Both the position numbers and the translations under genes were made by a program. Positions 1-64,000 of a stretch of DNA of 64,000 nucleotides are shown here, piece by piece. The first letter of the stretch is position 1; each line of letters begins with the position of its first letter. The DNA comes from Asterochloris sp. CNOR1 (lineage: Eukaryota > Chlorophyta > Trebouxiophyceae > Trebouxiales > Trebouxiaceae): contig OZ017763.1 in assembly GCA_963969365.1 (NCBI GenBank), positions 558,001-622,000 on the forward strand. Reading direction: 5' to 3'. The notes beneath the pieces were generated by a model, which ran no database searches, was not told the origin of the DNA, and saw only the letters and a list, made by a program, of their open reading frames with translations.

Positions 1-88
1 AAGGCTTCAATGTCACAGAGATGCACCGCAAGGGCAGACACGCACATGTCAAGAGAAGCTGCCTTATGATGCTAGTCTGTCAGGCTAA

Positions 89-1079
89 TCAGGCAGCCTG
101 TCTCATGCTTGTCAGCACGCAAGCAGGTGAAGGCGTCCATGCGCCACCCCAGTGGCCTGTGGGACAAGCATCACAGGGTAAGGTGACATCTGCCTCCAAG
201 GCCGTCCAAGCAAGTAATCCCATCACGAAGTAAGGAGTGATCGCCAGCGGCAAGCCCTGACAGCCCATGTGCAGTAGCCTGGCCACTGAGTGCACCCATA
301 GATGTCAGCGGACTCAAGCCCGCAGGCCTTGCAAGCCCACCTGCAGCAGCCGCTGCTGCGGCTGGCGCTGCCTGCTCCGCCAGCGCAGCCGCTGCAGAGG
401 TGTGCGCTGCAGCCAGCTGGCGTTCCAGATCTGCTCTGACCTGGTGCACCTTGCGGTGGCAGCTCTCCTGCAGCTCAGCCATGCGGTCTGTGTGGGACCG
501 CGCAGCTGCCTCAGCCTCTGCCTGCAGCAGCACATGCAGGGTCGAGATCAATCTGCTTCATTCCCTGTGGAACAACACAACTGAAATCTGCCTCTGCCTG
601 CAGCAGCATGAAAGCCCTCCTGCAGGCTGCCTGCAGCTCACAAAGTGAATTCACTCTGGTTCAGCTGCTGCAGTCCATCTTATGATGCTCTGCAGATATT
701 AGCGCTTCACAAGACATCTCAGCCCTGTCTCACCTGCAGCTGTGCTACCTGCTGCTCCTTGCACTCCAGCAGGGCCTGTAGCCCCGTCAGATGCTTCTGC
801 AGGGCGTCAGGTGCGGCCATGGCAGCCTGAGCAGAGGCCCTGTCTGTTGCCAGCGCACTCAGCTGGAAGGCCTCCAGCTGAGCCTTCAGGGCCAACAACA
901 TAACATGCTCACAGTGTCACTTGCAAGTCTGCTCCTATCATTGCAGCAATGCCACTGACCTGCAGGGCTGCATTTGCTTGCGACTGCAGGGCACCATGCT
1001 GCTGCAGGTGGGTCAGCTCCCCCTGCAGCTTGGCAATCAGGGCATCCTTGTCAAGGCATGCTGCCTGCCAGTCTTGCAT
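89..1079 (-). CDS. Coiled-coil protein of unknown function (tentative)
   Basis: Not recognised. A four-exon minus-strand model reads in frame: 1079-960, 907-734, 521-341 and 156-89, giving about 180 residues. Exons 1-3 are rich in Gln, Ala, Glu and Leu with heptad-like spacing (for example LIAKLQGELTHLQQ and LQALLECKEQQVAQLQ), which suggests a long coiled coil. The ATG at 1079 was chosen because the same frame has a TAA 36 bases upstream. Donors are GTCAGT, GTGAGA and GTGGGC; the acceptors of exons 3 and 4 end in CAG, that of exon 2 in GTGAG. The last exon is the weakest part, and the gene may instead continue past the left edge. A decayed copy of the exon 3 acceptor and start lies 76 bp upstream of the real one (start 597). 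The domain gives no biochemical role. The coiled coil is seen; gene structure and completeness are inferred. Confidence 0.45.
588..640 (-). repeat. Degenerate copy of the exon 3 5' edge of the coiled-coil gene
   Basis: The minus strand here repeats the acceptor and first codons found at 521 (CTGCAG then GCAGAGGC), shifted by 76 bp. The copy soon runs out of frame. It follows the window-wide pattern of exon-edge copies inside the preceding intron. Confidence 0.5.
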
Positions 1080-1166
1080 GTTGCGCAAGAAGAGCTTTGA
1101 TTGTGTCGCTTACATTCTGAGACCTATTACTACTTCGGAGGGGAATTGGGGAAGAGTCAACACCGC

Positions 1167-2272
1167 ATGAAGCGTCTGCACATCCTCTTTGCCTCTGCGG
1201 CTTTACTTGCTGCACTAGGCACCGGCTACACCCGCTACTCCCTGGCAAGCATGCAGCGAACAAAAACCCCAGGCCCTTATTATGAGGGCTCCGCAGCAAA
1301 GGATCAGCAGAGGTAACAGCAGGAGAGTTCTTCTCTGCATATTGATATTTGCAAGCTGCAGAAGCTGACCGAGCAGCTCTCAACATCAGACATATGCTTC
1401 AGTGGTGCCCTCGCGCTGACTATCATCACTGTAGCATAGTAACTCCAAGCGCTCATGCTGCAGGATACGCATCCTGAAGAGCAGCCAGAGTACTGGAGGG
1501 CAGTCCGTCACTATTGAGGAGCTGTTCCGCAAAGGCATGGAGGGATTTATCACCGACAAACAAGGCCGCCCCCCGTGAGTCCATACCAACTGCCTGGTGC
1601 ATTGTTGCAGCCCGACAACTATTGCAACTGCCTGAGAGGCGCACACTGAATGACATGTCTGTGCCTGCCACTGCAATTGCTTGCCTGGCATGCAAGGCGG
1701 CCAGATAATGGTGGTACTATTGGTTGCTGCTGCCCTGAGTGTGGGACACTGCAAACCGCAATGTGAAGCATGCTGCTAGCCAACTGGGTCTATGCTCAGC
1801 CATCTGTATAGGCAGCAGGACATCAGGTCCATTTTGCAGGCTCCACATCCACCCCAAACAAAATGAGACCTTCGTGGTTAAACAAGGTCGCATGGGCTAT
1901 CAGATCAAGGAAACTGAGGGCTTTCTTGATGTTGGTCAGACGATCACAATCCCCGCAGGTGTTCCACACACCTTCTGGAATGCCGATTTCCACCAGGACA
2001 TGCATGCACATATGCTGCTAGAGATTACTCTCACCCCTGCGCTCCATGCTGAGGAGTTCTTCAGAACAATTTGTGGCTTGGCGGTGGACTATGGCGGCAC
2101 GCTCAGAGATGTCAACAAACTACAGCTGATGCTCACAGTGGAGGAGGGTGGTGTGCGACTGGCAAACATGCCGACCGCAGCTATTCTTGCAAGCAAGTAT
2201 TTTCTAGCGCCACTGGCAAGGCTGTTGGGCTTTCAGGCATTTTACCAAGAATACTGTGGGCACTCTAAGTGA
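1167..2272 (+). CDS. Membrane-anchored cupin-domain protein
   Basis: Three exons (1167-1312, 1464-1574, 1840-2272) with consistent phases give 229 residues. Residues 1-20 form a hydrophobic segment after a basic start (MKRLHILF), likely a signal anchor or cleavable signal. The cupin core starts exactly at the exon 2/3 junction: the first motif HIHPKQNETF supplies metal ligands His88, His90 and Glu95, and the second motif PAGVPHTF supplies His129. Spacing fits the single-domain cupin_2 fold. The roughly 100 C-terminal residues after the barrel are helical and contain another hydrophobic patch (FLAPLARLLGF). Family members are dioxygenases, isomerases or sugar-binding proteins, so the substrate cannot be named from sequence. 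The start is the first ATG of an exon whose frame carries through to the stop. Introns are 151 and 265 bp with GTAACA and GTGAGT donors. Confidence 0.85.
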
Positions 2273-2795
2273 CAGTGCATCACATAGCTGTAGATTGCAT
2301 GCCCTTGATGGGCTGTAGAAGGGTATGACGGGCTTGATGTTATCAGCAAGACGGCCTTGCCTCTGTGGGAAGCCTGACAATGAAGTGTCTGCAGCACTGA
2401 AGGCCGCTTCCCCAGCTCTAAGCTCCCATAGTCTAGGGCATTGCTTGCTGGGCCAGGGCACATATCAGCACATGTGCCACCTCACATCAGCCTGCTAGGT
2501 GGCCTTAGCTCGAGTAGTGTGTGAGCTCCCCAGTCTGGGCTGTTGTTGCCAGCTCCAGGTGGATACCAACAAACTGCAGCCAGTCCCCTGCAGCAGCAAC
2601 AGCCATGGCTGCAGAGGTGGACTGTGTTGCAATCACCATGCACAACACCAACCTAGTGGCAATCGGCAGCATCATTGGTGGGTGCCTGCCTTGCCAGAGG
2701 TGCTGCTTTGAGTGCCTCCTGCTGCCACCTGTCATGCAGTTGGATGTTGGCTTGACATTGTGTCACGCACAGGGCTGCGCGCGTCAAGAGCGCCG
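2273..2795. other. Intergenic stretch, no supported gene
   Basis: Stretch between the cupin stop and the mosaic duplicate. Several open frames exist on both strands, including a plus-strand frame from 2521 to 3135 that begins at GTG rather than ATG. None has a recognisable domain or a convincing splice structure. It probably holds the cupin 3' UTR and spacer. Confidence 0.4.
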
Positions 2796-3140
2796 TCATT
2801 GCTGTGCAGATGTGCACAGTAGCTTCACCAGGGAAGCCACACACCCAGAGAGGGCTGCTCTCATCAGGCTGGGCTCCCTCAAGCCAAGAGATCTCCAGGC
2901 CTTGCTGGTCAGCAGGTCCACAACGGTGCACGCTCGCGCCAGCCTCTCGCTGCATGACACGGTGGTCAGCAGCCTGGGAGGTGTCTGTGCAGACATACCA
3001 GCACTGGACATGGCAGCCCTGCAGCAGTTTGCAGCAGCTGCTATCGCCTCTGCCTGCCGCAGCATGAAAGCCAGGAAAGCCCTCCTGCAATCTTGCATGT
3101 TGCGTATGGATTGTGTCACTTACTTTCTGAGTTGACTGAG
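2796..3140 (-). pseudogene. Mosaic duplicate of parts of the coiled-coil gene
   Basis: On the minus strand this segment resembles two separate parts of the gene at 89-1079. The stretch around 3075-3140 matches 1060-1140: both carry a TAA, a short spacer, then codons for R-N-M-Q-D followed by Trp or Cys. The stretch around 3045-3090 matches 595-640, including GGAGGGCTTTC and the GCAGAGGC after the former acceptor. The two blocks are about 420 bp apart in the original but adjacent here, so this is a rearranged copy. An open frame of about 100 residues continues from it (RNMQDCRRAFLAFML at its start) but shows no domain. It could be a young gene, an exon of an unmodelled gene, or debris; I favour debris. 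Confidence 0.35.
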
Positions 3141-3622
3141 ACCTATGCGAAGACTTGGCAGGCCTGTCATGATCAGGCAATGTGCTTGCCACAGGTAAAG
3201 AAGCTTCCACAGCCATTCAGCGTTGTCCCCTCAGTTCACTGATCATCCCGAGGTCAGTCATAATCTCTCTGAAAGCTCTGCAGACACAAATTCCTGTCTG
3301 AATTTTGCTGCTGCATGCTCAGGTCAAAAAAGCCTTGTGCACTCCACACACAGATTGGTCTTCTTTGATCCATTCCTCAACCATGCCGTGCAGGGCACTG
3401 ACAAGCCCCCCACCATGTCTGGCCTGGACAAGTTGATGCACGTAAGGCACTGCTGAGAGCAGGCAGTGCTTGGCTCCTCAGTGACATCCTGGACCAGCAG
3501 TGCTCCTCTTATGCCGGCCATGCAGTGGTCCCTTTTGCGTACTGCTAGTGGGGGTGCCCTGCCCACTCAGCCCTGACAGTCTGCACAGCCGACCAGCGCA
3601 GCTGAAGAGGTCCGCACATTTT

Positions 3623-6600
3623 ATGGCTGCCCTGGCTGTGGGTGAGAGAGATGACAGCCGGCCTCCAACACTCCGTCCCAGCTTCTGGATGGTGCCCTGC
3701 TGCCCTGACTGCAGGTCAGGCGCCCTGCAGATGGCCAGACCCCACCAGACTGCCTGGGCCGTTTCCTGTGCACCAAGTCCTCCTGGCGGGGCAGCTACAG
3801 GCGCATCGTGGGACTAACACCCACAGCTGTCTTCACGCAGCACCCTGAGTCGCTGTCAGTCACAAACAGCTGGTCCTTTGTGGGGGATCCTGACATTGAT
3901 GGCGTGGCTGTCAGCAGCAGCGATCCTGAGGAGTTCACCATCTCTGCCCGCCAAGATGGCAAGGTGAGCATGCATGGCAACACGTCTGAGGCAACTCAGA
4001 GCAGCCCACTCTGCCCGTCCAGCAGGCATTTCTGTAGCGTGGCACTTCATTGCATCCTGCTGTCTGTTTGATTGCTCTGATGGCATGACACCATCTCTGC
4101 CTGTGCTTTTAAGGTGGTGCTGGCAACTTCCCTTCTCACCCTTCTTGGTGTCACATTGCCTCAGCTGACCTCAGAAGTTCGGCATTCCCCTGCAGAGTCG
4201 CTACAAGCCATCTAAATTCAGTTGCTGTCAGCGAGCTGCTCTGCTCACCCTGCTTTATCAAGGCATGGCTGAAGCAGCTGCCCACAGGAACTGCAGCATT
4301 GCAGCCAAAGTCATGGGGTGAGTGGTCGCCTCTGCTGTCTGGTGCAGCTTGATGGGGTCTCCTATGTGTGCTGAGGGGTCACCCACCACGATGAAGCTGT
4401 GAGGGTCATGCCAGCCTGTCCTGGAGGTCTGTGCCAGCCTGCCAACTCATGCTGATGTTGGCAAGCTTGCCTAAGCCTGCTTTGCTGACGTTGTGGCTGC
4501 TCAGCAGTATGCAACAGAGAAAGTGTAGCGGACTTATGGTAGCGCCGATCATGGTGCTGCCTGTGGCTGCTTGCGCTGCCGCCTGCCTGGCCAACTGCAG
4601 CCGGTGCACTTGGGAAGGAGGGACGACAGTCGTGCTGGCCCCCTGCTGCAGGACACCTGACCTGTTTGCCGGGCACAAGCTGCGCAAGGGGAGCTGGGTG
4701 GCTGTCAGGATGCGCATCACAGCATTCGCAGTGGAGAGACTGGATGCTGCAGGTGGGACTCTCTGTCCAGCAAGGCAGCTCATGCTGGCTGCAGAGAGGC
4801 TCCACTGAGCGATAGGGGAGGCTGGATGGCTGTCAGGCTGCCCATCAGAGCACATGCAGTCAAGGAGCTGCATGCTCTTGGTGGTCCTACTGCACAGCAG
4901 TCACTGCATGCACACCATCGCTGGCTTGAAGGATGTTGCTGAGGCCACAGTTTGGGGATCGCTTGCAGGCTGTGTGCAGTTACCTGGCACAATGTTGCAG
5001 GATGCAACCAAGCTAGGCCCGTAAGAACCACCAAACGTCTGGCACATGCCCACCTGAGAGCAGGCCCAGAACGTAGACAGGCCGCTGCACCAGGCATACC
5101 AGGCGCTGCAGCTGTACACGCGGGCTGGCTTTCACACTTCAGGAAACCAGCTTGGTGTCACACAGAAGGAGTGCTGGGGGTTGCAGGGCTGGTCAAGTGG
5201 CGCCTCGAGTACCGCCATGCAGCCTCCCCTGCAGCTCGCCTCCTGCAGCCCCGCAGCAGCGACCCAGTGGGGGTGTTCGCTCTGCTGGGGCGTGTTGGGC
5301 GCAGCCCCCGGGTGTTTGCCTTCAGGGACCGCGAGCAGCTGCTGCGCCAGATGGTGGCAGCAGGCAGCAAAAAGATGGGGCTGGCCCTTACTGGTGAGGC
5401 CTGCACTGTTTGCAGCGCGTAGGTCTGATTCCAAGAGAATGGGGCAGGGGCACGCATAACACCGTGAGCTCCTTGCTGTCCTACACCTGAATTCATGATC
5501 AGGATCCACGTTCACAGCCTGCTGTTGGACAAATTAGGCTCGACTGCAAGCTGGCAAGCTGCTTCAGCTGTAAACAGCTGGCACTGAGCTCAGTGAGCAT
5601 TGCTGTATGCTACCCTGCAGTTGACTCCCAGGCGCGCCTGCATGCTGGCGAGCTGGTCGAGGCAGTGGCCAGCGCTGAGCGGGAGAGGGCAGCTGTCCCA
5701 GAGGAGGCTCCCTCAGGGGAGTGGGAGGTCCATCGGGTGCGGCCTCAGCTGGATGCAGCTGATCAGAAGGCTGGCGGCCAGGACAGCCAGGCAAGTCAGG
5801 CTGCCATCTGGGCTTGCAGGGTTATGGTGCTGGTATGCACAGAAGTGAGTCACTCCATCCAGCCGATGCAAATGAGGCATGCATTGCCTTCATATGAGTG
5901 GGTGCACAGGCAGCCACTTGCCTTGTGGCAGTCCAGAACTCAGTCAAGCATCATCTGCAGCCTCAAGGAGGCTTGTTGCTCTTGGTGTCCCTTGACGACT
6001 GCCTGCAGCCTGCACATCACACAGAACCCACCAGGACTTGCCTCCCGGTGCTCACAACAGGACAGCTAACAGAGTGGTCCACAGACACACACATTGCGGC
6101 GGACAATCCACTAACAGTGCCGCCTGCCTGCAGGCGGCCAACACTACAGGGCCCAACCAGATGTGCTCACCTCTGCAGCCCAGCTGGAGCGCCGCTGATG
6201 CCCACAGTCCTTCACAGATCTCACTTGCAGTGCAGGGGTCTGACGCTGCACCCCTCACCCAGGCTCGCCGCCTGGTGCTGACCTCTGCAGCCCTGCTGGA
6301 GCGCCGCACAGACACATACGAGGTGGCAGAGCGCCGACCCTTGGCAGGGGTGGCTGCCCTTGTGCGCTTCCTGGATGAGCCACAGTGCCTTGCCCTGGAA
6401 TGGACAGATGGGGCCCTGCCAGCCGTGTATCTGTCACCAGCACGGGAGAGTCTGCTGGCAGCAGTCCTGGACGCTGCTCAGGTGGGACATTTCAGCATCC
6501 CCTTTTGCCTGCTGGTTGCAATTCCTGGCTTCCGCTTACTGGCCCTGTGCAGGACTGCAGCCTGCGTCATGGCTGCATGCCAGCTCTTGTGATGCCAGCT

Positions 6601-9600
6601 ATGCCCGCCCTTGTAGCCCCTTCACCCTTCGCTCTGGAGGGGCCCACTGGCGGCCAATGGTCAACTCCACTGCCATCCAGGTGGCGGCAGGGCGCCCCAT
6701 CCCTGTGCTGCCCCACCCAATCCCAGCCGGATTCACCATCCTGGCAAATCGCCCAGAGCCAGGCACGTCGCTGCCGGTCCACTTTGACCCAGAGCTGGAA
6801 AAGCTGAGCCTGGTACACCTGGCTGCCGCCTGCAAGGAGGCCTCAGCTGCTCTCAGCAGGGAAGGGACCCCAGCAGCCGCCGGCAGCGGCACCGGCGTGC
6901 CCTTTGGTGGGTGCAGCTTGCAGGTGTCACACATGCTATGTACTTGAGCTGGCCCCCCTGTGTCCTGATCGATGAGCTGGCATGCTGACAGCTTGAACCT
7001 CACAGCTGCTTATTGAATATTGTGCATTGGGTGACATAGCTGCCAAGGGTCCCTGTTCAAACATCATCAATGACTGACAGGTTGCAAATGGGAGCTTATT
7101 GCTCAGGAGGCAGTCCTCCAGCAAGCTGTGCTGAAGCTGGCAGCAAACTACAGCTTATGCATCAATACCAACTCTGCAGCTCCGGCTCAGTGCAGCGCAA
7201 ACAGGAATCAGGGAGGTCAATGTGTGCTCTGCAGATAGCCATGGGGCCAGCGACAGCAGCTCTCTTGCAGCACCATAGCGCGCAGCATCACCGCCCTGCA
7301 GGCATCAAGGTGCATCTCCCATGCCAGTCGGCAGCTTTCAAAGCCTGACATACATTGTCTGCAGGCAGCCCTCCTGGTAGCTCTGCCCTGGTCATGGCCA
7401 GTGTTGACAGTAGCACCGCCGGCAGCATGGCTGGCAGCTTGGAGGAGGAAGGCCCCACGCGAGCGTCCCTGGATGGGGACAGCCATGTCACCAGCCCGGG
7501 TGGGTGGTCACCTCCCCTTTGTGTAGTCATGTCAGGGTCATGGCACCAGCCTGGCGGTCGACACCCTTTTTACAGTTTGGTTACTATGGTCGGCAGGACA
7601 GCCTCCAGGATGAGAACAGAGGAGCCCAGATGTTCATGATCGCCTGTTGTGTACAACCCTTTTGCTTCTGTGCATCTACGTTGAAGTTGCACATGTGATG
7701 GCTGCATCATGGTGGCCATCGCATGGCAGCATAGCTGCCTCACCAATACGACAGTTAGGCTTCGGCATTGATGATTTGGTGCTTCTGCTGGCAGAAGCTG
7801 CTCCAACTAACTAATTAATTAGCTTGGGACTGCTTCATGCAGACCCTGCTGGAGGCCGCAGGGGGACAGGAGTCAATGCAGCTGTTGAGAGGGCAAGGGC
7901 CTCCTTTCAGGTCAGCCCAGCAGTAGTAGCGTCTGCGATGGCTGTAAAGCTGCTGCATTTGCAGGGCTTATGCCGCAATCATGGGGCTGCTGCTGACGTC
8001 TGCCGCCTTGGAGAAATCCTCAATGCTGCTTGGCCCTATGCTACTGCCTGCAGTCTCGACGTGCACTTCGGCAATCCTTCCATCCTGCTGTTTGCAAGCC
8101 TACTACCAGATTGTGCCACCCTGCTGTTCCGTTTGCAGGATGCCAGAGTTGCTGCACAGGCCAGAAGGGCAGCTGGCGGGCCCCAGACTCCCCTGCAGGC
8201 CATGCTGCAGCGTCCTCTGCAGGCAAGTGTTGTAGCCGTACTTATAGCTCTGCACAAGGTGTTCGCTCTGCTGTGCCCTGCTGCGGTGCTCGTTGCTGAC
8301 TCATGTACAAGCAGAAAATTCGTGACTTCATGAAGTCCCAGAGGGGTGAATTCCAGTGACTATATGCAGGTGGACGACAGTGTGGGCTTCCTGCGGCAGC
8401 GCATCCAGGAGTTCAATGCCTGCATCCCCTATGCAGGTAGGCTTTTCTGAGCAGTCTCCTCAGGGCATGGCAGCAAGAGGACTTGGCAACAATCGGTCTC
8501 TTACCAAGGCCTCTTGTATCAAAGGATGTTGCTGACCACTCATAGGACATGTTGAAGTATTCAGGACAAGTTCTCAAAATGAGGTCAGGGACCAGCGGCT
8601 TCTGCCCTGGTCTGAATAGAGGGAGTCGTGTTCCAATGTGCCTCCTTGTCAATGCGGCCGCGTAACCAACAGCTAGATAACGCAAAAGGCTGGCAGCAGC
8701 AAATCAATGCAATTCAATTCGTATGGCAGCACTCGGCCGCTGCACCGCTCAGCATCTGTACAGCCCATCTATTGGCAATATGCAGCAGAAACAGCTGCCT
8801 GTGCAGGGTGCTGAGGCTTGCACCAATGACTGCCTCATGCCAGATTGTGCAAGAATTCATGGCAGATCCAGCTCTGTTGTGGTGCCTATGCAGGCGTGTC
8901 TGCAGGCGCACGGGTGGACGAGGGGTGCCTCACCACCCTACTGGCACTGCTGCCAGCCTCCGCCAGCAACCTCAAATTGCCCCCACCTACTGGCCTGGAG
9001 GCTGTGCAGTACATTGCCGTGCTGCAGTGCCTGCAGCGGCTTGCAGCGTGCACCACAAACGCGGGAGTGATTGCTGCTGCCCAAGGTGAGAGAGGTGCCG
9101 ACTGCTATGATGACAGCACAGTCAGTGCATGCTGATGAGATGATGTCAGGGCCCCACAAAAGAGATGTGGCAGCGGTCATCGCTGCTGCTGTGATGACGC
9201 CATTGCCAAATGCATGTTGAGTGGCCTCTGTAATGGCCCCACAAGAAGCCTCTGGAAGTGAAGATGTGGATGTATGCTGAAGCAATCTGATCTCGAAATA
9301 CACACTGCAAAGCCATAACAAGATGCCTTGCTTTGGAATATGATCTGCGCTGACGCTGGCTTGCCTGCCAGCCACCAGAGTGTGCAGCCACCTCCAGATG
9401 CAGGCCAGCAGACGCCCATTATTCTGCAGCAGTGCCGTCAGTAGCAGCTTTGTGCTGTGATGGTGTACTCTTCTGCACCCTGTGCCGCATATGGACATAT
9501 ACATGTCTCCCTTGCCAGGTAGGGCGGGGCGCCAGAGCCTGTGTCGCCCTGTCCTGTAGATAGATTTGTTAAATGGCTGACATCCCTCTGCCATGCAGGC

Positions 9601-12600
9601 TGGGGCACAAGAGCCTCTGCTGCCCTGTCCTGCAGCCCCATCTCATCCTCTCAAGTGGCGTTTGCTTGTGCTGTGCTGCAGGCCGCGGCGCCAGGATTTT
9701 TGCCGCTCTCTCCAGCGGGCACGATCATGTGGCAGCCGAGGCAGCCAGGCTGCTGCTGCGCCTGTGGGCGCCGGGAGCAGCGCGGTCAGGGTCCAGCGCC
9801 GGACATACACCTGAGGTGGACCCTGCAACTCTGGCCATCTGTGAAGATGGGGCTGCTGCCAGGCGCGCTAAGACCAGCCTGCTGGGCCTGGCGGGCAGGT
9901 GGGCTTCGGATCTACACTGCCATGAGGCTTGACTGCATGGAGAGTCTATGGGATCCAGGGCAGCAGGCAGCAGCGTGTGTGCAACTGTCATGTGTGCAAG
10001 TGTCTCGTGCATTGTGCGGACTGCAGCTGGGGTGACCGACAGGCAGATGGAGTGAGCTTCACAAGTACAGCCAATGCCCTGCTGCACAGCAGGTCACTGA
10101 GCATGCAGCACTGCCCGGCTTGGTGTGCGGGTTTCTGGGCTTTTGCTGCCATGAGGGATTAAACTTGAAATGACAGTCCACGCCAGCTGGCAGCAACAGC
10201 ATCTGCAGAATTTCATTTTCACCACAGCTGCTGTGGTGCCCAAAGAGCGCAAAGAGCCAACTTCCTGCATTGCAGAGCAGACGACTCAGCAGAGGGGCAG
10301 AGCGTCCCCATTGCCTGCAGGCATGTCGCAGTGATGGAAGCGCTCCACTTGCTGGCTGTGCAGGGTAGAGTGCCTTCCAAGCTGAGGGGCGCCCATGCCA
10401 GCTTGAAGAGTCGCACAGACCATGTCACTGCCTGCAGGCCTACTTTGCTGATGGGGGTGCTTCAGGCGGAGAGGCCGCCCAGCGCGCTGACAGTGATGAC
10501 AGCAACTGAGGCAGTTGCGGCCGTTGTGTGTGACCCTGGGGCCCGGGAGACGGACCCTATCATCCTGTCAGCCGTACTCCAGGTCAGCTGTATGTGTCCT
10601 CAGTTCTTTGAGACGTGCAAAGGAGATCAACTCCAATAGCCCTCTCAGCCATGCTCCAGATAAGCTGGTGGAGGAGAGCTGGCATGCAGTGGCAGCTGTG
10701 AGTTCAACACCCCTCCCCCCCTTCTTGAATAAAATGTGATTGGAGGCTGCAACGGCAGCCGACTGCATTTATGGCACAATGCAGCAGGCAGGCAGCTTGC
10801 TGACGTGGTTCTGCAGACTTAGTGCCACCTGCAGAGGGCAGTGTACCAGCGGATAGACTGGCTGGGCAATGGCTCAACGGCTTTGACAACCCAGCAGGCT
10901 GCTTGCTGACATTACATGCTGGCGCTCGTCTGCAGCAGGCAGCTGCACAGGCAGCGTGCCCCTCAGATTGCTGCACTCTGCATCAAGCAGGTTCCTCACT
11001 GCTGCCTCTGCAGGAGGCAGCTGTGCTGGGGAGACCCCTCTTCAGCCTGTTCAGCCACGCGGCTGCCAGGGTGCAGGACTGCGCAGCTTTGATTATGCGG
11101 GCAGTAGCGCAGGGTGGTGCCACCGCAGCAGCGCCCATGCGCGAGGCTGCTCTCAAGGAGGGCGCCATGCTGCACCACCTGCTGACGGCTACCAGTGGAC
11201 AGGTGAACCACATAGCAAGTGCTGCCAGTGGACAGGTGAACCACAGAGTAATAGCTGCCAGTGGTCAACCACAGAGCAAGGCTTCAAGGTCTGCTCAATT
11301 GGCAGCATGCCTGAAGCCAGCAGTCAACATTCTACCGCAACATCATTGCTCCTGGCTGTGCTGCATTATGTGCTGATGACAACCATTGGACAGGTGGGTG
11401 AAAGCTTCAGGGCCCTTTTTTGCACCAAGACTTGCACTGCACACCTGATAGTGTATTTAGCAGCTGTTGATGTGCACTACTGACATTTGTGGTGCTCAAC
11501 TGCTTGATGGTGCCCACAAGGTGGGCGACATGCTGCACCACCTGCTTGCCGCTACCAGCAGTCAGGTGAAGTGCACCTCTGGGGTCTGCACAACGCTTGA
11601 GACGGCCCTGTGCAGGATGCTGCCCGCAGTTCTGGCACCTTTTTGCACCTTGCGGCAATGGTCACAGTTGTCCAAAGGAGCACAGCTGTGTCATGGTTGC
11701 ACCCTCTGTCCAGCAAAGCAACCAGCACTCCCATGAAGGGCTCAGAAGCTCTCACACAGAGGAGTGCAGCCTCCAGAGATGCAGCCATTGCTGTGCATGG
11801 TCATCTACCTCATCCAGCAGGCAGTCTTGTGCTGCAGGGCCCCAGAGCGAGGCTGAGCCAGGACCTGGTGGGCCTGTGGGCAGACGAGTATGGGCCAGCT
11901 CTGGCGCTGCTGCGGCGCTTGCTGCCACCTGGGCTCATGCGCTACCTGAATGTCAGGCAGGAGCAGCCTGCACAGGCGCAGGTGGGTGTAGCATTGCTGA
12001 TTGCCTGTACGTTGCCCACGCTATTCAGGCTGCCTGGCAGTGTGTGTATACTGGCAAAAGTGCTTGCAACATCACTGCCAAGTCAGCTTTTGATGACTCT
12101 TGGGAGCACTTTGCTGCTTTGCCTACACGTATGTATAAGAACGTCCCTCAAGGCACTGAGGGAGGGTGGAGTTGACACAGTCTCTCCGGCCGTGTCCTCA
12201 CTCTGCTGACGGCAAGCTCACTTATTAGCATAATGTTGCTTGGACACTCATGCCCAACCTGCAGAGGCCACTGATGTCCATCAGCAACTCCCCCAGCCTG
12301 CCGGTCCCTCTGCTACAGCAGCTGCCAAGCCCGACAGCTCAGCGTAAGTACCTCCTCGCTCGATACAGGGAGCAATTCTTGCTTTGAATGCATGCTACAT
12401 GGCTGCTTGTGCAAACACTCGTTTCCACAGCTGCCTCCTCTGCTTGAACATGTCATGTCTGTTTGATACCTGCCATGTGGTGTGCAACCCGCTTAAGTCA
12501 CCCATTTGAACGACCTCTGGCTGTCAACAACATCCTGCCTAGCATTGACAGCAGTGCCTTGGTCTCCTCCTGCCTGCCAGCAATGCACCTGGTCTCTCTG

Positions 12601-15600
12601 CAGGGGGCCTGCACGGGAACTGGGCAGCCCTCTGGGACAATGTCAGGCGTGACCACAGCCATGCCGGCCTCATTTGGAACCAGGCCACCAGGGCAGAGCT
12701 CAGGGAGGCCTTGCAGGTGCATTTCCATTGTCAAGCTTGCATCGCGTTGCCAGACCCTGAAGATGAATGCACCATACAGCGGCAGCTGTCTGACACCAAA
12801 AAGCACCAGACAACCGGATGTATCCTGCTATTGCCGCTCTGCTGGTGGTTGCAAATCGAGTGGCAACAAAGTTGCACTTCAAGTGGCACACTGGTGTGCT
12901 ACAGCCTGCATCCTCATACCAGCGCTGCAAATGCCGTTGCATGACTGCCCTCTGTTGGGTTGAGCCATGGTTGGTATATGCAGGCTGGCGTCAGGTGGGT
13001 GATACATGCGCTTCAGTGGCTGGCTAGCAAGCTAGGCTGCAGTGAAGCAAGCCTCTAGGGCGCAGTCTGCTGTTGCTGTGTCTGCTTGGGTGCTGCACTC
13101 CATGCTACAGTGCCATGCTCCAAGTAGTGCCTTTTGCAGGTACCTGGCTGCATGCCTCTCTGCTGGACGGTCACATGTTGACCGCGCTGCAGGCAGAGGA
13201 GTCTTTGCCCCGCCAGGGGTTCCATGTCTGGCAGACAGCAGTGCTGTTCCTACAGCCATTCAACTGCAGCTGGTCTTTCACAGTTGTCACACTGCAGGCA
13301 AACCTCTGTGAGACACGCATGTGCTCAGTGGAGGCAGCTGTGTACCTGAGAGTCCCATTAATGCTTGCAGGCAGAGGAGTCCCTGCTCCGCAAGAGGCCC
13401 TGTGCCTGGCGGACAGCAGTGCCATGCCTGCAGCCAGTGGATGCAGCTTTGCACCTGAAGCCTCCCATTGATGCCTGCAGGCAGAGGAGTCCCTGCTCCG
13501 CCAGGGGCGCATGCGCTCGGCAGATGGTAGCAGCACCCCACCAGTCTGGAATCATTGGGAGTTCAGGGTGCACTACAGCAGCTTGAGACAGCATCTGTGC
13601 CTGGCAGGCGTATACATACGCCTGCTCCTGGAGGGTGTTGACAAGGCAAGCCTGGGGATTCCCGCCTTGTGGCAGCAAATGGGGCAGTCTCTGAGCTGCC
13701 TCACAGGCATGTAATGTTGCTGCCAATTTGAGAAAGGCCAGACGCTTACTGGCAAACACCTGTGCCTGCCTGCATTCCTAGTATGCCTGCCTGGCTCTAA
13801 TGTGTGGGATACTGATATGGTAAAGTGTTGCGCTGGTGGGATGGGCTGTGACTTGCCCGCATGTGTGACCTTGTGACTATGCTCCCAAGCTGCAAGCCAG
13901 TCTGCCTGTTTGCTCTGCAGGGTGCAGTGACCAAGGTGCCTAACCCAAGGGACCTGTTTCAGGCTCTATACCATCACTTCCTTTGCCAGGCAGATGCAGG
14001 GCTGCAGATGCCGGCCCTGCAGCCTGATGCCCGGGGAGGGGAGCAGTCCCAGCAGTTGGGTGAGCTTACTTCATCCTGGGAGTGTGTACTGTGTCATTGA
14101 GTCTTGGGGAGGGTACGGGGTGTGCTTCAGCTGTGCAATAGCTATGCATCAGAGGCATCCCTATGCGTGATGCGAGCGCCAAGGATTAGCCAAGCCAGCT
14201 AGGCGAGCGTGCCACTGGCCTTTGTAAATGGCATGATTGGGCCGTCAGCTGCCGCTGGAGTCTAGGCAAGGGGGTGCCGCACTCAGGCTGTGCAGAGCCT
14301 CAGATGTATTCTGTGGCGTGACGCTGGTGCGGCTCAGCAAGCCTCCTGCTGGCGGGACAAGGGCACTCAGCATGGACTCCTCACTATGCTGCACATCTGG
14401 CTTGGACAGGAGGCATTGACAGTGTGTGGACACCCACCAATGGCTAGAAAAGCTTAAAGAAGGTTTGCTCTGGTGGGTCAGGGGTGTGGTGTCAACACGG
14501 ACTTGGGTGTCCTCACTGAGGACTTGGGTTTCCTCACTGTGCTGCACATTGGTGTAGCTGGTGTGGTTCAGCAGTGCTGTACACTAGAGTTATGTGAGTG
14601 CACCACAGGCAGCTTGTGCAGGTGGCATCGTTCCATCGGGAGGCAGATTTCGCACCGTGTCAGCCGTCCAGCTGGCTGGTGTGCATCAGCAGCACCATGC
14701 ACCAGCCCAAGCAGCCAGACGAGGCTGCTCATGGGTCTTCAAGGCTGTGGTGTCCACCTGTCCTTGCCTTAGGCTTCTCACTGTGTTGTGCATTGGCATG
14801 GTGGGGTGCAAATTGAAGCTTGCATCTGCAAGGTATATCATTCAAGGTCAAGGCGTCCTATCTTGTGCACAGTGCAGACCAAGCCCTGCTTTGCTGTTGC
14901 TCAGCTCGCCACCTGAGAATCGGCAGCCTTGATCTGCCCTATCTGGGTGTGCAGGGCATTCAGGCGGCAGTGGCGGTGGCGGTGGCGCCTCGCATGCGGA
15001 GGCTGAGGCTACTCGCGAGCTCTGTGTCCGGGCCCTGGTGGCAGTGTACAGCGTACATGCAGGCATCATAGGTGTGTGCTGCTGTGTCCAAGTGACCCTG
15101 CTGCGGCTTCCTTTGCGGCAGAGAGCTGGTGCAGAATGTGCAGCAGAGCCTGCTGGCAGTCAGTCACTGACCAGAACGCTGCCGGAACCCAGCCAGTGCA
15201 TGCCGTTGGCCCCTCCCTCACTTGTTGCTTGGTTTTCCCTGCGCACACTCCGTTGACAAGAGCAGTCACCTGTTTGCCCTAAGCCTGTTGCGCTGTTGAC
15301 TGCAACCTTGCTGCATGGCATCAGGGCCCAGAGACCCTGCCAGAAGCAGTGCTTCACTTTCCTCCCCTGACCTGTCGGATCTGCTGCGTGCTGTGCTGCA
15401 GGCCCTGCTAGTGGGATGAGCCCTGCTGGACTGCACCCTGAAACATTGTTCGCATTAGCGCCGGCCGTGCTTTTGAAGGTTCACAAGCTTAGAGGCGTGC
15501 AGGAAGCAGTGCACATGTGTTTGTTTGACCCTACTGACTTGCATGCTGTGCTGCAGGTCCTGTGGATGGCATCAGCCACCTGACAGCCCTGCTGGACCGC

Positions 15601-18600
15601 ACACCCAGCAGGCGTTTGCGTGGGCGCCTGCTGCAGCTGGTGGAAGCCCTGCTGGCGCCTGAAGCTGCCCATGCGGATGACTCAGCCGCCAGGGCTGCGC
15701 GGGAGAATGGGGTGGCCTTCATGGCAGCGGGGGGTGTCCAGCTGATGGCTGACATGGTGGCAGGTGGGGCGTAGCTGCATCCCTGCCCATGCTGAGTGTC
15801 AAGGACAGTCGGTGGTGCTGAAGACGTTCAGCTGCCTGCAGGCTTGCTAAACACAGCACCTTGTCGGAAAATGCAGAAGCAGCAGGGAGTGGCATGCAGA
15901 TCAGCATGTGTTTTTCAAAAGGGTTGCAGGATCAGCAGCAGGGCAGTAGTGAACCGTGCTTGGGCGAAGGGGCTGCTGCTCTTTGTCCAGAGCCCTGTTG
16001 GACACCTGTATGTGCCCTTGTCGCGCTCGGGGCCCCTCACAGGTCAACATTGCCGCTAGCATGTGCTCTGAGCAGTGAGACACTGCTTCCTGGACCCATG
16101 CAGGCGCCCATGAAGCCCAGGAGCGGACCCAGGCCCCCCTGCAGACAAACCTGATCAGCAATGACAGTTTTGCGGAGCAACCGCAGGTGTGGCGCTACTG
16201 TGGGCCGGCCTTGCCCCAGGCGCAGTCCAGAGGCAGCCTGCAGCCTGAGCAGCCTGGCGCTGGGGGCCTTGAAGAGACTGGAGCAGGTGGGTGCCTGCCT
16301 GGTCTGCTGGATGCCAATAGCTGCATGAGCAGGCGATCTGGGTGCTCACCAGTGTCTTGCCTCCTGCAGCACAGCTTCATAGATGCTGTGGGTACCCTCA
16401 GGGGTGCTGAGCAGCTCTGACCCCCAGACATGTGTTCCAGCCAGGCCACTAACCTGCACATCCTGCGGTGCTGGTGTTGTCGTCTAGGTGCGTTTCTGGG
16501 AGCAGAAGCCCTTTGCTGCAGAAGAAACCCCTGATCGAGGCAGAGTCTGAGCAGGTCTGCAGCAGAAGCCACTTGCTCCCAAGCTCCACGGCCTGTCCCA
16601 AACAGGCAGACTCCATTGTGTGTTGTGGCTGTCCCCTGCAGATGGCACCCACCGCACCCCTCTTACCAAGGCAGAGATCAAGCAGGCCTGGAGCAGGGGC
16701 CACCTGCAGCCAGGATCCCTTTTCTGGGCTCCAGGCATGCAGGATGCTGTGGCTCTGTGGCACATTCGTGAGCTGCGGTGGCTGGTGTCTGCAGATGCAG
16801 GTGGGTCTTGTCAGCTCAGAGCTACCTGTGCAGAGGCTCTCTGGCACATGTGCAGGCTTGTGGTGACTGCTGTTTGAAGGCCCAGGCGGCAAGCTACATG
16901 CTGGCCTGCATACCTCAAAGCATCCATGCAATGTGGCCCCCGCTGCTGACCTGCACTGAGCAGCAGAGGGCCTGCTGCAGCCTCGTCCTTCTGCAAAGGT
17001 CCGCGGTGCAGGCAAGCCAGAATCAATGCACCCACATGTATCCATTGCAGGTCTCCTCATGCCTCTGCCTCTGCTGAAGAGGTCATGTGTGTGTTGCAGA
17101 CGGTGACGTGCTCAGCTACTATTTGAATGGCAACCAATTTTCTGATCCAAGGCAAGTATTTGTTCTGGCTGCAGGCACCCTTGGGCCATTTGCAGCCGCT
17201 GAAGTGGCCTTGCGTGTGCTGCACACGCTGGCGCGCCTGCAGCCTGCAGTGGATCTGGCCACAGGGCAGACCCTGCAGCCCCTGCCGCAGGCCCACAGGG
17301 CCATTGCCTCGCCAGAGGTGCTGCCCTACATCGTCCAGGCAAGCCAGCTTTGTGGGTATGGACACAATGTGTTTACCAGACTGCACAGTTCGTGCTTGCA
17401 GGAGTGCTTGTGTCTGCTTCAGGACTGCTCTTCAGGAACATCAGTTGCAAGGCTGGCTGCTATACTTGCTTCCAAGGTGGTGATGCCCTCCCTCCTCGAC
17501 CCTTCTCAGCAGCACAGATATGCAGCCAAGCAACGTGAGGCAGGCACAAGGATGCTGTCTTGCAATGCCAGTGACGGAGCAGAGGGTCGCCAATGCGATG
17601 CCTTGGCATCCATAGCCAAACTTTTGCTTTGACATCTTCCCAGCTGCCCGCTGTTGTACAGCCCCTACTCAGGTGTCACTGCAGATGGTGTTGACGTAAA
17701 GTTATGTTGTGAGTATCGCTGTCCTCTGGTCACAAACCCCTAAGTCTTCCCTTGTGCTGCAGGCCCTCCTAGCAGAACTCATGCTGGTATCCCCCTTTGC
17801 TGCCCCACTAGACTGCACAGACTGTGTTGCCTGCCGCCCTGCTGCCTCATGCCTCCTGCTGCCGGGCGGCTCTTGCCTCCTGCTGCCGTGCCAGCTCTCG
17901 CATGTCTGTCGCCGGTGCAGGTTGGCCAACAGGAGCCAGCACTGGTAATCTCATTCAGCTGCACCAGGGGGGCTGTGTTGGACAGCAGGGCTGACAGTGC
18001 TCAAAGGGCTGCCTCCCTGCTGCAGGTCCTGCTGACAGGCGAGCCGGCGCTGGTGTCCCTGTCTGCTGCCCTGCTTGAAGATATTCTGCGCAGCAATCCT
18101 GACGCCCTGGCAAGCCTCTACCAGACGGGGGCCTTCTTCTTTGCACTGGCGTACTGCGGCTCCAACCTGGCTGAGATTGCCCAATTGTTCAGGGTAAGAT
18201 ACACACATGACATGTCATGTGCCCTGTCTGGTCCCCCAGCACCCTTCACCAGCAGGCAAATGACACAAGCATGCCTAATCAAGTCCTGCTGCTGTATGCC
18301 ATCTGCTGGGGTGCATCACAGCTGCTGCCCTGCATCTTGACACTTTCGTCCAGTGGGGTTTCCAAGCTGTTGCCCAGGAGCCCTAGGATCCATCAAAGAC
18401 GTGCCTCACCCAATAGTGCATCTTGTATGTGCTGTGAGCCAGTGCCAGCCCTTCATGCACAGCCAATCTGTGCTACATGAGAACCTGCCTGGTGCAGCTT
18501 CCAGCTGCACAAGCTGCTTAGCATTGGAACCCCTCAGCAGTCATTCCTAGTGCACCAGCACTTGGTAGCCCACCCCTTGTTTCTTGTAGGTGCCTGCACT

Positions 18601-21600
18601 GGGAGCCCAGATGTCTGTCACAGGTGCTCACTGCTTCACTGCAGCTGAAGAGAAACGCTGTGCACACCCTGTAGGTCTGCCACATGGAGCAGCAATTGAA
18701 CTCCGACCCCTCCTCTCCAAAAGCTGGAATGCTGTCAGCTCACAGCTTCTGCGTGGGCTGCTGCCTCGAAGCCTGCACTATATGAGTGACTGTCTTTAGC
18801 CCCAATCACCAGCATTGCCTTCCCTGCAGGCCTGCCACCTGCAGCGGCAAACCACAGCCGGCCCCTCCTACATAGGGGCTGGCGTCTTGTCAGCGCATAG
18901 CTTTCCGCCTGAGAGCATGTCGCACACATTCAATGCAATGGCCGCCAAACACAAAGCACACCCTGCCCATGCAGGCGTCCCACCTTCAGCAACACTCCAT
19001 TGCCAACCCCTCCTCCCCCGGAGCTGGCGTCCTGTCGACCCGCAGCTTTCTGGGCGGGCTGCTGCCTGAGAGCCTGCTATATGTGCTGACGACCTCTGGC
19101 GCAGGGGCTTTTGCAGCAGCCATGGTGGAGGACACCGACTCGCCTGAGCTGGTGTGGACACACCGCATGAGGGCTGAGCGCCTTGTCCCCCAGGTGGGGT
19201 TGGAAGTCACGCTTTGTTGCTTTGTGGCTTGATCAGTCAGCCTGGCTTTGTATGCTTTTTTGAAATGAAAACTGCATGCCTTTGTGGCAGCCATGGTGCT
19301 GGTTTGTACACATGGGGCTGAGTACCTCGTTCCTTAGTGGGCTGGCTTAAGATCGACATGAGCTGGATTTTGGCAGCTAATTGTTGGCCTGGCTCTGCTG
19401 CCTGCTCAGGTGAAGGCTGCATGCCTTCCTGGCAACCATGAAGGAAGTCACAGATGACCCCAAGCTGGTGTGAACATAGGAGGGCTGAATGCCTTGATTA
19501 TTCACGTGGGGCCGGGGTGCTGAAACTTGACAGAGTAGCTGTCATTGGCTCACCAGGCGGTGTTGCCTGGGGGTGTGTGGGGGGAGGGTGGGAGAAGGAC
19601 TGTGGCCCCGAGTGCCTGTGGTGCACTGGGTTCAGTGCTCTATTGGTGGCTCTATGAGGGTGGCTTCACTTTGGCGGGGCAGCTGCCTTGTCCTGTCCTG
19701 TCCAGTCATAAGGCAACATGGATGTAGCCTTGACTGGTGCTTTCGTTTCCAGATCAACATGCTGTTTTGGCACACTGGCATCCTTTGGATTTTGCCAGCA
19801 GATGACCTGGTCTAGCTTCAGGGTACATGAGTTGAGACTGCACTGCTCACCAAGCATGCCTTTCCTGGTGCTGCAGATGCTGCACCACCTGGCTGACTTC
19901 CCCCGCAAGCTGACTCAGCACAGTCACGCTGTCTATGAATATGTGGCCTGCCCACCTGTTGGTTATCCAGAGCTCACAGACGAGATCTGGTGTCACAGAT
20001 ACTACCTCCGCAACCTGTGCGATGCGGGCCGCTTCCCTGAGTGGCCCATCACGAATCATGTGCAGCTGCTTCAGGTTTGTGATGTTTGGCCCTTGAGTTG
20101 GCTTCTACCTCCATCTTGTGTGTCTCAAGTGCCTGACCTTGCCATCTTGAAAGCGGCCAAGCAGGTGCAAGGAAGCGTACAGTGCAGAGCTGATACGCAT
20201 TGAAGCCCCTTAAGCTTGAACTGCTGCAGGGGCTTCCGCTGTGGGCCTCAACAGCCTTTCAATGCGTGGTGCAGGCGCTGCTGGGCGAGTGGCGAGCTGA
20301 GCTGGCACGCAAGCCCCTGTCAATGACAGAGGCAGACGCCTGCCAGGTGCTGGGTGTGTCTCCCAATGTGCAGGGGCATGTGGACGAAGAGGCGCTGAAG
20401 GCTGCTTACAGGTGCGGTTGAGTGCACAGTTTGCTGCAAAATAGTGCATTTTGGGTGCACCTTTGCTGGCAGGTGACGAGGGAGTCGGCCAGGCTGAATC
20501 CATCAAGCTGCATGCAGGGATGTGAGTTTGTTTGGTGGGGTCAGCATGGTCGTGTAGCTGGAAAAGCACCAAATTCTGTCCAGTGTAGGGGGCACAGGCT
20601 GCACATATGGGTGCAGAACCAGGACACCGTCAGTCAACAAGCCAACAACAAAACCCAGCACAGTACTCCTCAAGTGGCAGCAAAGCTTGCGAGGGCCAAC
20701 TGTTGTGATGGGGGCAGGATGGTCACAGGTTCACCGTGATATACTCCAGGTCTGGCCAAGCCATGTGTGCTGTGCAGGCGCCTTGCACGGCAGCACCACC
20801 CGGACAAGAACCCTCAGGGGCGCGACAAGTTCCTGGCGGTGCAGAAGGCATATGAGCGCCTGCAGGCTGGGGCTGCCAAGGGGCAGGGGCCCCAGGCCTG
20901 GCGCCTGCTGCTGATTTTGCAGGTGCGATGCTGCTTACAGCAGCTACATTTAGCTGTCAGGGGCGTTTGCTAGGCGCAAGGGGCTGCTTGACCCTCCGGT
21001 CAGTATGCATACAGATGGGCGTCGCCATGAGGCCTGTTGCAGTGTCCTGTGTAAGCTCTGTCGAGCACTTTGCAGCAGCCGCTCTGCCTGGACGCTGGGC
21101 ATCCCAGTGTGTCCTGTGCAAGGGCAGCATCCTGTGGGAGCCTCTCGAGCACACAAGCCCTTTGCAGAGGTGCAGCTACCTCACACAGCGTCGGTGCCAT
21201 GCAGGCCCAATGCGTCCTGTTCCGGCGCTACCCTGAAGTGCTTCAGCCGTTCAAGTATGCTGGGTACCCCATGCTGCTGCAAGCCATCACCCTGCCCAGC
21301 AGCAACCAGCAGGCAGGGGGCCAGGGGACGGCTGGCGAGGGACACCAGCTTCAAGAAGGCAGCGCAGACGAGTCAGTACACTTCCTGGACCCCTCCAAGA
21401 TGCCGCAGCTGCAGGTGGGGTGTGCATGGCTCAGTATCGGACTAGCTGCGTGGAGCCTGAGGCAGATGCCTACCTCCCCACTGACATAGCCTTCTGTGTG
21501 CTGACATAGCCATCGGGGCCTGGCACAAGTCCATGTTGCGTCACCTTGTGCAGCTCAGATGCTTATTGCACACCATGCTGGGTGAGAAAGTGAGGTCCTC

Positions 21601-24600
21601 AGGGCCCAGACAAAATGCTAAAGGGGTATGTGAATCTGTGTAGAGGTGTGTGTAGGTTGTGTGTTTCAGTCAAGTCATGTTACTTGCAGTCACAAAGCCA
21701 CACGACCTCATTTGCAATCAGCACTGTAAAGTGCACCTCTTGCTCCCACCCGCAGGCGGCAGTGGAGCTGTGTTGGCTGACCTGCATCTCATCAGAGCTC
21801 AATGGCGCAGAGCTGACCCGGTCTGGGGGCATACTGATCATGGGACGCTTGCTGAGCCGATGCTGCACGGTTCTGCCCTCGGACGTGCACGCCACTGAGC
21901 CCACAGCTGTGGTGGCCACCCATGCCCTCAGGGCTTTTGGGGGCATGGCTGCCTTCAAGCATGCCCGGGAGGAGCTGGCTGAGAGGTCAGGGAGATTGCT
22001 TGATCTCTGCGCCCTACCTGATCTTTTACCTTGAGTCAGGAAGGCTATCGTGCAAGGCTATCGTGCAGGGCATGTAGCACTCTGCATCATCTGCTGCACG
22101 CTTTGGTGGTGCGTTTGCCATGCCACTGCCTTCACTCAGGCTGCCCCTTTATCAGATTGCCAGACGCTCTTAAGCTGCTACTGTGCAGCACTCCTGATCC
22201 TCATGAATCCTGCCATGTGCAGGCCAGGGCTGGTCCGTGATATTGTGCAGTGCTGCCGCCTGGCACGAGCGCCGGCTGCCGTTGATGCTGCGCTGCAGTG
22301 TGTAATCCAGATGACGGCCTCTGCTGCACTCCAGGTGAGCATTCTGCTCAAACCCCCCGCCTTATCTATTCTGCTTGACAGGCCTGCTCCACAAGCCTTG
22401 CCTGCGATCAGCCACTGCTGGCTTGAGCATCATGTCATCCAGACACAGCCCGTCGTCAGCACAGCATGCGTGGCTGGCCTCTGTCACCTTCTAGTGCTAC
22501 ATCTGCCACACCAAATTGTTTCTGACAATCACCGTGCTCTTGACAAGCACCTGTCATCTGCCACCAGCTGTGAGAGCTTGTCCCTCAGCAGGCTGTCGAA
22601 GGACCATCTCCTGACCCAGCATCTGTCCTAGGGTCTCCGTAGGGTCTCTGCTTCAAATGCATTGGAACTGCTGCCTGCAGCTGGTGCTCCTTCAGCAGGG
22701 CGCCCTCATCCAGATCGTTCCTCTGCTGTTTGTGTTTGACGCCACCCACAATGACCGGGACCACCCGCCTGTCTTTGACTTTGGCGGCTCCCCCCAGTAC
22801 CGTGCGGCAGGTTACCTGGCCACCAGCACCGAGCGCAGCAACATGCAGGTGGGCATGCCTGCAGAGGTTCTGCATAAGGGTCCAATGCCGCAGCACTGTT
22901 CCCGCACAGGCTAAAAATCAAAATCGATGCTCTTGCATGACACCTGTTCTGCCTGGTCATGTGCCTTGCTGCTGGCAAGATGGCCAGGACGCTGCAGTAT
23001 GCAAGAAAGGGTGCTTGCAGAGGCCACATAGTATCTGCCAATCCACCTGCTAGTGGCAGCCCAAAGCCATGTGTGGGCTGTGCCTCAGTGTCCCCCACAC
23101 TACTGCATCTCACAGCCTGCTCAACCTTGTACCCGCTGGTGAGCAGTCTAATTGGCCATCAGCACAGAGTTCAGCACCATGCAGGTGGAAGGTGCCTGTG
23201 AATGCCTTCCTGCATCAGGGTCTGCTGCTAGGCAGGGTCTGTTGCACCTACTGACTACTGGCCCTCAGCCTTAATACATGCCGGCAGGCAGCCAGCTTAG
23301 CTTTTAGTCAGGTCCTGGTAGCTGCCCCAGCTCTTGTCTGCATGTTTATTTTGCTCTCATGGGCCTGGCAGGTCTGCCTGATCTAGACCTTTCCACCCTG
23401 GTCCCATATTGCAGGCTGTAATGCGACCTCCTCATGCCACTCCCTGTGCACTTGTCTGCAAGCAGCCTGAAACAATGTCCTGCTGGCAGCCTTGCTCTCG
23501 GCCGACCGCCTCGATGCAGGCCTCGTACTCCCCTGCTTTGCTGTACAGGCCAAGAATCCTGATGCCAGCGCTTTCAAATGGCCACCTCTGTCCAGCTAAA
23601 AGACTCCTCTCTTGCTATGCACGCTACCTGGACCACCATGCCATGCTGGCAGCCCGTGCTCCAGAGCGCCTGGCTGAGAACATTTCCCCTGACTTTGCTT
23701 ATGTCCTCCCATGGACTAGATTGCAGTCTGTGCTCCCGAGATCGCCACATGCATGCGTCTCTGACAGTCTGCTGTCATGCAGGCTGCCAGGAACCACCAC
23801 GCCATGCTGGCAGCCCGCGCTCTGGGACGTCTGGCCGGCCTCACGGGGGGCCAGCTGGCCACCCCTCCCTGCCCGCCAGCCCGTGCTGCGCTGGCAGCCC
23901 TGCTGACTGAGGCACTGGCTGCCCGCCTGGCGGAGCTGGACCCGAGGACCCTGCTGCAAGATTTGAACGGCAGCCTGCTCACTCCACAGGTGGGGTGACT
24001 GCCTGCACTCATCAACAGCAGCACGCCGCTGCAGATCTGCACATGTGAGCTTGAGAGACCCTTTCACAAGAACAGCATGACATCACAATGCAAGGGTGCT
24101 CTATGTGAGGGTTTCAGCTGACTTTAAAGACGTGTGAGCCAGGCTGTTGATGCAATGGCCTGCTACATGCTGCAGGTGATCTGGAATAGTAAGATGAGGG
24201 AGGAGGTGCTGGCACAGCTGGAGAAGTTTGAGGAGGATCCGCAGGCCTCGGCGGCCTCTGCTCAGGTAGGCATCCAAATGGTGTGGGCTGTCCCTTGTCC
24301 AAGCTGCAAGAGGCCTTCTTTAGCACCGTGTGAACATTAGGCATGAACAAGGATCAGGGCGCAGTGTGGCTGTGAGACACCTGCACCCAATGTTCAGCTA
24401 GCAGCTGCGCCACTTGAAATTAAGATGGCTGATCACCTGAGCAGCTGCATGAAAGAGAACAAGAGGGTTGCTTTCATGCTATCTGCTATTTGTACGCCTG
24501 CTGTTGGTCCCAAAGAGGAGCTGCCGTTTGCAGAGCCCTTCTTAGACACTATTCTAAGCTGCTGTCTCCCTTCATTCCCTGCAGGCCTTCAGATTCAAGG

Positions 24601-27600
24601 CACTGCAGGGCGAGCTTGTGGTGGCCGGGGTGTTTGTGCGGGTGTTCAATGAGCAGCCAGCCTTCCCCCTGGCAGATCCTGCTGGTTTCTGCAAGGGGCT
24701 GGTCACATACGTACATGCTGCCACGCGGGCTGAGGCCCAGCAGCAACAGCAACAGCAACAGCAGGAGCACCAAGGGCGTGATGCAGGAGAGGGTAGCCAT
24801 GTTGCTACACCTGAGCAGCAGCAGCAGGTGGGTGATGTCACTTCAGCCGCTCTGCAGTGTGTTGGGCTTGGGCTCAGTCAGGCACCTCACAGTGACAGTT
24901 GATGCCAAGACTCCATGGGCGCCGCCATGTGGTGCTGATGCAGCTGGTCCTGCTGCATGTGCATTGCACAGTGCGCAGGCCCCTCTTGGGCTTGCTGCTG
25001 CATGAGGTTCCTGCTGCCTCTGCAGGCACTGAGGGCTCTGGGGAACCTGTTGGACTTCACACCCAAAGTGGCTGCCCTCCTGGCAGCCAGGCCAGCTGTG
25101 GCACCGCTGCTCAGCTGCCTGGACCCCATCTGCAGGCAAGTGCAGCTGTCCATGCCTTCAGGTTGGATCCTGGCGCCTCCTGCATGCCATGCATGCTGCC
25201 TCAGCTGCGCCGCAGGTGAGTCTCCCAGCTGCTCCTTGCAGTGCTATGTGGGGTGTCCCTGCTTGCTGTATATGCTACCAATACCCTGGGGCAGGCCTTC
25301 ATATCTGTGCAAGCTTTGAGCATGGGCAGACGCCTCTTCGACCCCCAGCTGTATCCTCAGCAACAATGCACCGTGCAGGTGGCAGCACTCCAACCCTGAG
25401 CTGGAGTCAGGAGCAGCACTTCCATCTACAGCGCAGCACGCACAGGCCATTGCAGTGCTGGCACTGGGTGTGCTGACTCGCCTGACCACCCACTCAGGTC
25501 AGGGAGAGGGTTTTCGTGGGGTGCAAGTGATGTGTAATGCATGGCTCAGGCTCCTTGCCTTTCAGAGTTCTGCCGATGCTGCTGGAGTAGTCGGCTGGAG
25601 GCACTGCAGCCAGTATCTCTCTGTCTACTCAGGCATCTGACAAGGAGTGACCTCAAGGCAAGTGGCCACTCCTGCACCACTATTGCTGAGAATGCTGTCC
25701 TTCTGGCTGTGGCAAGTGATGCTGGCAGAGGAGCAAGCCCTGGTGCAAACATATACTGGTCGCGTCAGTAACTTCACATAGGTGCCTGCAGGATGCGCGG
25801 AGGCTCTTGCTGAGTGGCCAGCCCTGCGCAAGGACATGCTGTGAGTCTCATTGAATAAGCATTGGAGCAACATTATGCAGGCATACACACCTGCAGGTAG
25901 TGGACGCTACTCCATTGTCTGCAGGCTGTGAGAGGGCCTTGGCTGCATAGCAATGCCTGCTGCAGTGCCACAGGCTGGTGTACTCCCTCACCTGTGCTTG
26001 CAGCTTCACTGCCTGCAGGCTGTGTCGAGGCCCTGGCTGACAAGCAAGCCCTGCTGCTGTGCCACAGGCTGGTGTCCCCCCTCACCTATGCTTGCAGCTT
26101 CACTGCCTGCAGGCTGTGTCGAGGCCCTGGCTGACAAGCAAGCCCTGCTGCTGTGCCATTGGCTGCTGCTACCCGCAACCTCTGCGTAGAATTCCGCTGC
26201 CTGCAGGCTGTGTGGACGCCCTGGCTGAGGAGCGAGCCCTGCTGCTGTGCCATTGGCTGCTGCACCTCACCATCTCCACAAAGATATCCACTGCATGCAG
26301 GCTGTGTGGAGGCCTTGGCTGAGGAGCGAGCCCTGCTGCTGTGCCACTGGCTGGTCCACCGCCCCCCTGCAGACCCGGCAGCCCTAGGGCTCACTCTCAG
26401 GCTGCTGCACGCGCTGGCCCCCTTCCCAGCTGCAGCTTGGGCTGCTGCAGCCCAGGGCGGCGCGCTGTACCTGCTCACCCTACTGCTGCCGCCTCAGGAG
26501 CTGAGCAGCCAGGAGAAGGTGAGTGTGGGGTGGCTGTCTGGGTTGCAGGGCACTGCTTTAAGGCTATGGCAGGAAGTGGTTGAGCCTAGCGTTTGTGGGC
26601 ATCATGTCCAGCTCGTCAAAACGGTGCAAGGCTGTGAAATTTTTTTGCTGCTATGCTTTGTGGACTCATTTGAACACCCCTACAAGCTGTCTTGCAGGCT
26701 GCCCTGCTGGAAGCACAGACGGCTGCAGCATCTCTGCTGGCACGCTACATGGCTCAGCCTCTGCATGGGCCCCGGGTGGTCCTCTTGGTACAGCGCATGC
26801 TGCCCCCAGGGCTAGTGGCCTCGCTGCAGGTCAGCTGTCATCGACAGAGACTTGGAGTCTCATGTCTGCATTGCTTGTGGCCGGCATTGGCTGCCTTCAG
26901 GACTGGTGTCTCCAGGCAGGTGAGCTGCTGCCCCATGGCTGGTGTTGAGGGCAACGCTGGCGGCTAGCCGCAAGCAGACTCTATACTGGAGCTGCTGCAT
27001 GACTACTGACTGGCAGGCACCTTGAAAACATCCTGGCTTGGCAAACAGCCTGGCGGGGGCTGCAAGTCAATCCTGAATTGCCTTGTACTGACACGCATCT
27101 CAGCAAACAGCCTGACACGGGGTGCAATTGCTACAAATGAGCCTGTGAACCTGATGACGGCAAGGTGCTGGCTGGGGTTCCTGACGCAGCAGCTGCCGCC
27201 CTTCGTTTGGCCTACGAATTGGCCAGACTGCTTGACAGCACCACTGTGGAAACAATGGAGCTGCATGAGCATCACCATGCCCTTGCTGCACTTCCCATGT
27301 GTCTGTCAGCATGCACAGTCTGACACAGCTGCTTCAGGTCTGTACCTGCTTGAGTGCTGCCGTGTCCTGCATGCAGACGGGACCCCCAGATGCAGCAGTG
27401 GCTGCCCTGAGCCAGCCAGCAGAGACGCCTGAACGCATGTGGACTCAGGGCATGATGAGGTCAACCGCTGAGGAGGTGGCTCACATGGCCGGCCAGGCCA
27501 GGGGTGCACAGGTGAGCAGTCAGGAGGGGCCTTGTACCCATTGAGCCCTGTCTTGAATGACTACCATTGTTGTCTGAGTCCGAAAGAGACTTTAGTTGGC

Positions 27601-30600
27601 AGAACACAGCAAACACGCCCCCAGTGTTGAGCACGCCTCTGAATATTGCCAAGGGTTGCAGACAGTTGCACAGGAGAAACCTTTTGCAGTCAGGTTCTGC
27701 CTCCAGACTGCTGCAGATGCCTTCAGCTTGGGATAGAGGTGTGAGCTGTTGGACATCAGCCGCTGCCGGCCCCAACACAGGTGGCCAGGCAGGCACTGAC
27801 CCTGCTTTTCTTGTCCTGCAGGCTGTCAGCCTGCACTGGAGCATATGGCGCAACAAGAAAGTGAAGGCTCACAGCCACTTGGGCAGCCTGACAGTCACAC
27901 CCAATGCACCTGCAGGTGGAAGCAATGGCCCCTGACAAAGATGTGCCTGGTGCTGCACAAGCGTCTCCTCTGCAACTAAGAGTTGCAGGCTCACTACACC
28001 TCTTCAGAATCGCACTACCCCAACTCAGTACATTGTACCACCATAACTACCAACACCTCAGATCTCATCTGACTGCAGGCCCAGGGGCGGCGGGACTGGA
28101 GCCCGCCAGAGGGTTGGCAGGTGGAGCACGAGGGGCTGCAGACTGAGCTCTTCATCGGGGGAGTCTACCTGACCCTGTTCATGAAGAACCCCCAGTTCCC
28201 GCTGCGCAACCCCAAGGCAAGCCTGGAGGATTCAGTGTTGGACAGTACTCAAGCTGTGTGGCACTACTTGAGCCATACTGCTCCGTAATGCACACAGCTG
28301 CGGACAGCACCAGCATGAAGGCAGGTTGGTCCGTCTCACTGCGGCCTGACCTACTATCTGTTGCTGAGATCTGGGTGCCGGCATTCCAAGATGGCCTGCT
28401 GGATGCTTACTGCAAACAACAAGATAGAGCACTGAACCATGCTGCAGGTCCTCCCATGTCTCATGTAACTCCTTGGCCTCCGCAAGCAGCCTTGGATTGC
28501 CTGCAGAATGCATTACTGCAAGCGCCTGCAGCAGAGCACCATGTTGTGCTGCAGTCGAAATTTGTCATGCCTCATGTCGTTTTGGGGCATCTGCAGGCAT
28601 TCTTGGAGGGCCTCCTGGACGCCTACTGCAAGCAACTGCAGCAAGCCGGCAGCAGCCAAACAGCCCCTGCCGGCCTGGCTGTCCTGCTGGCGGCTGCAGC
28701 TGTGGAGCTCCTGAGGGGGCATGGTCTGCTGGCAGACCATGCTGTCAAGCTGGGGTACATGGACAAGCTGGTGAAAGTGCTGGCCGCCCGCGTGCCTGCG
28801 AGACCTGCGGGTGAGGCTGCTTGCTGAAGAGAGCGCCTGCACATTCAGTGCCAGGCATGTGAGTAGTTGAGCAGCCTGTGGCCTGCGCGCCTGCAAAGCC
28901 CCTGCAGAAAGGGAGTGCTGATGCTATGAGTTGCAGCATCCATGTGCCTGCAACCTTTATGCAGATAGTACGTACAGGCGGCAATTCATCATGTGGGAAC
29001 CTGTTCCGTAGAGGCCATCCGCAAGGGTACAGCTCAGGGCATGCCTTGACTGCAATGGGCTGCCCTCGGCTTGACATTTTGCCCACATGTGCAGCACTTG
29101 CTGACATCCTTTCAGTGTCTGGGAATGCAGGGCAGCAGGAGCCTGCAACAGCTGCACCAGACGAGCTTGGTGGTAGCTGCCTGCGCCTGCTCCACCAGCT
29201 GGCAGCTGCAGGACCTGCGGCCGAAGCCATGGCTCGGACAGTGCCCGCAGCAGTGCCTGTGCTGGTGGCTGCCATGGGCTGGGGAGTGGCAGGTGAGGAC
29301 AGAGTATGCTATCTGAGGCTTTACCTTGTCAGAATGGCTGAGTGCAGCAGCACTGCCTTTGTCAGCAATTGGGCCAACGTTGTGACTTGAAGTGCCCTGG
29401 AAAGCATTGTATAGCAGGCGCAAGCAGGGCGACCTGCTGTTGTGTCCAGCGCTGCCAGCATTTGCTCGACTGGCATGCATTTTTTGCGCAACAGCCACCG
29501 CCAGACACGAGCTACTGCACCCGCTGGCTGGTGAGACACTGCAGGCATCGTGACACCCGTATCATGCAGGCACCGCTCTTGCACTAGGGATGCTCAGATG
29601 GCCACAGTTCTATGCAACACAAAATGCTCGTGGGACAATGCAGGACCTCTGCTCATAGTCGAGCCCCACCCTGAGGGGTGCCAGCCCCTACTGCAGAACG
29701 CGCTCTTGCGCTTGAGATGCTGAAAGGGGCACTGTCCATATCAAAATCACTCACAAGATATTGCAGGCCTTCAGCCATCTCTAGACATTTCCATTTTTAA
29801 CTACTGTTTGCTCTTGCAGCAGAAACCCCTCTTGCACTAGAGACGCTCAAGCGGGCACTGTGCTGGACCGTTGATCTTTGAACACAGCGGGCCTGTGCTC
29901 AGCCTGTCTCAATGTGACTGGCGGGCCAGCTCATGCCGCACAGATGGCCCTTTCACCGGACACACTCAACACTCACACTATACCTTGAACACTCACGGGA
30001 AGTTGCAAGCCTCTGTTCACAGGCTACCCCTGCAAATGGTGTATGCTTTTGCTGCAGGCACTGCCCTCGCACTGGAGACCCTGAAGAGAGCCCTGTCGCT
30101 GGACAACCGCTCACGGGACAGCCTGGTGTCGGCAGCCCTGAGCGTGGGGCTGGTGCAGCTGCTGCTACAGAGGCTGGACTGGCGCCAGAAGCAGGCGGGG
30201 GAGGCTACTAGCGAGGTACCACTGCAGCCCTCACACTTTGCTTACTTTTCTGTTGTTACTTCTGGCTATGTTGGCTGCTGTGCCTGCTGCACCTGAACGG
30301 CGGGGACTCAGATGTCTCCCAGATGCGCCTGCAATCAGGCTTGTCAAGCATTGCTTCTAGCATGCACTCCAGCTTCACTGAGCCGGTGGCAGGAGAGGAA
30401 GGGCACGTCTCCTGAGTTTGGACTTTGCTTGGAACCCAGTGAGCCACATGAGGCAGCTTGGATCTGTGTGAGCCATGGGAGGCATCCCTCAGGCGCTGTC
30501 CTCAACCTGCAGGAGCGAGACGAGGCAGTGGAGCGTGTGCTGGCAGTGGAAGTGCTGCACCTGCTGGCGACTGAGGGAGCGCATGGGCAGGTGGTGGCCG

Positions 30601-33105
30601 ACAGGCTGGCAGCCTCAGAGGTTTGGCAGGCCTACCAGGGGCAGCGCCACGATCTGTTCCTGCCGGGAGGGGCCACGCCTCAGGTGAGGAGAAGGGTTGT
30701 GTGCGATGGCTATGGATTGCATGGGCAAGTTGCTGGAGGCCCCCACAGTGGACGATGTGTTGCTGGCAGTGTCTGCGCGGGATGTCATGCAGTCTGGCTT
30801 CACGACCTGTGATTGCCAGGCGCTTTGCCATCTGCCTTGGGGGGGTGAGCTCCGCAGTGTATGGCTGCTTGTGGCATCGCTGGTCTGCTGGGGGCATCGC
30901 CATCAACTGCCGTCGGTTGGCATGGCTGAGGGCCTTATTTGCTCGCGCTTGGCCTGTCAGAAGTGCGATGTAGGTTCTTTGCTGGTGCTTCACAACAGGC
31001 CTCGCACACTGGTTGATATATACATTGAACTGGGTGTCTGCACTGTGGCAGCTGCTGCCCCATCTATGCGGCTGAACATGCATGCACAGGCTGCTCATGG
31101 CTGGACTGCTGCCTGCAGGCCGGGATTGCTGGCCTGTTGATGGGCCCGCAGACGGCCAGGTTTGCCCTGCCAGCCCCTGAGGGTCCCTCCGCAGCTGACC
31201 TGGCTGCCCAGGCATCTGCGACAAGGGTAGCCCGGGGGCCTCCATCTCCAGGTGGGGCCCTTGCTGCCTTGTGGTAAAAAGATATCAGCGACTTGGGTTG
31301 TCGGGAAGCGTCCTGCTGGCTGTCTCCTAACAGCCTGCTTCTCAATCCAAGCTATGCAGTGGCATGCATGTTGAGCAGACTCAAGCCCCCACCCACTGCT
31401 TCCTCGGTGTCAGTCAGGTGGATGCTGCATGCTGCAACGGCTACAGCATGGCCTCAGGTAAGCAGCAGTGATCCTGACAGGTCACTGTATATGCTCTGCA
31501 GGCGCCGCTATCCCTGCAGCACCCCCCAGCACCCGGCAACACATCCAGCAGCTGCAGCAGCACTACACCGCTGCTGCAGCTGCCAAGCCCACGCCAGGCG
31601 CTGGGGCCTCTGCCCAGCCAGCTGCTGCTGGCACCAGCAGTGCTGGTGACGCTGCACATGGGCCGGACGATGTGCATCAGCAGATCTGGCCTCCCTCTGC
31701 AGAGCAGGCTGCTGGCGGCTTGGGGCCCCAGGGAAGCCTGTCCGGGCATCCGGGCCCTCGCCAGGCTGAGGCGGTGCCTGCGCGGGCTGCTCCTGCAGCA
31801 GCTGGCACCTCTGGGGCTGATGGAAGCCTGACAGGGCATACAGGCCAGCAGCAGGCTGAGGCGCCCCCCACACGAGCTGCTGTCCCCACACGAGCTGCCC
31901 ATCCTGGCTCCCCAGCTGTGCAGGAGAGGTCTGGAGGCTCTGCTGCGCCCGTAGCACCTGCCCAGGTGGGGCCCCCTGCTGCAGTAGTGCTTCCAGGTGG
32001 CAGCGCTGCTGCTGGGCTCTCAGCAGCCGCGCAGCAGCAGCAGGGCACTGCTGCTGCTCAGCAACCAGCTGCCCAGCTAGAGTCGTCTACTGCGCAGCAC
32101 CAGTCTGGGAGCACTGCTGCTGCTACGCGAGAGGCTGCTCGGCCCGAGGCGTCTACTGCGCAGCAACAATCTGGGAGCACTGCCACCGGCACTCCATCAG
32201 AAGGTGCTGTACCTGGCTCCCCTGCTGCACATGGAAGGCCCGAATGCAGCGCTGCTGTCCCAGCACCCACTCAGCTAGCCCCAGCATCCGGGCAGGAGGG
32301 GACTGCTGCCGCCCAGCCTGCCTCTGCGGCTGCCCCAGAGCAGCCTCGGGAGGCAGAGGCCGTGCTTGTTGCAGCGCCGACAGCGGCGGTGCAGGCTGGA
32401 GCTGCAAACAGCCCCGCCCGCACCAGTATTGCTGCTGCTGGCACAACCCCACAGGAGGCACAGGCACAGCTTGGCACTTCTATCTCACCTCTTTCCCCTG
32501 TACCTGCTGCACAGCAAGAGGCAGAGGCGCCTCGCCAGGGCGCTCGCAGCTTGTTGCCGTCACAGCAACAAGCTGCAGGCCACTCAGAAGATGCACAGCC
32601 GGCGACTGCTGCAGCGGCTGGCCCTGGCAGGGACACTGGGCCTCTGGGAGAGGCGCAGCTAGCCCCTGCAGAGGGCAGAGGAACGGCTAATAGTCAGTCA
32701 GCTCACACAGAGTCGATTGATGGCAAAGAAGATGGCGATGGTGGTGGCATGGACCGCAAACAGATGGCAACAACACCATCTGCACTACAGCAGGCTCAGT
32801 CAACCCAGCCAGCACCCAGGGCCCTGGCTGAGGAGAATCCTCTGAAGTCATCAGGGGTGAAGTGTGAGCAGCAGCGGTCACCTCCTGCTGCTGCTGCCCC
32901 TAAGGCAGGAAGCAAGTCATCTCTGCCTGCAAGCAGTCCCCGGCAGAGCACAGGTGGCCCTGCAGTGCAGAGCGCAGAAAAGTCCCTGCCTCAAAAGACA
33001 TTGAGTCCAGCCTCGCTGAAGAGGGCATCATCTCAATCTGGCACCCCGCCCCAGAAGACCGACCATCTGGAGAGGCAGCAAACCACATTCAATCCGCTAG
33101 GCTGA
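3623..33105 (+). CDS. GRV2: RME-8/GRV2-type endosomal J-domain protein (DNAJC13 family)
   Basis: Large peripheral endosomal DnaJ protein that recruits Hsc70 for clathrin uncoating and retromer-linked sorting; plant GRV2/KAM2 acts in vacuolar sorting. Fifty exons keep phase from ATG to TGA (3142 aa): 3623-3641, 3731-3963, 4196-4317, 4652-4752, 5187-5393, 5621-5790, 6236-6481, 6681-6906, 7365-7499, 7843-7910, 8139-8222, 8370-8436, 8894-9085, 9682-9898, 10321-10582, 11014-11202, 11838-11981, 12265-12343, 12604-12716, 13481-13645, 13921-14059, 14955-15071, 15557-15763, 16104-16286, 16642-16800, 17175-17338, 18026-18193, 18975-19193, 19877-20074, 20275-20411, 20778-20922, 21205-21414, 21756-21985, 22223-22334, 22681-22848, 23783-23989, 24176-24265, 24585-24827, 25026-25135, 25379-25497, 26301-26518, 26698-26829, 27377-27511, 28079-28216, 28597-28810, 29131-29292, 30058-30215, 30513-30683, 31119-31251, 31502-33105. 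Domains in order: N-terminal PH-like region (SSWRGSYRRIVG), armadillo-like helices, IWN-type motifs (LIWN near 943, LVWTH near 1450, VIWN 1935-1938, RMWT near 2258), GYF-like segment 1229-1282, J domain about 1550-1610 with HPD at 1584-1586, a nine-Gln run in exon 38. Collinear with plant GRV2 (about 2550 aa) up to residue 2608; residues 2609-3142 are an Ala/Gln/Pro/Ser-rich tail. The first exon is tentative, since the frame is open upstream without an earlier ATG. Confidence 0.93.
9519..9681 (+). repeat. Two degenerate upstream copies of the RME-8 exon 14 5' edge
   Basis: Copies start at 9519 and 9599, each right after a CAG; the real exon starts at 9682 (steps 80 and 83 bp). Shared blocks include GGCGCCAG or its variant and a CTGT/CTCT-rich continuation. 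Both copies have diverged and lose the exon's reading frame. Confidence 0.6.
10622..10665 (+). repeat. Degenerate downstream copy of the RME-8 exon 15 3' edge
   Basis: This segment resembles 10548-10592, the last codons of exon 15 plus its donor. It keeps CTCAGCCATGCTCCAG against GTCAGCCGTACTCCAG, while the donor GTCAGC has become ATAAGC and would not function. Confidence 0.5.
11191..11285 (+). repeat. 33-bp tandem units spanning the exon 16 donor of RME-8
   Basis: Three head-to-tail units begin at 11191, 11224 and 11257. The first two contain CCAGTGGACAG followed by GTGAACCACA, so the exon 16 donor (used at 11203) is repeated 33 bp downstream. Using the second donor would insert 11 residues in frame. 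The third unit has lost the GT. Confidence 0.7.
11518..11566 (+). repeat. Second copy of the RME-8 exon 16 3' edge
   Basis: The sequence repeats the end of exon 16 (codons for MLHHLL..ATS.Q) and is followed by GTGAAG, matching the real junction at 11166-11208. It lies about 364 bp downstream inside intron 16. Confidence 0.65.
13193..13480 (+). repeat. Two upstream copies of the RME-8 exon 20 5' edge
   Basis: Copies begin at 13193 and 13371, each after TGCAG and each starting GCAGAGGAGTC; the real exon starts at 13481 with the same bases. Copy 13371 is identical to the exon for the first 21 bases, then diverges in frame. Only the 13481 copy continues into the conserved block ending in RLLLEGV. 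Joining exon 19 directly to 13481 fits the family alignment, so the other two are decoys. Confidence 0.75.
15380..15450 (+). repeat. Upstream copy of the RME-8 exon 23 5' edge
   Basis: A GTGCTGTGCTGCAG acceptor context followed by CCCTGCTGGACTGCACCC repeats the region around 15544-15605 (real acceptor at 15556, then CCCTGCTGGACCGCACCC). The copy contains an in-frame TGA. Confidence 0.5.
18675..18974 (+). repeat. Two upstream copies of the RME-8 exon 28 5' half
   Basis: Copies begin at 18675 (after TGTAG) and 18830 (after TGCAG); the real exon begins at 18975. Steps are 155 and 145 bp. Shared blocks include GCCACCTGCAGC-like, CCCCTCCT, GGAGCTGGCGTC or GGGGCTGGCGTC, and GGGCTGCTGCCT. Both carry indels that break the frame. 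Confidence 0.7.
19265..19510 (+). repeat. Two downstream copies of the RME-8 exon 28 3' half
   Basis: The exon 28 end (GCAGCCATGGTGGAGG through GCTGAGCGCCTTGT then GTGGGG) recurs in decayed form near 19285-19335 and again near 19425-19515. The second keeps AAGCTGGTGTG, AGGAGGGCTGA and a CACGTGGGG donor-like end, but has gained a stop (GTGTGA in place of GTGTGGA). Confidence 0.65.
20275..20922 (+). other. J domain of the RME-8 protein (exons 30-31)
   Basis: Exon 30 (20275-20411) carries helix I (MTEADACQVLGVS) and the start of helix II (EEALKAAYR). After a 366-bp intron, exon 31 (20778-20922) supplies RRLARQHHPDKNP, the catalytic HPD tripeptide (20797-20805) and helix III (DKFLAVQKAYERLQ). 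All elements needed to stimulate an Hsp70 ATPase are present. The junction splits an Arg codon (AG|G). Confidence 0.93.
23459..23700 (+). repeat. Two upstream copies of the RME-8 exon 36 5' edge
   Basis: CTGGCAGCC plus flanks occurs at 23483, 23646 and, in the real exon, 23807 (steps 163 and 161 bp). The middle copy is long and clear: CACCATGCCATGCTGGCAGC against CACCACGCCATGCTGGCAGC in the exon. Confidence 0.7.
25925..26300 (+). repeat. Four 94-bp tandem copies preceding RME-8 exon 41
   Basis: Copies begin at 25925, 26019, 26113 and 26207, and the exon itself begins at 26301: an exact 94-bp period. Each unit begins right after CAG with GCTGTG, followed by a variant of codons for C-V-E-A-L-A-E-E-R-A-L-L-L-C-H. 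Divergence from the exon grows with distance; the 25925 copy is the most decayed. Since 94 is not a multiple of 3, using several copies in series would break the frame; only the last copy runs on into the conserved downstream sequence. Confidence 0.9.
28381..28430 (+). repeat. Upstream copy of the RME-8 exon 45 5' edge
   Basis: GCATTCCAAGATGGCCTGCT followed by GGATGCTTACTGCAAACAAC mirrors the exon 45 start at 28597 (GCATTCTTGGAGGGCCTCCT, then GGACGCCTACTGCAAGCAAC). The offset is 216 bp. The CAG acceptor base context is lost. Confidence 0.7.
29570..29870 (+). repeat. Three upstream copies of the RME-8 exon 47 5' edge
   Basis: Copies begin at about 29570, 29697 and 29820 (steps 127 and 123 bp) and the exon begins at 30058. 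Each follows a CAG and repeats codons for A-L-A-L-E-T-L-K-R-A-L with substitutions. In the first and third, GCACTG for Ala-Leu has become GCACTAG, an in-frame stop. Confidence 0.75.
31732..31865 (+). repeat. 90-bp coding repeat in the RME-8 tail
   Basis: Two units start at about 31732 and 31822, encoding GSLSGHPGPRQAEA and GSLTGHTGQQQAEA. They are in frame inside exon 50 and show the tail grew by internal duplication. Confidence 0.7.
32085..32216 (+). repeat. 66-bp coding repeat in the RME-8 tail
   Basis: GTCTACTGCGCAGCA starts at 32085 and again at 32151, a 66-bp step. The units encode STAQHQSGSTAA and STAQQQSGSTAT in the same frame. Confidence 0.8.
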
Positions 33106-34327
33106 TGTTTTCCCTTTGGACATGGCAGCATGAGTGATTAGACGGCTCACATTCATAATTTCATTGGCCCTATACATACAATGCACATTAAGCTGGTCCT
33201 GATGCAGATGCACCCTCCTGAGTAATGTGACCTTTCAAGCATGTGCAATTGCTGGCTGTCATGCTGCTGCTACAGGCACAGCAGATCACAGGCAAGCTCG
33301 ACAGCCTGCAGTTCCGGTAGAGGTGTGGCAGACAAGTGAAACTCATCTCAGGCACCCAGCAAGTAAGAAGGTCTTGGCTTGCAGCCTCACTTGTGAGGAC
33401 TTTCAGTATCCCAGCTCATCTGGTGGTTGTCAGTGCACAGCAGGCCAGCAATGTCCTGGGCAGGCAGATGTCAAGCTGTCTGGTGTGCCACCAATCAGAG
33501 AAGGCAACCACCAGCTCCGAGTGCGTGTTAAGTGCAGACAGGCAGTTGAAATCCACTTCATCAACAGTCAAACATCAGTGCTTACTTGGTCCTGTTGAGA
33601 GAAGACTCCTGTGTCTTCTAGCTTGGGCAGCTTGGTTGGCCCACTGCTGGACGTTTCTGCCTGCCGTGCCAACTGCTTCGTTCCCCATGCTTCTGGTTGT
33701 CACCATTGGCAGCCTCAGGTGAGAAAACTTTCCTCACACTGCAATGACGATTTGCTTGGGGTCTTGCCCAGAAGGGGAGGAGCAGCTGCCGCCTACTGAC
33801 TCTGTTCTGTTGAACTTCAGGTCTTCTGCAGGACTGTGTGGTTGCAGATCTGGTGAGCAATGCTGCTTACAGTCTTAGTGACTCATCAGCAAGCAAGGGA
33901 GCCCAGTAAATTACAACAGGGGACTGGCAATCAAACGACATGTAATGCACAAGCTTACGTTTCGAAAAGCTAGCACAGCATGGCTCAAGAGCAGATGGTG
34001 ATGGCAGATAACGAAATGGTTGCATGGAACGCAATCAATATTTTGAGCAGGAGAGGGGAGGGTCCGCCTCAGAGAGGGAAACAAGAATATCATGGTATGG
34101 GCAGCTGCCCATGATGTTATCGATTGGGACTCACTGGAGGATGGGTGGCTCTTGCTCTTGCAGTGACCAGCGCATGCCAGATTGAGAGCCAGGGTGCTCA
34201 ATGGCTGCTGATTGGCTAGCCAGGCTCGTGGTGAGCCAAGGCACCTTGCACAGCTCTGTGGTGTCTGCTGGCTGCCAGAAACCTTGGCTAATCAGGCCAG
34301 GTGAGCTGTACAGGCACCCCACAGGGC
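33106..34327. other. Convergent intergenic region between RME-8 and kinase stops
   Basis: The two flanking genes converge here, so this stretch should hold both 3' UTRs. It contains a 123-codon plus-strand open frame (33227-33598) without recognisable features. Base composition is less GC-rich than the neighbouring exons. No RNA gene or repeat was seen. Confidence 0.5.
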
Positions 34328-37300
34328 TCAGTGGTGCCTCGCTGGGCCAGCAATGGGGGACACTGTTTGTGGCCTGGGCGGCCGCAGCTGCACGACGTCA
34401 TTCACGACCGTGCAGCCCTCCTCGTCTGCGCACCACTTCAGCAGCCAAGGATGCTCCAGCGCCTCAGCAGCGGTGAGACGCGTATTATAGTCCCTGCAAA
34501 AGACTTGAGCTTGATCAATCTTATTGGCATGACCTCTTCAATCAAGCACCCATCCAGCAACCAGTTGCATTCCAGCGCCACTGCAACTGTGATGCAGTAG
34601 TCACGGACCCTACACACAACCAGTCTTCATCAGCTCTGCTTACAAAAGCCCAGCAAATGCGCTGGATAGCCACACTGCGCTGGGTCCTGTGCTCACATCC
34701 CGCTGCTGTGCATTGACTTGCTGGTCCCTAAGCATGCTGTGGCCAGACGGTGGCGAAGACCCTGGACATCTTGCACGGGCTTGCTGCACAGACTCATGCA
34801 AAAACGAGCATTGTCTGCCACAAAGTCAGATGGAACCAGATGTGGCCACCTGTCCAATAGGCGGCTGACAAAGTCGCGGGCTTCATCTGAGATGCTGTCC
34901 CAGGGCGCCCCTTCAAACTTGATGTCCTCGCTGAGAATGGACGTCATGATGCCCAAGGGATTGCGGTCCCTGGCATCCCGCCAGAAGGGAAGATCGCCTG
35001 ACAGCATCTGCAGAGCAGGAGTGTATGTGAGAAGATGAGGGGCAAGATGTCAGACAGGCTGCAGGGTGGGAGCAAGAACTGAGAGGTGCCTGCGCACCAG
35101 CTGCTGGATAATGCAAACTTCTGGTGACCATTGAGCATGTGACTGAGCTGGACAGACAGGTGCAGGTGCCATATGTACAGACCTACCCACAGCAGCAGCA
35201 TGCCTGTGTAACCCCGCCTCAGGCAAAAAGCACAAGGCCCACTCGGCTCATGAGCACGTGTTACAGCAGCCAGCACTTTGACCCCAGCAGTCTTGCAAAG
35301 TCCAGCTCATACCTGATATAGCAGCATGCCAGCACTCCACATGTCGGACTGCACCCCCCAATAGCGCATGAACAGCTCAGGGGCCATGTACAGGGGTGTG
35401 CCAGTCTTCTTGCCCATCTTCTCGCCCTGCCGTATGTGCTGGGAGCACCCAAAGTCTGCCACGCGGACCTGCAGCACACTGGCAAGTTATGCAAATAGGC
35501 TCTGTGCAGCATGCAGATGGGTGCAGTGCAGCCACGCATCTGCTCCTGATGTATGCATGCACCGGGCCTGCAAAGGGTGCATGGTGACGTTGCATGTACA
35601 GCAATCAACATGGTGCATTGGTGGTATCCATCCCATTAACCAGCGCCTGGAGGAACAGGTGAGATCTGCTGATGTGCAAATGTACAGGGCACCACCAGCC
35701 ATGCACCTGGCAGTCAGCGCACTGGTGTGCACCTGGTCAAGCACAGATACCATGGGCCTGAGGGGCAGCAGCGGGGCTCAGGCAGCACCACAGCCGAAGC
35801 TTTCAAAGCTGTGCTCACCTCAATCACTCGAGACTCGATGCTAGGGTCCACCAGCGATCGCGCATCAGGGTAGACGTGCTTGAGCAGAAAATTGGCAGGC
35901 TTGACATCAGCATAAATGATGTGCTGCCTGTGGCACTCTGACAGGACGCTGAGCACATCATGAATGACCTGGGCAGCCTCCTGCTCGGTCAGGGGGCCTT
36001 TGGCCTGCAGAGCAGAGGGGGTGGGACGGGTGTTATCATGCAGGACAGGCCTGGGTAGGCTCCTGCTCAGTAAGAGACTCTCAGCTTGTAGGGCAGGTTG
36101 AATGCAAATGGCAAGCTGAGGACCTGCAGGCATTGCTTGGCATGTTGGGTTCAGCAGCCAGGAAGCCCCTTCAGCTTCAAGAGACAACATAGAACAGGTG
36201 CAAGCAATACTGAGGACACAGGGTAGCGCCCGCAGTATACCAGAAGGGCTCAAGGGGGCACACTGGCTTCACGCAACAGAGCAAGGAGGTGGCGTCAACA
36301 CAGCATAGACACAGCGACAGGTCACGTGGTCGGTCAGCCTGGCAGTTGGGGCAATTAGCACTGCATGAACTGCAGCACACAGCAGCAGCAGACAGCCAGC
36401 AGTCTCACCTGCAGAAACTGCTCCAGGTCACCGCCGTGGCAGACCTCTGTGACCACATAGGCATGGTCGTCATCCTGCAGGACCAGCAGCAGGCCTGAGA
36501 TTTGCATGTAGCTGCAATCAGACACAGCCCTGTGCGGGCAGCTCTAGATGGTGCAGGCTGTGCATGCAGCTGCATGCAGGAGTCACTCAAGGGCTTCAAG
36601 TCATCGGCAGCCCCAAACAAAGCCCCAGCATGCGTGCCCCACATAAGAGTTAAGACTTCAGCACCTGGCAGGTTGCTGCGCATCTGCAAAACTGCCCCCG
36701 CGCAGTACACTGCCAGGCAACATGTCTCCGCTGTGCAGCAAGAGGCGCACATGGAGCCCGGCTGGGCGAAAATCTCCATGTTGTACTCAGCGAGCAGGCG
36801 CAGCGCCGCTGAGCAGCAATGCGCCCCACTGGGTGCACCCAACAGAGATGGCGAGCTTCTGAAAGCAGCCACGCCTCACCTCGAACACTGCGTGCAGGCG
36901 CAGCGCCTCTGGGCGACCCTGCATGCGCCTCAAGATCTCCACCTCCTGCTGGATCTTGGAAAGGATGTGCTCCACAGTAGCGCCCTGCCTGCACAGGCAG
37001 CAGCAGATGAGGTGAGACACTTGCAGTGCTTGCTGCTTCCTCATTAAATGATCGTGCATCAAGTCCCAGCTTTGTGCCCTGCACTTGTCTGCACAGACAG
37101 CGGTTGCGCCCTGGAATCCATGGCGACGTCTGGGAGGGGGCTTGGCGGTCGAGGACTTGGGGGAAGGACAGATGCAGGGCTTCTTCTGGCCCCTGTCACA
37201 TGGACCATCCACAACGCAAAAGACTTTGTTGTGGATGGCGAGTGGCACATCGATTAGGAGGCAGTGTGCTGCAGCCTGCTTGCTGCTGCTCTGCAGACAC

Positions 37301-37554
37301 TGCGTGTGACCTGTTCTGCTGCCCGCTGACCTCTGCTTGGGGATGACTTTGACTGCGCACTCCTGCCCAGTGGCCACCTCCGTGGCCAGGCTGACAGTGC
37401 CAAAAGAGCCCCTCCCAAGCTGCTGCCCTATCTGGTAGTGATCGTAAAACCCGCGCAGCCAGCCCAGCTCAGACTGGCTGGTTCCGGGCTCTGCAAGCTG
37501 AGTTCGCTCCGCAATGCCAAATGCTAGCAGGCGCAACCTGCACACAGCAGCCAT
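34328..37554 (-). CDS. CDPK/CAMK-like Ser/Thr protein kinase lacking visible EF hands
   Basis: Seven exons (37554-37331, 36988-36880, 36474-36409, 36004-35819, 35468-35313, 35007-34850, 34493-34328) give 354 residues with consistent phases. Kinase subdomains are complete: glycine loop GRGSFGTV (47-54), Lys69 in AVKV, helix C Glu near 90, catalytic loop YADVKPANFLL (Asp166, Lys168, Asn171), DFG at 200-202, APE at 224-226, and the CAMK/CDPK-like end EHPWLLKW. The usual HRD is YAD, so the residue before the catalytic Asp is Ala; this is a non-RD kinase. Plant CDPKs carry an autoinhibitory segment and four EF hands after the kinase domain, whereas here only about 30 residues follow. The protein is either a CDPK-related kinase without calcium-binding lobes, or further 3' exons were missed; none were seen before the RME-8 stop. 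The start is the ATG at 37554, but an upstream splice at the TGCAG just inside it cannot be excluded. Confidence 0.88.
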
Positions 37555-38064
37555 CGCTCACTGCGCGGGTTCGATGGGATGGCAGCACTGCTAGCGATCT
37601 TGGACGACAGAGCTTCTGAGCACAGTCATGCACAAACAAGCCAATTGGGACATGATAATTTCCGGGGAAACCATGCAAAGCAGCGATGCCACACCCCACC
37701 TGCTGCTCCTGGAACCTCGGCCTGGCAAGCCAGAGAAGTTGAGCCCAGTCGCCAGCTCACGACTGCGGTGTGCAGCTGCCGCACATCGTAGCAGCCTTTC
37801 ATTAGGCCTCCCAGACACAGGCTTCGGGCCAGAGGAGACTGGGCCCAATGTGTGCTGCACATCAGTGGCCGGGTGCATGCTGCTCATGTTGACGATCCAA
37901 GAGCTAATCAGAGTCGGTCTACAAGATTATCAAGCCGGCACTTGATGGCAGCACCGGCAGTTACTACTTTCCTTCATGGCTTCTCCTTCCAGGACATATC
38001 TTTTGTCGACTTCAAAGTTTGACTCTCAGAGTCACTGTCAGTCCATTACTCTGTCATCCCCAGC
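37555..38064. promoter_or_regulatory. Shared divergent promoter region of kinase and RAD51D genes
   Basis: The two genes start back to back with 510 bp between their ATGs, so both promoters and 5' UTRs must lie here unless upstream exons exist. I see no clear TATA box or palindromic operator. The role as a promoter follows from position alone. Confidence 0.45.
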
Positions 38065-40833
38065 ATGCCCATTGTGAAAAACCTACTGCCCCATCTGGCC
38101 TGCGGCCCAGCAATCCAGGATGCTCTCAGCCACAGCAACCTGACCTGTAAGCTGCACGCATTTGATCAGGGGTGCTGTTCCGGTGCCCCACCGTGTGCAC
38201 TGTGTCTGCGATGCCTGCTTGCAGTGGAGGAATTTGTCACCAAGGATGTGCATGAGCTCCCCTGGCCTTCACAAATGGATCACGCCCAGCGTCAGGAGGT
38301 CAGCTCTCTAGACTCCTGAAGTCCTGGCCTGTGTGATTGCTCTTACATTCAGCCCTCTTGCCACAGTGAGAAGCAGCGGCAAATGCCACGGCGGGGGCAC
38401 AGCCCGCCCACCCTCTGATGCAGCTGAGCCCCTGCAGGCTGCAGCTGCACTCCTGGGCCACGTGCAGAATTTCTGTGCACCCCCTGTACAGCTCGGCAGT
38501 GATCTGCTGCAGCCACCGGTGCAACCCGTTATGACAGGATGCCCCAAGTGAGCAGCATGCTGCATGCTTGGTCCGGCTGGGTTCATCTGATTACTGGGTG
38601 TAGCCAGCTCCTCCAGCTGCCATAAATGAGCCATGACATGCATTGATGCAGACCCAGGTGAGCTCCATGCTTGACAAGCGCAGTCGCATGCACAAGACGC
38701 CATCTGAAGCAACATCCCTATCGAGGGCTGGTTGGGTGACTGAGTGCCGGTGATCAAAGCGCACCGCTCCCCCGCTGCAGGCTGGACAGCCTGCTGGGCG
38801 GCGGCTGGGCGCCAGGCCAGATGACAGAGCTTGTTGGGGCTGCAGGCACAGGCAAGACCCAGGTGTGGCGCCTGCTCATTGCTGCGGTGATGTCTGACTT
38901 GCCGGGCGTGAGCTGCAAGGGCTGCACTGCCCAGCCAAGTGCCAGTCTGTCTGTGAAGGTACCCAGCATACAGTGAGCACCACCGCCTTCATCTCTGCCT
39001 GTCATTCATTTGCAGCCATCTTCCCTGTGACAGCTGCCTGCAGCTCAGCTTGTCTGAGAGGCATCTCCCTGGTCTCTGAGACTAGCCTTCGCCCAGAAGA
39101 TCCTGCGAGGGCTCACAATGCCACGCTGCTGCCTGCAGGCTGCGCCTGCAAGTCGTTGATGGCAGGCACCCCATCCCTTGAATTCTGCATTCCTTGAAAC
39201 AGGCCTGGGTGTGCTCACAGAGCTGCGCTGCTGCCGGCAGCTCTGCCTGCAGGCTGTCCTGACGGCAGGCACCCTCTTCCCGGACACCAGCATCCTGTAT
39301 GTGGACACCTTTGGAGCCTTCAGCACCACCAGGCTGGCTGGCATGTATGCTACACGGTCCAGGCATGCCCAGGTGGGTCTGGTGAAGCTGACCTGTGCGT
39401 GCAGCGATTGTCGGCCCTTCGCTGAGAGAGAAGAGCAGAGAGTCGGCTGACAGGCGTCAGGCAGGATTGTGACCTGCGGGTGCAGCACTGCCCGCCTACT
39501 GCTGCATGCCTCCAGCAGAAGTAGGCTGATGCACAGAAGCAAGCCATGACCAAGGTGATGCTGCCAAAGTTGGCTGATGCAGCAACCTGCTAATCTGGTG
39601 CGCAGGACAGCATGCAACCGGCACCTGAGGCACTGTTTCAATCTGATTGAGCTGGCCAGTGTATTTGACCCAGCTGCCGACCTGCAGGCCCACTGCTAGC
39701 TTGACGCGTATGCTGTAGTACAGCAGCCCTGGTAGCGCAGCTTTGTCCTGCCTTGGCAGCTTGGCGACCTCATGGCCACCCGCCATGAAGTTGGGGCCTC
39801 CAGCTGCAATCCTGCATGGGTGGCAGGGGCCTGGATGCCAGTGCAGCGCTGCGGGACTTGATGTGCCGTTGTAGCAGTGCAGGCTAGGAAGCAGCTCCCT
39901 ACATCCAGCTGAGGGGCATAATGTCGGCTCAGCCAGGTTCCTCTGGCCCCACACATACAGAGGACACCCATTCAACCTCCGCCCCCACTGCAGTCTGCCT
40001 GCTGAAAAGGACAACAGTGTTTGCTGGCTGCAGATGCAGCGACGCATGGCTGGGCCCCCAGGCAGCATTGCCACCGCTTTGAGGAACACGACTGTCTGTA
40101 GGGTCCACGACATCCACCATCTTCAAGCTGTGCTGGAGGCCTATGCAGCCCAGGCAAGCTGCTGCATGCCAAATGCGGGTCCCGCAATCTGTCATTTGTC
40201 ATTACTCTGCCTCTCGCGAAAGAAGTGCTGTTTCCTGCGCTGCACGACACTGCCTGCTGCGCTGCACGTCTTTTGCAAGCTCTTGCAGCCGCGACAGCCC
40301 TTGCACCACATTTTGCTGGACACTGGCGTGATCCTGTCCTGTTGCCTCGCACAGCAGCAGCTGTAGCTGCAAGCTAGCCTGCGCTGCCTGAGCACGCTGC
40401 CTTGGCCACACCTTGTGAGAAACACTTTGCATGATGGGTCGCTGATGCACCTGTCCCGCAGGCCTCAGCAGCCCTCGGGCAGGGCGGCAGGCACCTTGTC
40501 ATTGTGGACTCCATTGCGGCGCTGGTCACCCCCATACTGTCAGCTGGCGGAGCCCAAGACTCCACTGGCCACGCGCTGATGCTGTCCACAGCCCAGCAGC
40601 TCAGATTTTTGGCGCTGCAGCTTGGCGCCACAGTGCTTGTCACCAATCACATGGTGGGGGGCACGGAGGACCCTCGACCAGCCCTGGGCACCGGGTGGCA
40701 TGTGCAGCCGCACTGGCGTGTGCGGCTGAGCCTCAATGAGGGCAACCTGAGGACAGCAGCCATCCTGGCCAGCCCTGCAGTGCCCCTGTTGAGGGCTGTC
40801 GCCTTTACTATTGACGATAGAGGCGTGGTGTAG
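38065..40833 (+). CDS. RAD51D: RAD51D-like recombinase paralogue
   Basis: Seven exons (38065-38146, 38225-38298, 38438-38547, 38781-38862, 39241-39372, 40034-40153, 40462-40833) read in phase to a TAG and give 323 residues, close to the 328 of human RAD51D. Family role: homologous recombination repair as part of the BCDX2 paralogue complex in the nucleus. Visible motifs: N-terminal helical domain (LEEFVTKDVHELPW), LLGGG just before the core, Walker A GAAGTGKT (108-115), Walker B HLVIVDS with Asp216, and the L2-region-like block VLVTNHMVGG followed by RPALG, typical of RAD51D. Donor GTGTGG after exon 4 is weak, but the join GKTQ to LCLQ fits the family exactly. The intron after exon 6 is GC-AG (GCAAGC). 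The gene is divergent from the kinase and converges on the ankyrin gene with 190 bp between stops. Confidence 0.92.
39121..39185 (+). repeat. Upstream copy of the RAD51D exon 5 5' edge
   Basis: CTGCTGCCTGCAGGCTG followed by GGCAGGCACC repeats the exon 5 start region, offset 103 bp (GGCAGGCACC at 39161 and 39264). The copy lies in the preceding intron and is out of frame. Confidence 0.6.
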
Positions 40834-41023
40834 CTCTTGGAGTGTTGCAGACAAGGGGCCAGACTGTCCAGTGCAATGCTGCTGATGGTCTGCAGCTGAC
40901 GGCAATGCTCTGCAAGGAGTCCTTCCAGGCATCAAAGGCTGAGTCATGTCACTCAAGGTGTATGAGTGGAACAAACATTACTTGCTCAAACAGCAAGGGG
41001 AGTGGGGCTGTCAGAGAGGTGCC

Positions 41024-43499
41024 TCAGACGCAACCAGTCCTCAGGGCAGATTGTGTTTGCTGCTCCATCATCTTTTTGTCATAGAGGGCTGAACCCCGCT
41101 GCTGCTTGCGCAGCTTGGCCTGCTCCTGTGCTGCATCCAGCTCATCTTTTACGGCCTGAGATAGCTTGGCCTGGCTGCCAGGTGTCCTGCAGCAGCAGCC
41201 TCTTCCCTTGGCAACTCTGCCTGCACTGAGCGTGCATGAACAATGCATGGAGAGGTCCATCAGCCTGCAACAGCTTGGCCCTGGCCTACGGCTCTGCAGC
41301 GTTTACATGAGCATGTTGATGGCAAAGGCCCAGGTCATCCTTGACAGCCTGGAAGACCTTGGCAAGACTGCTGCACCCGCATGAGCAGCAGAGCAGATCA
41401 TTGTGAGCATGTCTTGCACAGCCCGAGGCAAGATGGCCTGGTCATGAAGTGTCCTGCAGCAGCTTTTCAACCCTGACTTGCATCCAGATATTGTGCCTGT
41501 GTTGGGAGGGCTGGCTTGATCCCAGGCACCCTGAACTATGGGGTAACACACAGTGTCCGGTCCTCTCAACGTTGCTGTATGCAAGCATTGTGATGACGTA
41601 TTCCCCAGCAACTACGCTTAGGTGCGCCCAACGAAAGCGTGCCCTCAACAAGATGAAGACTGCTGCACGCACGATGCTGGCGTTTTCAAACTGCCCTTGA
41701 TGCACTGAGTGCTGCATCTCACAGGCACCACAACCCCCAAATCTGCCACAGCTTGAACCCCAATCTGCAGTCACGACAGGCATGCACCTGTGCCTCAGCG
41801 CACGCCGCTATGTGCAGAATCACACGCCCCATGTGCTCCTGCAAGCTGTTCGCACCTGTTCTTAGAATTTCTAGCCGTCACGTCTGCCCCCGCCAGTAAA
41901 AGCGCTCTCAGCGCCACCAAAGCCTCACTGCGAGCTGCCACGTGCAGGGGTGTGTCTTGCTCCTTGTTGGGCTTGCTGACTGGAGCCCCTGCGGATGCCA
42001 TGACTGCGATCACACTGCTCAGCATGCTGGCTGCGGGGGTGTCGGCCTCGACCACCCTCTTGGCCAGCTGGTGCAGCCGCGTATTACCCTCAGTGTCCAT
42101 TGCTCTGCATACACTACATGTGTTAGCCTGAGCAGGAGCGCACATCAGTGCATGCGTGCACTGCCCTCAGCATCTGATGCCTTGCACACACCAGGGGACA
42201 CACTTTATGATGTCCAGGAGGCTTGTAGCGGCCAGTGCCATCACAACACACGAAATCCGCAGAGTGAATTGCAGGAGGCTTCCCCTCTGCAGCTTGTAGG
42301 TGAAGGGAAGACGATTGAGCTGAGATACGGCAGCAGAGATGCTGAAGCCTGCTAAGCTGCTGCCAATGAGCGCTCTGCAACACAGCCAACAGGCAAGCAA
42401 AGTACGCTGACCTGTCCAATGTCTCCCCGCCCCGTGCCATCAGGCCCACGTAGGCGTGTGGCATGCCAGCTTCCCACAGCGCCTCTGCGCTGACATTGTC
42501 AGGCACCTGCAGCCCCTGCTTGTCCACACCAAGCAGCGCAGTCAGGGCCCTGTCCAGCCCTTCTGCCATGCAGTCTGCCAGCATCACCCTCAACTCTGCT
42601 GTGCTAGTGGCAGGCTTCAACTTGGCAGCCAGCAGGGCTGCAGCCCTGTCCGCACGCAGCTCCAGTGCCATCTGCCAGGCGGTCTTGCCTGCCCCGTCCT
42701 TCGCGCTGGGCTTCTGCATGCTGGCCAGCAGCTGCTGCGTCAGGGCCTCGCATTGGCCGGCTGCCAGCGCGACATGCAGCGGCGTGCTGCCTGCTGCATT
42801 CTGAGCGTCTGGGGAGGCCCCTGCCTGCAGCAGTTGTTGGCACAGAGCCTGGCCTGCCACCTCCTCGTCTGTCTGCAGGCGCAGGCCAGCCAGCAGGTGC
42901 AGTGCTGTGTCGCCTGTGCCGGGGGCAGCTGCCGTTGAAGCGCAGGGGATGCCCTTGCTCAGCAATTGTTGGGCTGCGGCGATACGCCCGTGCCCCATTA
43001 GGGCAAGCAGGACTGTGCCTCCTGCCGAGTCAGCCACCTCCGCAGTTCTGCATCCAGCCAGCAGGACTGTGAAGACAGCCTCTGCCTCTGTGCCTGCAGG
43101 CTGCGCTGCTGCCACCAGCAACGGCGTTTGGCCCGCGGCGTTCTGGCTGTCAAGAGAGGCGCCATGCTGCAGCAGCAGGGCTGCCACCTCTGCACTGCTG
43201 GGGCTGCTGCCAGCAGCTGCAATGTGCAGTGGCGCTGAACCACTGGCGTCCTTCTTGTTGACATCTATACCAGGAGAAACCAGCTGGCGCTGAACAGCTG
43301 TCACATCGCCTTCCTCGCAAGCCTTTAAGAAAGCTGCGCCTGTGTCTGGCTTGGCCGGTGCTGCAGCCTGCTCGCTGGCCCGCACAGCAACTGTTGGCTG
43401 CTTCGGCGCTGGCTTCTGTGCAGGCTTCTGGGCTGGCACAGGCTTTTGGGTAGCCTTGGAGGCAGCAGGCTTTGCCTTGCAGCCTGGTGGGCCCGGCAT
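41024..43499 (-). CDS. Ankyrin-repeat protein
   Basis: Three exons (43499-42412, 42104-41856, 41186-41024) give 499 residues. Residues 1-45 are Lys/Pro/Ala-rich with short KP-type repeats (QKPVPAQKPAQKPAPK). Ankyrin repeats follow: clear consensus pieces are SGSAPLHIAAAG, AAGQTPLLVAAAQ, GDTALHLLAGL, AAGSTPLHVALAAGQ, EGNTRLHQLAK and QDTPLHVAARSEALVALRALL. A stretch after the fifth repeat is helical without the motif. The C-terminus is charged and probably coiled coil (DAAQEQAKLRKQQRG). Ankyrin proteins mediate protein-protein contacts, so no specific role can be assigned. I took the ATG at 43499 (MPGPPGCK); an in-frame ATG at 43664 would add 55 residues of low-complexity leader and lies before a possible intron. 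The gene sits tail to tail with RAD51D. Confidence 0.85.
41253..41453 (-). repeat. Three upstream copies of ankyrin-gene exon 3 5' edge
   Basis: On the minus strand, acceptor-plus-exon copies begin at 41453, 41370 and 41293; the real exon begins at 41186. Steps are 83, 77 and 107 bp. The 41453 copy starts GACACTTC against GACACCTG, with CCAGGCCA conserved downstream; the 41370 copy keeps GCTGTCAAGGATGACCTGG against GCCGTAAAAGATGAGCTGG. Confidence 0.7.
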
Positions 43500-45029
43500 T
43501 TTGAGAGCACCTATGAGCAGGGACAATGTTGGCTGATGATGATGCAGTGAGACACGGGTGCACGCGTGCAGCTTTCCCACCTCAATGGGGGCACAGACCG
43601 GCGGTCGAGCAGCTGCAAGAGCACTCATGACGAATGTGAGGCTGGGATCCCATTCATGAGCCACTGATGAGGCTACTTATCTGTCACACATGCCCCAGGA
43701 GCTTGACTAGCATCACACATTCGATGAATCCATGCTAGGCTCGAAAAGATATCAGATAGCATCAGCAAAAGGTAAGGCGGGGACAGCAGCGGCAGTTCAG
43801 AGCAAGGGGCAACCTGATCGCTTGTTCCATCAAGAAGTATGCTTTGATAAGCGGTGCTCCAACTCAATTGTGTTGGGCATTCCAGGGCTGCTTACTACCT
43901 GCTGGGTACTACCTGCTGGGTACTACCTGCTTGTTACCTGCTTACTACCTGCTGGTCACGCTGCTCAGTCAGGCTGCCTGACTGCAGCACAGGCACTGCC
44001 TGATCCAAATCAGAGTGCAACACGGAAGCCAGCCAGGGAGTCAGATTCAGAGCAGCCAAAGAAGGACAGGGCTCAGTTGCCCATCGCTGTCAAGGACAGG
44101 TCTGGACACATGAGTCAGAGGGGCACAGCTAAAGGTGCAAAGCAAGGACTCTTGTGCTCTGCAGTTGTGCCTGGCCTGTGCGACTACACCCGCTTGGTAT
44201 TAGAGTGGCTATTCTGACAGCAACCTTGGGGGCTGCTGTCTGCCTTTGCTAGGAGCAGGGGTACACACCTTGCACAGCACACTGTTCAGTCCTCGATAGC
44301 CGCGCTATGGACCTGGCCTTGCACAACTGCCATGAAGCCCTCGAAAAGTAGGACTGCTTTGAGCATGCCTACAGTGACCACAAGATTGCACACAAATCAA
44401 CAACCATGGACTCAGACTACAGTTTTGATGGTGCTCATGAAGAGAGATGCCGCCTCAGCACCAAGCGGCAGTAACTTGCTGGCTTCATTGTACCCAAGGC
44501 TGCAGCAGGGTCAAGGACCAGGATGCAGTGGAGCTCCTGGCCAGCCACCCCTCATGTGTCCCGTCCTGTGTGGCATCAAGCTTTGAACTGGTGTGCTGGG
44601 TATGTAACAGCAACCTGAGATGTTTAAACATTCTCGCTCATGTCCAGGTCAAGCTCTACTGTCTGGTCTTGGCTTTGGCAGCCAGCTGGAATCTGTCAGC
44701 TCCTAGTGAGAATGTCGATGTGTGACAATGACTTCACTGCTGGCGGGATGGTGGCCCTTGCATGCCACCTTTGAGAGGGGTATCAACCCAAAACGCATGT
44801 GTTGAGGGTTGCACATTGTTCTGACCTGGTGTAACCTCTGCAGTTCCTCAAGTACGCCTTGCAGCCTTCCAACCAAACAGTACAGCTGAGGCATGGTGAC
44901 ACAGGCGACAGGAGCCATTACACATGACTTAGACACAAGCATGCATGGGACTATGGTGCTATGCTGGCACACTACTTCGTGTTGGTGACATGGCAATAGA
45001 TTGCAAATGCAGCTGGAAGGGGCATGGCG
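43500..45029. other. Intergenic region between ankyrin start and FLOE-like stop
   Basis: Holds the ankyrin promoter side and the 3' UTR of the FLOE-like gene. Apart from a short tandem repeat, only weak open frames occur, the longest being 161 codons on the plus strand (43732-44217), with low-complexity or patternless translation. Nothing else was seen. Confidence 0.5.
43888..43955 (+). repeat. Short tandem repeat of CTACCTGCTGGGTA type
   Basis: Units of about 14 bp with the core TACTACCTGCT recur four to five times (GCTTACTACCTGCTGG, GTACTACCTGCTGG, GTACTACCTGCTTG, then variants). A simple intergenic minisatellite. Confidence 0.85.
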
Positions 45030-48000
45030 TCAGCGACGATTCATGAGGCGGTCTAGTACAACATTCAAGTCCACACTTTGGCCATTGTCCCGCAGCTGCT
45101 GGATGACGCCCTTGACCTGCAAGGCGAAGCAAACAAGCTTGAAATCTGGTGCTCTGAACTGAGCAGCTCTCTAGCGAGCAGCAGGCCACTCGGCTTGGGT
45201 AGACAGACTGCGCCACCCCTCTTCCCTGTTACGATACACGGTGAAGATGCTGGCAGGCAGAGCAGCATGTACCCATCCCAGTGATACATAAGGGAGCGCT
45301 CCTGCCCCTCAGCTGATGTCTAAGGCATGGCACATAGTGACATGCTGACTGACCTCATGGCGGCTAAAGCCCATGTTGACTACATCGTCAATGACCTGCT
45401 CCAAGGGGATGGCGCGGGCCTGCACCTGCCCTCCGCCACCCTGCAGGCAGCACCCAAAAACTGACGAGGTCTTGGCAGAGAGGGGCGAGCCAGCACTGCA
45501 TCCAGAGACATGGTGCCTGCCTGCACCTGCCCCCCATCCCCCTGCACAAGCGTGGCAGGAAAGCTGTGTTGTAGTCAACACCAACAACTGTAGGCTGAGG
45601 GATGGTGTGGGCCTGCAGGAGGCATTTGGTCACCACAGGGCATGCATGCAACCCACACGGGGCCATGCAGGAGTTTGCAGGCCTCCACTTGGCAGCTTCC
45701 ACCCTGCACACAGTGCACCCAAGCTTGGCAGCAAGTCTAGGACCGGCATGCAAGGAGCGGGCTTTACTGCAAACCTGCCTGCCTGCTGAGCAACGCAGCA
45801 GCTCTGGCGTGTGCACCTGCCTGCAGGTGTCTACAATCACCCAGCATGGCATGTCTAGGGCCAGGCTGCGAAGCTGAGCTTCAGAGTGCAACTGCCCAGG
45901 TGCCCAATGCAGGCTGACGGCGCTGGAACCACCAATCGGCAAGATAATTGACGTGAAGTCAGCCCAACCGAAGCACCACGCATGGTGATTTGCGCCACAA
46001 GGCTGCATCCGAACTGCAGCCCTGCCTGCCAGCCACGGGTTTGCAGCTGCAAACCCAGCACATGCACAGGGTGTCGGCTAAGTGGCTGTGGACGCTGCCC
46101 CCACACTTTCCAGACCCCAGCACCTTTTCGAGCTCCAGCACTTGCTCAGCACTGAACACTGTCCTCCCTGCCTGCCACAGAGATGCAAGTCACACAACAA
46201 TGCCCAGCCAAACCCTGCTGAAGCTCACAATGTAGCAGCCCCCAGATTGCTTGACTGGGCCCCGCCAGCCCTACTCGCCACAGGCTGAGGCTGCACGCTC
46301 AGCACCTGTGCTGGGCCTGCCCAATCAAACTGGCTGAGTCCCCGCCCTCATACCATACGACATGCTGCCCGCGAGCCAGCAAGCCTGACAGACAACCACC
46401 AGATGACCAAAATCTGCGATGCATCCTGACAACAAGCCAGGCTGAGCCACGGCCAGCCCTGCCTGTGGGTTGCGAGCGCTATGCCCCACCACCCTTTTCT
46501 CTCAAGCTCGAGGTCTATGTGAAACAAATATGCACAGCAGGTTGCGTCCTGGGTCCACCTGCCTGCCATACCCCTGGGAGCAGGCTGTGGCCAGCAGATG
46601 CAGAGTCACCTCTCAGCTGCTGCCACACACTTGGCTGGGCTCTGAGCCTCCCTGCCCGCAGTACCTTGGGGCAAGCTGGTTTCAACATTATCAGGGTCAG
46701 CTTGCAGCTGCTGCCACACAAGCCGGCTGGGCTCTCAGCCTCACTGCCTGGCTTGTCAGAGATGGGAGTGGCCCCTCATTCCAGGCATCCTCATCCAATT
46801 TCCAACAGCAAGAGCTGCACCCCGGCAGGGGCATCAGGGCCACGCGGCCTGCCATATGCTTGGGAGCCCACCACATGCAGAGTCACATCATAGCTGCTTT
46901 CACACACCTGACTGGGCCCTGGGGCCCCCTGCCTGCCATACGCCTGGGGAGGAGGCGGACCCCTCCCTCCTGGCGCCCCTGCATAGCCCCTGCCTCCGTA
47001 CTGCGGCGGCGGGCTCCCGGGCGGCGGGTAGCTCGCTGAGTACTGTGGCCCTCTGCTGTAGGGTCCCTGGTACCCGGGACCTGGGGCGGGCGCCGGCGGC
47101 AGTGGAGCTGGCAGGCTGCTGCCATAGCCATCAGCCGGCTGCAGGCAGGGCTGGCTCTGTGTGAGACGCACAGGGGGCAGCATGCAGTGCAGTGCGCAGC
47201 TGAAACAAGCGGCGTCAGGTAGGGTGTCAGGTGTGTCGCCACAGCCCTGCAGCAGTCAGACCAGTGTCAGTTAGGCAGCCTTGAGGGTCAAGTTGTGTGT
47301 CAAACAAGCGGCGTTGCAGCGCGTCTGGTACCTTGCCGGTAGATTGGCGCAGGAGGCTGGGGCAGGGGAGCTGGCAGGCTGTGGCCAAGGCAGACACCCT
47401 GCAGCAGCCGCTGCGCCAGGTCAGTGAGAGACTTTGTGACAAATGCCCAGGTTGCATGTCTCACAGCACAGTCCCAGTGCCTCTGCAGCGTGTCAATTAG
47501 GATTGTCATGCCCTGCACAGAGGTTGTGGGCACCATGCACCTGGAAGACATGAGCAGGCAGACTTATGTGAGAGAAGTGACGCTTTGAGAGCATGCTAAG
47601 CCCAGCAGACACCAGCTGGGACCAGTAAGCGACACCAGGTTGGCCATCAGTTGTGTAACAGAGCGTCCTGCAGCAGGCAGGCCGTTCTTCACCTGGCCCA
47701 TGATATAGTGTGGCCCACTCTTCTGGGAGGGAAGCATGACAGCAATGCGGCGCAAGATGCAGTCTTACCTGGTGCATGGGCGGAGGTGGCGGCGGCGGCT
47801 GGTGCTGGGTCGGCATGGGGGAAGGCGGTGGCGGCGGCGGCTGGTGCTGGGTCGGCATGGGGGAAGGTGGCGGCGGTGGCGGCGGCGGTGGCAGGGGGAG
47901 TGACGCTGCACCCTGCCCCGCTCCACCGTACTGCTGTGGTGGCCCTGCACAGGCAGGGCAAGTTTATGAGTTTAGCGAAGTGCTGAGAGCATCATGTTCA

Positions 48001-51000
48001 ACGCCATGGGCTTACAAACGAAGCCCCCTGCTGGGTTTCGCATCCACACGGCCAGTGCAGCGTTTGACAACTTTGTAGCAGATATGCCTCACAGAGTGTG
48101 ATCCCCTGGCTGTGCGCCTTGCCTCATCTGCCCCTGTGATGACACCTTGCACGCTCTGCCTTGATGTCTAGAGACTCTGGCCCCACAGAGGCAGAGGGGC
48201 TGGACTTAACCAGTGCCTTGAACAGCTAAGCTTTGAATGTGTTGCTGTGCGCACACCTTGCCCCATCTGTGCCAGGTGCCCTGTGCTCCCTGGCGGTCTT
48301 GGGGCCGCTCCTGACACCTGCTGCGACCACTGCGGCTGCAGGCTAGGCGCAGGCGGTGGAGCCATGTACGCCTGCAGGCCAAGCACAGCCAGGAGACACT
48401 GCAGATGAAGACTTTTCACAAGGGCTGGACCCAATGGCGGGCCGGGCGTATGCGCCTGCAGGTCAAACACACTATTGAGTCTGTGCAGGTGGAGACTGTT
48501 CACCACAGTTGTACCTGCCACTGGTGTCTGGTGCTTGTATGTCTGCAGACCAAGCACAACGATGAGGCCTTGCAGTCGGTGGCAGTGCCAGGAAGATGCT
48601 CATGTCCGAGCTCTTGCTGGCTGAGAAGACCAGCGTCACTTGGAAGAGCAGCAGCACAATCCCTGAGATGGGCACAACCCGTATGCATGCTGAGAGATGG
48701 CCAATAGTAGCAGCACGCTCATGTATGCTGCCAGGAAGGTGTGGCATTGGAGCGCTTTGGCCTGAAAGATCACGATGATTGAGTTGCTGCATTAGTACAT
48801 GTTCAGATTGAAAGTCACGCATGTGCTCCTGACACTCTCTGCACCGCATTGAAGCTGTGAACTTGGAAGTGGCCTACATACCCACCTGGGACTGCTGGGC
48901 CCCTGCACTGTACTGCGTCACACTGCTGTGTGGCGCTGAAGCATAGCTCGGCACGACGGGAGGGGGCGCCGGCGGTGCAAGCTGCGCCGGTGCAGGCGGT
49001 GGCGGCACCACCTGCTGCTGCAGCTGCTGAGCCGGTACCTGCTGTTGCGGGGGCGGCTGCTGCTGCTGATGGGGAGCAGGCGGGGCAGACACGCTGACCG
49101 GCATGGGGGGCACAGTGGGCGCAGTGGGAGCCGGGGCCACCGCTGGCTGTGGGGGTGGTGGCGCTGGCGCTGCCTGTGGCTGCGCAGGTGCGGCAGCTTG
49201 CGACTGCGGTGCTGCTGCCGCCTGAGGCGCAGGGGCGGCCTGGGGGGCAGCCGCTGCCTGGGCAGGAGCCGCTGGGGCTGTCGCCTGCTCTGGGCTTGGA
49301 GACGCCACCTGCAGAGCATAGCGCGGAGTGGAGCCGCTGGCAGCGCTTGCGCACAAAGCTGGTGAGATAGACTTGCAGGGAAGTTGTGTCAAGGTCGGTC
49401 ACAGCGATTTGCAGCATTGGCTCGTGGTCTGATCAGGTGTGTCTGTCAGAACACAGTGTGCTTGCATGCTGATGGACACCTGTGGTGCCGCCTGCGCCTC
49501 TGTTGCCGTTGGCGCCTGCCCAGCTCCCAGCCCCTCGCAGGAGGTACAATATTCAAGTGAGCATCAGTATCCAACTCAGCTTGATGTTGGCAACCTAAAG
49601 TAGCTCATGCAAAGGCTGCACCAGCAAGGCAGGGACAGGCAGTGGCAGGGCTGTACATGCAGGCGGCGTGCCAGACGGGAACGGATTGACAAGCTTACCC
49701 TGAGATTACACAAGCTGGGCAGGAACAGACCACAACAGGGGGAGAGAGCATGCCAGGCATGAGCAGCATGCGTTCCAGCACCTTCGTGCCAGCAGCATGC
49801 TCACCTGCACAGCAAGCTGGGCTGCCAGCTCAGCCTGAGCTCCTGCAAGCTCCTGCAGGGCATCAAAGACGGGTGCCCTTCGGGCTCACGAACTGCAATT
49901 GCTGTGCAGGACCACCAGGCTGCCCTTGTAGCAGCAGCATCTAGGCATTGCCTGGCTGGTATGCAGGGCATCGCCTGGCTGGTATGCTGGGCTCTGACGC
50001 ACTGACTCAGAGCAAGAAGTCAGACCTCCCAGGTTCTCTTGGGCAGGCAGCTGTCACCGTACTGTATGCAACCCAGATGGCCTGCTGGCGTAGACCCACT
50101 GGGCAGACAGTCCCACGGTGCCAGGAGCCAGCTTGTGCTTCAGCTCTAGAACAGCACAGCACTGCAGCCCACTTGCTGGTCTCTGCTCAGATCTATATTT
50201 CACCGCACCAAGCATCCATGCCCTGCTCCGCCAAGGACAAGCATGACACCTGAGCTGAAATCTGCTCGTGCCTGATCAGCAACCCCTCCCGACCCCGCAG
50301 AGTCCTCACTACAGCACAGAACCTGCAACAGTGGGGCCCCACCTGCATATGCCCGCTCGACAGCAACTCACAAAAACATTGCGGTCCCCACCTCATCAGC
50401 AAGACGCCTCGCGGCACCTTGAAGGGGTCTTCGTGGAGCCAGAGAAATGTCGGGTGATGAGCCTGCAGATGAGTACCAGTGCAGTCCCAGTGCAGTCACA
50501 CACCCCCGCCCCATGCTTTAGGTCCAGTTGGCCCTGCTCCAACATCAGAAGCCTGCTTCCATGGGCCTCAGCTGCCCACCTGCTTGTCCCTGATCAGCTG
50601 CACCCCGCGCTGCACCTCCCTCAGCCCCTTCTCCAGCGAGTCAAAGTGCTCCCGTCCAGCCTCCTCTCGTGAGGTGCCTTCCTGACGCCCATCTGCCACT
50701 GCCTGGGCAACCTCCTCTGTCCTGGTCTCCAGAGTCTCCAGGCGCCTGCAGACACCACAAAGTGGCAACATGAGGACAAGCTGTGGCAGCTGCAGTGGCA
50801 GCCAGCTCTGTCCTAGCCTCCAGCGCCTGGCCAGGCAGGGGCCTGCAGAAAGGGCAGACAGTCATGATGAACAGATCTGCAGCAACCGCTTCGCAAGCAT
50901 GTGTGTAGCAAAGGCGTTATGAACTTTGAGTAGTGCTACTGCCCTGGGTCACTCATTCTCGAGTGCCTGCAGGCGCCTGCAGACATCTTCAGGGGCTTGC

Positions 51001-52078
51001 TGTACAGACCCAGGCCGTCAAAGCAAAATACACTCGATCTGAAGTGTGACGAGAGCTGCCCAATCAAACCTACAGGCAGCGCACTTCGCACAGGCGCCAG
51101 ACCAACAATCCTGGATTTTTGCGGCATGCTGGGCACAGTGTTGTCGCCTGCCATTCCCTGGAAGCAAGGCATTGCAGCTGATCTGACCGCATCTAGCAGA
51201 ACCACTCAGTCATGCATGGCAGCGTCAGCTGCTGGGAGCGCACCCCACTGCTGAAGGCCACTGCTATGGAAAAGCACAGCCTTAGATCACCACAGAAGAA
51301 CATGGCCTCCACCAGATAGCATTCTTCGCAGACCAACACAGACCCCCATTGGCAAAGGGGGCCCACCTGTGGATGTCCTCCAGCACCTTTTGCAGCCCAC
51401 TGCCAAACCGCTTGAGGGCTGTGTCCACAATATCTTGGAAGGCAATCTCACTCTCCTTCAGCTCCCTCCTGCTTCGCGGCTCTCCCATGGGAGACAGCCC
51501 CATGGGGTGCCCTCGCCCTGCATAAGCAGTTGATGATCTGATTGAATGCTTGCCTCAGCCAGTACTTTGCTGCAAGCGGCCTCACAGAGGAATGCAATTT
51601 AGCTCTGACTGCAGGCTGTCAACCAACAGATGTGTGTAGCACTGCTGCGAGACTGTTGCATGGGAGCTTAAAAGACCTTGCAAGTCCCATATGAAGGCCT
51701 GCAACCTGGCAAATCCCATATACGATGTGACAGAAGATGCTCCCCAGGCCAATGGGCCCAGCACATACATAGCTGAGGTCGCAAGCAACCTTCGACACAT
51801 CAGAACCTCAGAGTGAATCTCATGATCAGCAGCGCTGATGCTGTGCAGTTCTGACCTGCTGCGGCAGCCTGCGGATCAGCGCTGCTGGCAGACTGCATCC
51901 TGCGCGGGGAGTCCATCTTGCTGGGCAGCACATTGTCATCGCCGTCGAAGATGTTGCTGCCCGCCTGCTGCCTTTTTGCACTGCTGGAGGCATTGACAGG
52001 CTTGCTGGGCAGCAAATCTGCGAAGAAGTCGTCCAAGCCATCTTGCTGATCAGGCTGCTTGACAGCCTGTTGCATCAT
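45030..52078 (-). CDS. FLOE1: FLOE-like prion-like protein (DUF1421)
   Basis: Ten exons (52078-51856, 51517-51367, 50745-50580, 49852-49805, 49308-48886, 48371-48257, 47944-47769, 47138-46908, 45440-45354, 45116-45030) read in phase and give 568 residues. Architecture matches plant FLOE1: a short acidic N-terminus (GLDDFFADLLPSKP), a coiled coil at about 85-196 whose end (FDSLEKGLREVQRGVQLIR, then DKQELAGAQAELA) follows the FLOE pattern, a long Ala/Gln/Pro/Tyr/Gly-rich low-complexity region (197-511), and a C-terminal UBA-like DUF1421 domain (518-564: EQVIDDVVNMGF, then IQQLRDNGQSVDLNVVLDRL). Arabidopsis FLOE1 forms hydration-dependent condensates and tunes seed germination under water stress; the algal function is not known. 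The ATG at 52078 is preceded in frame by a TAG. Exon 8 to exon 9 is the least certain join, because extra low-complexity exons could lie in that 1.5-kb intron. Confidence 0.88.
45490..45545 (-). repeat. Upstream copy of FLOE-like exon 9 5' edge
   Basis: On the minus strand a copy beginning near 45541 repeats the exon 9 start at 45440 (GGGCAGGTGCAGGC present in both), offset about 101 bp. Its continuation no longer encodes the DUF1421 start. Confidence 0.6.
46590..46760 (-). repeat. Downstream copies of FLOE-like exon 8 3' edge
   Basis: The exon 8 donor region (GGGCCCAGTCAG, GTGTGTGAAAGCAGCT) recurs in decayed form near 46716 and 46625 as GCCCAGCC followed by GTGTGGCAGCAGCT. Steps from the real donor are about 186 and 91 bp. 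The following intron bases (GTGACTCTGCAT) are copied too. Confidence 0.6.
47790..47875 (-). repeat. 42-bp coding repeat with proline runs in FLOE-like exon 7
   Basis: Two units offset by 42 bp encode SPMPTQHQPPPPPP twice. The CCG/CCA-rich repeat lies inside the low-complexity region and keeps the frame, so length variation between individuals is likely. Confidence 0.8.
48450..48548 (-). repeat. Two upstream copies of FLOE-like exon 6 5' edge
   Basis: Copies begin at 48542 and 48455 and the real exon begins at 48371, steps of 87 and 84 bp. Each follows CTGCAG. Translation shows the family: LQTYKHQTP, LQAHTPGPP and the exon itself LQAYMAPPP. Confidence 0.7.
50790..50980 (-). repeat. Upstream copies of FLOE-like exon 3 5' edge
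   Basis: A clear copy begins at 50826 (GCGCTGGAGGCTAGGACAGA against GCGCCTGGAGACT and ACCAGGACAGA in the exon at 50745), offset 81 bp. A weaker one (GCACTCGAGAATGAG or the GCGCC nine bases before it) lies near 50966-50975. Confidence 0.6.
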
Positions 52079-52348
52079 CTTGGATTTTCGGAGCCAAGGA
52101 TGTGGGCTGCTGGCTCGCTAGACAGCTTCCATTTGGGGGCAAACGAAATGCAGACTTCCGTTCTTGTATCACTGATTGTGGGCAGAGCAGACTGCTGAGA
52201 AGGAAGAGACAAGCCCTCAGATCTCATTTGGCAGTCGAAGGTGCTAGAGGAAACCAGCAGTTGCAGGTGAGACCTCAGCATGGGCATACATTCTGAAAAC
52301 ATATACAATCTGAAGACAGCTGGCTTTGCTTAGAAGTTAAACGTCCAG
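52079..52348. other. Upstream region of the FLOE-like gene
   Basis: 270 bp between the FLOE-like start and the stop of the next minus-strand open segment. A 77-codon minus frame covers it but overlaps the FLOE start in another frame and has no recognisable feature. It probably holds the 5' UTR and promoter. Confidence 0.4.
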
Positions 52349-53198
52349 TTACACCACAGGGGCTCTGATTGCAGCTGAGCTTGTGAATGTCTTATGCACC
52401 ACTTGTGGTGCCTGCCATGGTGCGGGCGGGGAGAGGTGCAGCACAGAGTGGTAGGCAGACAGAGGCTGCAGCTCTCCAGCACATCGAGTAACCCGCATGA
52501 ATGCTGACAGACATGCAGAGCTATCATACATGTCAAGCGTAATGGTCGAGGAGAGGTGTACAAGCACAGTCAAGTAGCATGCAGCAGAGCTCAGCAATAG
52601 GTCAGCTGGGCTGTCAGGGCTCGTGAAAGCATCCACAGCATTATTGTCATCAACATACCACCGCTGTACTTTGCCAGAGGCCCAAATTGACATGTCAGGC
52701 GAGATGTCAAAGAGCTTGGTTCCATGTGGACGGTGCCTGAAATGAACAGATTTTCAGCAGCTGCATGGCTGATGTGTCTGTGCCAGCTCCACACAGCCAT
52801 GTTTGTTGGCGCAAGTGTGATTTCGCTACAGGACTGCAGTGGTCTGGTGCTAGAAGCATTTCAGATACTTCCTCAATCCTGAAGTCAGTCAGACAGCACA
52901 TGCACTACCTTCTTGGCCCAAAGGCTGGCATTGCAGATGCACATCAGGCGGATCCGTCTTGTCATGTCAGTCCTGGTGCTGCAGGTGACGTGCCAGCAGA
53001 CCTGCGCAGGCAGGCAGCTGCTTGGATGGCGGCCTCCCCACCCTGCGCCTTGTCAGCCACGCTTGTAATGAGGCGGCCACTGTGGCTGCACGCCACCTGT
53101 AGCATTGCCTCCTCCTGAGCCCAGCCCAAACTCTGCACATTAGCAAGGGGTGTCCTCATATGAGCAGCTCGATCTGGGCTCGCCAGCACTGAAGTCAC
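52349..53198 (-). CDS. Two possible exons of an unidentified protein
   Basis: Not recognised. Two minus-strand segments join in phase: 53198-53002 (after GTCAG, ending before GTCTGC) and 52736-52349 (after TTTCAG, ending TAA), together 194 residues plus a stop. The translation has balanced composition and globular-looking stretches (GTKLFDISPDMSIWASGKVQ, then WYVDDNNAVDAF, YLTVLVHLSSTITLDMYDS), unlike shadow frames nearby. One stretch faintly recalls beta-propeller blades, which is too weak to use. Further 5' exons would have to lie between 53200 and 53700. It could also be non-coding sequence that happens to be open. Confidence 0.3.
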
Positions 53199-53767
53199 CT
53201 GACAAGAACCACCCAGCCATCACGTCAATTTTTCAGTGCTCATGCGGCTCCAGCACCTCCTGCTGACCATAGGCGCCGTGCTGCTGTCAAAGGGCCAGGG
53301 GTTCCTTCTCAGACTGACGCAACTGCTCAGCCTGAAGAATAGCGGCCCTGTAGTGGCAGAAGAGACACTCTGACTGTTTTGGTCTGGCCCTCATCACACT
53401 ACTGCCATTTGATGGGCTGAATGCCCTGTCTGACGCCTAAGCAGTTGTGCTGCTGGCCAAGCCAGTGTGTAGGATGCAGCAGGTGGTGAGTACCAGCAGG
53501 AAAGCTGCTGAAGGCAGCCACATGGTGCTTGGCATTCAGGAACACTCACACTGCATGAGCTGCTGCATGGGCAGCAGCTGCACCAAGTCATCTTGATGTG
53601 CTGAGCAAACGGAACCTTTGCATCCTGACTAACAGCCAGACTGAGCTCCCAAAGATGCTTCCTGTCTGACTGTCAGACAGTCAAAGTGCAAGCTAGATTC
53701 CGTTGCTGCTTTTCCAGCAAGGGGAAGCGAGAGGAGGGCAAAGTGCCCTCAAGCAAACTGTGGGATC
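53199..53767. other. Upstream region of the BTB gene
   Basis: 569 bp before the BTB start. Short open frames on both strands, including a plus-strand stretch reading LLLTIGAVLLSKGQGFLLRL (53253-53312), could be a missed exon, but no consistent gene was built. No repeat was seen. Confidence 0.35.
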
Positions 53768-56598
53768 ATGTCAGAGCTTTGCAACCTCAACGTTGGAGGG
53801 GGCTTTTTCACTACCAGCAAGGCCACCCTCATGAAGGTGAACCTTCTTGCTGGAGCTTGCGTGTCCTGAGCACCTGTAGACTCAGGAGCGATCTGGAGGC
53901 AAGTCAATCGGTTCCGACAACTTCAAGAATTGACAGTCGCAGCAGAGGGGGCATTGCTGTAGTCTGATCTACAGCTGTCTGAGAAGCTGTGCCTGAAGGC
54001 TGCCTCAGAGCAGAGCATGCAACTGTGCCTTGACCACACCTGTGTCCTTTTGCAGGACTCTGACTCCATGCTGGCACGCATGTTCTCCTCCGCATGGAGC
54101 AGCAATAGGACCGATGATGAGGTGCGGCGCATTCGCCCCTGCTGGTCATTCGACAGCTTGGCAAGACTGGGCATCAGATCCTGCAGCTGAGGCACTCAGC
54201 TGAGCCGCGCGAGAGTCCCTGAGCAGCGTATGACACACCAGCAGCTAGCAGCCTCCTCAGCATGATGGGGGGCCCAGATTAGCCCTAGGTGCCAGAACGA
54301 GGCACCAGGACCTCCAGCGCAGACGAGACAGGCCTGCTGTGGTGCTGCAGGGGCGAGTCTTTGTGGACAGGGATCCCAAGCACTTCAGGTTGATCCTGAA
54401 CTTCCTCAGGGACGGAACAGCAGCGCTGCCCTCGGACCCTATCGAGCTGCAGGAGATCAAGCAGGAGGCAGAGTTCTTCCAGGTGGGGGACACACAGTGC
54501 AACAGCAAGCAAGAGCTTGCGGCTTGATGCACACTGGGACTTGTGTCTCTGTCAGTGCCAAGTCTCTGCCCCGTCTTCAGGGTTGGCAGACGTGTTCGCT
54601 GCTGTGCAGCTAAGCTCTTACTATGCCTGCTGTTGAGGAGAGGGCCCCAAGCAGTGCACGCTAGCTGCCGCAGTCCAGGCACATCAGGGAGCAGTCCTTG
54701 CATCGATCTGGACTTGCTGTGGTGCTACCTCATGCACTGCTGGAGCCAGATGTGCCCTTGCCTGCCTGCAGCTGGAGGACCTGAAGCAGCAGGTGGTCTG
54801 CCACGACCACTGGAAGCCGCAGGGGGCCGCGCAGCTGCGCAGCAGCATCGCCCAGTGTGTACAGGTGAGGCAAGAGGGTAACAGCTGTGGGAAGAACTGG
54901 ATGTCCTGATGGAGTGCACCTTTGGTAGTCCTCTAAAGTCAGTTGAGCAGCTCATTACACCCCGGAAAGGCTGACAAGCTGCTCTGCAGATGCAAGGCGA
55001 CAGGCAGTGCACGGTCTATCAGGCTGCTTGCCAACCAGAGGCTGCAGAACAGTAGCCTTGTCGTTGCAGGGGGACAAGCAGCTGCGAGAGGCAATGGATG
55101 TGATTCTGGAGTGCGCCTTTGGCAGCATACCCTACACCGACTCCACCTGTGTCCCCAGCTCGTCGACCTGTGTGGATGTTGCCCTCAGGGAGAGCGCATA
55201 CAATCCGCTGCACCCGCAGCACCAGCTGCAGCAGCAGGACGAGACACTGTACGTCGCCTTCCAGCAGCACATCCAGATCAAGGTGAGGCTGGACTGCAGT
55301 TGGTTGGGTGCTCTGCTTCACGTGGACATCCAGGTGGGCCACAGCTGTGGTTCCTGGCTAAGCAACAACTCCCTGCATCTTGAACAGCACAACGACTCCA
55401 TGCATCAGCAGCATCAGCAGCAGTGGCACCAGCAGGGCCAGGATGTAGGCATCTGCCCACCACCTCATGCCCATTCCCTTGCCAGTGCTGTGCAAGGAAC
55501 TACTGAGCTCCAGCACAGGCTGCGCCTGTTTGCATGGAGCTGAAGCGATAGCCTCAGGCAGGGGCCCCAATGGCCACCTGTATTGCAGTGCAGGAGAAGA
55601 TCAATGCTGAGGGGAGGGAGCCTGCTCAAAAGATGAGCAGACTGCTTTTGCCAGAACCAGCTCACAAACAGCTGCACGAACCACCTTGTGTCCTGCCATG
55701 CAGGGTGAGGTGAATTGTGAGGTGTATGACGCCAAGCACGAGTCCCACCTGCTGCATGAGGAGGGGAGGTTGTCTTATGACCCCAGCGCTTACTCACCTC
55801 CCAGCTCACATGGCCGCCAGAGTCGATTTCACATCAAAACCATGGAGGTCAGCACCAAACCTGCCCTCGCCTGTCTGCACCCCACTTGCTGCACTGACTG
55901 TGAGTCAGTCCTCGTGAGTGTCATGGCCGCTGCTGCAGCGTCAAGTGCCTATCTCCTGTTTCATTCGCCTCAGAACCTATCACAGACACTGGGCTTGGGG
56001 ACTCCATGCTCTTTTGCTGCTCTTTTACCTCATCTGCAGATGCTTGCCTTGCTCTAGCACCTGGCGTGAACCTCCCCTTATGTGAGAGACTCCTGGCAAC
56101 AGCACCTCTTGAGCCGCAGTCTGTGGGTGCCTCAACAGGCACTGCAGAGCTCTGCTCCTGCAGGCCCCAAGCTGGATACAGCCAACGCGGCTGATGCATC
56201 ATTGGCCTGCTTGTGTGTCAGGGTCAACTGCTGCCTCACTATGCAGGACCCCGCTCTGTGCGGTAGTGCCTTGCTTCACCCACTTGCCCAGTCCTTGTTT
56301 CCTCCAACCTGCGAGCTGTACCCAGACATGCTCAGGCCTGCCAGAAGCAGCACTGGCACTTTTGCTGCAGGTGTATCGGCACCACTGCGTGGGGCAGCTG
56401 TCAGAGAAACACCGCCGCATGAGGGACTGCGCACTGTACATAGCCGGCAACGTGAACGCGACCAAGTGGGCTTTGGAGTTGTATGGCTTCCGGGACGTGA
56501 CCATCCCAATCCAGGCAATGCAGATGTCAGATAGCGTGGATGGCACAGTGTCCCCTGTGCTTCTTAATGTGAGGTTGAGCATCAGGCTCTCTCTGTAG
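53768..56598 (+). CDS. BTB/T1-domain protein, KCTD-like
   Basis: Seven exons (53768-53836, 54056-54121, 54351-54482, 54772-54864, 55070-55282, 55704-55847, 56371-56598), all in phase 0, give 314 residues. The first three exons build a potassium-channel-type T1/BTB domain: LNVGGGFFTTSKATLMK, DSMLARMFSS, then GRVFVDRDPKHFRLILNFLR and an EFFQ ending. There is no transmembrane segment, so this is a soluble KCTD-type protein, typically an oligomerising scaffold or a cullin-3 substrate adaptor. Residues 91-314 are a conserved-looking but unnamed region (GDKQLREAMDVILECAFGSI, HHCVGQLSEKHRRMRDCALY). The start MSELCNLNVGGG places the T1 strand right at the N-terminus, as in short KCTD proteins. The last exon may have an unused donor at AATGTGAGG; the present stop is TAG at 56596. 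Confidence 0.85.
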
Positions 56599-56990
56599 CC
56601 CTCAAAAGTGCAAACCTGAGCATCGGGCTCGCCACTTAAGACCACCCCCAGTGTTTAAGCCCCCTCCCAAGCATAGCAGCCCGGCTTCATGCCGCTGCAT
56701 GGCCTCGGGCCAGGATCTTTGGTAGCTTTGAGTTGCACAGCTTGGGCACAGTGTCTCTAATGTCTGACAAGTCCCCCTCTCAGCGACAAGGCATATTGCA
56801 ATTTTGACTGACGAACCTCCAAACAGCTTGCTGAACTTGCACTTGTGAGTGATTTGATAGACTATTTCGTGAGCGCACTTGACTTTTTTTGGTGGATTTG
56901 CACATTTGCAAGTACAGTAGATAAGCATCAAATTATTTGACCTTGGGGGCCAAAATGCCTGCTCAATGCTCCTGTCATACTCTGCCAGCA
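56599..56990. other. Convergent intergenic region between BTB and AMT stops
   Basis: 392 bp between two stop codons, AT-richer than the flanks, with homopolymer runs such as CTTTTTTTGG. It presumably contains both 3' UTRs. No gene or repeat was recognised. Confidence 0.5.
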
Positions 56991-59900
56991 TCAGTCCTGA
57001 GCTTCCACCCGCAGCAGGAAATCTGGGTAGGCGCTGCCCCCATGGTCAACAAAATCAAGTCCAGCTATCTCAGTAGCAGTGTCCACTCTTAGCTTGTTGA
57101 AATATCTGAGGGTGCCAAACAGAGCCAGGCTGCAGGCGGCAGTGAAGGCAGAGATGGTGATGATGCCCAAAAGCTGCACCCCAAGCTGCTCGCCGCCTCG
57201 CCGCGCTGGGCTAGCGAAAAAGAAACCCCCACACACCCTGTCATAGCCTTCGTGGTTCTGGGCAATGTAGGTCGGCTCCCCAAAAACGCCGACGCCTACA
57301 GTCAGCCAGGCCAGCAGTTGTCAGGGCAGGACAATACCTTCACACAGACCCATGCGTGCATGTCAGTCTTGAAGTTGAGTGACTGCAGATTGATACAGCA
57401 GCAGGTTAGCAGCGATCATGCAAGATGCCCTCTGGCATCTGCCACAATCCCTCACCCCACCTTCCCCCTCTCCCCCAGTCAAGACAGCCCGCATGCAGAG
57501 CTGAGAGGTGGAGAGTGCCTGATCTATGCTCAGGTATTTCGGTTTGCTGTGCTGACCAGTAAATGCTGCTCCACTCAACAGTCCACATGCACTGCAATGC
57601 AGCACGGATGACACTAATTGCAGCATAAGCTGCCCACAAAAGTGCTGCCTTTCAACACCCGAGACATTGTCGTCACATCTTGCATCATTCAGACCCTGAT
57701 GCATGGCCTGTGCATGGGCGCAGCCGATGGGTGGAGGATGGTTGGCTCACTGCTGGGCCAGGCTCTGATTTGCTGTATTGACCATTGACACTCCCTCTCA
57801 CCTAAGAGGCCAACCAAGGAGCAGCCCGCATGCACCGCTGAGGCGTCCAGGGGGTCATCAATGCGCAGGCACAACAGGGCTCGGGAGCACCCAATGTAGA
57901 CGCCTCCGGCGATGCACCCCAGCACAAATGCCGCCCTGCAGGCAAGGCACTTCATGTCAAGCTGCTGCATGCTTGGTGGGCAGCAACAGCTCAAGTCACC
58001 ATTGGCATGTTTCAAAAGGTGCATGCACAATGCACTGAGCAGACCTGCCAACAGCTCCCGACACCCAACTCTCAAGCGTAATACAGCTCCTAACACCCTA
58101 CTCTCAAGTGGGCGTAGCAGGGGTCCACCAAGGGCGCCAGGTCAGTGATTGCCACCATGCCCCCAGCACACGATCACAGCAGGTGCAGCTGAGCAAAGGC
58201 AGCAAGCGTTGGTCATGCTACTTTGGAGGGAAGCTATCGGTCACCCATTCAGGCAGCACAGCTGCAGCTCACCAGGGATCCACAAAAGGCGCCAGGGCAG
58301 TGATCGCCACCATGCCCCCCAGCACACCGTTGCAGCAGGTGCGAACCTCATAGGTTCGAGTGCGCAGCCAGGCCAGCAGCAGGGCAGTCAAAGCGCCTGC
58401 GCAGCCACAGATTGTGGTGTTGACGGCTGCCCTGGCTGCCACCGTGCCGCGCTCGTCGCCTCGCAGGTAGGCCGGCCCTGCAGGCATAGGTGGAATGGCT
58501 CAGCACAGACCTGCCATATGGGGTCAAGGGAAACTCAACTGTACATGACCCTGAGGCACGGGCCGGCCTGCTGATGGGCTGGCCCTGTAGGCAGGCGACA
58601 GGCTGAGATGAAGACATACTGCCCAGAAGTGAGTGTTAGCATGCTCAGCGTCCAGGTCTGACCGGCCTGCACACTGACAATGAAGTGCAGCAGCTCACCG
58701 ATGTTGAAGCCATACCATCCAAACCAGAGCATGAGCGTTCCAAGCACTGTGCTTTCCACGTTGTGCCCAGGGATGGGCTTCACAATGGCCCCATCAAAGC
58801 GCCCCAGGCGGGGGCCCACCTGCCAGGCTGCAACAAGCCCTGCCACGCCGCCTGCAGGCAAGGACAGCATCTTGGCTGTGGCTGTGGGTTGATGACCCTA
58901 GCCACTCCTGCTGCAATGCATGAAGTCACACCTGTTGCAGGGTGCAGCACACTGGGACCTTTACAAACACGCTTGAGCTCATGTTGTGCTGCCCCCTGCT
59001 TACCCTCATAAGATCTAGTCCAGGGCCTGCACACTGCTATCCAACAGAGACTGCTCGAGGGCTGGAGCAGACAAGATGGGAGGGGTCCCATAGGCTGGCA
59101 GCCCCTGTCAAGGGCATTGCACCTGCGCAGACTGATAAAAAGGCATTGATATAAAAAACCACCAGGACAGATGCATCACAGAGAGCTCATCTGTGAAAGT
59201 TAGGCTGCCTCTTGCTGTTCCAGGCAGGTACAGTGTGTGGGAAAACGAAGGCATAAGCACCACACAAAATTCCACCTACGAGGAAGGTCCAGGTAGGTCA
59301 CAACAACCAAGATAGAAGCATCACAGCAAGCTCACCTACGAGGTGCACCATGCTGCCTCCCGCAAAATCCAGGTAGGTGCAGTGCGTGGCAAAGGTGGTC
59401 AGCCACCCCTGCGTGACCCAGTGCACCACCAGTGGGTACACCAGCACTGCCATCAGGGGTGTGTAGGCAAGATAGGCCTCAAACTGGGCTCGCTCTGCCA
59501 GGCACCCGCTCACAATGGTTGTGGCCGTCATCACTGCAGGCAGGGGGCACACTGAGGACTGGGGGGTTGCTGGTAGCCATGCAGTCGAGTGCAACAAGGC
59601 GCACACGTGTATGTCTCTGGCACAAGACATGAAAGCAGTAAGGTGCGCAACCCATCTGTCTTGCCCTCTCTACCCCTTTGTGGCAGATGCCAGGACACAG
59701 GAGCATGCCAGGGCAGAAACGCAGTGTAATGGGCTGCCAAAGAACCCTGAGGTGCTGCTGTGGCGGCAGAAAGGCTACTCAGCAGAGCATATAGCCTGTG
59801 CTTCGGAAGACCTGCTGCACAGCAGCACGTGCAATTGCACTGAACCAGCTTCCAAAAGGAGGGACTCACGGAAGGTGGCGGACAGCACCCAGAGCGCTGC

Positions 59901-60700
59901 CACAGGGCCATTGAGCTGTGACAGGAAGAAGTGGCTGGTCCTGAACAGCAGGCAGCAACAGGATTCATGCATTGAACATAGGAAGGCAGCAGCGTGCTGC
60001 AGCACGGCATGAGCCCAGTGGCCTGGTACAACTGCCCATATACAGATGCAGATGGAGGACGGCCAACATGGGAGACATGGCTGAGGCAGCTTAGAGTCAG
60101 ACTGTGCAGCAGGTGCTGAGCGCAGATGTTAGTCCGCCAAGGAGCATCAAAGGACAGTTGGCCAGGCAAAAACAATTTGAGACCAGGCCTTGTCATAATT
60201 GCTGCAGAGCCAGGCATCTGGCAGCATCTCACCCGATGAAGCCATTGCTGCTGCTACCATAGGCAAAGGCAAACCCCACGGCCCAGTAGCAAAGACCGCC
60301 GACCAGCTTGTCAATGCAGTTCTTCAGCAGAATGGCGCGCGCGTTTTTGGCTCTGACATTGCCGTTCTGCAGCCGAGAACAGGGGCCATGAGTGGCTTTG
60401 CCGCTCTGGCAAGCGGCGAGGGACCTCCTGGTCAGCTGCAGTGGCGGCCACCTGAGGCGCGCTAGGGTGCCACATGCAATACACCTGCCTCCCAGTGCTT
60501 CCAAGGGGCTTAGTGAGGGGCTATGCAAGATGCCGGATCATGCATGGCGGCCCCAGATGAGTAATAAATGTGTCCAGTTGGCACAACACGCTGCTGCTTA
60601 CCTCCAGAGCGGCAAAGCCTATATTTTGGAAAAATACTATGAAGGAGCAGAGCAGCACAGCTGTGATGTCTCCATCTGACAGAGTGGTCACAGCCTGCAT
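56991..60700 (-). CDS. AMT1: Ammonium transporter (AMT/MEP/Rh family)
   Basis: Eight exons (60700-60602, 60366-60233, 59940-59870, 59533-59336, 58851-58699, 58477-58273, 57935-57802, 57295-56991) read in phase to TGA and give 432 residues. The protein is a polytopic membrane channel for ammonium uptake at the plasma membrane. Landmarks: first helix FIVFFQNIGFAALE then VRAKNARAILLKN, TIVSGCLAER, and the substrate-binding and twin-histidine residues in TYLDFAGGSMVH (Asp157, His165) and DASAVHAG (His322), equivalent to Asp160, His168 and His318 of E. coli AmtB. LGTLMLWFGWYGFN and CNGVLGGMVAIT are family blocks. The cytosolic tail keeps DRVCGG-type and DxxxHGGSAYP-type segments. The start MQAVTTLSD was chosen because the frame is closed upstream by TGA; algal AMTs often have a somewhat longer N-terminus, so a further 5' exon is possible. 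Confidence 0.93.
58098..58165 (-). repeat. Downstream copy of AMT exon 6 3' edge
   Basis: GGCGCCAGGTCAGTGATTGC plus CACCATGCCCCCAGCACA repeats 58286-58323 (GGCGCCAGGGCAGTGATCGC and CACCATGCCCCCCAGCACA on the plus strand), offset 156 bp. The copy lies in the intron following exon 6 and its donor is altered. Confidence 0.75.
59165..59310 (-). repeat. Two downstream copies of AMT exon 4 3' edge
   Basis: The exon 4 end and donor (plus strand GCTCACCTACGAGG at 59330) recur as GAGCTCATCTGTG at 59183 and TCCACCTACGAGG at 59271. Flanking blocks such as AAATTCCACC or AAAATCCAGG and AGTGTGTGG or AGTGCGTGG also repeat. Confidence 0.65.
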
Positions 60701-62149
60701 AGCGGCGACTGTGCTGTCCTGGCCCTCCCATGTCAATCCATGTCAGGCACTGGCAGTCTGCAGACAATAAGAGGAGCTTGTTATTGACATTGTGGTGTAT
60801 GGGATTGGTGCTGCACTTGTGAGTTGAGAGAGGCCAACACATTGCTTGCCTTGCCCTACAGCGCAGTCGCATCCTCTGAGTTGAACTCACCACAACAGCG
60901 CCTCCGCCAGCCCTAGTTTGAGTCACATGGCTCCCAAAACTGAACTTCTGCTGCTTTCATACTTTCTCAAAGCTAGCGAGCATAGACATGGCATGCTATA
61001 TGCCTATGCCTGCATCTATTTGCCTATGCTGTTTGCAGATGTACAGCCTGGAGTGTGTGGGGCTTATTCGAAAGGCCAGCACCGCTCTAGGCTATGTGGA
61101 GATGCAGTACATCACAGTCCCCACTGCAGCATCACTCCCTAGATGTCCTGCAGCAACTGCTGGCGGAACATAGCTGCAGGGACTGATGTGTTGCAGCTGA
61201 AGTGAGCTCGTTCAGCCTTCACCATTCAAGGCTCAGGTGATATACGAGGCATGTCAGTGCAGTTTGTTGCCCTGTGCATACTGATTGCAGCTTCAGACTC
61301 AGCGACAGACCTTGGGCAGCTTGCATCAGTCTCATGCAGCTGACCCCCTACATGTTGTTCCAACTCAGCTGTGGGAGGCTCTGCAGCATGCTCTTGTAGG
61401 CTGGCATCCGAGGTATGCACATTGCTGATGCTCTTCAACTGCAACACCTGCGCAATGCTGGTGTGCCAGTCTTGACCCACAGGTGGGAGGTCACAGATGC
61501 GTGCACCCATATGACAGAAATTTTGAGCAGCTGACAGGGCCCGGACGGTCAGTGTCAGCGGCTAGACCCAGAAAATCTCGCGTCACATTAGCTAGTGTGA
61601 CCCGGCACCCTGTCAGCAGTGTTGGCTGCAAAGCAGCTGACACATCAGTATTCTTCCCAGCAGCTGCTGCAGCTCCTGTTGGATATGGCACGTCCAACAG
61701 GCTACCCAAGAGCATCAGGCAGGGTGCCTCTGGCCAGCCTCGCCCCCAAAACCCCCCTGTCTGACATCCATGTCTCTAGCACATGACCATCTGGTCCTGC
61801 TGGTGGCATATACGCGCTGCTGCGGTGGCCAGTGTTCACAGCAATGTTGCCCAGGCATGTGTGAACTTGCGAAATTCAAGGACATATGTGATGAGGGGCG
61901 CTATTTCATTCAACATTGTCAACATACTTGCTTAAAGTACATCAAGCTCACCCAAGTAGACATCTTCATCACCTACTCACAATGCTGCAGTACAGAAATC
62001 ATTTTGCAGGCCCTGAGCAGCTCCTCTCAAAAGCGTTGGGTGAGGAGCTGGCTGCCAGGCACATTGTTCTTTGGCGCGTGATACATTTGCTGGTGCCAAA
62101 GCAAGCTGCATTAAATTACTCTCACAAAGCTGCGGCACAGCTTGTCATT
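60701..62149. other. Intergenic region upstream of AMT and downstream of the Rieske gene
   Basis: About 1.4 kb without a supported gene. Overlapping weak frames exist on both strands (for example a 93-codon plus frame at 61483 and a 74-codon minus frame at 61491) without domains. It should hold the AMT promoter and the oxygenase 3' UTR. Confidence 0.45.
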
Positions 62150-63730
62150 TCACATCTGGGAATGCTCCCAGCCAACATACATGAATTTGCGGTTGTAGTA
62201 GTTGACAGTCCTGACTGCAGCCCCACAGGCAGCTGCCAGAGCTGCCAGCAGCAGCACCTGGACAGAGAGAGGCTCTGCCCCTCGCCCAAGGCAGGCTGAC
62301 ATGCCCAGGAGGCTGGCCACTCCTGTCCACGTGGCAGCTTGTTTGGCCGTCTGCAGCTGCCTCAGTGTCTGCAGCGCAGCCGAGATGTGGTGTCGGGCAA
62401 CAACACAGGTGGACATGGACAGTCGGCTTGCTGAACACCATGCAGGACTAGTTGACTGTCTAGTGACAGGTAGCAGACTTGATGTGCAGCCGATCAGGTG
62501 TGTGTGTAAGGGCCCAAGACACCCAGACCTGCCGCAGCTGTCTCCCTGGTATCTGGTGTGAGCGCCTCAGAAGCTCATTCCTTTGCAGCAGCTGCAGTAA
62601 GCAGTGTGCTGCACAAAGCAGTCCAGAGCAGCCAGCCCCTGGTGTGGGCCCCTTGTTTGGGCCCGACAAAGAAGCTCACTGCCTGGCAGGTGCTGCACTT
62701 CACAGTCTGCCTTGCATAGTGTAGTACCTGCGTTGTCAAACAGCTTGAAGCCAACCAAAACACAAACGGCTCATTGGCTAGAACGCGACGCTGCAGTGCG
62801 CAGTATGCTGTATATTGCAGCCCATGGCAGCACAACTTTGGGAGTCAGCCTGCCAGCCATTCAAAACAAGCTCACCCCTCACCAGGCGCTGTGGTGTGCA
62901 GTGAGAAAGGTCTCCCTCTCTGGCGGAGACACACGCACAGTGCAGCTGCTGCCATGTGCAGACAGCTGGGAATGCAGTCAACAACACACCACCACCTGAC
63001 TGAGCCTTAGATCCTGACTGAGAGTAGAGAAGACAGCAGCTCACCGCTTGGCAGGCGCTGCAGTGTGAAGTGTGCTGGGCATGCCTGTTCAGAATGGTCT
63101 CCCGGTCTGGCAGACCTGACACAGGGTGCCTCAGCGGCTCAGCCACAGCGCCGGCTCCCTGGTAGCGGGGGCCACCGCCGCCAGTGGTCTCCCACCATCT
63201 GCGGAATGCCGAGCTGCCCCTGCAGGGGAACAGGGCGCTGCAAGCCACTCTTGCCTTGCAGTGAGCAAGTTCCTCTACCGGAGTCTGAAATCATCTGCCC
63301 AAATGCTGTGCTGCCACTGCAGGGCCACATCTGTACTTTGAAGGTCTTCCTTGGCTTGTTCACTGGTGATGTCCACACCTCACTGATGTGCAGAGCTGCA
63401 TCTGGAGTGGCCGCAGCACAGCGCATGTCTGGCACGGGCACAAGTGCATGCCCATGCAGGTGCATGCTCTTTGGCTCTGATTGTGATGGACTGTCCATCG
63501 TCCAAGTGCGATTCGCGGCCAGCCGCATAGGCCCACAGCATCAAGCACACCCCGTGGCCAGAAGCGGAGCCTGCTCTGTGCTGCAGCTCACCTGTCAGCA
63601 CTGGCAGGCATGTAGTACAGGCGGCTGAAGCTGCCAGGCTGCAGCCTCATGTCGGCTGCGCGGATGGCTTCTGCCTGGGAGTGCAGGAATACGCAGTCCC
63701 CGTCAGTCACGTTGTGCAGGTGAAGGTGCC
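62150..63730 (-). CDS. Rieske-type oxygenase, PAO/PTC52 family, C-terminal part
   Basis: Three exons on the minus strand (63730-63592, 63219-63045, 62368-62150) encode the last 177 residues; the Rieske and mononuclear iron domains must lie beyond the right edge. Family: chloroplast-membrane oxygenases such as pheophorbide a oxygenase (chlorophyll breakdown), PTC52 and TIC55. Evidence: DGDCVFLHSQ, the YYMPASADR segment, FRRWWETTGGG, NRHAQHTSHC with the CxxC redox motif HCSAC, then LRQLQTAKQAATWTG and a final pair of hydrophobic helices ending in a Lys/Tyr-rich tail (YYNRKFMYVGWEH), like the two C-terminal membrane segments of PAO. Phases agree across both introns. I cannot tell PAO from PTC52 with this part alone. 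The stop is TGA at 62150. Confidence 0.85.
62571..62930 (-). repeat. Four downstream copies of the Rieske exon donor region
   Basis: On the plus strand the real donor reads GCTCACCGCTTGGCAG at 63039. Related segments start at 62870 (GCTCACCCCTCACCAG), 62769 (GCTCATTGGCTAG), 62674 (GCTCACTGCCTGGCAG) and 62573 (GCTCATTCCTTTGCAG). Steps between copies are 101, 95 and 101 bp. On the minus strand these are decayed copies of the CxxC-encoding exon end followed by GTGAGC-like donors. Confidence 0.7.
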
Positions 63731-64000
63731 CTGCAGTCCTGCAGGTAGGTGAGAGGTGACATAGGAGTGCTGGGCTGAAAGGAGGGCCTGTTACAGCATA
63801 CGGTGTGCCGCTTGAGGTATCATGCTGCGCTGCGGGCAGAAAGCAGTGTGAGCAACGGTGGAGAGGTGCTGCTGTAGGGTGATGTCTGCAGGTGCACATC
63901 TTGGGCAGGAGGCAAATGTGCAGGCCTGCAGACTGCAACAGGCTCAGTGTGAGTGATGACGCAGAAGGGCAGCAGCAAAGGGCATTCAGCGACACAGGGC
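63731..64000 (-). other. Probable intron of the Rieske oxygenase gene, running off the edge
   Basis: Upstream of the first visible oxygenase exon the minus strand has no segment resembling the family. It is most likely intron; a 5' exon is expected beyond the window. Confidence 0.4.

Follow-up and report, generated by a model that had tools for sequence, protein, structure and literature searches.

Exon sequence repeated in a neighbouring intron is familiar from tandem exon duplication for alternative splicing; the repeats described here differ in comprising exon edges only, dead and without coding constraint. Introners and other dispersed elements would be expected to leave similar copies elsewhere, whereas the one array that we searched against the whole genome matched only itself. 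Related phenomena include repair-mediated duplications that capture proximal DNA, and 'doublets': short stretches of nearby DNA are inserted close to where they came from, and some bring splice sites along (Pace et al., 2009, PMC2671141, which cites Thomas et al. on the same theme). That paper reports copied exons free of constraint and a single exon copy in opposite orientation; of 824 donors, only 4 comprise partial exon/intron sequence and 4 a full exon. Intron gain through tandem genomic duplication of intron-exon structure is described for potato RdRp (PMC4974935, which also discusses Rogers 1989 and Hellsten 2011). Like those duplications, the present copies carry existing splice signals, and a 94-bp array together with a few more copies belongs to that kind. 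They differ from intron gain of the Rogers type as outlined there: in only 2 of 79 pairs does copy spacing match intron length to within 10%, copies mostly lie apart from one another and new introns are not demonstrated. The questions in the background are where intron sequence originates and why introns are long in some green algae; for Chlamydomonas relatives, a further study describes the driver of intron length as probably ancient (PMC8226300). The pattern was not found described in the open-access literature, as judged by titles and the beginnings of abstracts.

The sample of 314 kb, from an intron-rich algal genome, consisted of the window, that is, the whole stretch of 64,000 nucleotides, with 50 kb of its right flank (114 kb together), and two 100-kb blocks on contigs C1 and C10. 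Annotation was absent, and genes were modelled with a purpose-written gene finder trained without labels on these 314 kb, which settled on the donor CAG/GTGAGC and the acceptor CTGCAG/G (slash marking the junction). The models were free of internal stops and comprised 472 introns with both flanks. Pfam hits were obtained for six of seven submitted model proteins or pieces (kinase, Rad51, BTB_2, RME-8_N, DnaJ, Rieske and a near full-length ammonium transporter, the last in one merged model with Rieske); the N-terminal piece of the FLOE-like gene had no Pfam match.

The initial annotation had proposed that introns contain copies of their own exon edges, to be refuted by comparison with unrelated exons. 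Run on 389 of the 472 introns (83 short ones were left out), that comparison upheld the proposal. The first 80 bp of an exon matched the upstream intron at a score of at least 30 in 23/389 cases (foreign exons, 1/3890), and the last 80 bp matched the downstream intron in 24/389 (foreign, 4/3890), with 1/389 for each edge type when the own intron was inverted. Little or no excess was seen in the intron flanking the opposite exon end or in one three introns away, the exception being a small downstream-intron excess for 5' edges under one of three scoring schemes (1.0% vs 0.11% at the strictest cut-off). A looser search found copies at 72 of 887 eligible edges against 9 of 887 with a foreign intron swapped in, so that intron material is traceable to its source in the adjoining exon at about one edge in fourteen, roughly 7% above control. 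The adjacent intron contained a copy of the edge 50-mer in 35/573 cases, against 1/573 for the foreign control; for exon bases 50–100 the figure was 7/479, and intron 50-mers recurred in their own intron in 48/2521 (foreign, 7/2521).

Banded alignment gave 144 same-direction pairs 25–1000 bp apart (73, 25 and 46 per block) vs 6 inverted ones; at 5–13 kb there were 0–2 direct pairs per block, and the far inverted background was 0–1. The copies thus lie near their source, run in its direction and stem from the edge of the adjoining exon, on both strands and at both edge types, and the pattern is present on two further contigs besides that of the window. Proximity to the source is shared with doublets, but doublets occur in either orientation, whereas these copies are nearly all direct and hence are not plain members of that class. 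They are also concentrated at exon edges, and doublets seldom involve exons. Although 29 of the 144 near pairs are low in complexity (these are left out of the class counts), mere sharing of CTGCAG-rich low-complexity sequence, without real copies, has next to no probability as an explanation: the controls with foreign exons, far distances and inverted orientation all lie close to zero and edge matches far exceed the foreign ones, which excludes it. Relative to random placement, high-complexity pairs involving exons were in excess (66 vs 37 expected), pairs with both copies wholly exonic were absent (0 vs 7.6) and intergenic pairs were few (3 vs 13.2).

Within the window, 21 junctions among 95 introns had a copy at a score of at least 30 (24 at a looser cut-off): 14 in RME-8, 3 in AMT/Rieske, 2 in the kinase gene and 1 each in the BTB and FLOE-like genes. 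A complexity filter of 0.78 excluded lower copies from these junction counts and from the flank-profile, codon-position and boundary counts, and the 94-bp array is thus absent there. In RAD51D, one copy spans the junction. The features are:

2605..33320, + strand, RME-8-like gene with 51 predicted exons (RME-8_N and DnaJ by Pfam on two pieces)
4814..4884, + strand, copy of donor-side exon end 4687-4756 (exon ends 4752), 71 columns, 76%
6163..6195, + strand, copy of exon-interior 6275-6307 (exon starts 6236), 33 bp, 94%, both ends sharp
11359..11396, + strand, donor-side edge copy, exon ending 11202, 79%
11511..11570, + strand, donor-side edge copy, exon ending 11202, 60 bp, 83%; homology ends 5 bp into intron
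13187..13219, + strand, outer acceptor-side edge copy, exon starting 13481, 91%
13326..13398, + strand, tandem copy across acceptor, exon starting 13481; partner 13435-13508, 86%, intron flank homologous
18667..18905, + strand, two acceptor-side edge copies (18667-18784, 18818-18905), exon starting 18975
23153..23188, + strand, donor-side edge copy, exon ending 22848, 36 bp, 86%
23617..23674, + strand, acceptor-side edge copy, exon starting 23783, 81%
25783..26300, + strand, outer copy (25783-25827) and four 94-bp tandem acceptor-side edge copies, exon starting 26301
28376..28533, + strand, two acceptor-side edge copies (28376-28420, 28475-28533), exon starting 28597
29566..29868, + strand, three acceptor-side edge copies, exon starting 30058
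36790..36814, - strand, donor-side edge copy, kinase exon 36880-36988, 88%
39102..39171, + strand, RAD51D-like gene, tandem copy across acceptor, exon starting 39253; partner 39204-39274, 76%
46837..46949, - strand, FLOE-like region (weak exon model), partner of junction-spanning duplication with 46552-46671
50797..50849, - strand, acceptor-side edge copy, FLOE-like exon 50580-50745
54882..54928, + strand, BTB gene, acceptor-side edge copy, exon starting 55070
58118..58186, - strand, AMT gene, copy of last 70 bp of exon 58273-58477, 86%; ends exactly at junction, donor motif missing, 1-bp frame shift
59157..59244, - strand, AMT gene, junction-spanning tandem donor-side copy, exon 59336-59533; partner 59302-59393, 71%

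The copies are now dead, non-coding sequence, as already supposed, because their own changes are spread evenly over codon positions (58/230, 50/235 and 50/229, polarised), whereas exon-specific changes fall mainly at third positions (5/230, 4/235 and 21/229). Splice-like motifs on many copies would suit functional decoys or alternative exon edges held by selection, but this is very improbable given the missing codon-position bias, a splice motif at about 0.55–0.77 vs about 0.8 for the exon part in copies aligned up to the junction, and several good copies without the motif (58118, and 67212 in the flank). Nor was there a sign that decoy splice sites are selected against, since conservation was about equal at invariant positions and at the remaining consensus positions. 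As relics of local DNA duplication the copies may help to account for intron growth, and they also provide natural decoy splice sites. Since the source is traceable, the living exon serves as a built-in clock and a neutrality test is likewise built in, the rate and mechanism of intron growth become measurable in one genome and testable in relatives.

Several features of the initial description did not hold generally. A copy period of about 77–170 bp had been given; exon-involving pairs actually lie 33–740 bp apart (median 153). Regular spacing within arrays looked convincing by eye and was dropped once computed: 7 of 22 adjacent spacings agreed within 15%, where shuffling gave a mean of 4.5 (P=0.14). 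Nor do copies generally decay with distance, the nearest copy scoring above the next in nine arrays and below it in nine, with one tie. Rather than building most of the introns, detectable copies (score at least 27, filtered search) span 3146 of 186 503 intron bases (1.7%). Copies do not generally adjoin as tandem units: among 66 exon-involving high-complexity pairs the ratio of length to distance is at least 0.8 in 3 and below 0.5 in 55, adjacency being confined to a minority such as the 94-bp array.

Tandem duplication across junctions, as originally suggested, appears to account for a minority of copies; most seem to keep the exon edge only, often together with some 6 bp of the splice consensus, and to have unrelated flanks. 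Homology in the flanks reached z>2 in 12/67 pairs over the first 60 bp and in 22/67 over 120 bp, unmasked; after masking of exon-derived sequence it reached z of at least 3 in 9/68, the other 59 having a mean z of 0.62 (SE 0.10). Score-matched simulation of tandem duplication with neutral decay predicted detectable flank homology in about 39–65%, and the observed values fell below this for donors (P<0.0001–0.0065) and acceptors (P=0.0075–0.14). Plain random tandem duplication followed by neutral decay, with only the constrained exon part still visible, is possible but rather unlikely as the general account. True examples exist (the 94-bp array; 13326/13435; 106900/106976 in the flank), the exon-involving excess approaches the doubling expected from longer visibility, so the random-placement test alone is compatible with it, and the acceptor flank profile approaches a simulation with frequent indels. 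The simulations disfavour it, however: exon to intron families stand at 51:17 instead of about 1:1 (uniform ages were assumed, and an old burst would raise the ratio), and donor flanks are homologous in 3/22 vs 8.5–13.8 expected. Median length/distance is 0.29 vs 0.88–0.97 simulated, small gaps are scarce (42 gap openings to 633 mismatches) and sharp ends occur on copies that are 84–94% identical. Movement of older intron flanks elsewhere in the intron, a conveyor-like alternative, was rejected, with 13/67 echo flanks, 16/68 functional flanks and 8/61 random intron pieces above the 95% control and no clear difference between them.

The best explanation overall, to which we give an even chance, is short local copying made visible by the exon: a known kind of process, namely short proximal duplication, which clusters at exon edges and halts at splice sites. 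Pieces of about 20–110 bp would be copied in the same direction, typically 80–400 bp away, and those falling within an intron would persist as harmless dead sequence. Copies of exon edges would stay recognisable longest because selection holds the exon and a few splice-consensus bases still. A minority would arise by tandem duplication across the junction, and the rest may originate in, or be refreshed by, copying of short tracts out of the exon while DNA is replicated or breaks are repaired; template switching and gene-conversion-like repair are candidate routes, which could transfer the edge of an exon but leave its intron flank behind. On balance, introns would slowly lengthen and gain additional decoy splice motifs. 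While the local origin of the copies at the adjacent edge and their decay without coding constraint are observed, the copying step itself is deduced from sequence. Some results sit less well with this explanation: the residual flank homology and the 22/67 at the wider window mean that the tandem share may be larger, acceptors alone fit simple decay if indels are frequent (P=0.05–0.14), and a position-blind process does not predict the intergenic deficit, although merged gene models probably conceal some intergenic DNA. Against refreshing in their own case, the 19 pairs aligning at least 15 bp into the intron, a set chosen by alignability, gave 101/551 in the exon part vs 170/915 in the intron part, the exon part being no better conserved.

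A splicing-aware mutational process, in which splice sites (or exon-to-copy gene conversion) set the units and exon edges seed decaying copies that drive intron growth, seems unlikely. Splicing-linked copying in the narrower sense, with the unit set by the splice site through, for example, an RNA template or splice-site breaks and ending at the consensus, is slightly less probable still. Among the 59 copies without homologous flanks, boundaries peak at −8 to −4 (16), with 9 at −3 to +2 and only 6 deeper in the intron, and donor identity is at background straight past the consensus (0.26 at −10 to −6), as such copying would have it; 28 boundaries nevertheless lie inside exons, the intronic consensus bases often present on copies mean that the template was not spliced RNA, and the idea is without a candidate enzyme or intermediate.

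The 94-bp array (25.9–26.36 kb) is a clear tandem case and does decay outwards, with 5, 10, 9 and 14 differences in 60. Two of its dead copies differ from each other at 11 of 28 spacer positions but at 7 of 60 exon-derived ones (P=0.0045), a contrast that points to refreshing by the exon.

Short same-direction duplicates of exon edges inside the adjoining introns are genuine and local. Banded alignment at offsets of 25–1000 bp (score at least 34) gave 73, 25 and 46 same-direction pairs in the window block (the window plus 50 kb of right flank) and the 100-kb comparison blocks on contigs 1 and 10, respectively. In total there were 144, 51 of them beginning inside the window, against 2, 1 and 1 for an equal number of control offsets at 5–6 kb, 1, 0 and 0 at 12–13 kb, and 3, 1 and 2 inverted near pairs. 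Exon edges matched their own intron at a score of at least 30 in 23/389 and 24/389 cases, and edges of foreign exons did so in 1/3890 and 4/3890, bearing out the initial annotation, which had proposed this comparison with unrelated exons. The excess was restricted to the edge facing the intron, except that one scoring scheme gave a slight surplus of 5' edge matches in the intron downstream. Copies were found for 35/573 50-mers at exon edges (foreign, 1), 7/479 from the next 50 bp of exon and 48/2521 from introns (foreign, 7). Density per intron was uneven between regions: copies scoring at least 30 numbered 31 among the 158 introns of the window block, 22 among 145 on contig 10 and 6 among 169 on contig 1; the contig 1 block (1000001–1100000) thus has about fivefold fewer per intron than the window block.

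Exons and introns were taken from gene models for the 314 kb analysed, predicted by a hidden Markov gene finder with label-free training (splice consensus CAG|GTGAGC for donors and CTGCAG|G for acceptors; mean exon length 164 bp and median intron length 312 bp). The predicted models contained no internal stops, and six of seven proteins or pieces submitted had Pfam matches. Two models fused adjacent genes, one joining AMT to Rieske and the other FLOE-like to ankyrin, and therefore part of the intergenic DNA was probably scored as intron. Acceptors were strikingly uniform in all three blocks, with TGCAG above 90% at every position; GC took the place of GT in some 2% of the donors called, which the gene finder permitted with a penalty. 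The window covers positions 558001–622000 of contig 18. The genome (56.38 Mb in 21 contigs; about 58% G+C) is alike in size and G+C to that of Asterochloris glomerata, described as 56 Mb, 98% of it at 56–62% G+C, with 9 introns per gene (PMC6652019).

The copies are dead, drifting while the exon stays constrained. This follows from the spread over codon positions 1, 2 and 3, at edges with at least two copies, of changes unique to a single copy (58/230, 50/235 and 50/229) and to the exon (5/230, 4/235 and 21/229), a small sample of non-independent site pairs. Stops or indels in copies, as had been described, were seen as a frame shift in the AMT copy and, read from the sequence, a stop in the exon's frame in the outermost unit of a 94-bp array in the RME-8-like gene.

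That array, four copies before the exon starting at 26301, is plainly tandem, as are pairs such as 13326/13435 and 39102/39204, in which the intron flanks match too. Duplication across the exon-intron junction, as originally suggested, holds for such loci, but most pairs were non-adjacent, with length below half the spacing in 55 of 66 high-complexity exon-involving pairs. Followed intronward, homology mostly went no further than the splice consensus: the boundary fell within the exon in 28 of 59 cases, at the junction itself (-3 to +2) in 9, 4–8 bp into the intron in 16 and beyond that in only 6. Sharp-ended pairs included:

B1 95882/95973, 94% identity
B1 94120/94450, 87% identity
58118/58273 (AMT), 86% identity

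We give about an even chance to local templated copying, in which a minority of copies would arise by tandem duplication spanning the junction and the rest as short tracts copied off the exon, perhaps through template switching or conversion-like repair; selection on the exon and splice consensus would set which copies are visible. Plain tandem duplication followed by decay seems rather unlikely. In a simulation of junction-spanning duplication with neutral decay, constrained exon and 6-bp consensus, and simulated copies paired with observed ones on score and identity, 6.3–8.4 of 13 acceptors should have had detectable flank homology and 4 did (P=0.0075, 0.05 and 0.14 at 0.1, 0.25 and 0.4 indels per substitution); among 22 donors the expectation was 8.5–13.8 and the observed number 3 (P<0.0001, 0.0001 and 0.0065). 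The small-gap rate of the real alignments, 42 to 633 (0.066), was below the lowest simulated setting (0.089), a count that large indels would escape. With placement random and ages uniform, a second simulation predicted pure-intron and exon-intron families in roughly equal numbers, whereas at spacings of at least 75 bp we observed 51 exon-intron, 17 pure-intron, 4 intergenic and 2 exon-exon families. An old duplication burst would shift this ratio, yet leave the matched test unaffected.

Some results point in the opposite direction, towards plain tandem duplication. With exon-derived sequence masked, flank homology was strong at 9/68 edges and the remaining 59 retained a weak mean signal (mean z 0.62, SE 0.10); with a wider unmasked window 22/67 pairs passed, and the tandem share of copies is therefore uncertain. 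Exon and intron parts were equally diverged (101/551 vs 170/915) in the 19 pairs whose alignment reached 15 bp or more into the intron. By contrast, even between two dead copies of the 94-bp array the spacer differed at 11/28 sites and the exon-derived part at 7/60 (P=0.0045), the pattern expected at this single locus if copies were refreshed from the exon; one further pair of adjacent dead copies (2 and 3) showed no difference (1/28 vs 6/60). A splicing-linked process is distinctly improbable as the source, and functional decoys are very improbable.

We are not aware of any genome reported to carry copies at exon edges in such density, and a search of open-access full-text literature yielded no description of it by title or abstract opening. 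The closest described process found was repair-mediated proximal duplication, which differs in including an exon copy in opposite orientation and in having few donors that touch exons (PMC2671141). In potato, intron-exon structure has been described as duplicated in tandem (PMC4974935).

Other repeats were also observed. An intergenic tandem duplication in the right flank (L023:7715–8100; window block 81715–82100), with a period of 174 bp and 69% identity, was alignable throughout its length, in contrast to the exon-edge copies. An imperfect-repeat cluster at 62568–63077, spaced at about 100–470 bp within one intron of the fused AMT/Rieske model, may represent copies of an exon edge missed by the gene finder. 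Among 22 direct matches in a self-search of the window (E<0.001), only the 27-bp match of 590–616 with 3046–3072 (96%), 2.46 kb apart, was separated by more than 500 bp.
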